Shown here piece by piece: positions 1 to 48,009 of a stretch of DNA of 48,009 nt (within the stretch, counting starts at the first letter, position 1; each line of letters starts with the position of its first letter). The notes beneath the pieces are model-generated. The model was not told the DNA's origin, ran no database searches, and saw only the letters and a list, made by a program, of their open reading frames with translations. The position numbers and the translations under genes were made by a program. Source of the DNA: Candidatus Omnitrophota bacterium (GTDB lineage Bacteria; Omnitrophota; Koll11; Zapsychrales; Fredricksoniimonadaceae); the NCBI GenBank assembly GCA_015233705.1, contig JADFXE010000001.1, forward strand, positions 1-48,009, given 5' to 3'.

Positions 1-1
1 T

Positions 2-1432
2 GAGCCGTTGGACCTTCACAGTCAGGATGATATCCGTGCCCATCTGGGCTTTGAAACTCGATTTCTGGTGGCCTCTCCCTGGGATATCGAGGAGGCCCTG
101 AAAAAGTATTATGGCTTGGCCTCGGATACGATTGATCAGATCCTGACCAAAGATCCTCAGCGGCGTTCCGGCCAATCCAAGGGAGGAAATTCGCCTATTG
201 AAGATATCGAACGCCAGAGCGAAGATCCGTCGGTCACCAAACTTGTTAACCAGATTATCTTTGAGGCTTTTCAGAAACGCGCGACCGATATTCATATCGA
301 GCCTTACCGCAACAAGGTTCGCTTCCGTTACCGCATCGACGGTGTTCTGATCGATGCCAATCTTCCTCCGGAAGCCAGGCATTTTTTGGCCGCGATCCTG
401 TCCCGCATCAAGATCATGGCGAACCTGACGATCACCGAGAAGCGCCTGCCTCAGGATGGAAGCGCAGTCGTGCGGACCAAAGATCAGACGCTGGATTTGC
501 GTGTTTCGACCATCCCGACTTTGCACGGGGAGAGCATGGTTATTCGTATCCTGCCAACGACAACAATGCTTTTGAATTTGGAGAAGCTCGGGTTTAACGC
601 GGATAATGCGGGCAAGTTCCGTGATCTGATCCGACGTCCTCACGGTGTCATATTTGTGACTGGGCCGACGGGAAGCGGCAAGACCACGACCCTTTACGCC
701 TGTTTGAATGAGATTAATGATCCTGCGCGCAAGATCATCACTATCGAAGACCCAATCGAATACGAGATGGAAGGCATCACGCAGATCCAGGTAAATCCCA
801 ATATTGATTTCAGTTTCGCGATGGGGCTGCGCAGCATTCTGCGTCACGATCCGGATATCCTGATGGTCGGCGAGGTGCGCGATCTGGAGACCGCGGAGAT
901 CGCGATCCGTACGGCCTTGACCGGGCACATGGTTTTCTCGAGTGTTCATACCAATGATGCGGCCAGTGCTGTCACACGTCTGGTCGACATGGGGGTTGAG
1001 GCGTATCTGGTAGCCTCCAGCGTCCAGGCGTTTGTCGCTCAGCGACTGGTTCGGGTCATTTGTCCGCATTGCAAGGAAGAGGACCATGCGCCGCTGGCCG
1101 AGGTCCGCCAGGAGATCGCCCAAAGCCTTGGCGCTTCAGCGCCGTCGGAGATCAAGATTTTCAAAGGCCGCGGCTGCGACCATTGCAGTGCCACAGGCTA
1201 TTTCGGTCGGACCGCGATTTATGAGATCCTGGAGATCAATGAAAGCATCCGTGAGGTCATTCTGGAGAATCCGCGAGCAGAGCAGATCAAACGCATCGCA
1301 GTCGCAGGCGGCATGCGGACGCTCCGTCAGGACGGCTGGGTGAATGTCATCCACGGCATTACCACGCCGGCAGAGGTTATGAACGTGACCATGAAAGAAG
1401 ACTTGTCCCGTATCGCCAAACACCAGGCGTAG
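2..1432 (+). CDS. gspE: Type II secretion ATPase GspE (5' end outside the window)
   Basis: Cytoplasmic hexameric ATPase that powers pseudopilus assembly in type II secretion. The frame is open to the left edge, so the true start and part of the N-terminal domain are missing. Residues below count from a TTG at position 8, which is probably not the start. A Walker A motif GPTGSGKTT lies at about 219-227 and Walker B at about 283-292 (DILMVGEVRD). A tetracysteine zinc site, C352/C355 and C390/C393, is typical of GspE/PilB enzymes. The ATPase core is complete and uninterrupted. It is followed 12 nt later by gspF and then pseudopilin genes, which favours GspE over PilB, although the two families are close. 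Confidence 0.93.
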   Translation, partial: EPLDLHSQDDIRAHLGFETRFLVASPWDIEEALKKYYGLASDTIDQILTKDPQRRSGQSKGGNSPIEDIERQSEDPSVTKLVNQIIFEAFQKRATDIHIEPYRNKVRFRYRIDGVLIDANLPPEARHFLAAILSRIKIMANLTITEKRLPQDGSAVVRTKDQTLDLRVSTIPTLHGESMVIRILPTTTMLLNLEKLGFNADNAGKFRDLIRRPHGVIFVTGPTGSGKTTTLYACLNEINDPARKIITIEDPIEYEMEGITQIQVNPNIDFSFAMGLRSILRHDPDILMVGEVRDLETAEIAIRTALTGHMVFSSVHTNDAASAVTRLVDMGVEAYLVASSVQAFVAQRLVRVICPHCKEEDHAPLAEVRQEIAQSLGASAPSEIKIFKGRGCDHCSATGYFGRTAIYEILEINESIREVILENPRAEQIKRIAVAGGMRTLRQDGWVNVIHGITTPAEVMNVTMKEDLSRIAKHQA

Positions 1433-1444
1433 TCTGATCTGTCC

Positions 1445-2656
1445 ATGCCGATATTTGTCTACAAAGCCAAGAAAGATAATGCCCAGTCCGTCAGCGGAGA
1501 AGTGACGGCCCGTGACGTCGATGAGGCGATCGAGATGGTCAGCCGCCAGGGATTGGTCCCTGTGTCTGTTCAGGAAAAAGGGACCGAGGTCGGCGCTGTC
1601 GCGAGAGACCTTAAGTCGGGATCCATCAGCCTCAAAGAGCTGCATGCTTTTACCCGGCAGTTGGTCGGCCTTTTAAAGTCAGGGATTCCGCTCTTACAGG
1701 CGATAGAGATCCTGGCCCGTCAGAGCCGCAACCGTGATTTTGCCAGGACCCTTAATGAGATCGTTGCCGGCGTTCGTAACGGAAGGCCTTTCTCCGCTTG
1801 CCTGGCTGAACATCCCCAGACATTCTCTGAGCTTTATGTGGCCATGGCCCGTGCCGGTGAGGAGAGTGGGCGTCTGCGTGAACTTCTGGCTAATATCGCG
1901 GTCTATTATCGCAAGCAGGACGAGGTGGTGACCAAGATCAAGACCGCACTGACTTATCCGGCCTTTATGCTTGTCGTCGGCATTGCGACAGTTCTTTTTA
2001 TTCTGACCTATGTTATGCCGCGCATCACCGTTCTTTTCCAGGGGATCAATGTGCCCTTGCCCTGGCCGACCCTGGTTGTCATGGGGTTAAGCAAGGTGTT
2101 CGTCAAGGGTTGGCCCGTTCTGTTTGTTATTGTTCTTGTTTTGGCGATCCTGTCCCGTTCGGTGGATCACGTGAGTAAGTTCAGAAGGACCATAAAACGG
2201 TTGATGTTTCATATTCCTTTGATCAAAGGATTGGTCCTGAAAGTAGATATTGAACGCTTTGCGCGGACGCTGGGGTTGCTACTGGAGAGTGGCATTCCGA
2301 TCCTCAAGGCCCTGGAGATCGCAATTCCGACGCTGGATAATGAGACGATGAAGCAGGCGCTGTGGCTTTGCCAGACCAAGGTCGCTGGCGGATCCGGTTT
2401 CGGCGAGACCCTTCAGGAGTCAGGCATTGTGCCGGATATCTTTGCCCAGCTGATCATGGTCGGCGAGGAATCGGGGGATCTTTCCGAAGCCCTTAAGGAT
2501 ATTTCAGATTCCTATGACCAGGAAATTACGGAGACCACCAAGGCCATGACTTCTCTTTTGGAGCCGGCGATGATCTTGGGTGTTGGTCTTGTGGTTGGGT
2601 TTATCGTCTTTGCAATGCTTATGCCCATTTTTCAGATGGATATTTTTGCCCGATGA
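1445..2656 (+). CDS. gspF: Type II secretion inner-membrane platform protein GspF
   Basis: Polytopic inner-membrane protein that couples the GspE ATPase to the pseudopilus. At 403 aa it has the usual family length. It shows two T2SF repeats (about 70-195 and 270-395), each with the 'LLxSGIPxLxAxEI' helix pattern, and three hydrophobic segments near residues 172-195, 218-238 and 372-397. The ATG at 1445 starts 12 nt after the gspE stop. The last codons overlap the next gene in an ATGA arrangement, suggesting translational coupling. PilC is the alternative name in type IV pilus systems; the downstream gspG-I-J-K set supports GspF. Confidence 0.94.
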   Translation: MPIFVYKAKKDNAQSVSGEVTARDVDEAIEMVSRQGLVPVSVQEKGTEVGAVARDLKSGSISLKELHAFTRQLVGLLKSGIPLLQAIEILARQSRNRDFARTLNEIVAGVRNGRPFSACLAEHPQTFSELYVAMARAGEESGRLRELLANIAVYYRKQDEVVTKIKTALTYPAFMLVVGIATVLFILTYVMPRITVLFQGINVPLPWPTLVVMGLSKVFVKGWPVLFVIVLVLAILSRSVDHVSKFRRTIKRLMFHIPLIKGLVLKVDIERFARTLGLLLESGIPILKALEIAIPTLDNETMKQALWLCQTKVAGGSGFGETLQESGIVPDIFAQLIMVGEESGDLSEALKDISDSYDQEITETTKAMTSLLEPAMILGVGLVVGFIVFAMLMPIFQMDIFAR

Positions 2657-3474
2657 AGATACAAGTCGCGACCGGTGCTTTGTTGTTCTTTGGCTTTGTG
2701 TTCGTGGCCAATGCGTTGGCCTTTGGCGAACTGACCGGATTTCAGGAGATCAAGAGCGATCATTTTAAAGCGCAATTTCTTGTTCCTGAAGATCAGGAAC
2801 TTGCTCAGAAGGCGTTGGATCGCGCTGAATATTATTACGATCGTATTGCCAGAGATATCGGCTTCAGCCGGTATCAGGGATATTGGACTTGGGAGAAACG
2901 GGCAGGCATTATTATTTTCCCTGATCAGATCTCCTTTTCAAAGTTCACCGGCCAGCCGGACTGGTCGGTTGGCTATGCTACCCGAGAATCCAAGTTCTAT
3001 CATGACCGTACGATCGTTTCTTATTCGGGGCAGTTAAACTTTTTGGATGAGGTTCTGCCGCATGAGTTGGCCCATCTTATGCTTTGGGATTATTTTGATC
3101 AGCACATCGGAGTGGTCCCGGTTTGGCTGGAGGAGGGGATTGCGCAACTGGAGGAGGCAGATAAACGGGGATTGGCCCGGGAGGCACTGATACCGGTCGT
3201 GCAGGCGGGCAATCATATTCCTTTCACGGTCTTGGGAGATCTTCGTCCGCTTGACCTAAAGGACAATGGCAAAGTTGCAGTTTTTTATGCCCAAAGTCTG
3301 TCGCTGGTCGTTTTTCTTATAGAAAAGTATGGACAGGAGTCTTTTTATCGGTTATGTAAAGAGATGAGGGATGGGCAGACATTTGATACTGCCCTGGCCC
3401 GTTCTTATGGCGGGATTTTTAATTCTATGGCTGACGTGGAACGGCGTTGGGTCGAATATATTCTTGGTCAATAA
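2653..3474 (+). CDS. Exported zinc metallopeptidase-like protein (peptidase MA type)
   Basis: A 273-aa protein with an N-terminal hydrophobic signal segment (about residues 6-23, ending in NALA), so it is probably exported. It carries a gluzincin-type zinc site: H137-E-L-A-H141 and a third-ligand candidate, E161, in WLEEGIA. This arrangement is typical of the peptidase MA-like superfamily. The gene overlaps gspF by 4 nt (ATGA) and is followed 15 nt later by gspG, so it sits inside the secretion operon. That position suggests either a substrate of the system or an accessory envelope protease. Its substrate cannot be told from sequence. Confidence 0.8.
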   Translation: MKIQVATGALLFFGFVFVANALAFGELTGFQEIKSDHFKAQFLVPEDQELAQKALDRAEYYYDRIARDIGFSRYQGYWTWEKRAGIIIFPDQISFSKFTGQPDWSVGYATRESKFYHDRTIVSYSGQLNFLDEVLPHELAHLMLWDYFDQHIGVVPVWLEEGIAQLEEADKRGLAREALIPVVQAGNHIPFTVLGDLRPLDLKDNGKVAVFYAQSLSLVVFLIEKYGQESFYRLCKEMRDGQTFDTALARSYGGIFNSMADVERRWVEYILGQ

Positions 3475-3489
3475 CAGGGAGGATCTGCG

Positions 3490-3909
3490 ATGCTGAGTCG
3501 AATAAAGGGACAAAGAGGTTTCACGTTGGTTGAAATTATGCTGGTTGTGGTCATCATTGGAGCGTTGGCGGCAATGATCATTCCCAGATTGTCGGGCCGC
3601 TCCGAGCAGGCTAAGGCGGCGGTGGCTAAGGCTGACATTGAGGGCAATATCGCAACCGCTCTTAAGTTGTATGAGTTGGACAACGGGATGTTCCCGACTA
3701 CAACTCAAGGCCTCATGGCGTTGAAAGAAAAACCGACGACCGCGCCGATCCCTAAGAACTGGCATCCTTACATTGAAAAAGACCCTGTTGACCCGTGGGG
3801 CAACATTTATGTCTATGTTTCCCCGGGGGTGCATCGCCCGGATTATGATCTCTCTTCCAAAGGCAAGGACCAAGACTCGGCCCAAGATGACATCACCAAC
3901 TGGCAATAA
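3490..3909 (+). CDS. gspG: Major pseudopilin GspG
   Basis: Major subunit of the type II secretion pseudopilus. It has a short basic leader with the prepilin peptidase site G10|F11, then FTLVE with the conserved Glu at +5, followed by a hydrophobic helix (about 13-33). The C-terminal part ending in 'DPWGNIYVYVSPG' and an Asp-rich tail matches the calcium-binding T2SSG domain. Length 139 aa is normal. A ribosome-binding-like GGGAGG precedes the ATG at 3490. The gene overlaps the start of gspI. Confidence 0.95.
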   Translation: MLSRIKGQRGFTLVEIMLVVVIIGALAAMIIPRLSGRSEQAKAAVAKADIEGNIATALKLYELDNGMFPTTTQGLMALKEKPTTAPIPKNWHPYIEKDPVDPWGNIYVYVSPGVHRPDYDLSSKGKDQDSAQDDITNWQ

Positions 3910-4342
3910 CCCATCGGGTTGTTATGCCGGCTCACAGCGCCGTCGGAGAAAGGGTCTGACCTTCATTGAAGTGATGGTGACGGTCGTTGTCCTTTCCGTC
4001 GGTCTTGTGGCGATTTACCGGTCATTCTTCATTGGGATCGATTATCTTAATCATCTGTCCTGCCGTCTTCATGCCCTCAACCTTATCGAGAGTAAGATCG
4101 CCTTTGCGGAAAAGGATTTCCAGTCGCTTAAGGACTTTGATATCGGCCCGATGTCCGAGACCGTTGTCATTAATAACCGTCCGGTTGAATTCCATTATGC
4201 GATTGATCTGAAACCGGTAGGGAAGCTTCTTTCGGTTTTTTCCCTTGATATTACCTTGTCGTGGGAGGAGCGCGGGCACGTGGTCAGCGTGAGCCGGTCA
4301 GCGTATTTTTCTGGTGTGACGAATCTTGCGAGTGGAACTTGA
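3887..4342 (+). CDS. gspI: Minor pseudopilin GspI-like
   Basis: A 152-aa minor pseudopilin. The prepilin motif is G23|LTFIE with Glu at +5, preceded by four arginines and a lysine, then a hydrophobic helix. I choose the ATG at 3887, overlapping gspG by 23 nt. Upstream in-frame starts lie deep inside gspG, and no ATG, GTG or TTG occurs between 3890 and the prepilin motif. The position directly after gspG and before gspJ- and gspK-like genes, with no gspH seen, supports GspI. Minor pseudopilins diverge quickly, so GspH or GspV-type naming cannot be excluded. Confidence 0.78.
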   Translation: MTSPTGNNPSGCYAGSQRRRRKGLTFIEVMVTVVVLSVGLVAIYRSFFIGIDYLNHLSCRLHALNLIESKIAFAEKDFQSLKDFDIGPMSETVVINNRPVEFHYAIDLKPVGKLLSVFSLDITLSWEERGHVVSVSRSAYFSGVTNLASGT

Positions 4343-4343
4343 T

Positions 4344-4931
4344 ATGAGACGTCGGGGATTTACTTTTATTGAGATGCTTTTAGTGGCGACCCTGATCGGC
4401 ACGATTTCATTGGCCGTCTTTTCCTGCCTCAGGAACGGGATTCGGCTTTGGGACCGCAGCCGCCAGGCTGTTCTGGCCGAGGACGCGTCGATTTTTTTTG
4501 ACCGGTTTTCTTCGGATGTCCGCAACGCCTTTTTCTTTTCGACGCTTCCGTTCAAGGGAGAGGAATATTCCTTCGAGTTCCCAACCATTGTCTCGACTCC
4601 AGCTGACCGCCGCAGTACCCGGGCCGAGGAAGGGACGGTTGATCAGCTGGGCCGGGTCAGCTACAGTTTTGACGCGGTCAAGGGTACGGTTATCCGTCGG
4701 CAGGCGGATTATGCCGATGGTACGCGCGAGGCGTGGGGCGAACCGCGGGTCTTGTTGAGTGGGATCAAACAGATACGTTTTAAATATTATTATTCAGGGC
4801 AGAAAGATTATCAGCTGCACGCCGAGGGCAAGGATGTTCTCCCGGCGCGCGTTGAGGTGGAGCTGTCTTTCATGGACGGGCAGGAAGAGCGGATCCTGCG
4901 CCGTCTGGTGCCCGTGCCGCTGGGGATATAA
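4344..4931 (+). CDS. gspJ: Minor pseudopilin GspJ-like
   Basis: A 195-aa minor pseudopilin. The leader is only five residues (MRRRG) before FTFIE, with Glu at +5, then a hydrophobic helix. The ATG at 4344 begins two bases after the upstream stop. A TTG further upstream at 4326 would only add residues ahead of the prepilin leader. The C-terminal domain has the alternating beta pattern of GspJ (around residues 130-190, ending 'ILRRLVPVPLGI'). It fits the I-J-K tip complex encoded in order here. Confidence 0.8.
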   Translation: MRRRGFTFIEMLLVATLIGTISLAVFSCLRNGIRLWDRSRQAVLAEDASIFFDRFSSDVRNAFFFSTLPFKGEEYSFEFPTIVSTPADRRSTRAEEGTVDQLGRVSYSFDAVKGTVIRRQADYADGTREAWGEPRVLLSGIKQIRFKYYYSGQKDYQLHAEGKDVLPARVEVELSFMDGQEERILRRLVPVPLGI

Positions 4932-4932
4932 C

Positions 4933-5964
4933 ATGGCAATGGGAAGATTAAGATGTCAGCACGGATTCATCCTGATCATGGCGATGTGGACGCTGGCATT
5001 TCTGGCCGTTCTTGCTGTCTCCATTGGTTTCGGGACGCGGCAGAAGGTCATTTTGTTGGGGAGGCTTGAGGACCGCAGCCGTGCCCAGCTCGCGGCGGAG
5101 GCGGGTGTCAAGAAGGCGGTGGCGGTTCTTCTGGATGATTTGGAGGAGAATCAGTTTATGTATTCCGCCAGTGCCAAAGCCCGTCGACATAATAATCCGG
5201 CGGATTTTGCTGGTATGACGATCGGAGATATTCCCGTTGAAGTGGTCTGCACATCTGTGGATGAAACAGCGGCGAAGACCACGAAATTCTATGGCATGTG
5301 CGATGAGCAGGGCAAGATCAATATCAATACCACCGACCGGGATACGCTGACACGTTTGTTCGTCCACGGGGCATCTCTGCCGGAGGATACCGCGCTCAAA
5401 TTAGCTGAGGCTGTTCTGGATTGGCGCGATTATGGCAAGCATGAGGCGGAAGGTTTCTTTAGCGATGACTACTACAAGAATTTGGAACATCCCTATGCCA
5501 TGAAGGAGAAGCCGTTTGAGCGCATCGATGAGCTTTTTCTGGTGCGCGGCATCACCAGAGAGATCTATGCTGCCATGAGGCCGTATGTGACCGTCTGGGG
5601 AGACGGGCATGTGAATGTGAACACGGCGCCGCGACAGGTCCTGTTGGCGATGGGGCTTGATGTGGGCGTCGCGGATAAATTGCTTCAAGTCCGTCGGGGG
5701 CCTGACGGACAGGAATTCACCGCGGATGATCATATTTTTCTGCGCACGTTCGACATTGCTGCTGAGGTCAACTCGATCGTTAAGCTTGAGACCTGGCAAA
5801 CACATCAACTTGACACGCTTAACGCCCAAGGGCGATTGGGTGTCGATTCCACGCTTTATGCGATCCATGCCCGTGTCCTCTCGGAGGGAGCGGAGTCCCG
5901 GCGGACGATTGAGGCGGTCTTTAATGTGCTCTCTAATAAGTTTGAATATTGGTATGAAAAATAA
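4933..5964 (+). CDS. gspK: Minor pseudopilin GspK
   Basis: A 343-aa protein that caps the pseudopilus tip together with GspI and GspJ. The leader ends at G11, followed by FILIM. Glu+5 is absent, which is normal for GspK, and a hydrophobic helix follows. The large periplasmic domain has the 'DEQGKININT' and 'VNVNTAPRQVL' helix-hairpin-helix segments typical of T2SSK, and acidic residues consistent with calcium sites. The ATG at 4933 is one base after the gspJ stop; an in-frame start at 4759 lies inside gspJ and is rejected. Confidence 0.9.
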   Translation: MAMGRLRCQHGFILIMAMWTLAFLAVLAVSIGFGTRQKVILLGRLEDRSRAQLAAEAGVKKAVAVLLDDLEENQFMYSASAKARRHNNPADFAGMTIGDIPVEVVCTSVDETAAKTTKFYGMCDEQGKININTTDRDTLTRLFVHGASLPEDTALKLAEAVLDWRDYGKHEAEGFFSDDYYKNLEHPYAMKEKPFERIDELFLVRGITREIYAAMRPYVTVWGDGHVNVNTAPRQVLLAMGLDVGVADKLLQVRRGPDGQEFTADDHIFLRTFDIAAEVNSIVKLETWQTHQLDTLNAQGRLGVDSTLYAIHARVLSEGAESRRTIEAVFNVLSNKFEYWYEK

Positions 5965-5975
5965 TCAGTTTTTTG

Positions 5976-6005
5976 TTGAATGTCCTTTTAGCATTAGTCT
6001 ATAAT
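5976..6005 (+). promoter_or_regulatory. Predicted sigma-70-type promoter for the gspL-gspM genes
   Basis: A -35-like TTGAAT (5976-5981) is followed after 18 nt by a perfect TATAAT (6000-6005), in the short gap between gspK and gspL. It would give a leader of roughly 17 nt. This suggests that gspL, gspM and the TPR gene can be transcribed apart from gspE-K. Inference from motif only. Confidence 0.5.
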
Positions 6006-6028
6006 AGCCCCATCAAAGGTTGGAGGAT

Positions 6029-7492
6029 ATGCCCCTGAAAAACTCGTCTCTTATTTCTGTTTCGCTCAGCCCTGTTCTGGTCAAGGTCGCTCAGATCTCT
6101 AACCGTGGCGTTGTGGAGAAGCTCGCCAAGGTGTCTGTAGAGAATGGCGCGGTTGCTTCCGCTCTACACCAGGCGCTATCCGGTTTCGACACAAAGAAGG
6201 CAAAGGTTCTCTGCACAATATCCGGCGATGTGGCAACGACCAAGAACATCGAAGTCCCCGCCGTTGATAATGACGAGATCGAATCCATCCTGGCACTCCA
6301 GGCCGCGCGCTATACTCCCTTTAACAAGGATGAGATCCTTACCGGGTTCATCAGGCTTGGCTCGCCCAAGCCGAATTTCACGCGTGTGCTTCTGGTGATC
6401 GTTAAGCGCGATACGGTCAAAGAAAAACTTTCAGCGATTAAGGCGTCGTCCCTTCATGCGGACACTGTGATCTTTGTCCCCGAGGCGATCGGGCGTTTTT
6501 ATGCCAATGCCTTGCGGACAAAGAAGGGGGATGTGCCGACCGCGATCATTGATATCAACCTACAGAATACCAATTTTATTGTGACCTCTCTGGGGTCTGC
6601 TCTCATGACGCGGAGCATCCCTGTCGGCATTGAGCAGATCGCAGTTGATCCTGAGGCCGGCAAGCAGCTGATCGACGAGGTCAAGGCATCGCTGGATGTT
6701 TACGAGCAGGAAGCCATGGGCGTCAAACCCGGGAAGTTCTGTTTGACCAGCAATCATCCGGCCCTGGCAGGCATGGAGACGACTATCGGAGATGCGTTGG
6801 GCGTTAAGGTCAACGTTCTTCCTTATCAGAATTTTGTTAACGCCTCCAAGGCGGTCAAGGATGTCCTGGCCCGTGATTTTGTCGATACTGCTGTTTTAGA
6901 TATCATTGCGGTAGGCACGACGGCGGTTAAGTGTCAGGCTGATCTTGTTCCGCAGGAAGTCAAAGATCAACGCTCAGTCGATGAAAAAGGACGTGAGATG
7001 GTGAAGACCGCTATCTTCATCCTTTTCAGTCTTCTTTTTGTCGGTGCTGGTTTTCTGAGCAAGGTGTATTTCAAGGATCAATTTTTACAGCAAAATTTGA
7101 TCGCCAAATATGCAAATCAGCGCCAGGAAGTAAAGAGTCTGGAGAATATGATCAGCCGGACCCGGGTGCTGAAGGGTTATCTGGAGGCCCGCAATCTTCC
7201 GCTGGAGGCGGTTCGCGAACTTTATCGCATTATTCCGACGGAGATCTATCTTTCGAATATCAGTATGGATGAAACGAACACCATCTCCATCCAGGGTGTT
7301 TCTGAATCCATGTCCAAGGTCTTCAGTTTTGTGACCGCCCTTGAGGAGTCTCCGCTCTTTGAAGGGGTGAAGACCAAATCTACTGCGGCCAAGAAGGATC
7401 GCGGCAAGGATGTGGCTTCCTTTGAGATTGTCATGAAGCTTGTGACCGATGAATCTGGCGCCGCAGAAACGAAAAAGGACCAGAAGAAATAA
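6029..7492 (+). CDS. gspL: GspL-like assembly protein (PilM-PilN type)
   Basis: A 487-aa inner-membrane assembly protein. The N-terminal about 310 residues have a PilM/GspL actin-like ATPase fold ('AIIDINLQNTNFIVTS' is a phosphate-1-like strand). A single transmembrane helix lies near 325-347, and a coiled-coil plus PilN-like periplasmic domain follows to the end. The one-protein PilM-PilN layout matches GspL, which links the GspE ATPase to GspM. Start choice: ATG at 6029 lies only 2 nt after GGAGG, so a TTG at 6020 adding three residues remains possible. Confidence 0.78.
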   Translation: MPLKNSSLISVSLSPVLVKVAQISNRGVVEKLAKVSVENGAVASALHQALSGFDTKKAKVLCTISGDVATTKNIEVPAVDNDEIESILALQAARYTPFNKDEILTGFIRLGSPKPNFTRVLLVIVKRDTVKEKLSAIKASSLHADTVIFVPEAIGRFYANALRTKKGDVPTAIIDINLQNTNFIVTSLGSALMTRSIPVGIEQIAVDPEAGKQLIDEVKASLDVYEQEAMGVKPGKFCLTSNHPALAGMETTIGDALGVKVNVLPYQNFVNASKAVKDVLARDFVDTAVLDIIAVGTTAVKCQADLVPQEVKDQRSVDEKGREMVKTAIFILFSLLFVGAGFLSKVYFKDQFLQQNLIAKYANQRQEVKSLENMISRTRVLKGYLEARNLPLEAVRELYRIIPTEIYLSNISMDETNTISIQGVSESMSKVFSFVTALEESPLFEGVKTKSTAAKKDRGKDVASFEIVMKLVTDESGAAETKKDQKK

Positions 7493-7502
7493 GGAGAGAC
7501 CT

Positions 7503-8126
7503 TTGATCAAGTTTATTGCCGGACTTTCTTTGAATGAAAAGAAGATATTGGGGATTGCCGGGATATTCATTCTGTTGGCCCTTTTTGATCGGCTTTTAAT
7601 TGCACCTAGCTGGGATCGTTTGCAGGAGATCGAGGATTCCATCACCAAGGAAGAGAGTCGGGTCTCCCAGAACATGCACTTTTTGGCTTATCGGGAGCGC
7701 ATTAAGAAAGAGGCGGAATCTTTTAAGGACTTTTACGCCAAGGATGTTCGCACTGAAGAGGAGATCATCGGTGATCTTCTCAAGCAAGTTGAAGGCATGG
7801 CCTCATCAGCCAAGGTGGAGCTTTCCAAAGTAACACCTGCTGGCAAGGATGAGCAGAAAGACTACATTAAATATCTTGTGACCGTGGATGCTGTCGGCAA
7901 GTTTGAAGACATTACCAGCTTTATTTATTCGATCAATAATTCCAAAGAACTCATGAAGGTCGAGAAAATGACTATCGCCGGTAATGCACGCGATGCTGAA
8001 AAGGTCCAGGTCAACATGTCTGTCTCCAAGATGATCGTCGGAGAGGATCCGTCCAAGGATGTCAAGGCGTTCGTCAAGGCCAATGAAGAGGCCAAGGACG
8101 CGGCAGATCAGAAGTCTCAGAAATAG
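7503..8126 (+). CDS. gspM: GspM/PilO-like assembly protein
   Basis: A 207-aa bitopic protein with one transmembrane helix (about 14-34), a coiled-coil stretch (about 38-75) and a ferredoxin-like periplasmic domain, as in PilO/GspM. It probably pairs with the preceding GspL-like protein in the inner-membrane platform. I choose the TTG at 7503 because AAGGAGAG lies just upstream. The longer reading frame from an ATG at 7449 would overlap gspL with no ribosome binding site. The C-terminus is Lys/Asp/Glu-rich and probably disordered. Confidence 0.72.
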   Translation: MIKFIAGLSLNEKKILGIAGIFILLALFDRLLIAPSWDRLQEIEDSITKEESRVSQNMHFLAYRERIKKEAESFKDFYAKDVRTEEEIIGDLLKQVEGMASSAKVELSKVTPAGKDEQKDYIKYLVTVDAVGKFEDITSFIYSINNSKELMKVEKMTIAGNARDAEKVQVNMSVSKMIVGEDPSKDVKAFVKANEEAKDAADQKSQK

Positions 8127-8162
8127 CGCCTTTTGACCTTGAGGCCTCCTCAAGGATGTCTT

Positions 8163-8981
8163 ATGATCCCACATCGTTCTCGTACCTTATCCGTGATAAT
8201 AGTGCAATTGTTTTTCTGTTGGATGCTCACGTGCTCTTTTTCGGTCCCCGCGTCCGCTATTCAATTATCAAAGGAGCAGCTTTTCCAAGTCGGCACATTG
8301 GCTGCCCGTGATGGTGAGTTCGAGAAAGCCATTGAATTCTTCAAGAAGGCGATCGAGATCGATCCCCGCTTTGCGCCGGCTTACAATAGCCTTGGTCTTA
8401 TCCATCAGACATGGGAACAGGGGAGCATAAAAGAATCTTTGAGATATTTCAAGCTGGCGACTGACGTTGATTCGAACTCTGTTGAGTCCTGGAACAATCT
8501 TGCGAGGGCGTATTACAGTCAGGGAAGTTTTGTTTTGTCTGAGAAAACTTTTGGGCATTCCCTCAAGCTTCGGCCCGAGCAGCCGGATATCGAGATCGCT
8601 ATTGGATGGGTTTATCTTCTGGGAGAGTCCAGGGCCGAGGAGGCGATCGATCATTTTGAGCGTGGCCTGAAGACGGTGGATAATAACATGGCTCATTATG
8701 GTTTGGGACTTGCTTATGTTTTGCAGGGAGAGAAGTTCAAGGTTTTAGAGCAGATCACGGCATTGCGTCAAAGAAGCCTGGAGCCGGAAGCAGCCAGGTT
8801 AGAGGCAATGGTCCGCTCAGATGTCAAAATTGCCTCTCAGCCGGGCACTCCTTTGGTGGCAGGCAAAGACATTGGGGAGTCGCTGTTTGATAAGGAGCTG
8901 CAAGCATTCGGCAAGAGCAAGTTTAATCCTGATGGATCCCCCAAAGGCATCCAGGTGCGTGTGAGAGGCCCCTTGTGGTGA
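8163..8981 (+). CDS. Exported TPR-repeat protein at the end of the secretion operon
   Basis: A 272-aa protein with an N-terminal signal or anchor segment (about residues 8-32, ending SVPASA) and at least four tetratricopeptide repeats between about 40 and 200, such as 'AIEFFKKAIEIDPRFAPAYNSLG'-type helices. The last 60 residues are low in recognisable structure. I choose the ATG at 8163, preceded by AAGGATG, over an in-frame TTG at 8133. It lies 36 nt downstream of gspM in the same direction, so an assembly or pilotin-like role in secretion is possible. That is only inferred from position. Confidence 0.75.
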   Translation: MIPHRSRTLSVIIVQLFFCWMLTCSFSVPASAIQLSKEQLFQVGTLAARDGEFEKAIEFFKKAIEIDPRFAPAYNSLGLIHQTWEQGSIKESLRYFKLATDVDSNSVESWNNLARAYYSQGSFVLSEKTFGHSLKLRPEQPDIEIAIGWVYLLGESRAEEAIDHFERGLKTVDNNMAHYGLGLAYVLQGEKFKVLEQITALRQRSLEPEAARLEAMVRSDVKIASQPGTPLVAGKDIGESLFDKELQAFGKSKFNPDGSPKGIQVRVRGPLW

Positions 8982-8982
8982 T

Positions 8983-10692
8983 ATGAAAGACATTCTCTCG
9001 CTTGGCAAACGGCTTTTTCGCAATGATTTTCTTATCGCTTTTCTCGTCCTTGTTGTTTTTCTTCTGACAAATCGTTACGTTTACGGCTGGGATGACCAGC
9101 ATCTTGAGATCCCGCTTCTCAAACACCTGATCGACCCGCAGCTTTACGCCGGCGATTATTACGTTGAGGCTTTGTCCAGGCATTTCTCGACGTATCTCTT
9201 TCCGATTTTGGCCCGGTTCATTACCGTGGATATGATCCCAACTGTTTATTTGGGGCTCTACGTCATTGTCCGGTTCTTCTTTTTTTATTGGGTCTTTCGC
9301 CTTTGGTATTGGATCTCCAGGGACCGCATTACGGCTTTATTGGCTACGCTCAGTCTTTTTCTTTTAGGGCGGACTGAGGAGTTCATTTACCGAACGTTCT
9401 CGCATGAGGAATTTTCCTTTGCCATCATTTTCGCCGGATTCTTCTTCTTTTATCGTGAGCGATTGATCCTGGCGGCTATTCTCATGGGGATTGCCGCGAA
9501 TTTTCATGCGCTTTATGCCCTTTTCCCGATGCTATTCTTGACGGCTTACGCGCTTTTCTTTGTCAGAGACAGGGGAAAGACGTTTCTGTTGACCGGTTTG
9601 GCGTTCACTATCTGTGCACTTCCTTTTATCCTTTGGCATATTCCGCAGGCCGCGAGCCTTGCCAGGATACCTGTCCCGGCGAGCGAATGGGTTCCGCTTT
9701 ATCTTTTGGCCTGTCCACAGTGTTTTCCTCTGGGGAATGGGAATCCGGAAGATGTGATCAAGGGCGTGGGCGATTTGATCCAGAGGCTTTATCCGTATCT
9801 TTTTTTGATCCTTCTTTACGCCGGGCACTGTGTTTTTAATGTTGACTTCCGTCGGGACAAGAAGGCGCACGTAATCTTTTGGGTCAGCACGGTTTTTGTC
9901 GGCGCGAGCTTCTTTTTTGCCTATGTCATTCCCAATCGTTTTGTGCTGGATTTGAACCTGACGCGGTTCGCGGAGTTTTTGCATTTTTTCCTTATCGGGT
10001 ACACAGTGCTTTTTCTGATGCAGGTGGCCCGTCGGAAGAATGTAGTCTGGACGCTTTTGGCCGTGATCCTTGTTGCGCTTATTGGTTGGGCTGATGCGCC
10101 GGGACTTCTGGGCAAGGTGCTGCGTTACTGGTGGATCCTGGCTGCGGCCGGGATTTCCTGCGGCCTTCTTTTCTGGCAGCGATCTTCGCCGAAAGCAGAT
10201 TTGTTCAGGAAGGCGGTCTTTGCCGTTCCCTTTGCCGGGATGATCATTGTCTATTTGATCCTTCATTTCAATTATGTCCAGATCATGGAGAAGGGTGGAG
10301 GATTCTGGCAATTGCAGCGCAATTGGGAGGACATGCAGCGCTATGTTCGGGATCATACGCCCAAAGAGGCCACGATCCTGACACCGTACGATATGGAAAT
10401 GGGCGGCTTCAGGATCCATTCGAACAGGAAAGTTGTTGTCTGTTACCGTGACTGTGGCGTCATTGGGTTTGATTTTAAGGCAGCCCAGGAATGGCAGCAG
10501 CGCGTGAAAGATGTGGAGGCCTTTAAGGTGATGACCCGGGGAGATATCCGTTCGGCGCTCATCAATGCGATCGGCAAATACAAGGCGGATTATATCGTCT
10601 TTATGAATTACTACGCGCCCGGAGAGGGCACGGCTTTCCTTAAGCGGGAATACGGCAACGAAGTCTTTTCTCTTTATCATGTGGCGCGCTAA
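8983..10692 (+). CDS. Polytopic membrane protein, GT-C/DUF6798-like
   Basis: A 569-aa protein with about ten to twelve predicted membrane helices over residues 15-430, and a soluble C-terminal domain of about 140 residues ('MQRYVRDHTPKEATILTP' onward). This layout resembles lipid-linked sugar transferases of the GT-C superfamily and DUF6798-type proteins. An acidic motif in the first loop (W-D-D-Q after the first helix) fits a GT-C catalytic Asp. It begins one base after the TPR gene stop. Substrate is unknown; a cell-surface glycan role is an inference. Confidence 0.6.
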   Translation: MKDILSLGKRLFRNDFLIAFLVLVVFLLTNRYVYGWDDQHLEIPLLKHLIDPQLYAGDYYVEALSRHFSTYLFPILARFITVDMIPTVYLGLYVIVRFFFFYWVFRLWYWISRDRITALLATLSLFLLGRTEEFIYRTFSHEEFSFAIIFAGFFFFYRERLILAAILMGIAANFHALYALFPMLFLTAYALFFVRDRGKTFLLTGLAFTICALPFILWHIPQAASLARIPVPASEWVPLYLLACPQCFPLGNGNPEDVIKGVGDLIQRLYPYLFLILLYAGHCVFNVDFRRDKKAHVIFWVSTVFVGASFFFAYVIPNRFVLDLNLTRFAEFLHFFLIGYTVLFLMQVARRKNVVWTLLAVILVALIGWADAPGLLGKVLRYWWILAAAGISCGLLFWQRSSPKADLFRKAVFAVPFAGMIIVYLILHFNYVQIMEKGGGFWQLQRNWEDMQRYVRDHTPKEATILTPYDMEMGGFRIHSNRKVVVCYRDCGVIGFDFKAAQEWQQRVKDVEAFKVMTRGDIRSALINAIGKYKADYIVFMNYYAPGEGTAFLKREYGNEVFSLYHVAR

Positions 10693-10716
10693 CACAAGGC
10701 CTTTCGGACTCGAACA

Positions 10717-12876
10717 ATGACCAGCGGTAATAAGATCCCATCTGTGGCCGCCCGCCTCCGGGCCATATTTTCTCCTCACTGCCCGCCTTTCTGGATGGTC
10801 GTGGCGTTTTTTGTCTGGCTTCTCGCGTTTCGGGATTATTTTTCGGGACGCTTGCCGCTTTTCTCAGATGCGATCTCATATTTTGACCACACCCATTACT
10901 ACCTTGAGAGTCTGAAGCACGGAGTTTTTCCGCTGTGGGACCATTTTTGGAATCAGGGCTCTCCCAACGAGTTCTTTCTCCGTCGGTTGGGTGTGTATAA
11001 TCCGATCTATCTGTGGATGTTCTTCCTGAATCTTCTTGGGGCGCCATATGTCAATGCCTATCTTCTGACGCAGTCGTTGTATTTTTTGCTCGGGGCGGTG
11101 GGCTTTTATCTTTTGGTCAGGGCCATTTACCGCGATGAACGTGTCGCTTTTAGCGCGTTTCTGCTGTTCCTTTTTTCCGCGATGGGGACCCGGATCTTTG
11201 ATTCGTACATGTGCCTGGTGATCGTGCCGACGGTATGGTTCTTTTATTTTGTTTATTCTTTTTTGTCTTTGCCAGGTCGGCGGTCCTTCGCAGGATTGTG
11301 CTTGAGCCTGATGATCGCGTTTAATACCTATATCCCGCTTTTCTTTTTGACGATCGTTCTGGCGGCAGGGATTTTTTGGGCGTTCCTTTTTCCACGCGAG
11401 CTTTTGGGTTCCCTGCGGCGGGTCGCTGTTTTCTGCCTGAAACAAAGATTGTTTTGTGCTTTGATGGTGTTTCTGTTGGTTTTGGCATTTATTCCGCCGA
11501 TCGCTTTCTTTCTTGAGGCAGCGCGGGGAGGACTGGCCATGCCGGAGCGCCATGGAGCGTCTGGAATGGGCCATGTGCTGGGTGTGGACACGAAGCTTTT
11601 ATACTGGGGCGTCATGGAGGATCTTTATTTTACGTCGTTCTTCCTGGACCTGACCAAGTTCAGGCTCGCGCTTGTGTATGTGCCTTTGTTAAGTGTTTTT
11701 TTATGGGCTGGAGGTGCGTTGTGCCGGATCAATCGTCGGATAGTCTTGTACTTTATGATTGGCATTTTTTTTCTTCTTCTGGGAACTCCGCTTGCAGCGC
11801 CGTTGTATCATTTCCTGTATCAGCATGTCTTTTATTTCAAATACATCCGTAACCTTCATTTCTTTCTGTGGTTCATTCTGTTGCCTCTTTTCATTCTGAT
11901 CGCGGCTGAATTCTTGAGCCAGCTTTTGAAGTTGCGCATTGATACGACACTCCGTCGCTGGGCAGCGGTGATCGTTGTCGTTGCCTTGCACGCTGGTTGT
12001 CTGGCCTGGATCCTGGCTCGTGGCGACGGAATTCCGACGACGTTCTTTGTTATCGGAGCGTCCCTGGCCTTGGGATTGTGGTATACACTGGGGCCTGGGT
12101 CTTTAAAGGGTTGGGTGCTGTGGCTTACACTTTTGTGTGTTATTGCGCCACAGGCCGTTCAGGTCTTTTATTATGCGACGCATAATATGCCCCGGGAAAT
12201 GGATTACGAGTACGAAGGGGTAAGAACGTCGTTCCAGTACGTGACACGCCCGGCAATAGACTCTGGCCAGGAAAAGGTTTGTGGTTCGCTTTATTACAGC
12301 ACATCCGGCTTTTATGATCTGTGCGATAAGGTGAGCCCCCTGGCCTTTGCATCAGCCAGGACCCACAAGCTGGTGGCTTACGGCCATGTTGAACCATTCC
12401 ATAATACGGCTGACGATTATGCTCATCTTAATTGGACGCTAGCCAAAGGGGCGAACATTGCGTTTGTTTCAGGCGGCAAGGATGCCGGAAGTCTGGCCCC
12501 GCAGGGAGAGGCCCTGTTCTTCGAGAAGGATTCATCGATCCTCAGCACCGCGGATTTTAATCCTAACCGTTTGAAGCTCAGGGCGAACTTTCCTCAGGAG
12601 AAGTTCCTGGTGTATTTTGATAACAATGCCCCGGGATGGCGCGCGTTTGTCGATGGAAAAAGAGTGCCGCTTTATACGGCGGATATCGCTTTTAAAGGCG
12701 TTCGGGTTCCTGCTGGCGAAAGAACGGTCGAGTTTCGTTATGGGTCGCCCTGGTGGTATGCGTTTAACTGGTTCTTGCTTCTGGCGTTTAATGGCATCTT
12801 TTATGCGGTCGTCTGGGCCTTTTGGAGAAAAGGCATGCGCTTGAAGTTGTCAGGAGGACGGTACCATGCTCATTAA
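10717..12876 (+). CDS. YfhO-like polytopic membrane protein
   Basis: A 719-aa protein with about twelve membrane helices up to residue 500 and a final helix near 680-700. The C-terminal extracytoplasmic region has the YfhO signature pattern: 'PGW-A-VDGK' near residue 645 followed by 'VRVPAGERTVEFRY'. YfhO-family proteins are GT-C-fold membrane proteins that assist glycosylation of surface polymers. It follows another GT-C-like gene, so both may serve the same envelope glycan pathway. It overlaps the next gene by 11 nt. Confidence 0.7.
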   Translation: MTSGNKIPSVAARLRAIFSPHCPPFWMVVAFFVWLLAFRDYFSGRLPLFSDAISYFDHTHYYLESLKHGVFPLWDHFWNQGSPNEFFLRRLGVYNPIYLWMFFLNLLGAPYVNAYLLTQSLYFLLGAVGFYLLVRAIYRDERVAFSAFLLFLFSAMGTRIFDSYMCLVIVPTVWFFYFVYSFLSLPGRRSFAGLCLSLMIAFNTYIPLFFLTIVLAAGIFWAFLFPRELLGSLRRVAVFCLKQRLFCALMVFLLVLAFIPPIAFFLEAARGGLAMPERHGASGMGHVLGVDTKLLYWGVMEDLYFTSFFLDLTKFRLALVYVPLLSVFLWAGGALCRINRRIVLYFMIGIFFLLLGTPLAAPLYHFLYQHVFYFKYIRNLHFFLWFILLPLFILIAAEFLSQLLKLRIDTTLRRWAAVIVVVALHAGCLAWILARGDGIPTTFFVIGASLALGLWYTLGPGSLKGWVLWLTLLCVIAPQAVQVFYYATHNMPREMDYEYEGVRTSFQYVTRPAIDSGQEKVCGSLYYSTSGFYDLCDKVSPLAFASARTHKLVAYGHVEPFHNTADDYAHLNWTLAKGANIAFVSGGKDAGSLAPQGEALFFEKDSSILSTADFNPNRLKLRANFPQEKFLVYFDNNAPGWRAFVDGKRVPLYTADIAFKGVRVPAGERTVEFRYGSPWWYAFNWFLLLAFNGIFYAVVWAFWRKGMRLKLSGGRYHAH

Positions 12877-13531
12877 AAAGATGCAATCGGTCTTTGTCTT
12901 TTGCCGGGTGGCTGTCCTGTACCTTGTTCTTGTGGCCGGTTTTCTTTACTGCACGAATTATAAAGAAGTTTTCCGCGTGGCAGGACTGCAGACGCTGAGC
13001 CGCCTGGAGCCGTCTTATAATTATCGTAAGGTCATAATGGATCATCCCGAGACGCCGGACCGTCAGGCGCTTGAAGACTGCCGTTATTATCACCGCCAGG
13101 TCGCGGATCTTGTTCCGCCTTCATCCGGCGAGGCGTGGGCCATGGTGGGGGTGTGTTCTTACGGCCTGGGCCGGGAGGATGAGGCGCTCAAGGCGTTTCA
13201 ACGTTCGCTCAAAAAGACACCGGTCTTTTTTTGGACGTATTACAACCTTGGCGTTTTTTGGTTTAACAAGGGAGACTTCATGAAGGCAGGTGATTTCTTT
13301 GCCAAGGCCGGACAGCTGGATCCCAAGTATTCCATGACGGTCTTTGGCCGTTCCAAGGTTTTTGCGGACATCTATCTTTCTTTCGGCGGTCAGGATTTTG
13401 ATCTTGAGCAGAGCCTGGCAGGAGGATATCGTCAGGCCGCAAACATGGTCAAGATGTGTATCGCATGTTTTCATTCGCCGCAGGCACCGTTCTGTCAGAA
13501 GAAAAGTAAACTTTATATGAGGGTTTTTTGA
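12866..13531 (+). CDS. Membrane-anchored TPR protein
   Basis: A 221-aa protein with one N-terminal transmembrane segment (about 10-28) and two or three TPR motifs between about 85 and 160, for example 'WAMVGVCSYGLGREDEALKAF' and 'YYNLGVFWFNKGDFMKAGDF' helices. The C-terminus has four cysteines (CIAC, then single Cys residues). The start overlaps the YfhO-like gene by 11 nt, so co-translation is likely. Probably a scaffold for the preceding membrane proteins; no specific function is recognisable. Confidence 0.65.
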   Translation: MLIKKMQSVFVFCRVAVLYLVLVAGFLYCTNYKEVFRVAGLQTLSRLEPSYNYRKVIMDHPETPDRQALEDCRYYHRQVADLVPPSSGEAWAMVGVCSYGLGREDEALKAFQRSLKKTPVFFWTYYNLGVFWFNKGDFMKAGDFFAKAGQLDPKYSMTVFGRSKVFADIYLSFGGQDFDLEQSLAGGYRQAANMVKMCIACFHSPQAPFCQKKSKLYMRVF

Positions 13532-13534
13532 TCC

Positions 13535-13942
13535 ATGGAAACGCTTGATCGCATGGCTATTGTTGTTTTTCCCCGTGAACCGGTGGTGGACTGGGTCAAT
13601 GAGATCACGCCTGATGAGCCGCTGTGGCTGGATGATCTGGCTATGAGGGGAAACATCTACCTTATCCCGCGCTTTGAGACGCTGGAAGAGGCGGAGATGC
13701 ATGTTGAGGGGATGTTTGATGACATCTTTTGCAATGAGCTTGCGGACTGGATCGAGGATCAGAAACTTTGGCCAACGGGCCGGACGTTTGAGATGTTCTC
13801 GGAGTGGTTCGATGTGCTTTATGATGTCGTGGCGTATGACACGGTCCGCGGCGACATCGGGAAGCAGGAGGAAGATTTGCAGGATGATAGCGCTTGTTTT
13901 TTTAAAAACCTTTTGTTACTATATTTCCCCTTGGGTCGGTAG
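13535..13942 (+). CDS. Acidic protein of unknown function, stop codon inside tRNA-Ala
   Basis: A 135-aa, strongly acidic and Trp-rich protein (many D/E and six Trp) with no family that I recognise. It starts 3 nt after the TPR gene stop with a poor ribosome-binding site. The last residues (FFKNLLLLYFPLGR) are read from AT-rich DNA and the first bases of the tRNA gene: the TAG stop is at 13940-13942, inside the tRNA D-arm region. The acidic part may be genuine and the tail recently acquired. It could also be over-extended by a lost stop. Confidence 0.5.
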   Translation: METLDRMAIVVFPREPVVDWVNEITPDEPLWLDDLAMRGNIYLIPRFETLEEAEMHVEGMFDDIFCNELADWIEDQKLWPTGRTFEMFSEWFDVLYDVVAYDTVRGDIGKQEEDLQDDSACFFKNLLLLYFPLGR

Positions 13943-14008
13943 CTCAGTTGGGAGAGCGCCTCGTTCGCAATGAGGAGGCCGTGGGTTCGACTCCCATCCG
14001 ATCCACCA
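13933..14008 (+). tRNA. tRNA-Ala (anticodon CGC)
   Basis: A 76-nt cloverleaf. The acceptor stem GGGTCGG pairs with CCGATCC, including the G3:U70 wobble pair that defines alanine tRNAs. The D stem is GCTC/GAGC, the anticodon stem CCTCG/TGAGG carries the loop TTCGCAA (CGC at positions 34-36), and the T stem GTGGG/CCCAT has the TTCGACT loop. CCA is encoded at 14006-14008. Confidence 0.96.
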
Positions 14009-14022
14009 TTCTTTTTCTCTAC

Positions 14023-14062
14023 GCAAAAAACTTCTTTCCCGTTATGGGAGGAAGTTTTTTGC
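14023..14062. terminator. Strong hairpin with A/T flanks, likely bidirectional terminator
   Basis: GCAAAAAACTTC and GAAGTTTTTTGC form a perfect 12-bp outer stem, with further inner pairing (TTCCC against GGGAG) around a GTTAT loop. The run of T on one strand and A on the other suits termination of the tRNA transcript on + and of tcdA on -, since these genes converge here. Confidence 0.7.
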
Positions 14063-14083
14063 TTTATGGGGAAAAAGAATGGT

Positions 14084-14109
14084 GTCCTGACAAGGATTCT
14101 TGTCAGGAC
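14084..14109. repeat. 10-bp inverted repeat hairpin
   Basis: GTCCTGACAA (14084-14093) and TTGTCAGGAC (14100-14109) are perfect inverted arms around a 6-nt loop. It lies 21 nt past the terminator hairpin. Parts of both hairpins recur, joined by an apparent internal deletion, at about 14174-14220. No gene is seen in the 218 nt between the tRNA and tcdA. Confidence 0.7.
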
Positions 14110-14226
14110 GAGAAAAAGCAGTAGCGATTGTCCTATAAGACCATCCGCCGGGTTCCTGCGCCACCCTGAACAAAAATTTCTTTCCTGTTATGTGAGGAAG
14201 TTCTTGTCAGGGCGAGAAAGAAATGA

Positions 14227-14988
14227 TCAGTCCCCGGCCAGCAGGTCCCTGACAACCGCTGAGGCCGCGATCATGCCGGCCACAGCAGGGATGAAGGAGA
14301 TCGTTCCCGGGATGTCCCGGCGGTCAGAACACTTGCGGATACTGCTGCCTTTGGGGCAGACGCAGGAGTGGCTGCAGGAGGCATCTTCGACTTCAAAGGA
14401 TTTCATGACAGGCTCGCGGGAGTAGACGACCTTGAGCCGGTCGATGCCGCGCCTGCGCAGTTCAAAGCGCATCACACGGCACAGGGGGCAGATGGACGTA
14501 TCGAACAGGTCAGCGACCTCAAAGCGGGTGGGGTCGAGCTTCTTGCCTGTCCCCATGCAGCTGATGACCGGGATGCCGAGCTGTTTGGCCCGGATCACGA
14601 TATCGATCTTCGCGGTCACGGTATCAAGTGCGTCCACAATATAGTCGTAATCCTGTCGCATGAGTTCTGCGCCGTTCTCGGGCAGGTAGAATTTCTGATG
14701 GATCTCAACCTTGGCTTTGGGATTGATCTCGAGGATCCGCTCGCGCATCACCTCCACCTTTGGGCGCCCGACTGTTTTGCGAGTGGCGTGCAGCTGGCGG
14801 TTGATGTTGGTCAGGCAGATGAGATCATCGTCAACGAGGACAATGTGTCCGATGCCGCAGCGCGCGAAGGCCTCGGCCGTATAACTGCCGACGCCGCCGA
14901 CGCCGAAGACAGCCACGGTCGCGCGGAACAGTTTGTCCAGCGATCGTTTGCCGATCAGAAGTTCGGTTCGTGAGAATGCATTCTGCAT
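14227..14988 (-). CDS. tcdA: tRNA threonylcarbamoyladenosine dehydratase TcdA
   Basis: E1-like enzyme that cyclises N6-threonylcarbamoyladenosine (t6A37) to ct6A in ANN-decoding tRNAs, using ATP. The 253-aa protein has the nucleotide-binding GVGGVGS loop (residues 29-35), the D-D/N-R region that follows ('VDDDLICLTNINRQ'), and the TcdA-typical C-terminal segment with cysteines 'CPLCRVMRFELRRRGI' and 'PGTISFIPAVAGMIAA'. Length is close to E. coli TcdA. It is the only convincing minus-strand gene, convergent with tRNA-Ala and divergent from the next gene. Confidence 0.92.
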   Translation of the reverse strand: MQNAFSRTELLIGKRSLDKLFRATVAVFGVGGVGSYTAEAFARCGIGHIVLVDDDLICLTNINRQLHATRKTVGRPKVEVMRERILEINPKAKVEIHQKFYLPENGAELMRQDYDYIVDALDTVTAKIDIVIRAKQLGIPVISCMGTGKKLDPTRFEVADLFDTSICPLCRVMRFELRRRGIDRLKVVYSREPVMKSFEVEDASCSHSCVCPKGSSIRKCSDRRDIPGTISFIPAVAGMIAASAVVRDLLAGD

Positions 14989-15156
14989 ACGAGCGGAAAT
15001 TATACCAGATGATCAAAATATTGGAATGTTCTTCTGATGCCCCAACTGTGTCACTGGAAAATCTTGGTTTATATGATATATTATGCCTCAATTTGCTGAG
15101 GGCCTGCAGCGCGTGTCAGCGGGCCGATCTTTTGATTCCCCAAAAGGAGCATGACC

Positions 15157-15999
15157 ATGGTTAAAAGAAAGACCAGGAAGAAACAGGTTGCCAAGAAGGA
15201 TGCGGCTGACTGGCATTTGAAGCTTGCCTTCACTTTAGGAAAGACGGTCAAGAAGGCGTCCCAAAAGGTGGCCAAGGCCAAGAAGGCTTCCCAGGGACGG
15301 TTGAGCCGGAAGCGTACCCGTACTAAGAGCGGAGCGGTCAGCCGGATCGATGAGTTTCTGAATAATTCCGATGAGCCGATGTCGCCGATCCTCAAAGAGC
15401 TGAAGGGGATCTCTGATGTCAGCGGCCTGACAGCGGCCGTCGAGGAAATGAATGAGATCAGCCTCAAGCATTCCAGTCATCCTGTGGTCAGCCGGCTTGT
15501 TGCCAAGGTTCAGCAGCTGTCGCCAACCGAGCAGGAAATGCTTTCCAGAAAGTTCATCGACCGGCTCCATGCCAGTCCGTATTTTTCAAATGCCATGTTC
15601 ATGATGCCCTTGCAGGGCAAGATGACCGAGGAGGAGTGCCAGAAGATCTCGGATGCCTTCATTGAGTGCGTCTCGCACACGCTGGAAGATATCGGCATGA
15701 CGCCGGAGGAGCGGGAGTTCCTGCAGAAATTTTCCGATGACGTGACACGGCCTTTGAACGAGCTTGTGCAGTTCTATCTGCACCCCAAGACGTTTGGGCA
15801 GAAGGTCAAACGCCTGTGGCGGATGCAACGGATTATTATCAGGATGATCAAGCTCGTCAACATGAGCAATACGCTCGCCATGAAGGAGGCCCAGGCCCGA
15901 AGCACCACTATCGGTTCTGAAGGCCCGGTTCCTTCCAGCTATTGGCAGAATCTGGGTGACAAGCCGATCGTGATCAAAGAAAAGAATTTGAAGATCTGA
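15157..15999 (+). CDS. Protein of unknown function with Lys/Arg-rich N-terminus
   Basis: A 280-aa protein that I do not recognise. The first 70 residues are very rich in Lys and Arg (for example KRKTRKKQVAKK and RLSRKRTRTK), suggesting nucleic acid or membrane-surface binding. The remainder is predicted helical, with a repeated 'F-E-D-V-T-R-P-L-N-E' style amphipathic pattern and no hydrophobic helix. I choose the second ATG (15157), which lies 7 nt after AGGAG; the first ATG at 15151 is only 1 nt away from it. It stands alone between tcdA (divergent) and the Rrf2 gene. Confidence 0.6.
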   Translation: MVKRKTRKKQVAKKDAADWHLKLAFTLGKTVKKASQKVAKAKKASQGRLSRKRTRTKSGAVSRIDEFLNNSDEPMSPILKELKGISDVSGLTAAVEEMNEISLKHSSHPVVSRLVAKVQQLSPTEQEMLSRKFIDRLHASPYFSNAMFMMPLQGKMTEEECQKISDAFIECVSHTLEDIGMTPEEREFLQKFSDDVTRPLNELVQFYLHPKTFGQKVKRLWRMQRIIIRMIKLVNMSNTLAMKEAQARSTTIGSEGPVPSSYWQNLGDKPIVIKEKNLKI

Positions 16000-16075
16000 C
16001 GTAAGAATATCGTCGGAAGTTTAATTTCTTCTGCCTATAATCGCTTTTTTCTGGGCGCAAAGTCCGGAATATTTC

Positions 16076-16102
16076 TTGACAAAATTTCTCAAAACATATA
16101 AT
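16076..16102 (+). promoter_or_regulatory. Predicted promoter of the Rrf2 regulator gene
   Basis: A perfect TTGACA (16076-16081) and a perfect TATAAT (16097-16102) are separated by 15 nt. This is shorter than ideal; TAATAC at 16099-16104 would give 17 nt. The -10 box runs into a palindrome (16100-16124), consistent with repression at this site. The rest of the gap 16000-16171 shows nothing else clear. Confidence 0.6.
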
Positions 16103-16124
16103 ACCTACAGGATTACAAGGTATT
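16100..16124. promoter_or_regulatory. Candidate Rrf2 operator (inverted repeat)
   Basis: AATACCT (16100-16106) and AGGTATT (16118-16124) are perfect 7-bp inverted arms around 11 nt. The left arm overlaps the -10 box of the rrf2 promoter, the usual layout for autoregulation by Rrf2 proteins such as IscR and CymR. That this Rrf2 protein binds it is an inference. Confidence 0.5.
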
Positions 16125-16171
16125 CATTTTCATTGGCCGTAATAAAGTTCTTCAGGGATTAATAGGACTTC

Positions 16172-16573
16172 ATGAAGCTCACCACGCAAAGCGAATATTC
16201 TCTGCTTGCCCTCTTGTATCTGACCCGCAACGTTGATAAAGGATATATTCCGCTCGCCACCATTGCCAAGGAACAGGAGCTGCCGTTCAAGTATCTGGAG
16301 CAGCTTATGCATACCTTAATAAGAGCAGGCGTTGTGCGCGGGCTCAAAGGACAGCACGGCGGCTATCAGCTGGCGCATAAGCCCGAGGAAATAACGATCG
16401 CCGAGATTATCCGGCTTTTTGACGGGCCTTTGGCGCCGATCGCTTCGGTGAGCCGGTATTTTTACAAGCCATCCATGATGGAAAAAGAAAAGAAGCTGAG
16501 CAAGGTTATGAAAGAAATCCGGGATTATGTTTCCGCCAAACTGGAGGCGGTCACGCTGAGGGATATGACGTGA
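16172..16573 (+). CDS. Rrf2-family transcriptional regulator, cysteine-free (CymR-like)
   Basis: A 133-aa winged-helix regulator. The N-terminus 'MKLTTQSEYSLLALLYL', the recognition region 'LPFKYLEQLMHTLIRAGVV' and the wing 'RGLKGQHGGYQLA' match Rrf2 proteins. The position that carries iron-sulfur cysteines in IscR/NsrR has none; the whole protein lacks Cys. This points to a CymR-like type sensing sulfur metabolism rather than an Fe-S cluster. It lies directly upstream of a porin and a sulfate ABC transporter, the expected target for such a regulator. A palindrome over its own -10 box suggests autoregulation. Confidence 0.85.
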   Translation: MKLTTQSEYSLLALLYLTRNVDKGYIPLATIAKEQELPFKYLEQLMHTLIRAGVVRGLKGQHGGYQLAHKPEEITIAEIIRLFDGPLAPIASVSRYFYKPSMMEKEKKLSKVMKEIRDYVSAKLEAVTLRDMT

Positions 16574-16649
16574 AATTTTTTTGATAACTTTTCATAGTAG
16601 ATTTCTAGGATAAGATCGTAACAGGATAAAAAGGGAAGGGCAGGAAGTG

Positions 16650-18026
16650 ATGAGAAAACTGGGATCTGTGGTGTTGGCATTGGCTGTGTTGTTCGGCGGG
16701 AATGGGGCGCAGGCTTGGGCTGAAGGCGGTGCCTTGTCTAACGAGGAGCGTCTGCAGAAACTTGAGCAGGAGGTCGCTATTTTAAAGCGGCAGATCGAAC
16801 TTGATAAGGAAGCCTCGTCTCAAAAGGCCAAGGATGTGCCGGTCGTGATTGCCAATGCCAAGGACGGATTTCAGATCAAGGCCCAGGATGACAGTTATAA
16901 GCTGAAGGTGAGTGGTTATGTCCAGGCTGATGCGCGGCTGTTCTCGGTCAATAAGAAGGACGGGACATCTGCTCCGACAGCCAGCCCGCAGGATACCTTT
17001 ACTGACCGGACCGTGCGTCTGGTCTTTTCCGGTACCGTGGCCAGGGATTTTGATTTTTACATAGCGCCGGAATTTGGGTCTACTGCTGTCGCACTACCTG
17101 ATGGCTACCTGGACTGGCGCATTGATCCGGCGTTCAAACTGCGCGGCGGCAAGTTCAAGGCGCCTTTTGGATATGAGCGGCTTCAGTCAACGCCGGTCAC
17201 GACTTTTGCCGAACCAGGAATAGCCGAGAATCTGGCGCCCAACCGTGATGTCGGGCTTCAGGTTTCCGGCGATGTTATTGATAACACATTGAATTATGCC
17301 GTGGCGCTGACCAATGGCGTGGTGGATGCCGGAGGGAGCACTAGTAATGCGGACACCAATAATGACAAAGAGATCAGTGCACGCCTATTCGCTCAACCGT
17401 TCAGAAATTCTGACACGCTTTCACTGCGTGGCTTTGCTTTCGGCGGCGCGGTGTCGCATGGTCACCGGGAAGACACAACGCTGGCTTCCTATAAAACCGC
17501 TGGCCAGACCGAGTTCTTTAAATTGACAGGAACCTCCCAGGACGGGCCGCAGCTTCGTTACGCCCCGCAGATTGCCTATTATTACCATTCGCTGGGGCTT
17601 TACGGCGAATACATTGTTTCCCAGGAGAAACTGACCAGAACGACCAAGCGGCAGGATATCAAGAATACTGGCTGGGAAGCTGCTGGCTCCTATGTCTTGA
17701 CTGGCGAGGATGCTTCGTATGCCGGGATCGTTCCTTTACGGCCTTTTGACTTGGGCAATGGCGGTTGGGGCGCTTTCGAGTTGGCCTTGCGTTACAGCAC
17801 GATCGATTTTGACAACAATATCTTTGATAGCGCGCTGACAACTAACAGTATCAGTTCTTCTCCCACGGCAGCCTATGCCTGGACGCTGGGGCTTAATTGG
17901 TATCTGAACCGTAATGCGAAGCTCGTGTTTAACTGGGAGCGGACTGATTTTAAGGGAGGCGCGGGTGGCGGCACGGATCGTCCCACGGAAAATCTTTTCT
18001 TGAGCCGGCTTCAGTTAGGTTTTTAA
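16650..18026 (+). CDS. Outer-membrane porin, OprP/OprO-like
   Basis: A 458-aa outer-membrane beta-barrel protein. It has a signal peptide ending near 'QAWAEG', then a short coiled coil of about 30 residues (NEERLQKLEQEVAILKRQIEL) and a long series of amphipathic beta strands. 'GGKFKAPFGYERL' and the closing 'LFLSRLQLGF' with terminal Phe are typical of phosphate-selective porin O/P family proteins. The ATG at 16650 follows AGGAAG. Location between the Rrf2 regulator and the sulfate-binding protein suggests it admits sulfate or a related anion; substrate is inferred. Confidence 0.82.
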   Translation: MRKLGSVVLALAVLFGGNGAQAWAEGGALSNEERLQKLEQEVAILKRQIELDKEASSQKAKDVPVVIANAKDGFQIKAQDDSYKLKVSGYVQADARLFSVNKKDGTSAPTASPQDTFTDRTVRLVFSGTVARDFDFYIAPEFGSTAVALPDGYLDWRIDPAFKLRGGKFKAPFGYERLQSTPVTTFAEPGIAENLAPNRDVGLQVSGDVIDNTLNYAVALTNGVVDAGGSTSNADTNNDKEISARLFAQPFRNSDTLSLRGFAFGGAVSHGHREDTTLASYKTAGQTEFFKLTGTSQDGPQLRYAPQIAYYYHSLGLYGEYIVSQEKLTRTTKRQDIKNTGWEAAGSYVLTGEDASYAGIVPLRPFDLGNGGWGAFELALRYSTIDFDNNIFDSALTTNSISSSPTAAYAWTLGLNWYLNRNAKLVFNWERTDFKGGAGGGTDRPTENLFLSRLQLGF

Positions 18027-18066
18027 GAGTTTTGAATTTTTTTGGAGCCAGAACTTCTATTTTGGC

Positions 18067-18094
18067 TGGACATGAACTTTAAATAGAATACAAT
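18067..18094 (+). promoter_or_regulatory. Predicted promoter of the sulfate transport operon
   Basis: TGGACA (18067-18072) and TACAAT (18089-18094) are 16 nt apart in the gap between the porin and the sulfate-binding protein. An AATATT-C-AATATT palindrome (18103-18115) lies just downstream, ahead of GGAGG, and could be an operator. Confidence 0.45.
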
Positions 18095-18125
18095 TATTCC
18101 TTAATATTCAATATTGGAGGGATTT

Positions 18126-19142
18126 ATGAAAGCAGGCAAGTTCCTTTTTTTTGTGGTAACCATTGTCCTTGGATTGGCAGTCATGCTGCCGGCTTCAGCG
18201 CAAGATAAAGCAACGCTGTTGAATGTGTCGTATGATCCGACGCGCGAGCTGTATCAGGCGTATAACAAGGCATTTGCTGACCATTGGCTCAAGGAGGCTG
18301 GAGTCGAAGTTCAGGTCAACCAGTCGCACGGCGGAAGCGGCAAGCAGGCCCGCGCGGTCATTGACGGCCTGGAGGCAGATGTGGTCACGCTGGCGCTGGC
18401 CTATGATATTGATGCAATCGCGCAGAAGACCAATCTTCTTCCCAAGAATTGGCAGACGCGGCTGCCTCATAACAGCACGCCGTACACCTCGACCATCGTC
18501 TTTCTGGTGCGAAAGGGCAATCCAAAAAACATCAAGGATTGGGATGATCTGATCAAGCCCGGCGTTTCGGTGATTACGCCGAATCCAAAGACTTCCGGCG
18601 GCGCTCGCTGGAATTATCTGGCGGCCTGGGGTTTTGCGCTCAAACATTCGAATAACGACGAGAGCAAGGCCAAAGATTTTGTGGCGTCACTTTTCAAGAA
18701 CGTGCCGGTCCTGGATTCCGGCGCGCGCGGCGCGACCACGACGTTCGTTGAACGCAAGATCGGGGACGTGCTTATTGCCTGGGAGAACGAGGCGTATCTT
18801 GTGGCCAGTCAGCTGGCGCCGGGGGAATACGAGATTGTGACTCCGTCTTTGAGCATCCTGGCGGAGCCTTCAGTGGCCCTGATCGACCGCAACGTTGACC
18901 GCCACGGCACGCGTAAGGTGGCCCAGGCTTATCTGGAATATCTTTATTCTCCCGAAGGGCAGGAGATCGCGGCCAAGAATTACTACCGGCCCCGTTTGCA
19001 GGCGGTCGTGGATAAATATGCTTCGCAATTCCAGAAGGTGGAGCTGATCACGATCGATGAGGTCTTTGGCGGCTGGCAGAAGGCGCAGAAGGCGCATTTT
19101 GCGGATAACGGCACATTTGACCAGATCTATCAAGTGAAATAA
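18126..19142 (+). CDS. sbp: Periplasmic sulfate-binding protein
   Basis: A 338-aa solute-binding protein that delivers sulfate (or thiosulfate) to the CysT-CysW-CysA importer. It has a signal peptide ending PASAQ near residue 26. Family motifs are '[15 protein letters not shown]', '[17 protein letters not shown]' and '[12 protein letters not shown]', which line the anion pocket in Sbp/CysP. The ATG at 18126 follows GGAGG at 18116-18120; an in-frame TTG at 18114 is less likely. Length is normal for the family. A repeat-rich gap separates it from cysT. Confidence 0.94.
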
Positions 19143-19143
19143 G

Positions 19144-19221
19144 GAGCTTTCAGCCTTCAGTCATCAGCCGTTAGCTTGTCCTGCTGACTGTTGACTGCTG
19201 ACCGCTGACTGCTGATAAGGC
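19144..19221. repeat. Intergenic CAGC/CTGA-rich hairpin repeat, copy 1
   Basis: Starts right after the sbp stop with AGCTTTCAGCCTTCAGTCATCAGC and continues with GCTGACTGTTGACTGCTGACCGCTGACTGCTGA up to the cysT start. The first half is partly complementary to the second, giving an imperfect stem-loop. Related copies occur in five other gaps of this window. Confidence 0.75.
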
Positions 19222-20058
19222 ATGCAGGGACGGTTCGTCAAAAGAAGCATTTTGCCCGGCTTTTCGCTTTCTCTGGGTTTTACGATTTTTTATCTGAGCC
19301 TTATTGTTTTGATCCCGCTGTCTATGATCTTTCTTAAGACCGCATCGATGGGATTCCCTCAGTTCATTGATGTGATCACGGCTCCGCGTACCATGGCCGC
19401 TTACCGCTTGAGTTTCGGCACTGCGTTCGTGAGCGCTGGTATCAACGCTGTCTTCGGGCTTATTGTGGCCTGGGTTTTGGTCCGGTATTCTTTTCCCGGG
19501 AAAAGGATCGTGGACGCCCTGGTGGACTTCCCGTTGGCTCTTCCGACGGCAGTCGCGGGCATTGCCCTGACCGAACTGTATGCACCGACAGGATGGGTTG
19601 GTCGCTATCTGCAGGCAGTCGGGATCAAGGGCGCGTTCAGCCCTTTCGGCATCACCATTGCCTTGGTCTTCATTGGCCTGCCGTTCGTAGTCCGGACCAT
19701 TCAGCCGGTTCTGGAGGATATTGATCCTCAGATCGAAGAGGCCGCCGCCTCACTGGGCGCCAACCGCTGGCAGACGCTGACCAAGGTCATTCTTCCGGTT
19801 ATATTTCCGGCGCTCTTAACAGGAGCGACGCTGGCCTTTGCCAGGGCCATTGGTGAATATGGCTCGGTCATTTTTATCGCCGGCAACATGCCCATGAAGA
19901 CCGAGATCGCGCCACTTCTGATCATGACCAAACTTGAGCAGTATGATTATACGGGTGCGACGGCCATTGCTATTGGCATGCTGCTCATTTCGTTCTTGCT
20001 TTTAGCTACGGCGAACTTTTTTCAGTGGTTGACGTCGAAGAATTTAGGAAAGGCGTAA
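19222..20058 (+). CDS. cysT: Sulfate ABC transporter permease CysT
   Basis: Inner-membrane permease subunit (also called CysU), 278 aa with six predicted helices. The cytoplasmic EAA loop 'EEAAASLGANRWQTLTKVILPVI' (around residues 172-195) docks the CysA ATPase. 'DFPLALPTAVAGIAL' is typical of CysT. The ATG at 19222 is preceded only by a weak AAGG because the upstream gap is filled by repeat sequence. It pairs with CysW, which follows 9 nt later. Confidence 0.93.
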   Translation: MQGRFVKRSILPGFSLSLGFTIFYLSLIVLIPLSMIFLKTASMGFPQFIDVITAPRTMAAYRLSFGTAFVSAGINAVFGLIVAWVLVRYSFPGKRIVDALVDFPLALPTAVAGIALTELYAPTGWVGRYLQAVGIKGAFSPFGITIALVFIGLPFVVRTIQPVLEDIDPQIEEAAASLGANRWQTLTKVILPVIFPALLTGATLAFARAIGEYGSVIFIAGNMPMKTEIAPLLIMTKLEQYDYTGATAIAIGMLLISFLLLATANFFQWLTSKNLGKA

Positions 20059-20067
20059 AGGGATCTC

Positions 20068-20895
20068 ATGAGCGCGCGGACAGAACCCAGGATCATAAGA
20101 TATCTGCTGATCGCGATCGCGTTGGCATTTTTTGGCCTTTTTTTGGTCTTGCCTTTGGTCTGCGTTTTTCAGAATGCTTTCTCCAAAGGATGTATGTTCT
20201 ATCTGAAGACTCTCCAGCATCCGGACGCGCTGGCGGCCATGAAGATGACTTTGTTTGCCGCGGCCGTGGCGGTTCCCTTGAATCTGGTCTTTGGTGTGGC
20301 CGCGTCCTGGGCCATTGCCAAGTTTGATTTTAAGGGCAAGGGACTCCTGTTGTCGCTTATTGATCTTCCGCTGTCAGTCTCGCCGGTGATCGCGGGGCTT
20401 ATTTTTATTCTGCTTTTCGGGGCGCAGGGATATTGGGGCCCCTGGCTGATTGAACACAATATCCGGATCGTTTTCGCTGTGCCCGGGATCATCCTGGCGA
20501 CCATCTTTGTCACTTTTCCTATGGTGGCCCGCGAGCTTATTCCGATCATGAAGTCGCAGGGGAATGAAGAAGAGGAGGCAGCCCTGACATTGGGTGCCAG
20601 CGGATGGAAGACGTTCTGGATGGTCTCGGTGCCCAACATGCGCTGGGGGATTTTGTACGGCATCATTTTGTGTAATGCGCGTGCTATGGGTGAGTTCGGC
20701 GCGGTCTCGGTCGTGTCTGGCCATATCCGCGGACTGACCAATACCCTGCCGCTTCACGTCGAGATTCTGTACAATGAATACCAGTCGGCCGCAGCGTTCG
20801 CGGCTGCGTCGGTTTTGGCACTGTTGGCCATTATCACCCTGATCGCCAAAAGCGCGCTTGAGACAACCATCCGCAAAGGACAGCGGCCGGATTGA
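20068..20895 (+). CDS. cysW: Sulfate ABC transporter permease CysW
   Basis: Second permease of the sulfate importer, 275 aa with six membrane helices. The EAA loop is 'EEEAALTLGASGWKTFWMVSVPNM'. The CysW hallmark region 'AMGEFGAVSVVSGHIRGLTNTLPLHVEILYNEYQ' lies at about 207-240. It sits directly between cysT and cysA in a compact operon. Confidence 0.93.
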   Translation: MSARTEPRIIRYLLIAIALAFFGLFLVLPLVCVFQNAFSKGCMFYLKTLQHPDALAAMKMTLFAAAVAVPLNLVFGVAASWAIAKFDFKGKGLLLSLIDLPLSVSPVIAGLIFILLFGAQGYWGPWLIEHNIRIVFAVPGIILATIFVTFPMVARELIPIMKSQGNEEEEAALTLGASGWKTFWMVSVPNMRWGILYGIILCNARAMGEFGAVSVVSGHIRGLTNTLPLHVEILYNEYQSAAAFAAASVLALLAIITLIAKSALETTIRKGQRPD

Positions 20896-20915
20896 ACGGA
20901 TGAGGAGTCAAGATC

Positions 20916-21983
20916 ATGAGTATTGAATTAAAACATGTTCACAAGAAATTCGGCAATTTTAAAGCTTTGGATGATGTGACCCTTAAGGTCCAGGATGGGG
21001 AGCTGCTGGCCCTTCTGGGTCCGTCTGGGTCTGGGAAGACGACACTGCTGCGCGTTGTCGCTGGTCTTGATTTCTTTGACCAGGGACAGGTTCTTTTCAG
21101 CGGGCAGGATGCGCAGAACCAGAAGGCCCGTGAGCGCGGGGTCGGATTTGTTTTCCAGCATTATGCTCTTTTTCGGCACATGACGGTCTTTGACAATATC
21201 GCTTTTGGTCTCAATGTTCAGCCGCCGAAAATAAGGCCTTCCCGCGAGGTCATCCGGGCCAAGGTCATGGAATTGCTGCAGCTGGTTCAGCTTGAGTGGT
21301 TGGCGGAGCGTTATCCGTGGCAGTTATCCGGCGGGCAGAGGCAGAGGATCGCGCTGGCCAGGGCCCTGGCCGTTCGTCCCAAGGTCCTTCTTCTGGATGA
21401 GCCCTTCGGTTCGCTCGATGCCCAGGTGAGAAAAGAACTGCGCGCCTGGCTGAGACGTTTTCACGATGAGTTTCATATCACCACCATCTTTGTGACGCAT
21501 GACCAGGAAGAGGCGCTGGAGGTTGCGGACCGGATCGTGGTCATGAATAAAGGCCGGATCGAGCAGGCCGGGACGCCGGAGGAGGTTTATCATAATCCGG
21601 TCAATGCGTTTGTTTTAAGCTTCCTTGGGAATGTGAATTTCTTTCATTGCCGTCTTGAAGAGGGGAAGGCGGTCATTGGTGGCACGGCCCTGGAGGTCCC
21701 GGGATTGTCCGTCGATAAACCGCAGCCGGCCAAGTTGTATGTGCGTCCCAACCAGTTCAAGCTTTCCCGGGTCTTTACAGGATCTGCGTTGAAGGCTGTT
21801 GTTGAGTATGTGAATCCCGCCGGAACGATCGTCAAGGTCAACTTAAAGACCGAATCAGGCGAGCGGATCCACGTTGAGATCACGCAGGAAGAATTGAAAG
21901 AACTCAAACTCAAAAAGCTGGAGAAAGTTTACGTCAGTCTCAAGGACGTCTCTTATTCGGAATATGTCAAAGACCCTTCTTAA
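20916..21983 (+). CDS. cysA: Sulfate ABC transporter ATPase CysA
   Basis: A 355-aa ATP-binding subunit. Walker [10 protein letters not shown] is at residues 35-43, the ABC signature LSGGQ at 137-141, Walker B '[12 protein letters not shown]' follows and the switch His is in 'VTHDQEEA'. The last about 110 residues form a TOBE-type regulatory domain, as in CysA. The end overlaps the next gene by 20 nt, so the transporter and the CHASE2 phosphatase may be co-expressed. Confidence 0.94.
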
Positions 21984-23841
21984 GAGTGTATTAGGCGCTC
22001 TGGCCATCCTGGGGACGGCGGCGCTTCTTGTCGGCGGTTCCTGGTTCCATGTCTTTGAAAAGAATGAACTGGACTCGCTTGACCTCAGGTTCCGTCTGCG
22101 TCCGGCGATCGCCAGGACCGACAAGGTCGTTATCGTCGAGATCGATAATGACACGATCAGGAAGCTCGGCCAATTTCCGTTCCATCGCGGTTATCACGCC
22201 AAGCTGATCGACGCCCTTTCTGCCGCCGGTGCCAAGGCTGTTGTGTTTGATATCTTTTTCAGTGAGCCCCGCAGCGGCGACAAGGACCTTCTGGATGCCA
22301 TGCGCGCGGCCGGAAATGTCTACTTGCCGTATGTTTTTGAGCTGGGTCGAGAGAACGGCCGCGAGGCGGCGCGCGCCGTTAAGTATTCCGCAGGGAATCT
22401 GCCGGAATTCGTGAGTGCGGCCAAAGGCACCGGTTATATCAATGTCATGGCTGATGCCGACGGGAAGTTCCGAAGGCTTCCACCGTATATCCAGTATGAA
22501 GGGCAGAGTTATCCGGCTATTTCTTTTCTGGTCAGTGGCGACTATCTGGGAGCTGACCTGCGCAAACGGAAAGTCCCTCTTGATGAGAATGGCGATCTGA
22601 TCGTCAACTTCGCCGGGAAATGGACGGATTCGTTCCGGCATTATTCCTTCGGCGACATCCTGCAGTCTTCCGAGGCGCAGGCGCGGGGGAAGAAGGCGCT
22701 CCTGGACCTCGGTATCTTCAAAGACAGGATCTGTCTGGTCGGTTATACGGCCGACGGCACGACCGACCTTCATCCTAGCCCGCTGGAGCCGCTTTATCCA
22801 TCTATCGGGATCCACGCGGACGTCATCAATTCTGTGCTGCACAAGAAGTTCATCACCAGGGCCGCGCGGTGGGTCAATCTTGTTATCCTGCTGGGATTGT
22901 CTTTTCTGATCCTGGTTTGTGCGCTTAAGGCCACGCCTCTTCAGGCGTTCGGGATCCTGGTCGAGATCAACGCTGTCTTTGCGCTTGTTGCGGTCATGCT
23001 TTTTAACCGGTTGGGCATCTGGATCGATGGTTTTTATCCATTTTTGGTCATGGTTTTGCTTTACCTTTTGTGTACCCTGTATCGATCCATTCTTCATTTT
23101 CGGGAAAGGATCACGTTGGAAAGTGAGCTCAAGATCGCCCGGCAGATCCAGGAAAGCTTTGTGCCCAAGGTTTTGCCCGAGATCAAGGGCTTTGATATCG
23201 CAGCCACCATGCTCACGGCCCGGGAGGTCGGCGGCGACCTTTACAATGTCATCAAGTTCAATGAGGACAAGGTTGGGGTCATGGCTGGAGACGTCATGGG
23301 CAAGGGGATACCGGCCAGCCTTTTTATGGCCATGGCCGCAAGTTCCTTCAAGTTCTTTGCCAAGCCAGAACTTCAGCCGGAGCAGACATTGTTTGCGCTG
23401 AATGAGAAGATCATTCAGGAAACTCCGTCGTATCGTTTCGTGACGCTTTATTATTCTGTGTTCGGCCTCAAGAGCCGCACCATGTTTTACGCCAATGGCG
23501 GTCACCTGCCGGTCCTTTATCTGGCCCGCGATCAGAAGGCCGTTGCTTTGGATGTTGATGAAGGCCTGCCCGTGGGCATGATGTCCGGCCCGTATTCAGG
23601 CCGGCAGATAAAATTTGACCGCGGGGACATCTTTATTTATTATACGGACGGCATAATTGAGGCTGTGAACGCGAAAAAGGAAATGTACGGCGTTGAGCGG
23701 CTGTCGGCCTTCGTAGAAAATAACCGCAGCCTTACGGCGCAGGAATTGTGCGACGGGATCGTCCGGGATGTGATGCTTTTTCTGGGCAAGCGCGATCAGC
23801 AGGATGACATTACGCTTGTTGTGATGAAATTTCGGGATTGA
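21964..23841 (+). CDS. CHASE2 sensor with SpoIIE/RsbU-type PP2C phosphatase
   Basis: A 625-aa membrane sensor-phosphatase. It has an N-terminal helix (about 7-27), an extracytoplasmic CHASE2 domain (about 30-290), three helices (about 303-322, 329-348, 354-374), then a PP2C/SpoIIE domain (about 395-625). Metal-binding Asp motifs '[10 protein letters not shown]', '[11 protein letters not shown]' and the final '[12 protein letters not shown]' are intact, so the phosphatase should be active. Such enzymes dephosphorylate STAS antagonists in partner switching. An RsbW-like kinase and a STAS protein follow immediately. It overlaps cysA by 20 nt. Confidence 0.88.
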
Positions 23842-23854
23842 TAAAGGATCTTTC

Positions 23855-24274
23855 ATGAGCATAAAGACGATCGCTGATGAGCGTATTCTTTCCAGGCTTG
23901 ATCTGGTGTCCAAGTTTGTAGACGTGCTCATTTTGAAAATGGAAACTTTACGGTTGGATGAGGAGATTGTCTTTGGCATCAAGCTCTGCCTTCATGAGGC
24001 CGTGGTCAATGCTGTCAGGCACGGCAATAAAGAGAAGCATGATCTGTCCGTTCGCGTGGTGATCAAGACGGAGGGAAAGAAGATCACGCTGGATGTGACC
24101 GATCAGGGCAGGGGATTTGATTTCAGCCAGATCCCGAACCCGACCACCGAGGAGAATATCGGCCGGTTCCACGGCCGGGGGATCTATTTGATGAAGAGCA
24201 TGATGGATCGGGTGACATTCTTAAACGAAGGCCGGACCGTTCGGATGACCAAGGTTCTTAAAGGAGGACGCTGA
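23855..24274 (+). CDS. RsbW-like serine kinase / anti-sigma factor
   Basis: A 139-aa GHKL ATPase of the RsbW/SpoIIAB type, which phosphorylates STAS antagonists or binds a sigma factor. The N box is 'LHEAVVNAVRHGNK', G1 is 'VTDQGRGFD' and G2 is 'GRFHGRGIYLMKS'. The size is typical. It sits between the phosphatase and the STAS gene, and its final A overlaps the STAS start by one base, completing a phosphatase-kinase-antagonist trio. No sigma factor is encoded nearby, so the output is unknown. Confidence 0.88.
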   Translation: MSIKTIADERILSRLDLVSKFVDVLILKMETLRLDEEIVFGIKLCLHEAVVNAVRHGNKEKHDLSVRVVIKTEGKKITLDVTDQGRGFDFSQIPNPTTEENIGRFHGRGIYLMKSMMDRVTFLNEGRTVRMTKVLKGGR

Positions 24275-24606
24275 TGGATATCAAGATCGAAAAGATCAAT
24301 GATGTTGCGCTCGTGATATTGGCCGGCGAGCTGAACATGGACAACTCCAATACCTTGCGGGAGGCTTTTAAGAAGATATTAAAAGAGATGACGGCCAAGG
24401 TCCTGGTGGATTTTGAGAAGGTGTCTTTTATTGACAGCTCCGGCATCGCGACGCTGATCGAGATGTTCCAGAACCTGCAGAAGATCAAGGGCCGCCTGTG
24501 CCTGTGCCGGGTCAATAAGAAGATCGTTGGCGTATTCGAGATCACGAAGGTCCACAAACTGTTTACCATGTGCGAAAGCCGTGAGGATGCTTTAGGGAGT
24601 TTCTAA
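24274..24606 (+). CDS. STAS-domain anti-sigma factor antagonist
   Basis: A 110-aa single STAS domain. 'FIDSSGIATLIE' contains the Ser that is normally phosphorylated by the RsbW-type kinase. It is a clear paralogue of the STAS gene at 26965, sharing 'KILKE', 'FIDSSGIA', 'LCLC' and 'VFEITKV'. It lies one base from the kinase gene and one base before mlaE, so it may act as partner-switch antagonist, as an MlaB-like subunit of the lipid transporter, or both. Confidence 0.87.
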   Translation: MDIKIEKINDVALVILAGELNMDNSNTLREAFKKILKEMTAKVLVDFEKVSFIDSSGIATLIEMFQNLQKIKGRLCLCRVNKKIVGVFEITKVHKLFTMCESREDALGSF

Positions 24607-24607
24607 G

Positions 24608-25429
24608 ATGGCAGAAGAGCGAGGGGTTTCCCTCTTTAAGAAAGCGGAAGCGATCGGCACTCTTGTTATCGACAGCTGGAGTGTGGCTCTGGAAGGCCTG
24701 CGCCTTTTTTTCGAGACGCTGTATTGGATCTTTGTCGGTCCGTTTCGGGGCAAGCCTGTTGATGGGAAGACTCTTTTCCAGCAGATGGTCTTTATGGGCT
24801 ATGAATCGATCCGGATCGTTTTCTTCGTCACGTTCTTTACCGGCATTGTTCTGGCCATGCAGTCGGCCCATCAGTTGAGCAAGATGGGCGGGACCATCTA
24901 TGTTGCCAGCCTGGTAACGATCTCCTTGTGTCGCGAGCTGGGACCGGTCCTGACCGCCCTGGTCCTGGCCGGTCGTGTCGGCGCGTCGATTACCGCCGAG
25001 ATTGGTTCCATGAAAGTCAATGAGCAGATCGAGGCCCTGGAGACCATGGGGATCAATCCGGTTCGCTACTTAGTTGCGCCCAAGTTTCTGGCGCTGTTGT
25101 TCATGCTGCCGATCCTGACGATCGTGGGCGATGCCTCGGGCATGTTCGGCGGTTACATGATCGGTGTTTATAATTTGAAGATCAACGCCGGGCTTTACGT
25201 CCAGACAGCATTCAAATTCTTGACGGTCAAGGATGTTTACACCGGTCTTTCCAAGAGCCTGATTTTTGCTGTCATTATCACTATGGTGGGGGTTTATCAG
25301 GGGCTTAAGACCAATGGCGGGGCGGTCGGGGTCGGCCGAGCCACCACGATCAGCGTGGTTAGCAGCTTTATTCTGATCATCCTGGCGGACTGTGTTGTGA
25401 CTGGAATTTATTTCTTTGTGAAGATGTGA
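24608..25429 (+). CDS. mlaE: MlaE-type lipid ABC transporter permease
   Basis: A 273-aa permease of the MlaE/YrbE family that moves phospholipid between inner and outer membrane. It has an amphipathic N-terminus and five or so membrane helices. The family signature 'LCRELGPVLTALVLAGRVGASITAEIG' lies near residues 98-125, and the EQIEALETMGINP coupling segment follows. It heads an mlaE-mlaF-mlaD set with 1-18 nt spacing and is flanked on both sides by STAS genes. Confidence 0.93.
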   Translation: MAEERGVSLFKKAEAIGTLVIDSWSVALEGLRLFFETLYWIFVGPFRGKPVDGKTLFQQMVFMGYESIRIVFFVTFFTGIVLAMQSAHQLSKMGGTIYVASLVTISLCRELGPVLTALVLAGRVGASITAEIGSMKVNEQIEALETMGINPVRYLVAPKFLALLFMLPILTIVGDASGMFGGYMIGVYNLKINAGLYVQTAFKFLTVKDVYTGLSKSLIFAVIITMVGVYQGLKTNGGAVGVGRATTISVVSSFILIILADCVVTGIYFFVKM

Positions 25430-25430
25430 T

Positions 25431-26198
25431 ATGCCTGATTCATCGGATAACATTCTTTCTGTTCGCCAGATCTCCAAGGTCTACAATGGACGCCAGGTGC
25501 TGGAGAACGTGTCCTTTGATGTGCGCCGGGGCGAGGTTTTTGTCATCATGGGCGGTTCCGGCTGCGGCAAGAGCACCATGATGAGGATCATGGCAGGCGG
25601 CGTGTTGCCGACTTCCGGACAGATCCTGTTTAACGGGCAGGACCTGAGCGCGGTCAAGGGGGATGCGCGGGAGAAGATCCGCCGGCGTTTCGGTATGAGT
25701 TTTCAGTCTGCCGCGCTTCTGGATTACCTGACCGTTGAGGAAAATGTCTGCCTGCCGATCAAGGAGCACACCAAGCTTGATCCGCATATCATCAGCATCA
25801 TGGCGCAGACAAAACTGAACCTGGTCGGCCTGCAGGGGTTCGCGAAGTTCCTGCCGAACGAGCTTTCCGGCGGTATGCGTAAGCGCGCCGGCCTGGCCCG
25901 GGCGATCGCCATGGACCCGGAGATCGTTTTTTATGATGAGCCGACAGCGGGCCTGGACCCGGTCGTTTGCGCGGTGGTGGATCAGCTGATCCTGGACTTG
26001 ACGAAGAAGCTCCAGATCACCTCGATCGTGGTGACGCATAATATGGAAAGCGTCTTTCGCATCGCTGACCGCGTGGCCATGCTTTATCAGGGCAAGCTGC
26101 TTCAGGTTGGAACGGCGCAGGAGATCAAGAATACGGCCAACCCGGTTGTCCAGCAGTTCATTCGCGGGGAGATCGAGGGGCCGATCCAGATGTCGTAA
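25431..26198 (+). CDS. mlaF: MlaF-type lipid ABC transporter ATPase
   Basis: A 255-aa ATPase. Walker A GGSGCGKST is at residues 41-49, the signature is LSGGMRKRAG (the Met variant typical of MlaF), Walker B is 'IVFYDEPTAGLDP' and the switch is 'VTHNMES'. It powers MlaE and probably contacts one of the STAS (MlaB-like) proteins. It begins one base after mlaE. Confidence 0.94.
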   Translation: MPDSSDNILSVRQISKVYNGRQVLENVSFDVRRGEVFVIMGGSGCGKSTMMRIMAGGVLPTSGQILFNGQDLSAVKGDAREKIRRRFGMSFQSAALLDYLTVEENVCLPIKEHTKLDPHIISIMAQTKLNLVGLQGFAKFLPNELSGGMRKRAGLARAIAMDPEIVFYDEPTAGLDPVVCAVVDQLILDLTKKLQITSIVVTHNMESVFRIADRVAMLYQGKLLQVGTAQEIKNTANPVVQQFIRGEIEGPIQMS

Positions 26199-26216
26199 TA
26201 AACAAGAGGAAGGGAT

Positions 26217-26948
26217 ATGCAACTGAACAATGAGACAAAGATCGGTTTAATGGTCATCGCGGGTGCGATCATTTTGCTGGGCATCACGGTCAAGGCCGGG
26301 AATTTTACTCTGAAGAAAGACGGCTACCGGATCGCAGCGACCTTTAATGATATTGACGGCGTCAGTAAGAATTCGCCGGTCATGCTCAATGGCCTGGAGG
26401 TCGGGGTGGTTGAGAACATCCAGATCAAGTACGGCGATGACCAGACGGTCATGGAGCTGACGTTGTGGCTGAACAACACGGCCAAGCTGAAGCAAGGCGC
26501 CAAGGCGATCATCAAGAACCTGGGGTTTATGGGTGAGAAGTATATCGCCCTGACCGCCGGAGACCCGCACGCGGCGTATCTTCAGCCCGGGGCCACGCTT
26601 CAGGGTCAGCCACCGGCGGACATCAATCAGCTTATGAGTGACGGGCATGAGCTCTTGGGCAAGGCTAATGACATTGTGACCAACATTGATCAACGCCTGA
26701 AGACCAATGAAAAGAACATTGACGACACTTTGGCCAATCTGAATGTGACCATGACGCATATGTCGTCTCTGACCCAGCATCTGGACAAGATCGTGGGCGC
26801 CAATGAATCCAATATCAATAACATTCTGGCGAATGTCAATGCCGTGTCGTTTAATCTTAAGGATGCGTCATCCAACCTGGATGATATGTCGGCAGATCTG
26901 AAGAAAAATCCCTGGAAATTGTTCTTTCGTGCTAAGGAAAAGCACTGA
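26217..26948 (+). CDS. mlaD: MlaD-like MCE-domain lipid-binding protein
   Basis: A 243-aa protein with one N-terminal transmembrane helix (about 8-26) and an MCE domain (about 38-120, with 'VMLNGLEVGVVENI' and 'GFMGEKYIAL'). A long helical tail rich in Asn and Asp follows. MlaD forms hexameric rings that carry phospholipids in the periplasm on top of MlaE. The ATG follows AGAGGAAGGG. Confidence 0.92.
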   Translation: MQLNNETKIGLMVIAGAIILLGITVKAGNFTLKKDGYRIAATFNDIDGVSKNSPVMLNGLEVGVVENIQIKYGDDQTVMELTLWLNNTAKLKQGAKAIIKNLGFMGEKYIALTAGDPHAAYLQPGATLQGQPPADINQLMSDGHELLGKANDIVTNIDQRLKTNEKNIDDTLANLNVTMTHMSSLTQHLDKIVGANESNINNILANVNAVSFNLKDASSNLDDMSADLKKNPWKLFFRAKEKH

Positions 26949-26964
26949 GGCAGGAGGCCGTTAA

Positions 26965-27300
26965 GTGGATATCGCGCTGGAAAAGATCAATGATATTACG
27001 CTCGTGTCGCTCAAGGGCGAACTTAATATGGAGAACACCCACCGCTTGCGGGGGACGTTCAAGAAGATATTAAAAGAGAAGAAGGCCAAGGTCCTGATCG
27101 ACTTTGACGATGTGCCTTTCATTGATAGCTCCGGGATCGCTCTTCTGATCGAGATCGTCCAGAGTTTCGGCAAGGCCAACGGGCGCATGTGCCTGTGCCA
27201 TATTAACAGCAAGATCCTGTCTGTCTTTGAGATCACCAAGGTCAGCAAATTGTTCGGCATTTATGACAGCCATGAAGAGGCGTTAAGGAGCCTGGCATGA
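26965..27300 (+). CDS. Second STAS-domain protein (MlaB-like)
   Basis: A 111-aa STAS domain starting with GTG at 26965, behind AGGAGG. 'FIDSSGIALLIEI' keeps the phosphorylatable Ser. It is a paralogue of the STAS gene at 24274. Its place after mlaD fits MlaB, the STAS subunit of the Mla complex. Kinase control by the nearby RsbW-like protein is possible because the Ser is retained. It overlaps the next gene by 4 nt. Confidence 0.85.
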   Translation: MDIALEKINDITLVSLKGELNMENTHRLRGTFKKILKEKKAKVLIDFDDVPFIDSSGIALLIEIVQSFGKANGRMCLCHINSKILSVFEITKVSKLFGIYDSHEEALRSLA

Positions 27301-28067
27301 CACAGGAGAAGAAATCAGCAGAACAGCAGGCCCACGACCTTCTGGCCGAGGAAAAGTATCAGGAGGCGGCTGAGTTATACCTCCAGGCGGCCAAAGGTTT
27401 CCAACGTCAGGGCAAGCGTGACCGGGCCGCGATCTGTCTGGCCGCTTCCGCCAGCAGCCGGGCGCTGATATTGGGAGAAAAGACGTTCCATCGTGTGGCT
27501 TCCCTTTATGAAGAGGCGGCCCAGGAGGCTGAGGCGGCGCGTGACCTGGAGTATGCCTCCATGCTCTACAAGTATGCCGCCATTGCCTATGAGCGGGATA
27601 ATGACAACAATTCCTTTTCAGAGTGTTTCTTCAAGTCCAAAGAGGCGTACCGCAGGTTCCTGATCCAGGACCTTTTTCATATTGAAGATGCCAAAGGCAA
27701 GGACCGGATCAGGGTCAGTTTCAAGCAATTTACCAAGCGGATTGTTCCGTTGATCACATCGACCGTTGCTTCCCTTTTATGGGGCCATGGTGAGCGTCCG
27801 CACAGGATCGTACTTTTCGGCCTGGTTTTAATTCTTATTTTTGCGGCGTTTTATACTCACGGTAACCTTATGAGGGATGGCGTTGCCATGAGGCCGAATT
27901 TTATCCAGGCATGCTACTTCAGCTTTACTACTTATACCAAGGTGGGTCCTGACAGCATGACGCCTGCCGGATTTAACAAGGTTTTTGCGGTGGCAGAGTC
28001 TTTCATCGGGATTTTTACGATCCCGCTCTATTTGACAGGACTTTGCCGTAAGTATTTGAGATATTAA
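27297..28067 (+). CDS. TPR protein with C-terminal 2-TM ion-channel-like domain
   Basis: A 256-aa protein. Residues 1-115 are helical repeats of TPR/SNAP type ('AEEKYQEAAELYLQAAKGF', 'YEEAAQEAEAARDLEYAS'). Two membrane helices (about 165-185 and 222-246) flank a pore-loop-like segment 'CYFSFTTYTKVGPDSMTP'. This copies the ion_trans_2 layout, but the potassium filter TVGYGD is replaced by TKVGPD, so selectivity is doubtful. It starts in an ATGA overlap with the STAS gene. Its role beside the Mla and partner-switch genes is unknown. Confidence 0.7.
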   Translation: MTQEKKSAEQQAHDLLAEEKYQEAAELYLQAAKGFQRQGKRDRAAICLAASASSRALILGEKTFHRVASLYEEAAQEAEAARDLEYASMLYKYAAIAYERDNDNNSFSECFFKSKEAYRRFLIQDLFHIEDAKGKDRIRVSFKQFTKRIVPLITSTVASLLWGHGERPHRIVLFGLVLILIFAAFYTHGNLMRDGVAMRPNFIQACYFSFTTYTKVGPDSMTPAGFNKVFAVAESFIGIFTIPLYLTGLCRKYLRY

Positions 28068-28137
28068 GGAGCTTTCAGCTTTCAGCTCTCAGCTTTCAGT
28101 GGCTGACGGCTGATGGTTGAGGGCTGATTGCTCAAGA
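28068..28137. repeat. Intergenic CAGC/CTGA-rich hairpin repeat, copy 2
   Basis: Begins right after the stop of the TPR-channel gene with GAGCTTTCAGCTTTCAGCTCTCAGC and continues with GGCTGACGGCTGATGG toward the apbE-like gene. It has the same layout as copy 1: TCAGC units followed by CTGA units, all in the same orientation. Confidence 0.75.
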
Positions 28138-29115
28138 ATGCCTTCAACAAATTCAACAATTTCTCGCCCTAATCTGCCCCCAGGCCTCAAAGAATACTAT
28201 GAGATCAGGTCCTATTTCGGGACCACGGTCTGGATCCACTGCTTCTACGACGATAAAGTCGATATGTCATCGGCGGCCAAGGCCTGCTGGCAAAAGGCTG
28301 ATCTGATTCAGTCCTACATGAATGTGTACGCCGAGCCGCGGGAGGGGAATCTGAGTTGGCTTAATAAGGCCGGGACGCAGGGAATTCGCGTTCAGGAAGA
28401 TATTTTTAAACTTCTTAAGCATGCCCTGGCGTATTGTCGATTAACCGATGGGGCATATGATGTTACGATATTTCCTCTGGTTCAGCTGTGGAAAAATGCT
28501 GCCAAGGAAGGCCGGTTGCCGGATAAGAAATTGGTCGAAAGTGTCAAAGATCAGGTTGGCTATCAGAATGTCGTTTTGCAGGGGCCGGATCTAGTCTTTT
28601 TTATGAAAAAAGGCATGATGATTGACCTAGGCTCCCCGGCGTCGGGATATTTTTGCGACGAGGTTGCCGCGATCCTTGATGCGCACGGTATCAGGCACTT
28701 CATGGTGGACGGCGGCGGCGAGCTGTTTTGCCGGGGAAAGAACAGAGGCGAGATCCCCTGGAGCGTGGGTGTCCAGGACCCGTTCAATAAGGATAAGATA
28801 TTTACTGCCATAGACTTACAAGATAAAGGGATCTCCACATCCGGCAATTACGAGAAGTTCTCAACGATAGGGACAGAGAAATTCGCCCATATCATTGACC
28901 CCAGGACCGGGTATCCCCAAAAGGGTGCGGCCAGCGTGACAGTGGTGGCTGAAACGACCCAGGCAGCCAATGAATTGTCAACCGCACTTTGCGTGATGGG
29001 TGGCAGGAAGGGTTTGGAATTTATTCGCTCACTGAAAAATGTTGAAGCCCTTATCATCGAAAATCAGAATGATAAAATTGTTGAATATCGCAGCAGGGCA
29101 TTTGAAAAAAATTAG
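28138..29115 (+). CDS. apbE: ApbE-like FAD:protein FMN transferase
   Basis: A 325-aa enzyme that attaches FMN to threonine in target proteins. 'HIIDPRTGYP' at 251-260, 'VDGGGELFCRG' and 'FPLVQLWK' match the family. The usual DLGGIAKGY flavin-site segment reads DLGSPASGY, an atypical change at the Lys position. No signal peptide or lipobox is seen. The first residues (PSTNSTIS) are read from a TTCAACAA repeat that recurs downstream of the gene, so the true start may lie later, near 28180. It is separated from the neighbouring genes by repeats on both sides. Confidence 0.82.
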   Translation: MPSTNSTISRPNLPPGLKEYYEIRSYFGTTVWIHCFYDDKVDMSSAAKACWQKADLIQSYMNVYAEPREGNLSWLNKAGTQGIRVQEDIFKLLKHALAYCRLTDGAYDVTIFPLVQLWKNAAKEGRLPDKKLVESVKDQVGYQNVVLQGPDLVFFMKKGMMIDLGSPASGYFCDEVAAILDAHGIRHFMVDGGGELFCRGKNRGEIPWSVGVQDPFNKDKIFTAIDLQDKGISTSGNYEKFSTIGTEKFAHIIDPRTGYPQKGAASVTVVAETTQAANELSTALCVMGGRKGLEFIRSLKNVEALIIENQNDKIVEYRSRAFEKN

Positions 29116-29187
29116 CAACAGTAGTAATCAAAAAATAGAAATTCAGTTCATCAATCGCAACGTTTTAAAATCCTCGCCGGAATTCTC

Positions 29188-29300
29188 TTCAACAATTTCA
29201 ACAATGCCTGATTTCCCATCCGCGTTAGAATAATTTCTTGACACATTTTAAGGTTGATTGGTATACTCTGCCACATTATTAGATTGTTGAAATGTTGAAT
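29188..29300. repeat. Inverted TTCAACAA repeats flanking a promoter
   Basis: TTCAACAATTTCAACAAT at 29188-29205 and its near-perfect reverse complement at 29283-29300 (one base shorter in the middle) enclose a promoter. A related direct copy lies at 28143-28163, at the beginning of the apbE frame. The gap 29116-29355 holds no gene. Confidence 0.75.
29238..29267 (+). promoter_or_regulatory. Strong predicted promoter before the HTH regulator and magnetosome genes
   Basis: Perfect TTGACA (29238-29243), an 18-nt spacer, and TATACT (29262-29267). It is the best promoter-like sequence just upstream of the regulator and mamI. It lies inside a pair of inverted repeats. Confidence 0.65.
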
Positions 29301-29334
29301 CACTTGGGATGTTTTATCACGCGCTTAAGTGATT
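29298..29334. promoter_or_regulatory. Candidate operator or leader hairpin
   Basis: AATCACTT (29298-29305) and AAGTGATT (29327-29334) are perfect 8-bp inverted arms about 31 nt downstream of the -10 box and 21 nt before the regulator start. Autoregulation by the HTH protein is a possible role. Confidence 0.45.
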
Positions 29335-29355
29335 AAATCGTATAAAGATAGGCTT

Positions 29356-29772
29356 ATGCAAGACCTTTCGAACTCAGCCCCGGTGCAGACGATCAACAGG
29401 TTTATGCCCAATCAATATTTCACAACTTCCCAGGCCGCAAAAATACTTCACGTTACCCGTTTCACTGTTCTTAATTGGATCAAGTCAGGCAAGCTTAAGG
29501 CTGTGGCAACCCTGGGTGGTCATCAGCGAATCCCCAAGCGTTCCCTTGAGGCTTTTTTGGATCAGGATCAATCATTAGGTCAGGCACCTCTTGCAGAGGC
29601 CGGCATTCAGGCACAGAAAGCTGATCATGAAGCGCCCAAGAGCGGTGTTTCCCAAAGGGCGGCTTTGGCGGCCCGCAAGGCCAATATTTCCCGCATGCTC
29701 AAAAGAAGTGCTTTCGTATCTGGAAAATATATCGCTTCGTTCAAGAACGAGGTTTCACATATTCTGGCATAA
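29356..29772 (+). CDS. MerR/excisionase-type HTH DNA-binding protein
   Basis: A 138-aa protein. The winged-helix segment 'YFTTSQAAKILHVTRFTVLNWIKSGKLKAV' with 'GGHQRIPKRSLEAFL' (residues about 22-67) matches the excisionase/BldC-type HTH family. The C-terminal half is basic and unassigned. I choose the ATG at 29356 with TAGG upstream; a GTG at 29329 lacks a ribosome binding site and lies in the inverted repeat. It stands directly before mamI behind a strong promoter, so it is a candidate regulator of the magnetosome cluster. That role is an inference. Confidence 0.75.
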   Translation: MQDLSNSAPVQTINRFMPNQYFTTSQAAKILHVTRFTVLNWIKSGKLKAVATLGGHQRIPKRSLEAFLDQDQSLGQAPLAEAGIQAQKADHEAPKSGVSQRAALAARKANISRMLKRSAFVSGKYIASFKNEVSHILA

Positions 29773-29828
29773 CGGCAGTAACAAGCGAAAAACTAAGGTT
29801 GTTGTTAACAACGGAAGGAGAAGGTGAA

Positions 29829-29999
29829 ATGGTTCATATTATCGGAGGTGCTATTGCAGCGTTATTGGGGCTCGTTGGCATTATCGGTTGGTGGGACAAT
29901 TTCGGCGATTTTCTGCGCGGGTCTTTGCCGCTGGCGCTGTTTATCGGCGGACTCATCGCGGTCAATACCGGTTTGAAGTTCCTGAAGGACAAGAAATAA
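29829..29999 (+). CDS. mamI: Magnetosome membrane protein MamI
   Basis: A 56-aa protein with two transmembrane helices (about 4-21 and 34-51) joined by a short loop. The pattern 'GLVGIIGWW-x-LRGSLPLAL-x-GLIAVNTG' follows proteobacterial MamI closely, with glycine-rich helices and a WW pair before the loop. MamI is needed for magnetosome membrane invagination in Magnetospirillum. The ATG follows a strong GGAAGGAGAAGG. It is shorter than typical MamI (about 70-77 aa) because the basic tail is only KFLKDKK. A terminator follows at once. Confidence 0.8.
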   Translation: MVHIIGGAIAALLGLVGIIGWWDNFGDFLRGSLPLALFIGGLIAVNTGLKFLKDKK

Positions 30000-30034
30000 G
30001 ATCCTCTGATCATAAGGTCAGCGGATCTTTTTTT
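29999..30034 (+). terminator. Rho-independent terminator after mamI
   Basis: AGATCCTCTGATC pairs with GGTCAGCGGATCT (12 of 13 pairs including one G-U, one mismatch) around an ATAA loop. A run of seven T follows (30028-30034). It begins on the last base of the mamI stop codon, so mamI should be expressed at a different level from the genes behind it. Confidence 0.8.
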
Positions 30035-30063
30035 CATGGGTACGGCAGCACATGTGAGGCGTC

Positions 30064-30285
30064 ATGATTGGCAAGAAGAATCAAAAATGTTTCAGCCCCT
30101 GGTTTGGATTCCTGGTCATTCTCGCGGTTTGTATCGTGATCGCAAGCGCGATCTTTTTTGAGTCCAAGGGCAGCCGCCGGCATCGCAGGGCGGTGCACAA
30201 GACGCCGGCGCCAGTCGCCATGCAGGCCGCATTCCCGAATCCGGGTCCTGGCACAGGTGCGACGGATGAGAAATTGGCATTTTGA
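30064..30285 (+). CDS. Small single-pass membrane protein of unknown function
   Basis: A 73-aa protein with a basic N-terminus, one transmembrane helix (about 13-32), then a strongly basic stretch (KGSRRHRRAVHK) and a Pro/Gly-rich tail. I recognise no family. It lies between mamI and the mamE-like gene, so it may be a lineage-specific magnetosome membrane protein. The upstream AGGCGTC gives only a weak ribosome binding site. The gap before mamE (30286-30353) shows no clear promoter. Confidence 0.5.
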   Translation: MIGKKNQKCFSPWFGFLVILAVCIVIASAIFFESKGSRRHRRAVHKTPAPVAMQAAFPNPGPGTGATDEKLAF

Positions 30286-30353
30286 TCCGCAATGGTTTGG
30301 TAAGTTGCCATTGAGGATTAACGAACGGTTAAAAGACGGACAGCGGAGTGGAT

Positions 30354-31739
30354 ATGCCGGAAGATAATAAGCCGCAAGATGGTAAAGACGAGTTTTGCAA
30401 TCAGCCGATCGGCCCCTGGATTATCGGCGTGGTCGCTCTTTCGATCATGTCGGTTTTTTGGGTCGTGATGAAGCGCGATGATATCTTGCAGGGCGCGGCC
30501 GAGGTGGAGCCGCCTAAGGTCAAGTTACCGATTCCCGGCGAACCATCATTTCCTAAAGGCGTTATTCCGGCAGCCATGCCAGTCCAGACGGATCAGAATT
30601 ACAAGGTCGCGGCCCTGACCAAGGCAACACCCAACGGCGGCATGCAGCTGGTGGCCAACCAGACCAACGTCGGTTTTCAGGATTCTTTGAAATTCGCTGT
30701 CAATGCGATCATCCCTTCGGTGTGTGACATTCATGCCCAGCGTATCGTCCGTTCTCCGGCGGGAAGGCCGGCCGTGGATGCCCAGAACATGCAGTTCGTT
30801 CCTCCGTTTAACGGCGTCATTGATAAATTTATCGAGAACAAGGGTTTTGAGAATATCGGGGCTGGCATCATTGTTGATGAACGCGGCTATGTCATGACTA
30901 ATTCGCACGTGACCTTTGAGGCCACGGATATTGTCGTGACGGTCTTTGGTTCGCCGGCCAAGGATTACCATGCCGATCTTGTGGCCCAGGATCCCAAGAC
31001 AGACCTGGCGCTTTTGAAGCTCAGGGCTGATGGTCCGTTTCCGGAAGCCATGATCGGCGATTCCAGTTTTACCCAGATCGGTGATTATGTGGTGGCCGTG
31101 GGCAGTCCATTCGGCATTGAGCAGACCGTGACCAGCGGGATCGTGAGCGGCATACGCAAGTCTATCGTAATCGAAGGTGTCCAGTACAAGAATCTTTTTC
31201 AGACCGACACGCCGATCAACCGCGGTTCCTCCGGCGGTCCGTTGGTCAATCTTAAGGGTGAGGTGATCGGGGTCGCGACCGCGATCTACGCACCGACCGG
31301 AGTTTTCAGCGGCACCGGCTTTGCCATCCCGATGAATGATTGTAAAGATTTTCTTTCGAGGAACCTGGGCAAGAACTATTCTTTCCCGGTCGATCAGAAA
31401 GGCATGCTGGCGGCCCAGCCGGTCGATATCCCCAATGTCAAGAAGGCCCCGGTGCCGATCCGTTTCGGGCTTGAGGTCATGCCCATGGATTCGGTCATCG
31501 CCAAGCATTTTGGGTTAAGGGATCAGCAGGGCGTCCTGGTTAACCGGGTCATGCATGGTTCACCAGCGGAGGATGCCGGTATCCAGCGCGGCGATGTCAT
31601 TCTTTCGGTGGCTGGCGTCAAGATCACGGACAAAGATGAGATTCCGAAGGTCGTCGCGAATTTCAGGGCTGGCGAGAACGTCAATGTGAAGATCCAGAGG
31701 AACGGCAAGATCGACGAGATATTGGTGAGGTTGCAATGA
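30354..31739 (+). CDS. mamE: MamE-like membrane-anchored HtrA serine protease
   Basis: A 461-aa protein. One transmembrane helix (about 20-39), a trypsin-like HtrA domain and a C-terminal PDZ domain (about 365-461). The catalytic triad is complete: H185 (TNSHVT), D217 (KTDLALL) and S293 (GSSGGPL). MamE sorts proteins to magnetosomes and cleaves MamE, MamO and MamP in Magnetospirillum. Unlike proteobacterial MamE, no CXXCH magnetochrome motif is present and only one PDZ is seen. The ATG at 30354 follows GGAG. A general DegP-like protease is the alternative; context strongly favours MamE. Confidence 0.82.
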   Translation: MPEDNKPQDGKDEFCNQPIGPWIIGVVALSIMSVFWVVMKRDDILQGAAEVEPPKVKLPIPGEPSFPKGVIPAAMPVQTDQNYKVAALTKATPNGGMQLVANQTNVGFQDSLKFAVNAIIPSVCDIHAQRIVRSPAGRPAVDAQNMQFVPPFNGVIDKFIENKGFENIGAGIIVDERGYVMTNSHVTFEATDIVVTVFGSPAKDYHADLVAQDPKTDLALLKLRADGPFPEAMIGDSSFTQIGDYVVAVGSPFGIEQTVTSGIVSGIRKSIVIEGVQYKNLFQTDTPINRGSSGGPLVNLKGEVIGVATAIYAPTGVFSGTGFAIPMNDCKDFLSRNLGKNYSFPVDQKGMLAAQPVDIPNVKKAPVPIRFGLEVMPMDSVIAKHFGLRDQQGVLVNRVMHGSPAEDAGIQRGDVILSVAGVKITDKDEIPKVVANFRAGENVNVKIQRNGKIDEILVRLQ

Positions 31740-32353
31740 AAACGAAAAAGAAGCCGGCGTCAGCTGTGATGTCAGATAATTTTCAGAGACAGGCCAAGGG
31801 CCTTTTCGAAAAGGTCAAGAAGTTTGCCGTGGCGCAGCCTGTGCTGTTTGCGGGGCTTCTGATCGCGGCGATCATTTTTGTTTGCTGGCTGGTGTCTTCC
31901 TGGGAACTCTGGCCTGAGGCGAAGGAGCCGCAGCCTGTGCAAAGAGGCGTTGTTATCGAAAAGGGTGACAGTGCATTGTGGCTGGGCATGGAAGTTGCGC
32001 CGGTCACAAGGACCATCAGGAAGGATTTCAAGATCCCCGGTAACATCAAGGGCATGTTCGTCATCAATGAGGGCAAAGAGCTTGCTGGGCAGTATGGCGT
32101 CAAGACGGCCGATGTTATTGTCTCCATCAGCCGCAGGGCTGTACCAACCTCGCGCGAGTTCATCAAGGTGGTCAATGGTGTTCCTTACCGCGAAGGGATC
32201 CTTCTGGAGATCTTCCGGGATGGGAAGAGTTTCTATCTGACCATTCCTTTTTCATATCAGTACGGTCCGCTCATGGGGCCTAATAAGGGAAGCTGGCAGC
32301 TCGGCTCGCCGCTTGTAGGACAGGGCATGCAGTACGGACCGGTTTTTAGATAA
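31736..32353 (+). CDS. Membrane-anchored single-PDZ protein
   Basis: A 205-aa protein with a basic N-terminus, one transmembrane helix (about 34-55) and one PDZ domain (about 80-172). 'LWLGMEVAPV' and 'IKGMFVINE' closely parallel 'HWLGMELIPL' and 'TKGLLIDEI' of the second PDZ of the MamP-like protein downstream, so the two domains share origin. No CXXCH motif. It overlaps mamE by 4 nt (ATGA) and may act as a separate PDZ arm of the MamE protease. A specific Mam name is not assigned. Confidence 0.68.
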   Translation: MKTKKKPASAVMSDNFQRQAKGLFEKVKKFAVAQPVLFAGLLIAAIIFVCWLVSSWELWPEAKEPQPVQRGVVIEKGDSALWLGMEVAPVTRTIRKDFKIPGNIKGMFVINEGKELAGQYGVKTADVIVSISRRAVPTSREFIKVVNGVPYREGILLEIFRDGKSFYLTIPFSYQYGPLMGPNKGSWQLGSPLVGQGMQYGPVFR

Positions 32354-32417
32354 AGCTATCAGCGCTCAGCTATCAGCTCTGTCAGCTGCTGAAAGCTGAA
32401 AGCTCAATGGAGGAAAT
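32354..32417. repeat. Intergenic CAGC/CTGA-rich hairpin repeat, copy 3
   Basis: AGCTATCAGCGCTCAGCTATCAGC followed by the complementary GCTGAAAGCTGAAAGCT. It fills the gap from the PDZ gene stop to the ribosome binding site AGGAAAT of the next gene. Confidence 0.78.
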
Positions 32418-33926
32418 ATGGTAAAGAAGCCGCAAGGGAAAAACCTCGAGAGATCCTTTGAGGAATTCAAGACGCAGTTTAAAAATGCCGACCTGAACAC
32501 CTATTTTATTTTCGGCGCGATCATCCTGATCCTGATCGTCGGTGTCTATGCGTTATTTTCTCCCGAAGCCAAGAGCGCCAGACAGGGGAATCCTGCTTGC
32601 GGCATGATCGTGATCGCGACAAATGGGACGGCTTTGGCCTCCAGCGTGGCAGCGAGCTTAAACGAGGCGCGTTATTTTCTGGTGGTCAATCCTCTGAATG
32701 GAAAGCATGTTGAAGCGCTCAAGAATCCCTATCGCGGGCCGGATCTGAATTCGCAGCTTGTTTATCTGATCGCCAGTAAAGGTGAAGAGGCGGTTATTGT
32801 CGGGAGCATTGACAAGCAAAGTTATGACATCCTCATGCAGTTTGGCATCCGGGTGTTCGGCGGGTATCAGGGCCAGGCAATGAAGGTCGTCAAACTTTAC
32901 CGTCAGGCCAGGATCGCGGCATCGCTTCAGCCAACGGATACTTTAGCTCAGCAGAACGTTGTTGTACCCCAGACGCCTCCGGTTGTTCAGCCCAATGCCC
33001 AGGTCGCTTTTGGTCCTGGGATGGGGTATGGGCGGGGCATGGGCGGCGGGAATGGTCCTTTCTGTCCCCTCCCCAATACCGTGCAGCAGGCCGGTGTCAT
33101 GCAGATGAACGCGATGCAGGCCAATGCCATGCCGGCAGGAATGGGAATGAATCAGTCTTATTGTCCGCTGCCCAACCAGCCGGTGGCCATGCAAGGTGGT
33201 ATGGGGATGTATCAGCAGCCGAATTGTCCGTTGCCTAACAGAATGCAGGCCATGGGGCAGGGTGTTCAGGCGGCTTTTGGCTGGGGTCAGCAGGCGTTTG
33301 TGTGCCCGGTCTGCAACTGGCGCATGAAGGCCAATCGCCAGGGGAACAGTTTCCCGAGCTGTCCGAACTGCGGGGCTCCATCCATGGCGTTGGACATGCA
33401 GAATCAGACTCAGAATAGAGAAGGGACGTTCTTTCCCGACGGGATCTTTGCGGCCAATCAGGCGCCGATGAATCAGCAATTCAATCAGATGCCTGTTCAG
33501 CAGAATTTCGGGCAGGGTGTTGATGTCAGCCGACCATTCATTTGTCCCAACTGCAACTGGCGGATGTACGCTCAACAGGGGATGAATGAATTTCCCCGCT
33601 GTCCTAATTGCGGCCAGGTCATGGCGTCAGCCGGCGGATACCCGCAAAATCAAAATTTCCAGAATCAGAATGTTCAGTACAACGCGGCGCCAAACGGATT
33701 TTACGGTAACGGGAATTTTGGCAACCAGGTTGCCATGGCACAAGCGACGCCGACGCAAGCGCCTCCGTTTGTTGAAGGCACGCCGATGCCCCACGCTTAT
33801 CGCGGGACGTGCACGAATTGTCATCAGATATTGCCGGCTCCGGCGGGCATGCAGAATAATCAGGCGCAGAATGTGCCGGTGCAACAGGATCCGAATTCAG
33901 CACGCATCGTCATTGGTGGGAAATAA
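32418..33926 (+). CDS. Chimera: NifX-like domain, zinc ribbons and a magnetochrome motif
   Basis: A 502-aa protein with a unique layout. One transmembrane helix (about 29-47) precedes a NifX/NifY dinitrogenase-cofactor-like domain (about 61-165; 'YFLVVNPLNGKHVEAL', 'QFGIRVFGGYQGQAMKVV'). A Met/Gln/Asn/Gly-rich linker carries three CPLPN motifs (216, 249, 270). Two near-identical zinc ribbons follow (C296/C299/C315/C318 and C376/C379/C395/C398, both with CNWRM). A magnetochrome-type heme site C465-TNC-H469, preceded by 'TPMPHAYRG', ends the domain series. Magnetochromes are known only from magnetosome proteins. The combination suggests iron or cofactor handling with electron transfer. Confidence 0.75.
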   Translation: MVKKPQGKNLERSFEEFKTQFKNADLNTYFIFGAIILILIVGVYALFSPEAKSARQGNPACGMIVIATNGTALASSVAASLNEARYFLVVNPLNGKHVEALKNPYRGPDLNSQLVYLIASKGEEAVIVGSIDKQSYDILMQFGIRVFGGYQGQAMKVVKLYRQARIAASLQPTDTLAQQNVVVPQTPPVVQPNAQVAFGPGMGYGRGMGGGNGPFCPLPNTVQQAGVMQMNAMQANAMPAGMGMNQSYCPLPNQPVAMQGGMGMYQQPNCPLPNRMQAMGQGVQAAFGWGQQAFVCPVCNWRMKANRQGNSFPSCPNCGAPSMALDMQNQTQNREGTFFPDGIFAANQAPMNQQFNQMPVQQNFGQGVDVSRPFICPNCNWRMYAQQGMNEFPRCPNCGQVMASAGGYPQNQNFQNQNVQYNAAPNGFYGNGNFGNQVAMAQATPTQAPPFVEGTPMPHAYRGTCTNCHQILPAPAGMQNNQAQNVPVQQDPNSARIVIGGK

Positions 33927-34008
33927 GTTTGGAGCTGCCAGCTCGCAGACTTCAGCTGACAGCTGATGACTGAAAGCTGATAGCGGATAGAAAAAGAAAG
34001 GGGTTCAT
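33927..34008. repeat. Intergenic CAGC/CTGA-rich hairpin repeat, copy 4
   Basis: GAGCTGCCAGCTCGCAGACTTCAGC followed by TGACAGCTGATGACTGAAAGCTGA, then AAAGAAAGGGG as the ribosome binding site of the next gene. A more diverged copy than the others. Confidence 0.7.
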
Positions 34009-34269
34009 ATGGGCAAGCCGATCATTTGCACACATTGTAACGGTGAGATGCAGCAGTATTCAGGTCCTCGCTATAACCGCAGGGTCGCCGGGTTCTTTAT
34101 CATCGGCGGTATTGTGGCAACGCTTTTTTGGATCGGCGCGGTTCTGGGCATTCCGCTGATCATTATTGGTCTTTATATGCTGGGAGCCAAGAGGGACCTG
34201 TGGGTTTGCAAAGAGTGCAATACCGCGATCGAACGGTTCAACATCGATTCTGACAAGTTAGGGAAATAG
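34009..34269 (+). CDS. Small zinc-ribbon membrane protein
   Basis: An 86-aa protein with a CTHC pair (residues 7-10), two transmembrane helices (about 27-58) and a CKEC pair (about 66-69) followed by an acidic/basic tail. The Cys pairs on both sides of a helical hairpin could join to form one zinc ribbon on the cytoplasmic side. It lies between the magnetochrome chimera and mamP, so a magnetosome role is likely by context. No family recognised. Confidence 0.6.
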   Translation: MGKPIICTHCNGEMQQYSGPRYNRRVAGFFIIGGIVATLFWIGAVLGIPLIIIGLYMLGAKRDLWVCKECNTAIERFNIDSDKLGK

Positions 34270-34278
34270 CGGAGTCTT

Positions 34279-35463
34279 ATGCCCATTGAACTAGAAAAAT
34301 TCCGTCAGATCAAGCGACAAAAGACACTGCTTGTGGTTGTCCTTGTGGCCTTGGCTCTGTTCATCATCGCAGCGCTCATGCATATCGGCGCTGGCGACGC
34401 TGAATGGGGCGGGATGTCGGTCTCCAATCCCACACCGTCACTCAGGATGGAATTCAGCATCCCTAAAGATGAACAGGGTGTGGTTGTCGACTGGGCCGAG
34501 GACCCGGCGTATTCTGCCGGCGTGCGCAGCGGCGACCTTATCAAGGCGATCAACAATCAGCCCATCACCGGTCTTCCGGATTTTCTGAAGGTCACCAACA
34601 AGACCAGCCTGCAGCCCGGCGTCCTTTTGGATATTCTTCGCAATGGCCAGCCGCTGTATATCACCATGGAGTACAAGGTCGGCATTCATGACAAATTGAA
34701 ACAAGCTCTGAATATTGATCCGGGAACAACAGGCAAAAAGAACGCGGTTGAGCCTGCTGGCAATGGCCAGGCTGGCGCAGCTGCTGCTGAAACACCGGGA
34801 ATGGTTCCTGTGGCATTCGCCAACCGTTTACCTGCTGAAACAGCCGAGGCCGGGGCCGCGCCTGTGACGGCAGCTCCGAATGTGCCTGCGGTCCAACTTC
34901 CGACCCCAAAAGAACAGGGTGCGGCGCAAAAAGAACTTGTGGAAGGTCACTGGCTGGGGATGGAGCTTATTCCGCTTGTGCCGGAACTGGCCAAGGAGTA
35001 TAAAGTCCCGCCGGATACCAAGGGTCTTCTGATCGATGAAATATGTCTTGAGGCAGCCGAATCCGGAGTGTTGGCCGGAGACATGGTTGTCGGTGTTAAT
35101 GGCTATGCCACGCCTGACCTGGTTGCTTTTACGGAAGCCACCAGACGGGTCAAGAACCGGCATCAGGCGCAGATACTTGTTTCCCGGCGCGGACAGTTGA
35201 TGGAGTTCACTATTTCTTCCGTTAGGACCATGGGTTTCTCGCAGAACGAGGCGGCCCAGCCGATCACGCCAGGTGCGCTGAGCCCTCACCGCAGCAGGAA
35301 CAAGCCGTGCACGACCTGTCATATCATCATGATCACCGGCGGACAGCTTCCGACCGATGCGGGCGATATATTGCCCAGCCCGCCGCCGATCACCAAGGGC
35401 GCGGTCGCTCCGCATGAGTACCGCGGTCAGTGCAAGAACTGCCACTTTATTCTGAAGAAATAG
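34279..35463 (+). CDS. mamP: MamP-like protein: two PDZ domains and two magnetochromes
   Basis: A 394-aa protein with one N-terminal transmembrane helix (about 16-35), PDZ1 (about 50-135), an Ala/Pro-rich linker, PDZ2 (about 225-315) and two magnetochrome motifs, C344-TTC-H348 and C385-KNC-H389, each led by the 'PIT-GA--PH' element. MamP is a c-type cytochrome with a PDZ dimer that oxidises iron(II) during magnetite growth. Two PDZ domains are unusual for MamP (one is typical), recalling MamE without the protease. Naming follows the PDZ-MCR order and absence of a protease. Confidence 0.82.
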   Translation: MPIELEKFRQIKRQKTLLVVVLVALALFIIAALMHIGAGDAEWGGMSVSNPTPSLRMEFSIPKDEQGVVVDWAEDPAYSAGVRSGDLIKAINNQPITGLPDFLKVTNKTSLQPGVLLDILRNGQPLYITMEYKVGIHDKLKQALNIDPGTTGKKNAVEPAGNGQAGAAAAETPGMVPVAFANRLPAETAEAGAAPVTAAPNVPAVQLPTPKEQGAAQKELVEGHWLGMELIPLVPELAKEYKVPPDTKGLLIDEICLEAAESGVLAGDMVVGVNGYATPDLVAFTEATRRVKNRHQAQILVSRRGQLMEFTISSVRTMGFSQNEAAQPITPGALSPHRSRNKPCTTCHIIMITGGQLPTDAGDILPSPPPITKGAVAPHEYRGQCKNCHFILKK

Positions 35464-35506
35464 CAGTGAAAATTCTTGGAAGACTTGTAAGGATGAGGAC
35501 AATCTG

Positions 35507-35782
35507 ATGAAGGTCGCAACAGTATTAAAGATAATAGCAGGACTCTTGGTCGTTGTTTTTTTTGGGTTCTTTGTCTTTGAGAATCTTGATCCTGTGCGCA
35601 TTTGGCTTCCGCTGATCAAGAACCGCCAGTGCGGTTTGATCTATATTATCGCGATCTCCTATATTATCGGCTTGTCGAACATGTTTTGGCTGATGGTCCA
35701 TTTTGGCGCCCGGATGAAGAGAAAACAGCAGGAAGGCGCGGCAGTGGAAGAGGGTCAGGAGTTATTCGAAGATGAAGCTTGA
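35507..35782 (+). CDS. mamL: LapA-domain/MamL-like small membrane protein
   Basis: A 91-aa protein with two transmembrane helices (about 7-26 and 43-64) around a short periplasmic loop (NLDPVRIWLPLIKNRQ), then a basic 'ARMKRKQQE' stretch and an acidic tail. The size, topology and basic segment after the second helix are those of MamL, required for magnetosome vesicle formation. The same layout defines the LapA (DUF1049) family, so MamL identity depends on context. It overlaps mamM by 11 nt. Confidence 0.55.
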   Translation: MKVATVLKIIAGLLVVVFFGFFVFENLDPVRIWLPLIKNRQCGLIYIIAISYIIGLSNMFWLMVHFGARMKRKQQEGAAVEEGQELFEDEA

Positions 35783-36662
35783 GAGCAAGAAAGATCCCAA
35801 GAAGTGCGAGTCCTGCGCGCGCAAGACGATCCTGCTGGGGATCGTGGCGAACATCTTTCTTGCGGCGTTTAAGCTCTTTGTCGGTTTCTTAGGACGCAGC
35901 CGTGCCTTGGTCGGCAGCGGGTTGTGCAACCTGAGCGATGTCGGCGCCTCGATCGTCGTTATTCTCGGTGTGCGTTATTCCAAAAAGCCAGCGGATGAGA
36001 AGTATCCTTACGGTTACGGCAAGATCGAGTTTATTGCCCAGGTCGGGATGAGCGCTTTGATGATCCTGGGTACGCTCGCGCTGATCCTAAGTTCGTTCAT
36101 TGTCATTGCGAAGAAGGTCATTATTATCCAGCACACGGTCGTCTTTTTTGTGGCGATCCTGAGCGCGATCATCAGCGGCCTTCTCTATAAGTTTTCCCAT
36201 TGCGGCGGCAAGGAATTGAACAGCCCTTCCTTGAAGGCCCACGCGGAGCACAACAAGATCGACGTTGTCTCAGCGCTTTTGGTCGCTGTCGGTGTGGTCC
36301 TGACGCGTTTTGGCTTGCACTGGATCGATCCTTTGATCGCTATCCTCGAGTGCGCACACGTCCTTCATGCCAGTTTCGGCATCCTCAAAGATGGGCTTAA
36401 GGGCATCATGGATACAAACCTGCCGGACACCTATCTTGAGAATATCAAGAACCGGGTCCTGTCGGTGAAGGGGATTAAGAAGGTGGGCCAGGTGCGCGCG
36501 CGCCAGACAGGACGGAAGATCGTTCTGGATGTCACTATGCAGATGGATCCGAACATCAGTGTTGTTGAGGCCAAGAGCATCAATCAGGCGGTCCGCGCTC
36601 TGTTGCGCAGCGAGGACAGGTATATCGGCAATATCGCCATACAGGTCGTTCCGGCGGAATAA
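35772..36662 (+). CDS. mamM: Cation diffusion facilitator MamM
   Basis: A 296-aa CDF transporter that brings iron into the magnetosome. Six helices are followed by a cytoplasmic dimerisation domain. An N-terminal CESC pair, 'KKPADEKYPYGYGKIEFI', metal-site D56 and H160/D164 (HNKID), and 'WIDPLIAILE' match MamM better than MamB. The next gene is the MamB counterpart, so the pair may form the known heterodimer. Confidence 0.87.
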   Translation: MKLESKKDPKKCESCARKTILLGIVANIFLAAFKLFVGFLGRSRALVGSGLCNLSDVGASIVVILGVRYSKKPADEKYPYGYGKIEFIAQVGMSALMILGTLALILSSFIVIAKKVIIIQHTVVFFVAILSAIISGLLYKFSHCGGKELNSPSLKAHAEHNKIDVVSALLVAVGVVLTRFGLHWIDPLIAILECAHVLHASFGILKDGLKGIMDTNLPDTYLENIKNRVLSVKGIKKVGQVRARQTGRKIVLDVTMQMDPNISVVEAKSINQAVRALLRSEDRYIGNIAIQVVPAE

Positions 36663-36670
36663 GGTAGGTT

Positions 36671-37582
36671 ATGCAGGATAAATGTATCCGTTGCGGCAAG
36701 ATCGTTCCCTGGGTCGTTCTCATGGGGAACCTGACGCTCGCGATCTTTCAGATCTACGTCGGATATGTCGCCAAGTCCAAGGGGCTTGTGGCTGACGGTA
36801 TCCATTCCGGGACCGACGTGGTCACGACCATGATGGTTATCGTCACGGTCGCGCTTTCCAGTCACAAGGATGACAAGAAATATCCCTGGGGTTTGGGTAA
36901 ATCTGAGTTTTTAGGCGCGGTTTTTGCTTACGTTCTGCTCTTTGGTATCTCAGTAATGATCCTGGTCGACGCGCTCGCAGTGATCACCAGCGGTGTCATT
37001 CGTCCGCCGCACATGGCCGCGTTTTTTGCCGCCGGTGTGGCGATCCTGGCGAATTTCATTTTGTCGTCTTACGGGTTTTGCGCCGGAAAGAAATTGAATT
37101 CGCCGGCCATGATCGCCAATGCCCAGGAAAACCGTTCGGACATGCTTTCCAGCATCGCAGTTCTGGTTGGTGTTTTCGCGGCGAACGTCGGTTTTCCGAT
37201 CGTTGACGCGCTAGCCGCTATCTTTGTTGGTCTTATGATCATGAAGTCGGCCGTCACGCTGGGGCTGCAGGCCTTCAAGAATCTTATTGATGAAGCGCTG
37301 CCGGGTGATCGGGAGAAACTTATCACCGAAGAAGCGATGCAATATAGGGAAGTGAGAGGCGTCAATTATGTCCACGCCCGTCGGGTGGGGCAAAAGGCCT
37401 GGATCGACATAGAGATCATCATTGACCCGAAAAGGACGGTCAAGGAAGGGCATGCGATCTGCCGCGAAGTGCGTGCCGCCTTGATGCGCCGTTTTGTTCA
37501 GATCAAGGATGTGACCATTTCTTTCACCTGTAAGGAAAATCTGGTCGTGAAGCCGAATGCGCCGCTTGCGGCGAAAAAGTAG
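36671..37582 (+). CDS. mamB: Cation diffusion facilitator MamB
   Basis: A 303-aa CDF transporter. 'CIRCGKIVPW' at the start, 'LVADGIHSGTDVV' (D49), 'NSPAMIANAQENRSDMLSS' (N154 and D157 in place of the usual His-Asp) and 'GFPIVDALAAI' follow Magnetospirillum MamB closely. MamB is essential for vesicle formation and imports iron together with MamM. The Asn in place of a His site residue is shared with known MamB. Confidence 0.89.
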   Translation: MQDKCIRCGKIVPWVVLMGNLTLAIFQIYVGYVAKSKGLVADGIHSGTDVVTTMMVIVTVALSSHKDDKKYPWGLGKSEFLGAVFAYVLLFGISVMILVDALAVITSGVIRPPHMAAFFAAGVAILANFILSSYGFCAGKKLNSPAMIANAQENRSDMLSSIAVLVGVFAANVGFPIVDALAAIFVGLMIMKSAVTLGLQAFKNLIDEALPGDREKLITEEAMQYREVRGVNYVHARRVGQKAWIDIEIIIDPKRTVKEGHAICREVRAALMRRFVQIKDVTISFTCKENLVVKPNAPLAAKK

Positions 37583-37628
37583 TTCAAAAAGGTTGTTCAA
37601 AAAAGTTTAATAACGTACGGAGGAAGTC

Positions 37629-38468
37629 ATGGAAGAGCTCAAGAAACATAAAAGACACGAAGACGCAGAAGAAAAGAAGGGCCTGTTCGACGCCCCGGAA
37701 GCGACCGCCACGGTCGATGAGGTTGCGGAGCCTGAAGAGGCGACCATGGAAGAAAAGAAGTCGGTTATCAAGCGCCATGTGAAAGCGAAGAGGGCCAAGA
37801 AGGAAGAGCAGAAGCCCGCGATCACCGAGAAATTCAAGGTCGCGGCCAGTGTGTCCTTATCTGCTGCCGAGCGGATCATCAATGGTCTTTCTCAGGCTTA
37901 TCAGAACGTCTTTGTCGCGCCGCCTGAGACCAAGGTCAACTTTAACGAGGAGCAGGGGTTTAAGTATTTTGAGAAGGGTGACTACGAGAAGGCCAAGGAT
38001 TTCTTCCTGTCCTACTTTGAGGAGAGCGGTAAAGAGACCGACGCCGAGGTCATTTACATGATCGCCATGTGCCACAAGAACATGGATGAGTATAAAGAGG
38101 CGATCGAGTATCTGCGCAAGGCCGACAAGCTGGAGCAGGATGATCCGAACATCATCACCGAGCTCGGCGATTGTCTGGTCGCGATCGAGGAGTACTCGGA
38201 GGCGATCACTTATCTGAAGAAGGCGGCCGAGATCCATCCGGACCACGCCGACATTTATTATCATCTTGGCACCTGCTATGAGAAGACCGAGCAGATCGAA
38301 GAGGCCAAGAAATTTTACAAGAAGGCCATTGACCTTGAGCCGCGCGAGGCCGTATATTACCAGGCTTTGGGGTTTGTCTACGAGAGTTCCGGCAATCATA
38401 AGGATGCCATCGTGTGTTTCAAGAAGGCTATGGAAGTCGAGAAAGGCCAGAAACGGGCAGGGAATTAA
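37629..38468 (+). CDS. mamA: TPR scaffold protein MamA
   Basis: A 279-aa cytoplasmic protein with about five TPR motifs from residue 105 to 275, such as 'AIEYLRKADKLEQDDPNIITELGD' and 'AITYLKKAAEIHPDHADIYYHLG' helix pairs. MamA coats the magnetosome surface. The first 80 residues form a Lys/Glu-rich extension absent in classical MamA (about 217 aa). The ATG follows GGAGGAAG. It lies right after mamB, the usual A-B neighbourhood. Confidence 0.82.
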   Translation: MEELKKHKRHEDAEEKKGLFDAPEATATVDEVAEPEEATMEEKKSVIKRHVKAKRAKKEEQKPAITEKFKVAASVSLSAAERIINGLSQAYQNVFVAPPETKVNFNEEQGFKYFEKGDYEKAKDFFLSYFEESGKETDAEVIYMIAMCHKNMDEYKEAIEYLRKADKLEQDDPNIITELGDCLVAIEEYSEAITYLKKAAEIHPDHADIYYHLGTCYEKTEQIEEAKKFYKKAIDLEPREAVYYQALGFVYESSGNHKDAIVCFKKAMEVEKGQKRAGN

Positions 38469-38553
38469 AAGAGCTTTCAGCCATCAGCGATCAGCTGTCA
38501 GCAGCTGAAAGCTGACAGCTGAAGGCTGTAAGCTTAAAAAAGGATGTGCGGGC
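38469..38553. repeat. Intergenic CAGC/CTGA-rich hairpin repeat, copy 5
   Basis: GAGCTTTCAGCCATCAGCGATCAGCTGTCAGC pairs with the following GCTGAAAGCTGACAGCTGAAGGCTG to give one of the longest hairpins of the set. It lies between mamA and mamQ. Confidence 0.8.
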
Positions 38554-39375
38554 ATGAGAATATCGGATACGGTCAAAAGGATGTTCCCCAGCGATTTTCA
38601 GGAGCTGCGGCCGGTTAAGAAACATTGGTGGAACAAGATCGACTTCAGCAAGCTGGAGAACAAGTATATTGTCCTTGGCCTTGCCGCGGTCCTTTTGATC
38701 CTCGGATCAGGTATTTATTACTACAATCATTTTGTCAACCTTTCGCGGTTCACGGAAATGGAACAGCACCAGATTGAGGTGCAGATGCAGCGCAAGAGGA
38801 ATTTGGCTGTCGGCCTGGCCAGGATGGTCATTGCTTACGCCGAGCACGAACGCACCATGTATGAGTACATGGCTGACAAACGCGCCGAGAATATCGGCAA
38901 GACCGAGCAGCTCATGGAAACGCTCAAGCAGGGCGGGCTTTTGGACCTGGCCAAGACGAACGGCGGGAATATAGAGAATGCCATGGCCAAGTTCATGGCT
39001 GTTGCCGAGGCATATCCGCAGCTTAAGTTGAGCGAGAATTTCCAGAAGCTGATGGACGCGCTGGTCATCAGTGAAGACCGCATTGCCGAGAGCCGCATGG
39101 AGTACAACAAGGCGGCCAGTATTTTTCATACGGCGGTGCGCAACTTCCCTGGATGCATTTACGCGTGGGCCTTCGGATATAAGGAAAGAATGTTCCATTA
39201 TGCGCAGGTGGATCAGGATGTCACCAGGGCCAATATTATTCCTTATCGGGTGACTGGCAATCCTGACTCCCAGGATTATCTGAATCCCAGGAAGGCTGAT
39301 GAGAATTTGACTCCTGATGCCGTTACTGCGACGACGTCCAATAGTGTTCCGGCAGCCCAAACGCCAACGAAATAA
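38554..39375 (+). CDS. mamQ: LemA-fold magnetosome protein MamQ
   Basis: A 273-aa protein with one transmembrane helix (about 33-52) and a long helical LemA-type domain (about 60-215; 'QMQRKRNLAVGLARMV', 'AYPQLKLSENFQKLMDAL', 'SRMEYNKAASIFHTAVRNFPG'). MamQ is required for magnetosome membrane invagination. The A/M/B/Q neighbourhood supports MamQ over housekeeping LemA. The C-terminal 40 residues are Thr/Pro-rich and probably disordered. Confidence 0.85.
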   Translation: MRISDTVKRMFPSDFQELRPVKKHWWNKIDFSKLENKYIVLGLAAVLLILGSGIYYYNHFVNLSRFTEMEQHQIEVQMQRKRNLAVGLARMVIAYAEHERTMYEYMADKRAENIGKTEQLMETLKQGGLLDLAKTNGGNIENAMAKFMAVAEAYPQLKLSENFQKLMDALVISEDRIAESRMEYNKAASIFHTAVRNFPGCIYAWAFGYKERMFHYAQVDQDVTRANIIPYRVTGNPDSQDYLNPRKADENLTPDAVTATTSNSVPAAQTPTK

Positions 39376-39390
39376 TAAGAGGATAATGCG

Positions 39391-41193
39391 ATGCCTTTAG
39401 ATATCCGACGTTCTCTGCAGGAAGACAAGCTGAGCCATTTTAAGAAATTTCCGTTCATGGAGGCGGCAATCGCCCTGGTGGTGATTGTTGTCTTGGCTGC
39501 GCTTTTCATGGATACCCGCAGCATGCCGCAGCGGGGCATGCCGCGTCTGGCTCAGTCAGGCGGCACGAACGCCATCGAGTTTGACGGCATTACGGTGAAT
39601 CCTGTCATTGCCAAGGACTTTAACCTGCCGCAGGTGGCGGGCGTTTTGGTTAACGATGTTCCCAAAGGTTCGGCCCGGCGCTTGATCGATATCCGCCGCG
39701 GTGACGTTATCCTCAAATGCAACAATGTGGATGTCCAGTCAGCCAATCACCTGGCGTATCTGATGTCGCTGAGCAAGCCGGGGGACAAGATCAGCTTTTC
39801 CATTTCGCGTAACGGCCGGACCCTGAGCATGAGCGACACGATCCCGGTCAATGCCGGTCTTGATATTTTCGGGGCCAATGGCCGGGACATTATTGTTGTT
39901 CTGGTCATTATCGCGGTTACCTTTACCATGCTGTTCCTGAACCTCTTCAACCGCACGGTGTGCGTCACGCTCGGAGCGGTCCTCATGCTGGTCGCGGGTT
40001 CGGTCTTTGGGTTTTACAATCAGTCGGAAGCCTTCGATGCCATCCGGATGAGCCCCATCTTCATCTTTATCGGGATGAGCATCTTTTCTATTTTCCTGGA
40101 GGACCTTAGGGTTTTCGAATATGTGTCCAAGCGCGGCATTGTTTTCTTCAAGGCTGACACGGTCAAGGTGATCATGGCCATGTGCGTCATGACCTTTATC
40201 GCCTCGGCGTTCGTTAATAATATGGTGATCATCCTGGCGGTCATCCCGATCACCATTTACGCGGCCAAGGGTATGGATTTTGACCCGATCCCGGTCATTG
40301 TGGCGGAGATCATTTCCTCTGTTATGGGCGGGAACATCACGCCAATCGGGGACTTTTCAAACATGTTGATGGCGTCATCCGCCGGGCTTTCGTTCCTGGA
40401 CTTTCTGATCGTCATGGGGCCGATTTGCTGTATTTTCCTGGGCGCTTTCCTCTGGTATCTGTGGTATTTCGAATTGCGCCACAAGGAGAAGGTTAAGTCC
40501 GTGAAACTTCAGAAGGCCTTCTTGAGCAAGGTCGAGAAAGAAGTGGAAACCATGCACATGGATTGGCCTCGGATCAAGCGGGTCCTGTTTATCCTCGGCT
40601 GTGTGCTGGTGGCTTTCATGGTCCTGCCGGCGTTCCGGGTCCGCTTGGCGCCGATCGCCATGGGCGGCGGGTTCTTGCTTCTTGCTATTGAGAACCACAA
40701 GGCCAAAGAAGTCCTCAAGAAGATCAGCCTGACTGACATCCTGTTCTTTGTCGCGCTGTTTCTGATCGTCGGCGGCGCGCTGTACGCCGGGCTTTTGAAG
40801 GTCATTTCGAATTCCCTTCTGACCATGGCCATGGGCAATAAGATCCTGTATCCGATCCTGCTCATGCTGATGGCGACCATTTTGACCGCGCTTCTGAATT
40901 CCGGGCCGGCGACCGCGTTTCTCGTGCCGGTGGTCATGTCGTCAGGGTTTGCTGATTTTACGGATGTGGTTTGGTGGGCCTTGAATCTGGGTTCGATCGC
41001 CGGAGCATGTCTGTGTATTTCGGGCGCCAGTGCCGGGATCATCTCCCAGACCATGGTCGAGGAACTGGGAGGCGGTCTCAGGAAAAATGAAGGCCTGACC
41101 TTTGCCACTTACAGCCGTCGGGGGATCCCGGCGGCCATCATGGTCCTGGGGATCGGGACCATTTATCTGATCTTTTTAAGCATGCTTCCATAA
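39391..41193 (+). CDS. mamN: PDZ domain fused to a MamN-like ion transporter
   Basis: A 600-aa protein. A first helix (about 23-40) leads to a periplasmic PDZ domain (about 60-150; 'VAGVLVNDVPKGSARRLIDIRRGDVIL'), then eleven or so helices of the ArsB/NhaD/citrate transporter superfamily, with 'FVNNMVIILAVIPI' and 'GGNITPIGDFSNML' in the substrate region. MamN (about 437 aa) lacks a PDZ domain and is thought to export protons formed during magnetite growth. The fusion would place the pump near other PDZ partners. Confidence 0.82.
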   Translation: MPLDIRRSLQEDKLSHFKKFPFMEAAIALVVIVVLAALFMDTRSMPQRGMPRLAQSGGTNAIEFDGITVNPVIAKDFNLPQVAGVLVNDVPKGSARRLIDIRRGDVILKCNNVDVQSANHLAYLMSLSKPGDKISFSISRNGRTLSMSDTIPVNAGLDIFGANGRDIIVVLVIIAVTFTMLFLNLFNRTVCVTLGAVLMLVAGSVFGFYNQSEAFDAIRMSPIFIFIGMSIFSIFLEDLRVFEYVSKRGIVFFKADTVKVIMAMCVMTFIASAFVNNMVIILAVIPITIYAAKGMDFDPIPVIVAEIISSVMGGNITPIGDFSNMLMASSAGLSFLDFLIVMGPICCIFLGAFLWYLWYFELRHKEKVKSVKLQKAFLSKVEKEVETMHMDWPRIKRVLFILGCVLVAFMVLPAFRVRLAPIAMGGGFLLLAIENHKAKEVLKKISLTDILFFVALFLIVGGALYAGLLKVISNSLLTMAMGNKILYPILLMLMATILTALLNSGPATAFLVPVVMSSGFADFTDVVWWALNLGSIAGACLCISGASAGIISQTMVEELGGGLRKNEGLTFATYSRRGIPAAIMVLGIGTIYLIFLSMLP

Positions 41194-41205
41194 CAAGGAT
41201 ACTCC

Positions 41206-42252
41206 ATGTCTGACAAGAATGAAGCAGTTTACGATTGGACGAGTTATGTCAAGATAGGCCTGGTTGTGGCCGTTGTTCTTCTGGCGTTTGTGGCCATGTT
41301 CAGCCCGTCTAAGACCGCGGCCCCGGCGGCGCAGTCGATGCAGCTTTCGTTGGGTGGGCAGCAATCGATCCTGGCCGCGCTGCCGCAGGCGATAGGTCAG
41401 CCTGCTGCCGGCCCGACTGTCATTCCGGATCAGCCGTTCTGGATCCTGGTCGCGACCGGTTTTCTGATCGGATGTTACGGGACCATTGTCGGTATTGGCG
41501 GCGGTCCGATCATCCTGCCGCTGCTGGTATTTTTTTACGGTTGGGAGAATGAACTTCTGGTGGCCACGTCACTTTTTATCGTCTTTTTGAATGCCGGCTC
41601 TGGCTGTCTCGGTTATTCCATGCAAAAGCGAATCGACTATAAGGGCGGTCTGCAGTTCACGCTGGCGGCTATGCCCGGTGCTCTGATATCAAGTTTCACG
41701 CATCATCTGGTTAACCTGAGTTTCTTCAATGTCATCTTTGGTGTCTTTCTGATCTTCCTTTCTGTTTATACGATCTTCAGCGTCGGTCGGGTGGACAAAA
41801 CCGATGCTCAGGAACAGGAACTTCTCAAGGTGGCCAAGGCCGAAGGATACCGCCGGGTCAGGTTTACGGACAGCTTTGGCGTTAAGTATGATTTTTATTC
41901 GAACGACAAGCTTGGTATCGCGATGAACCTGCTGTTGGGATTCTTTTGCGGATTTCTTGGTATCGGCGGCGGCGTGTTCCAGGTGCCGATCCTGATATTC
42001 CTCTTGAGATATCCGTCGCATATTGCGACCGCGACGAGCCACTTTGTCACGCTTTTGACCTGCGCGATCGCGCTGTTGCCGCACGTCTTTTTGGGCAATG
42101 TCTGTTATGGTGAAGCCATGTGGATGGGTGTTGGCGTCATCGCCGGCGCTCAGCTTGGCGCGCGTATCGCGCCCAAGCTGAACACCAAGGTCACGCTGTA
42201 TCTGTTCGTGGTCATTCTGGTGGTCCTGGCGATCAAATTATTCTTTGTGTAA
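41206..42252 (+). CDS. TauE/SafE permease, like the C-terminal half of MamO
   Basis: A 348-aa protein. A first helix (about 10-28) and a Pro/Ala-rich spacer precede eight helices of the TauE/SafE family, with paired motifs 'GTIVGIGGGPIILPLLV' and 'GFLGIGGGVFQVPILIFLL'. In proteobacterial MamO a protease-like domain is fused to a TauE domain. Here only the permease half exists, as a separate gene in the cluster. The substrate (an anion or organosulfonate in other members) is unknown in magnetosomes. Confidence 0.78.
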   Translation: MSDKNEAVYDWTSYVKIGLVVAVVLLAFVAMFSPSKTAAPAAQSMQLSLGGQQSILAALPQAIGQPAAGPTVIPDQPFWILVATGFLIGCYGTIVGIGGGPIILPLLVFFYGWENELLVATSLFIVFLNAGSGCLGYSMQKRIDYKGGLQFTLAAMPGALISSFTHHLVNLSFFNVIFGVFLIFLSVYTIFSVGRVDKTDAQEQELLKVAKAEGYRRVRFTDSFGVKYDFYSNDKLGIAMNLLLGFFCGFLGIGGGVFQVPILIFLLRYPSHIATATSHFVTLLTCAIALLPHVFLGNVCYGEAMWMGVGVIAGAQLGARIAPKLNTKVTLYLFVVILVVLAIKLFFV

Positions 42253-42344
42253 TCGGAGCCAGCAGCTACCAGCCGTCAGCTATCAGAAGCTGACAGCTGC
42301 TGAGGGCTGAAGCTTGATAGCTGAAAGCTCAGAAGGAGATCGGA
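42253..42344. repeat. Intergenic CAGC/CTGA-rich hairpin repeat, copy 6
   Basis: CAGCAGCTACCAGCCGTCAGCTATCAGAAGCTGACAGCTGCTGAGGGCTGAAGCTTGATAGCTGAAAGCT form an extended, imperfect stem-loop between the TauE-like gene and the lipoprotein gene. GAAGGAGAT at the end is the ribosome binding site of the latter. Confidence 0.78.
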
Positions 42345-42929
42345 ATGAAAAAAATTCTGTTGGCAGCGACGTTGGCTCTTGTGTCGTCGGGTTGCTGCAG
42401 TCTGTCCCCGCTCCCGAGCAATGACGCATCCCATCTTACTCCGAGAATTGAGACGGCACTCGCTGGCAAGGGGAGTATCAAGGAAATGGTTGTCCTTAAT
42501 TTGGGCAATGCGCGCACACTCATTATTAAGCTGAACCTAGACCCGGCTATTGAGGAAGAGTATGCTCTCAATGCCATGCGCGCTTTGGAGCGTGATCCTG
42601 CGATCCCCATGGTTGACGATGTGTCCGTTGTGGTGGAACAGACTAAAAAGGTTGCTTTATCAAGGCAGATGCTCAGTGGGGCTGCCCAGGGATTTGTGCA
42701 GGGACTGGCCGGTGTTTCCGGGCCAGTAAGCACTGATTCAACGGATGATGTGACCACGTTCTCCTGTTACAGCACCAGGGAAGATCTGTTGAATGGTAAG
42801 GAGCCTATAGTGAAGGTCCGCCATGCAGTTTACGTTTCAGGGCGGTATGAGGGGCAGAGCACAGATTCCCTCTGGTTGACTGAGAAGAAAGAGAATAAAG
42901 ATAACAAAACTCCCGGGGCGAAAGAGTAG
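42345..42929 (+). CDS. Predicted lipoprotein of unknown function
   Basis: A 194-aa protein with a signal peptide and lipobox LVSSGC (C17 lipidated). The middle has a short beta-alpha pattern ('MVVLNLGNARTLIIKLNL') and a hydrophobic glycine-rich stretch (about 105-125, 'GAAQGFVQGLAGVSG'). The tail is Lys/Glu-rich. I do not recognise a family. It sits between clear magnetosome genes, so an envelope role tied to that cluster is possible. Confidence 0.6.
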   Translation: MKKILLAATLALVSSGCCSLSPLPSNDASHLTPRIETALAGKGSIKEMVVLNLGNARTLIIKLNLDPAIEEEYALNAMRALERDPAIPMVDDVSVVVEQTKKVALSRQMLSGAAQGFVQGLAGVSGPVSTDSTDDVTTFSCYSTREDLLNGKEPIVKVRHAVYVSGRYEGQSTDSLWLTEKKENKDNKTPGAKE

Positions 42930-42973
42930 GCTCGGGATACTTGGCGCTGGCATGCGTCTTAGAAAGGGATCCT

Positions 42974-43546
42974 ATGAAGAAAGAATATATCATCGGCTTA
43001 TTTGGCATCGGATTTCTTATTGTTCTCCTGATTGCGATCTTCTCTAATAATACCGTGCAGGATGTGTCCCAGGATGCTTTGCATGAGATCAGGACCGCTG
43101 ACATGTTCAAGCAAGCGGCCTATCCGGGTGGCGCGAACTGTCCGTTGCCGCAGGCAGGGGCGCAGGGATATTATCCTTACCAGGGCCAGGCCGGGATGCA
43201 GCAGGCAGCCATGGCCGGCGCTCCGCCGATCACGGCAGGTCAGGATGTTCCGGTGCTCATCAAGATTATGGGCGTTGAGGCGATTCAGGTTGGCGGCGGC
43301 AAGGTCAAGATTACAGGTGTGATGGGCAGTTCCTGGGCTGAAAAAGCTGGTTTGCAGGAGGGAGATATCCTTCTTTCGTTCAATACTAAAGATATTACTA
43401 GTTTGCAGCAGTTCCAGGACCTTTTGGCCAAGGCGCCGCCGGAGAAAGATGCGAAGATCGTTTATATGCGCGGACTGAGGAAGAAGAAGGGCATTATCTT
43501 TATTGGCGAAGGTGAGATGGAAGGGTTTTTGCCGATCAAGCGCTAG
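42974..43546 (+). CDS. Membrane-anchored PDZ protein with CPLPQ motif
   Basis: A 190-aa protein with one transmembrane helix (about 4-23), a Gln/Gly/Ala-rich segment with a CPLPQ motif (56-60), a 'PPITAG' element resembling the lead-in of a magnetochrome but with no CXXCH after it, and a PDZ domain (about 95-180, with 'GSSWAEKAGLQEGDILLSF'). The ATG at 42974 follows AAGGGATC; an in-frame start at 42941 lacks support. The CPLP motif is shared with the NifX/magnetochrome chimera. Confidence 0.68.
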   Translation: MKKEYIIGLFGIGFLIVLLIAIFSNNTVQDVSQDALHEIRTADMFKQAAYPGGANCPLPQAGAQGYYPYQGQAGMQQAAMAGAPPITAGQDVPVLIKIMGVEAIQVGGGKVKITGVMGSSWAEKAGLQEGDILLSFNTKDITSLQQFQDLLAKAPPEKDAKIVYMRGLRKKKGIIFIGEGEMEGFLPIKR

Positions 43547-43635
43547 GCCGCTGGATTGGATCGATCGAAGTTGCATTTTATACCGCACCTTAGCAAATTT
43601 TTCAAAAAAGACTTTGGAAAATCCGGCATCCGGAT

Positions 43636-43983
43636 ATGATGATAAAACAATTCAAGAAGCAGATGGCTTCCTTTCTGAACGATACTGCCCGCGAGGGCAT
43701 CAGGAAGCTGGACAAGAATTCGCCGCTGACCCGCGAACTGAGTGCGCTTGATGTTGATGCTATCCTGAAAGAGGACATTCATCAGATCTGCGAGGAAGTG
43801 ACTTTTCCCGAGATGGTCAAGATCATGTCCCTGGGGGCCAAGTACAAGCTTGGTTCCGGCGATGGGAAACGTATTAAAGAAGATCTCAAGACAATGGCCA
43901 AGGCCATCGAAGAAAGGATCGAGCGGAAGAAGGGAAAACTGAAGACCCCTGTTTCCTGTCGCGATCTGCTTTTTAATCTCTAG
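43636..43983 (+). CDS. Small helical protein of unknown function
   Basis: A 115-aa, mostly helical, charged protein with no membrane segment. Two ATG codons in tandem (43636, 43639) make the start uncertain by one residue; no clear ribosome binding site is visible. It lies 89 nt after the PDZ gene, in a gap with no obvious promoter, and 15 nt before the AmaP-like gene. Not recognised. Confidence 0.55.
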   Translation: MMIKQFKKQMASFLNDTAREGIRKLDKNSPLTRELSALDVDAILKEDIHQICEEVTFPEMVKIMSLGAKYKLGSGDGKRIKEDLKTMAKAIEERIERKKGKLKTPVSCRDLLFNL

Positions 43984-43998
43984 GAGGACGGTGTTTCG

Positions 43999-44793
43999 AT
44001 GAAATCATTGCTGATCAAGGTTTTTATGATGGTCGCTTCCGCGTTTTGCATGCTGGAAGGACTTGTGCTTGTTGCGGTCGGATTGGGGCGGCTTCCTTCG
44101 GACAGGCTGCTGGCCGCATATAACACTTTAATGGCTACGCCCAAGGCGCTTACATCCATTTTGGGTGTGGGCGCTTTCTTTGTCACGCTGGGATTCATTC
44201 TTCTGGTTTTATCTTCCCGCACCAGGCCGGCGCCGCATGTCATTGATGTTGAGAAAGACGGCAAGCCGCTGAGCATTCCGGAGAAGGCGGTCAGGAATTT
44301 TATTCTGCAGATCATTGAGCAGAATCCCTGCGCGTCAGATGTCAGCGTGGAATTTGAACATACGGGCAAGAAGGATGTCGAGATTCTTATTGCCATTGGT
44401 TTGGATGGCGTTTCATCGATTTACGAAGAACTGAACGAGATCGAGAAGGTGCTCGAGGCTGAACTGGGACGCGTTTTTGAGTGGAAAGGTTTCAAGATCA
44501 CGTTCCACCTGCGCGGGGTCGGCGTTGACAAGAAGAAGAAATATTTTGCGGCCGCTGTTGTTGCGCCTTCTGCGCCTGCGGTTGAGAACAAGGCTGAGCC
44601 GGTGAATAATGAACAGCCGGTTGCGGTTGATGAAGTCGTTAAGTCAGAAGCGACCGAGGAATCGGTGCCTGTTGAAATGATCGATCAGGTCGCGGAGCCG
44701 CAGGCCGAGGAGTCGTCGTCAAAACGAAAAGCAAAAGAGCAGCACCCGTCGCTGTTTTCAAAGATGCTTTTTGGGGAACACAATGCCCGTTAG
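43999..44793 (+). CDS. AmaP/Asp23-like membrane protein
   Basis: A 264-aa protein with two N-terminal transmembrane helices (about 5-28 and 53-74), then an alpha-beta domain (about 90-175; 'KAVRNFILQIIEQNPCASDVSVEF') that resembles Asp23/DUF322 domains of the AmaP membrane anchor. A long acidic, Val/Pro/Glu-rich tail ends it. Asp23-AmaP coats membranes in Gram-positive cells. Its presence before feoB in a magnetosome cluster is unexpected. The match is by layout and pattern only. Confidence 0.55.
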   Translation: MKSLLIKVFMMVASAFCMLEGLVLVAVGLGRLPSDRLLAAYNTLMATPKALTSILGVGAFFVTLGFILLVLSSRTRPAPHVIDVEKDGKPLSIPEKAVRNFILQIIEQNPCASDVSVEFEHTGKKDVEILIAIGLDGVSSIYEELNEIEKVLEAELGRVFEWKGFKITFHLRGVGVDKKKKYFAAAVVAPSAPAVENKAEPVNNEQPVAVDEVVKSEATEESVPVEMIDQVAEPQAEESSSKRKAKEQHPSLFSKMLFGEHNAR

Positions 44794-46762
44794 TCGAACG
44801 GAAAATCAGCAGAATCTTGTTAGTAGTTTGCCCGACATGGCGAAGATGAGAAAAGTCGCTATTGTCGGCCTTCCTAATACTGGAAAAACCCAGATCTTCA
44901 ATAACCTTACCGGCGAATACAACATTGTCGCCAATTATCCCGGCACCACCATCGAGATGAAACGGACGGTCACTCGGATCAAGGATCATCTTTACGAGAT
45001 CATTGATACGCCGGGCCTGCACTGCCTGTATATTCATTCCGAGGAAGAGATCGCGGTCCGTGACATGATCCTGGCGGAAGCGCCGGATGTCATTGTTCAG
45101 TGCATTGACGCCAGCCAGCATAAACAATCGTTTTTGCTTACCGCCGAGCTTCTGGAGTTGGAGATACCGATGGTCGTGGTCCTTAATTCCATGGACGAAA
45201 CGGCGCGCAAGGGGATTTGGATCGATTCCGCCCAGCTGGAGCGGACGCTCGGCGTTCCGGTCGTTGAGTCGATCGCCCTGCGCGGTCTGGGCAAGGAAGA
45301 GCTGAAAGATGCGATCATTAAGGCGCGCCGGAGCACTCTGAATGTCAAGTACGGTTATCGCATCGAAAGCTGCATTACGGAACTTGCGGCGGAATTGCCG
45401 TTCGACTTGGAATTCAAGCACAAGATTGCGCTCCTTCTTTTGTCGGGCGATTCTTTCGTGGAGAAGTATCTAGAGAGGAGATTTGGCAAGGAGCGAACGG
45501 CTCTTGTGCGCATGGAGGTCAACAAGTCCCGTCGTCAGATCAAAGGGAACATGCGCCAGGTGCTTGTCGACAGGCGCAGCCGCTGGGTTGATCAACTGAC
45601 GGCCGCGGTCGTCAGGAAGCAAAAGATAACCTACCAGGGGTTTTCTCACCATATTACCCAGGCCAGCCGGGATCCTTTTTTGGGGATACCAATCTTCTTG
45701 TCGCTCATGGCGGTTGTGTATTTAGGCGTGGTGTACGTCTCGGGCGCTTTGGACACCTTTATCAACTTCCTTATCGTGAAGCCTGTGACCGGGGCGATCA
45801 GCGCCTTGGCGCTGCCGCTATTCTGGAATGATCTTTTGATCGGCAATCACGGCATTCTGACGATCGGTATCTTTAACGCGATATGTACGGTTCTTCCGAT
45901 CCTGTCTGTTTTCTTTTTTATCTTCGGCTGTTTTGAGGACAGCGGGTACATCACGAATTTCACGGTTTTTTCCAAACGGCTTTTTAAAAAGATCGGGATC
46001 CCGGGCAACGCGATCACCTCTCTTGTTTTGGGATTCGGCTGCAAGACCATGGCCACCCTGACCACCCGGGGGCTCACGGTGCCCAAGGAAAAGTTCATTG
46101 CAACATTCCTGATCGCCTTTGCTATTCCCTGTTCTGCCCAGCTCGGCATTTCTATGGCTATTCTGGCGCGCGTTGGCTTGAGCGCTTTTCTGATCGTCTT
46201 CGGGGTTCTGGTCCTTTGCGAGGTAGGGGCGGGGATGCTCCTTAACATGATGATCAAAGGCAAAGAAGAAAGCTATTTCATCCAGGTGATCCCGCCCATG
46301 CGTTTTCCGAGCATGAGGGCGGTCTTTCGCAAGACCTATCACCGCATCGTGGATTTTCTCAAGGAGGCGTTCCCGATCTTTTTGTTGTCAGCGATCGGCC
46401 TGTTCGCCTTTGACAAAAGCGGTCTTTTGTCCCTGACCAAACAGGCCATGACCCCCATGGTCGTGGGCTGGATGGGATTGCCCAAGGATATCATTGATGT
46501 TTTTCTTCTCGCACTTGCACGACGTGAAGCGGCCGCCGGTCTTATCCTCAAGATGGTGGACGCAGGATCACTCAGTTATGTTCAATCCATTGTCGCGGTG
46601 GTTGTCACGACGATCTCTTTTCCCTGTGTGGCCAATGTCATTGCCATTGGCCGGGAAATGGGCTGGAAGACCGCGGTCTCGATGACTGTGCTGATCTTTC
46701 TTTCGTCGTTTCTCCTGGTCGGGGCATTGAATTGGGCCTTGGTCCTGATTTTTCACGCTTGA
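44783..46762 (+). CDS. feoB: FeoB-like ferrous iron transporter
   Basis: A 659-aa protein with a cytoplasmic G domain (G1 GLPNTGKTQ at 29-37, G2 'YPGTTIE', G3 DTPG at 75-78, G4 NSMD at 135-138) and two Gate-type membrane halves with 'GFGCKTMA', 'IPCSAQL' and 'ARREAAAGLI'. The usual Thr of GKTT is Gln here and G3 has DTPG in place of DLPG. It is shorter than E. coli FeoB (773 aa). FeoB-like genes (called mad17, from memory) are part of many non-alphaproteobacterial magnetosome clusters. The ATG at 44783 overlaps the previous gene by 11 nt. Confidence 0.88.
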   Translation: MPVSRTENQQNLVSSLPDMAKMRKVAIVGLPNTGKTQIFNNLTGEYNIVANYPGTTIEMKRTVTRIKDHLYEIIDTPGLHCLYIHSEEEIAVRDMILAEAPDVIVQCIDASQHKQSFLLTAELLELEIPMVVVLNSMDETARKGIWIDSAQLERTLGVPVVESIALRGLGKEELKDAIIKARRSTLNVKYGYRIESCITELAAELPFDLEFKHKIALLLLSGDSFVEKYLERRFGKERTALVRMEVNKSRRQIKGNMRQVLVDRRSRWVDQLTAAVVRKQKITYQGFSHHITQASRDPFLGIPIFLSLMAVVYLGVVYVSGALDTFINFLIVKPVTGAISALALPLFWNDLLIGNHGILTIGIFNAICTVLPILSVFFFIFGCFEDSGYITNFTVFSKRLFKKIGIPGNAITSLVLGFGCKTMATLTTRGLTVPKEKFIATFLIAFAIPCSAQLGISMAILARVGLSAFLIVFGVLVLCEVGAGMLLNMMIKGKEESYFIQVIPPMRFPSMRAVFRKTYHRIVDFLKEAFPIFLLSAIGLFAFDKSGLLSLTKQAMTPMVVGWMGLPKDIIDVFLLALARREAAAGLILKMVDAGSLSYVQSIVAVVVTTISFPCVANVIAIGREMGWKTAVSMTVLIFLSSFLLVGALNWALVLIFHA

Positions 46763-46797
46763 TTTTCTAGTAGACGATCATTCGAAGGAAACACTCC

Positions 46798-47670
46798 ATG
46801 CAACATCCGGCCACTACCGGAAACTGGTTCGCGGACAGGCAGTCCCTTGTCCTTATGATCGGGGGCGCACTCTTGGCGATCCTTTTGGCAGCCAATTTTT
46901 TGACCAATGACTCGCCGGACCGTGCGCGCATCGTGCGTCTGCAGGGGCATGTCACCATCGAGCGCGGCAGCGAGACTATGGACGCCAGCGTGGGCGCTCT
47001 GCTGAATCCCAAGGATAAGATCATTACCAGTGAAGGCGCTTTTGTCGAAGTAGCTTATGATGATATCTTGAAGGATGTCATGCGGATCGGCGCTAACTCC
47101 AGGGTCGTCTTTGAAAGCGCCCGCATCGAGAAGAAGACAACGCTGTTCATGGACAAAGGCGAGATCAAGCTCAAGCTGGACAGTCTGGAGAAAGGTTCGG
47201 CCTTCAATATCCGCACGCCGGTGGCGATCGCCGGTGTCCGGGGCACGGCTTTTGGCATCCAGCTCAATGACAAGGAAGCTCAGATCACGGATTATGAGAG
47301 CCGGATATTTGTCAAAGGCCTGACCGAGGATCACCTGGAGATGCAGGATGAGCTGCTTCTTAACAGCGGATGGAAGGTCCAGGTAGCGCAGTTCGAGCGG
47401 CCGTCGCATGTCCAGATGTTGAGCGACAGGGATCGGACCGAGTGGAAATCCTGGCTGGTTGAGATCGGCGCCTTGTCGAGTGCAGCTGCGGCGAGCAATG
47501 TCGCGTCGGCCGGTGTCAGTGATATTCAAGACGAAATATGGCGCAGGCCGGTAGCGTTCCTGGCTGCGGTTAGAACAAAAGTTTCATCGTCTCCATCGGC
47601 TTTGGCCTTGATGCTGTTTGCGGTCTTGGCCCTGGGGACAGGAAAGGTTGTGGAGCGGGTATGGCTATAA
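46798..47670 (+). CDS. FecR-domain membrane protein
   Basis: A 290-aa protein with an N-terminal helix (about 17-36), a periplasmic FecR domain (about 42-175; 'IVRLQGHVTIERGSE', 'GEIKLKLDSLEKGSAFNIRTPVAIAGVRGTAFGIQ') and a C-terminal helix (about 262-280). FecR in iron-citrate systems relays signals to a sigma factor, but this version has no cytoplasmic anti-sigma part at its N-terminus. It lies between feoB and a DtxR-type regulator, so it may take part in iron sensing. Confidence 0.78.
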   Translation: MQHPATTGNWFADRQSLVLMIGGALLAILLAANFLTNDSPDRARIVRLQGHVTIERGSETMDASVGALLNPKDKIITSEGAFVEVAYDDILKDVMRIGANSRVVFESARIEKKTTLFMDKGEIKLKLDSLEKGSAFNIRTPVAIAGVRGTAFGIQLNDKEAQITDYESRIFVKGLTEDHLEMQDELLLNSGWKVQVAQFERPSHVQMLSDRDRTEWKSWLVEIGALSSAAAASNVASAGVSDIQDEIWRRPVAFLAAVRTKVSSSPSALALMLFAVLALGTGKVVERVWL

Positions 47671-48009
47671 AAAGGAATGAAGAGCAGGATGAACACATCG
47701 AACAGCTCTGGTATATGAAAGAGCAGAGCGAGACTTCGATCGATTTTTTGAAGAAGGCTATGAAGCGGGCTTTTGATTCCAAGGTCATTGAGGAGCTCTC
47801 TTGCCTTGGCCTGATCGAGCGTATCCCGGAGACGGGTAGCATCAAATTGACCGCCGATGGTGAAGTCAGGGCTACTCAGTTAATTCGGGCGCACCGGCTG
47901 GCCGAGCGCCTGGTGGTTGATGTTTTGGGCGGCGGCGAGGTCGAGGACATTGCCTGTGAATTCGAGCATACGGTTTCACTTGAGCTTGTTAACGGCATTT
48001 GTACGCTTC
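47661..48009 (+). CDS. DtxR-family iron-dependent regulator (3' end outside window)
   Basis: The first 116 residues of a gene cut by the right edge. The winged-helix tail 'ELSCLGLIERIPETGSIKLTADG' and the metal-binding dimer domain are visible: 'RAHRLAERL' gives H and E equivalent to H79/E83 of DtxR, and 'CEFEH' matches C102-x-x-E105-H106. The Cys, present in iron-sensing DtxR but replaced in manganese-sensing MntR, points to Fe(II). The N-terminal HTH is less regular than in typical DtxR. It overlaps the fecR-like gene by 10 nt, with GGAG 5 nt before the ATG. Confidence 0.8.
   Translation, partial: MAIKRNEEQDEHIEQLWYMKEQSETSIDFLKKAMKRAFDSKVIEELSCLGLIERIPETGSIKLTADGEVRATQLIRAHRLAERLVVDVLGGGEVEDIACEFEHTVSLELVNGICTL

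Follow-up and report, generated by a model that had tools for sequence, protein, structure and literature searches.

Comparison with described magnetosome gene clusters

In Magnetospirillum, the mamAB operon contains mamI, mamE, mamP, mamL, mamM, mamB, mamA, mamQ and mamN. For the Omnitrophota, a type of magnetosome gene cluster (MGC) was published by Lin et al. in 2018 (PMC5955933) and 2020 (PMC7602337), as described in the available parts of these papers. In RS-1, a member of the Deltaproteobacteria, the MGC holds fmpA, fmpB and tauE according to the accessible text of PMC4287615.

The window, i.e. the whole stretch of 48,009 nt analyzed here, carries in its last 20 kb what its sequence indicates to be an MGC of an uncultured Omnitrophota bacterium, the genes of which probably serve to make internal compass needles. 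That the region is an MGC is practically certain, as is the assignment of its host to the Omnitrophota, and it is very probably the main magnetosome cluster of this bacterium, with its 3′ end cut by the window end. The mamAB genes listed above are shared with the window, which differs from the Magnetospirillum operon by the absence of a full mamO and of mamK, by a PDZ domain fused to mamN and by a MamE without CXXCH.

The metagenome-assembled genomes (MAGs) nDJH2bin18, nDJH2bin13 and nDJH6bin5 of Lin et al. resemble the window in gene set and order. In nDJH2bin18, every cluster gene is found in order except the one at 42345-42929, and its named Mam proteins and TauE are 71-95% identical to those of the window. 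This extra gene and the cut 3′ end set the window apart from the published Omnitrophota clusters, as do two Cys4 knuckles in its NifX protein, which are missing in nDJH2bin18 and nDJH2bin13. The cluster type is already described, and the window adds another, collinear member species to it. With RS-1, the window shares a stand-alone TauE, a PDZ-only protein and the union of NifX and magnetochrome in one protein, as far as the cluster is described in the available text of PMC4287615.

An MGC outside the Proteobacteria had been proposed in the preliminary description, and the nearest organism-named relatives of MamB are indeed Omnitrophota MAGs (81-88%). No rRNA was found in the 48,009-nt window, and the assignment to the phylum therefore rests on protein neighbours.

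Gene content and organization

All genes described below lie on the + strand. The core genes mamA, mamB, mamE, mamI, mamM, mamP and mamQ, the joint presence of which was taken as one mark of an MGC, occur together, and every gene named earlier from the sequence (mamI, mamE, mamP, a mamL-like gene, mamM, mamB, mamA, mamQ, a mamN fusion, a permease like the MamO C-terminus and feoB) was recovered by family scores, by the match to the solved MamP structure 4jj0 and by gene order. The Mam scores come from curated NCBI models and all stay below the curated cut-offs, so that the automatic NCBI rule would not name these genes and their kinship rests on trees and order.

The 5′ end of the cluster was placed at about position 28117, with apbE (28117-29115; flavin transferase family, PF02424, 242.3 bits; the start may be the ATG at 28138) as probable first gene. 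This corrects the extent of 29188-48009 proposed before, as apbE also falls on the cluster side. By our tally, 11 of the 14 genomes that bear an MGC have apbE close to mamI, and the gene had no match around the channel gene in any of the 18 MGC-negative loci compared. It is followed by an HTH_17 (MerR-like) DNA-binding protein (29329-29772; PF12728, 49.8 bits), a candidate cluster regulator that also has a homologue at the head of each of the two clusters in genome G347. The genes further upstream (SpoIIE, RsbW, STAS, MlaEFD and a TPR-ion channel) were considered and rejected as part of the MGC, because the channel is common outside MGC genomes and most of the block is kept in six MGC-negative genomes (G186, G331, G176, G065, G298 and G369). 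Of 384 genomes, 83 have the channel gene, and 70 of these belong to the 370 that lack an MGC; by our count, 36 of these 70 matches are near full length and the rest are mostly the channel domain alone.

The mamI gene (29829-29999, 56 aa) scored 46.4 bits with NF040963 (cut-off 80) and is 75-95% identical in 11 of 14 MGC segments, and an unnamed 73-aa single-TM protein (30064-30285), with no family match, has matches in 11 of the 14. The HtrA-type protease MamE (30348-31739) has one PDZ domain, Ser/His/Asp motifs that are intact by eye and no CXXCH; it reached 237.9 bits with NF040960 (cut-off 800), 102.5 bits with PF13365 and a higher score, 291, with the general Do-protease model. A short TM and PDZ-like protein (31736-32353), comparable to FmpA of RS-1, gave 17.5 bits with PDZ_1 (cut-off 28) and 30.7 bits with NF040965, below cut-off. 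MamP (34279-35463) consists of an N-terminal PDZ, a MamP-type PDZ and two magnetochrome CXXCH motifs; it scored 212.8 bits with the MamP model (cut-off 300) and matched 4jj0 over residues 217-392 (E 3.8e-40), sharing its MamP-type PDZ and double magnetochrome and adding the N-terminal PDZ. The announced magnetochromes were confirmed, PF18509 exceeding its Pfam cut-off of 30.4 bits both in MamP (53.3) and in the NifX protein at 32418-33926 (33.8, one CXXCH); none occurred in 14 control genomes.

The mamL-like gene (35507-35782, 91 aa) had no family match in profile searches and was assigned by position, length, two TM-like stretches followed by a basic and then acidic tail, and orthologues in relatives. 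For the two CDF transporters, MamM (35772-36662) scored 242.6 bits with the MamM and 189.4 with the MamB model, and MamB (36671-37582) 226.3 bits with the MamB and 215 with the MamM model (cut-off 350 for either own model). They are followed by the TPR scaffold gene mamA (37629-38468; NF040959, 142.8 bits, cut-off 200), mamQ of the LemA family (38554-39375; NF040966, 110.4 bits, cut-off 250; PF04011, 100.8 bits) and a mamN-type transporter gene with N-terminal PDZ (39391-41193; NF040989, 243.7 bits, cut-off 500; PDZ_2, 35.8 bits). The tauE-type permease (41206-42252; PF01925, 190 bits) matches MamO residues 373-648 with 31.9 bits (NF040961). The lipoprotein-like ORF at 42345-42929 had no family match and no match in 79 loci or in the 14 MGC segments, and a TM and PDZ protein follows (42974-43546; PF17820, 40.2 bits). 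Behind U115 and the AmaP-like gene lie feoB (44783-46762), with 337.3 bits above the TIGR00437 cut-off of 315.65, a protein with a FecR domain and, in the TM scan, TM-like stretches at both termini (46798-47670; PF04773, 41.7 bits) and a dtxR-type iron regulator (47661-48009; PF02742, 46.4 bits). The latter is cut by the window end, which is probably also the contig end; its full-length orthologue in locus L223 has a FeoA domain (PF02742, 80.5 bits; PF04023, 37.0 bits).

From our reading of the segments compared, the blocks mamI-E-P and mamM-B-A-Q-N-tauE are collinear in eight Omnitrophota genomes (G001, G002, G124, G138, G194, G202, G319 and G381), some of them with insertions of about 8-10 kb, and in G138 feoB is missing at its usual place. 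Since the order is kept in these genomes, a chance assembly of genes was excluded; order and content are those typical of the Omnitrophota type. No mamK was found in the window (best MamK tblastn match 26.2 bits, E 0.077), and neither was a full-length mamO, of which TauE is the sole counterpart. Relative G001 encodes MamK (436.4 bits, cut-off 400) and has HEAT, ParA and actin-like genes downstream. Because this relative has MamK and the cluster is cut off by the window end, the missing genes lower the completeness of the cluster, not its membership. MGCs of Bdellovibrionota likewise lack mamK, according to the part of PMC13200544 available.

Accessory genes of the cluster

The interleaved genes had been put forward as candidates for undescribed functions. 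Genome counts support this for three of them, while the NifX-magnetochrome protein (compare FmpB) and the stand-alone TauE have a precedent in RS-1, as seen in the accessible text of PMC4287615. An 86-aa membrane protein with a CxxC at each end (34009-34269) was found in 12 of 14 MGC-bearing and none of 370 other Omnitrophota genomes, the all-helical U115 (43636-43983, 115 aa) in 11 of 14 and none of 370, and the AmaP-like two-TM membrane anchor directly behind it (43999-44793) in 12 of 14, with one weak match among the 370; the flanking channel gene, as control, occurs in 70 of these 370. Among the MGC-bearing genomes, G141 was kept for its magnetochrome match and has neither a MamB match nor any of the three genes. 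G318, with U115 and the AmaP-like gene and without magnetochrome or Mam-type MamB, was counted as MGC-bearing because its contig C56 ends directly after mamI, and was for the same reason set aside as a counter-example to the linkage. Without this assignment the counts are 12, 11 and 10 of 13 MCR+ genomes, and G318 is an extra match for two of the three genes. The U115 model, built from two sequences, had a pLDDT of 86.4, and none of its 91 PDB matches reached E≤0.001. With 43.4 bits against a cut-off of 55 for NF033218, the protein at 43999-44793 can be called AmaP-like only. Together with U115 it is a tentative candidate for a partner of FeoB.

The protein at 32418-33926 (502 aa) is nearly specific for the Omnitrophota and consists of a TM segment, a NifX domain, two Cys4 knuckles in a G/M/N/Q-rich linker and a magnetochrome. 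NifX stays below its cut-off (PF02579, 23.0 bits, cut-off 26.3), and the fold is backed by Foldseek of the predicted structure (1o13, TMt 0.82). The protein joins NifX and magnetochrome within a magnetosome cluster as FmpB does, RS-1 FmpB being compared by its description in the available text of PMC4287615, where the two domains stand in reverse order, and by this description the Cys4 repeats, too, set the window protein apart; since FmpB has both domains, the window protein was rejected as first of its kind. The first knuckle was modelled at pLDDT 83-93 and the second at 65-80, and the only Foldseek matches were weak ones to zinc-ribbon-like MCM N-terminal domains, with E values from 0.15 upwards; a rubredoxin reading was also considered. 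A recurrent CPLP-type motif was dropped as heme or metal ligand, as it varies: by our tally, the pattern CP[LIMV]P occurs once or more in 26 of 50 homologues. A5 comprised 28 of 49 other proteins and A6 24 of 91, each with the window's own. For a lumenal redox role of the NifX-magnetochrome protein we see about even chances.

Phylogeny of MamM and MamB and alternative readings

The large CDF tree had 135 rows (142 CDF reads, minus four duplicates from nDJH2bin18 and nDJH6bin5 and five outside 250-400 aa, plus two from the window). MamM and MamB of the window fell within the Omnitrophota Mam clades, apart from 42 rows of housekeeping type (support 98), which is our label for the low-ranked loci L035-L079 minus L041, L056 and L061, given without a check for mam genes locus by locus. 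The MamM clade holds 12 Omnitrophota rows including the window. In a smaller tree both proteins again stood apart (92/93) from six of the 42 housekeeping rows (eight loci chosen, two lost to a limit of 345 aa); this limit also removed at least two MTB rows (L012, L033), and three long-branch Omnitrophota CDFs were left out. A grouping with housekeeping homologues, named in the preliminary description as speaking against an MGC, was thus not observed for MamM and MamB. The metal-site residues of MamM (C52/D56, H160/D164) and MamB (H45/D49, E153/D157) are invariant in 14 rows each, 12 of them distinct.

It is hardly conceivable that the region is a mere metal-homeostasis and stress operon with housekeeping CDF, HtrA, LemA and TPR genes together by chance beside feoB. 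The sub-threshold Mam scores and the NCBI name 'cation transporter' for MamB orthologues would fit such an operon, but the position of the CDF proteins in the tree, the magnetochrome domains above cut-off and a gene set and order as in MGC-bearing MAGs argue against it. A decaying or inactive remnant is very unlikely as well: mamK is missing from the window, and MGC genes are reported to persist silently in a non-magnetic bacterium (PMC9938234), yet the genes common to the relatives are long open frames in unchanged order, with intact metal sites and CXXCH motifs.

As to the mineral, greigite seems less likely than magnetite for this MGC. In the smaller tree, the window MamB joins the MamB proteins of Nitrospirota such as Ca. 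Magnetobacterium casense at a fork supported with 92/78. The second CDF pair of Desulfamplus magnetovallimortis, two long or unresolved rows that we take to be its greigite set, does not belong to this fork. In addition, six genomes have a second, different CDF/magnetochrome cluster, which is a better greigite candidate. Published views on the mineral of this uncultured phylum disagree, as far as the available parts of the two papers go: Omnitrophica Mam proteins were grouped with greigite MGCs in PMC7449369, whereas most MGCs are of Fe3O4 type and only two Omnitrophota genomes are listed with Fe3S4-type genes in PMC7602337. Of more weight, though still the less favoured reading, is that the accessory genes are passengers of one clade with no part in magnetosomes. 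In the channel tree, which used 18 of the 70 MGC-negative channel genomes, most MGC-bearing genomes do fall together in one region, and the NifX-protein knuckles are missing in nDJH2bin18 and nDJH2bin13. However, the MGC-bearing rows need three changes in this tree (starred branches force two), G194 and G352 carry all three genes and lie apart in it, the channel gene itself follows the MGC much less closely, and relatives of the two-CxxC protein, at 30-35% identity, are also located in loci with mam genes of two other phyla.

Proposed function and significance

For an MGC of the Omnitrophota, the protein families suggest the following scheme. MamI, MamL, MamQ and MamB would bend the inner membrane into vesicles, and FeoB, perhaps partnered by U115 and the AmaP-like anchor, would import Fe(II) into the cell under the control of a DtxR-FeoA regulator. 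MamB and MamM would move iron on into the vesicle, MamN and TauE may transport protons or anions, MamE may cleave its partners, and MamA may act as a scaffold. The lumenal Fe(II)/Fe(III) balance would be set via c-type heme by MamP and the NifX-Cys4-magnetochrome protein. Chain positioning might fall to HEAT-repeat, ParA and actin-like proteins and MamK, which in a relative flank the extent of the window on either side. One speculative extension is an iron module of the Omnitrophota's own, in which a lumenal wire protein (NifX, rubredoxin- or zinc-ribbon-like Cys4 and magnetochrome heme) might store Fe or Fe-S and feed or drain electrons during crystal growth, with U115, the AmaP-like and the two-CxxC protein coupling FeoB to the vesicle.

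The general picture of what an MGC is remains unchanged by the window. The three unnamed genes, whose occurrence goes along with that of the MGC in a controlled count across the phylum, provide a short list for tests in tractable magnetic bacteria. If the iron module is true, it would endow magnetosomes with functions that have no equivalent in the Alphaproteobacteria studied.

Gene content and kinship of the cluster

Gene calls and searches with NCBIfam and Pfam models recovered from the window every gene named in the preliminary description. The NCBIfam scores of MamE (237.9 bits), MamM (242.6), MamB (226.3), MamA (142.8), MamQ (110.4), MamN (243.7), MamI (46.4) and MamP (212.8) all lie below the respective curated cut-offs, and for the gene at 30348-31739 the general Do-protease model (291 bits) scored above the MamE model. 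The magnetochrome domain passed the Pfam cut-off in two window proteins, and residues 217-392 of the MamP-like protein aligned with the solved MamP 4jj0 (E 3.8e-40). The window is probably a complete contig; its GC content is 50-54% across its whole length, without a step at the cluster, and a single co-directional gene set runs from about 28.1 kb to the window end.

A MamB search returned 534 proteins, and among the best 120 of these the nearest organism-named relatives were Omnitrophota MAGs (81-88%). Scanning of genome contigs with the MamB alignment kept at least 79 loci, headed by the Omnitrophota MAGs nDJH2bin18, nDJH6bin5 and nDJH2bin13. In a tree of 135 rows MamM and MamB each fell inside Omnitrophota clades, while the 42 rows that we ourselves labelled housekeeping formed one separate side (support 98). 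A slower 97-row tree concurred: MamB joined 11 further Omnitrophota rows (100/97), with a Planctomycetota row next (100/99), MamM likewise joined 11 more from Omnitrophota (100/100), and six housekeeping rows stood apart (92/93). The grouping of the CDF genes with housekeeping homologues, named beforehand as the outcome that would count against a magnetosome cluster, was thus seen in neither tree. By our own reading of the alignments with FieF, the transport site is H45, D49, E153 and D157 in MamB and C52, D56, H160 and D164 in MamM; none of these residues varies across the 14 rows of either protein (12 distinct).

With window proteins as tblastn queries, all cluster genes except 42345-42929 were found in order in nDJH2bin18. 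The magnetochrome domain was present in 13 of 384 Omnitrophota genomes, a sample from the larger group, and in none of 14 control genomes. One further genome without the domain (G318) was counted as bearing a magnetosome gene cluster (MGC) because its contig ends just after mamI, giving 14. Exceptions to the order are insertions of about 8-10 kb in several relatives and, in genome G138, AmaP-like and fecR genes with no feoB separating them; U115 (43636-43983), the AmaP-like gene (43999-44793), feoB, fecR and dtxR are kept together in G001, G002, G124 and G194. The original observation is sound and its interpretation right, the cluster being of a known kind, already known from Omnitrophota. Genome G002 holds two similar copies of a mamL-M-B-A-Q-N-tauE block, one each on contigs C11 and C16 (L133-L135).

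Limits of the cluster

The genes that precede the MGC encode SpoIIE, RsbW, STAS, MlaEFD and a TPR-ion channel. The SpoIIE phosphatase, RsbW, two STAS genes and the MlaEFD set form a partner-switching block (21964-27300), present in Omnitrophota both with and without an MGC. Around the channel gene of 18 MGC-negative loci the upstream block was mostly kept in six, and no apbE match or mam gene run was found in any; weak matches comprised LemA-type proteins (26-28%) in two, TPR (27%) in one and FecR (23-30%) in seven. In most MGC-bearing genomes the channel is followed by apbE, the HTH gene and mamI; in G194 and G319 it is located elsewhere. Therefore the MGC most likely starts at apbE: the cluster described as extending from 29188 stands, and its start would lie slightly upstream of that position. 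In G319 an actin-like tandem (L220, 4290-6435), 41-44% identical to that of G001, directly adjoins the channel gene, elsewhere a neighbour of MGCs.

The window ends inside a dtxR-like gene, whose full-length counterpart in G347 encodes a metal-binding repressor domain and FeoA. In G001 this gene is followed by two HEAT-repeat proteins, ParA and an actin-like tandem, the first member matching the volactin family (263.6 bits) and the second recognised by 44% identity to the first. The same contig carries, upstream, a MamK of 436.4 bits (cut-off 400). The proposed check for mamK and 16S rRNA, made in the window, found neither MamK nor rRNA. Beside mamK in G001 (L126, 3290-3967, minus strand) lies an iron transporter of VIT1/CCC1-like type whose N-terminus resembles rubrerythrin, as judged by eye only. 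PMC12748827 places FmpA and FmpB, magnetosome proteins of RS-1, in the early stage and assigns coiled-coil/HEAT and actin-like proteins to chain order, roles that fit the anatomy described here.

A second, divergent cluster lies close to the first in G347 (contig C58, L144, 4.9-13.5 kb) and also occurs in segments of G124, G194, G381, G319 and G002. By gene calls made by eye except for tblastn matches, it contains in L144 an HTH gene, a one-knuckle NifX, NapH-like proteins, PDZ, a double magnetochrome and a distant CDF pair; its CDF is carried by six MGC genomes. In G347 it sits (4.7-13.6 kb) between a homologue of 15151-15999 and a sulfate-binding protein, and at the matching window site (15999-18114) its place is taken by an Rrf2 regulator and a porin. 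Putative Fe3S4-type genes are named in only two Omnitrophota genomes by PMC7602337.

Accessory genes

The protein encoded at 32418-33926 opens at the N-terminus with a TM, followed by a NifX domain (PF02579, 23.0 bits, which misses the cut-off of 26.3); next come a G/M/N/Q-rich stretch containing two C-x2-C-x15-C-x2-C knuckles and, at the C-terminus, a magnetochrome. In its AlphaFold model (mean pLDDT 57.7) the TM helix, NifX part and first knuckle are confident, the second knuckle less so and the remainder not. Foldseek matched the model to NifX-type structures (1o13, TMt 0.82; NafY; NifX of NifEN), and phmmer matched MTH1175 and MamP. A database search gave 50 proteins, itself included; by our tally, 14 of the 15 whose name includes an organism are Omnitrophota and one Planctomycetes. 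By pattern, one or more Cys4 matches occur in 44 of the 50 and one or more CXXCH motifs in 46; spacing is 15 in 82 of the 117 Cys4 matches, and the eight with spacing 22 include CXXCH motif pairs. Cys61 is invariant (29/29 aligned). The knuckles are missing in nDJH2bin18 and nDJH2bin13 and so are not essential. Because of its c-type heme motif, the protein would probably be placed in the lumen.

Presence was counted in the 14 genomes with and 370 without an MGC, with Fisher values that disregard kinship among genomes. The two-CxxC membrane protein (34009-34269) occurs in 12 and none (5e-21), the AmaP-like gene in 12 and one (G294, a weak 18.6 bits; 7e-20) and U115 in 11 and none (6e-19). The control channel gene is also enriched with the MGC, but less (13 and 70, about 36 of the latter near full length by our count; 1e-8). 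In a 32-row channel tree, a gene tree and not a species tree, the MGC-bearing rows require three changes, G194 and G352 standing apart from the others, so that a single clade is insufficient to explain the link.

The two-CxxC protein has 91 relatives; source-named ones are called 'hypothetical protein', and those with an organism given are all Omnitrophota except one Planctomycetes MAG. Weaker relatives (30-35%) lie in mam-gene loci of Desulfobacteraceae (L026) and Oligoflexia (L056). For the accessory genes of this cluster, FmpB of RS-1 is the sole literature description found; no other appeared among the matches listed from the open literature on MGCs, Omnitrophota and magnetochromes, and none of the best 15 of 23 literature matches tied rubredoxin, zinc ribbon, ApbE or AmaP to an MGC. 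The cluster is of moderate interest, owing to its unnamed MGC-tied genes.
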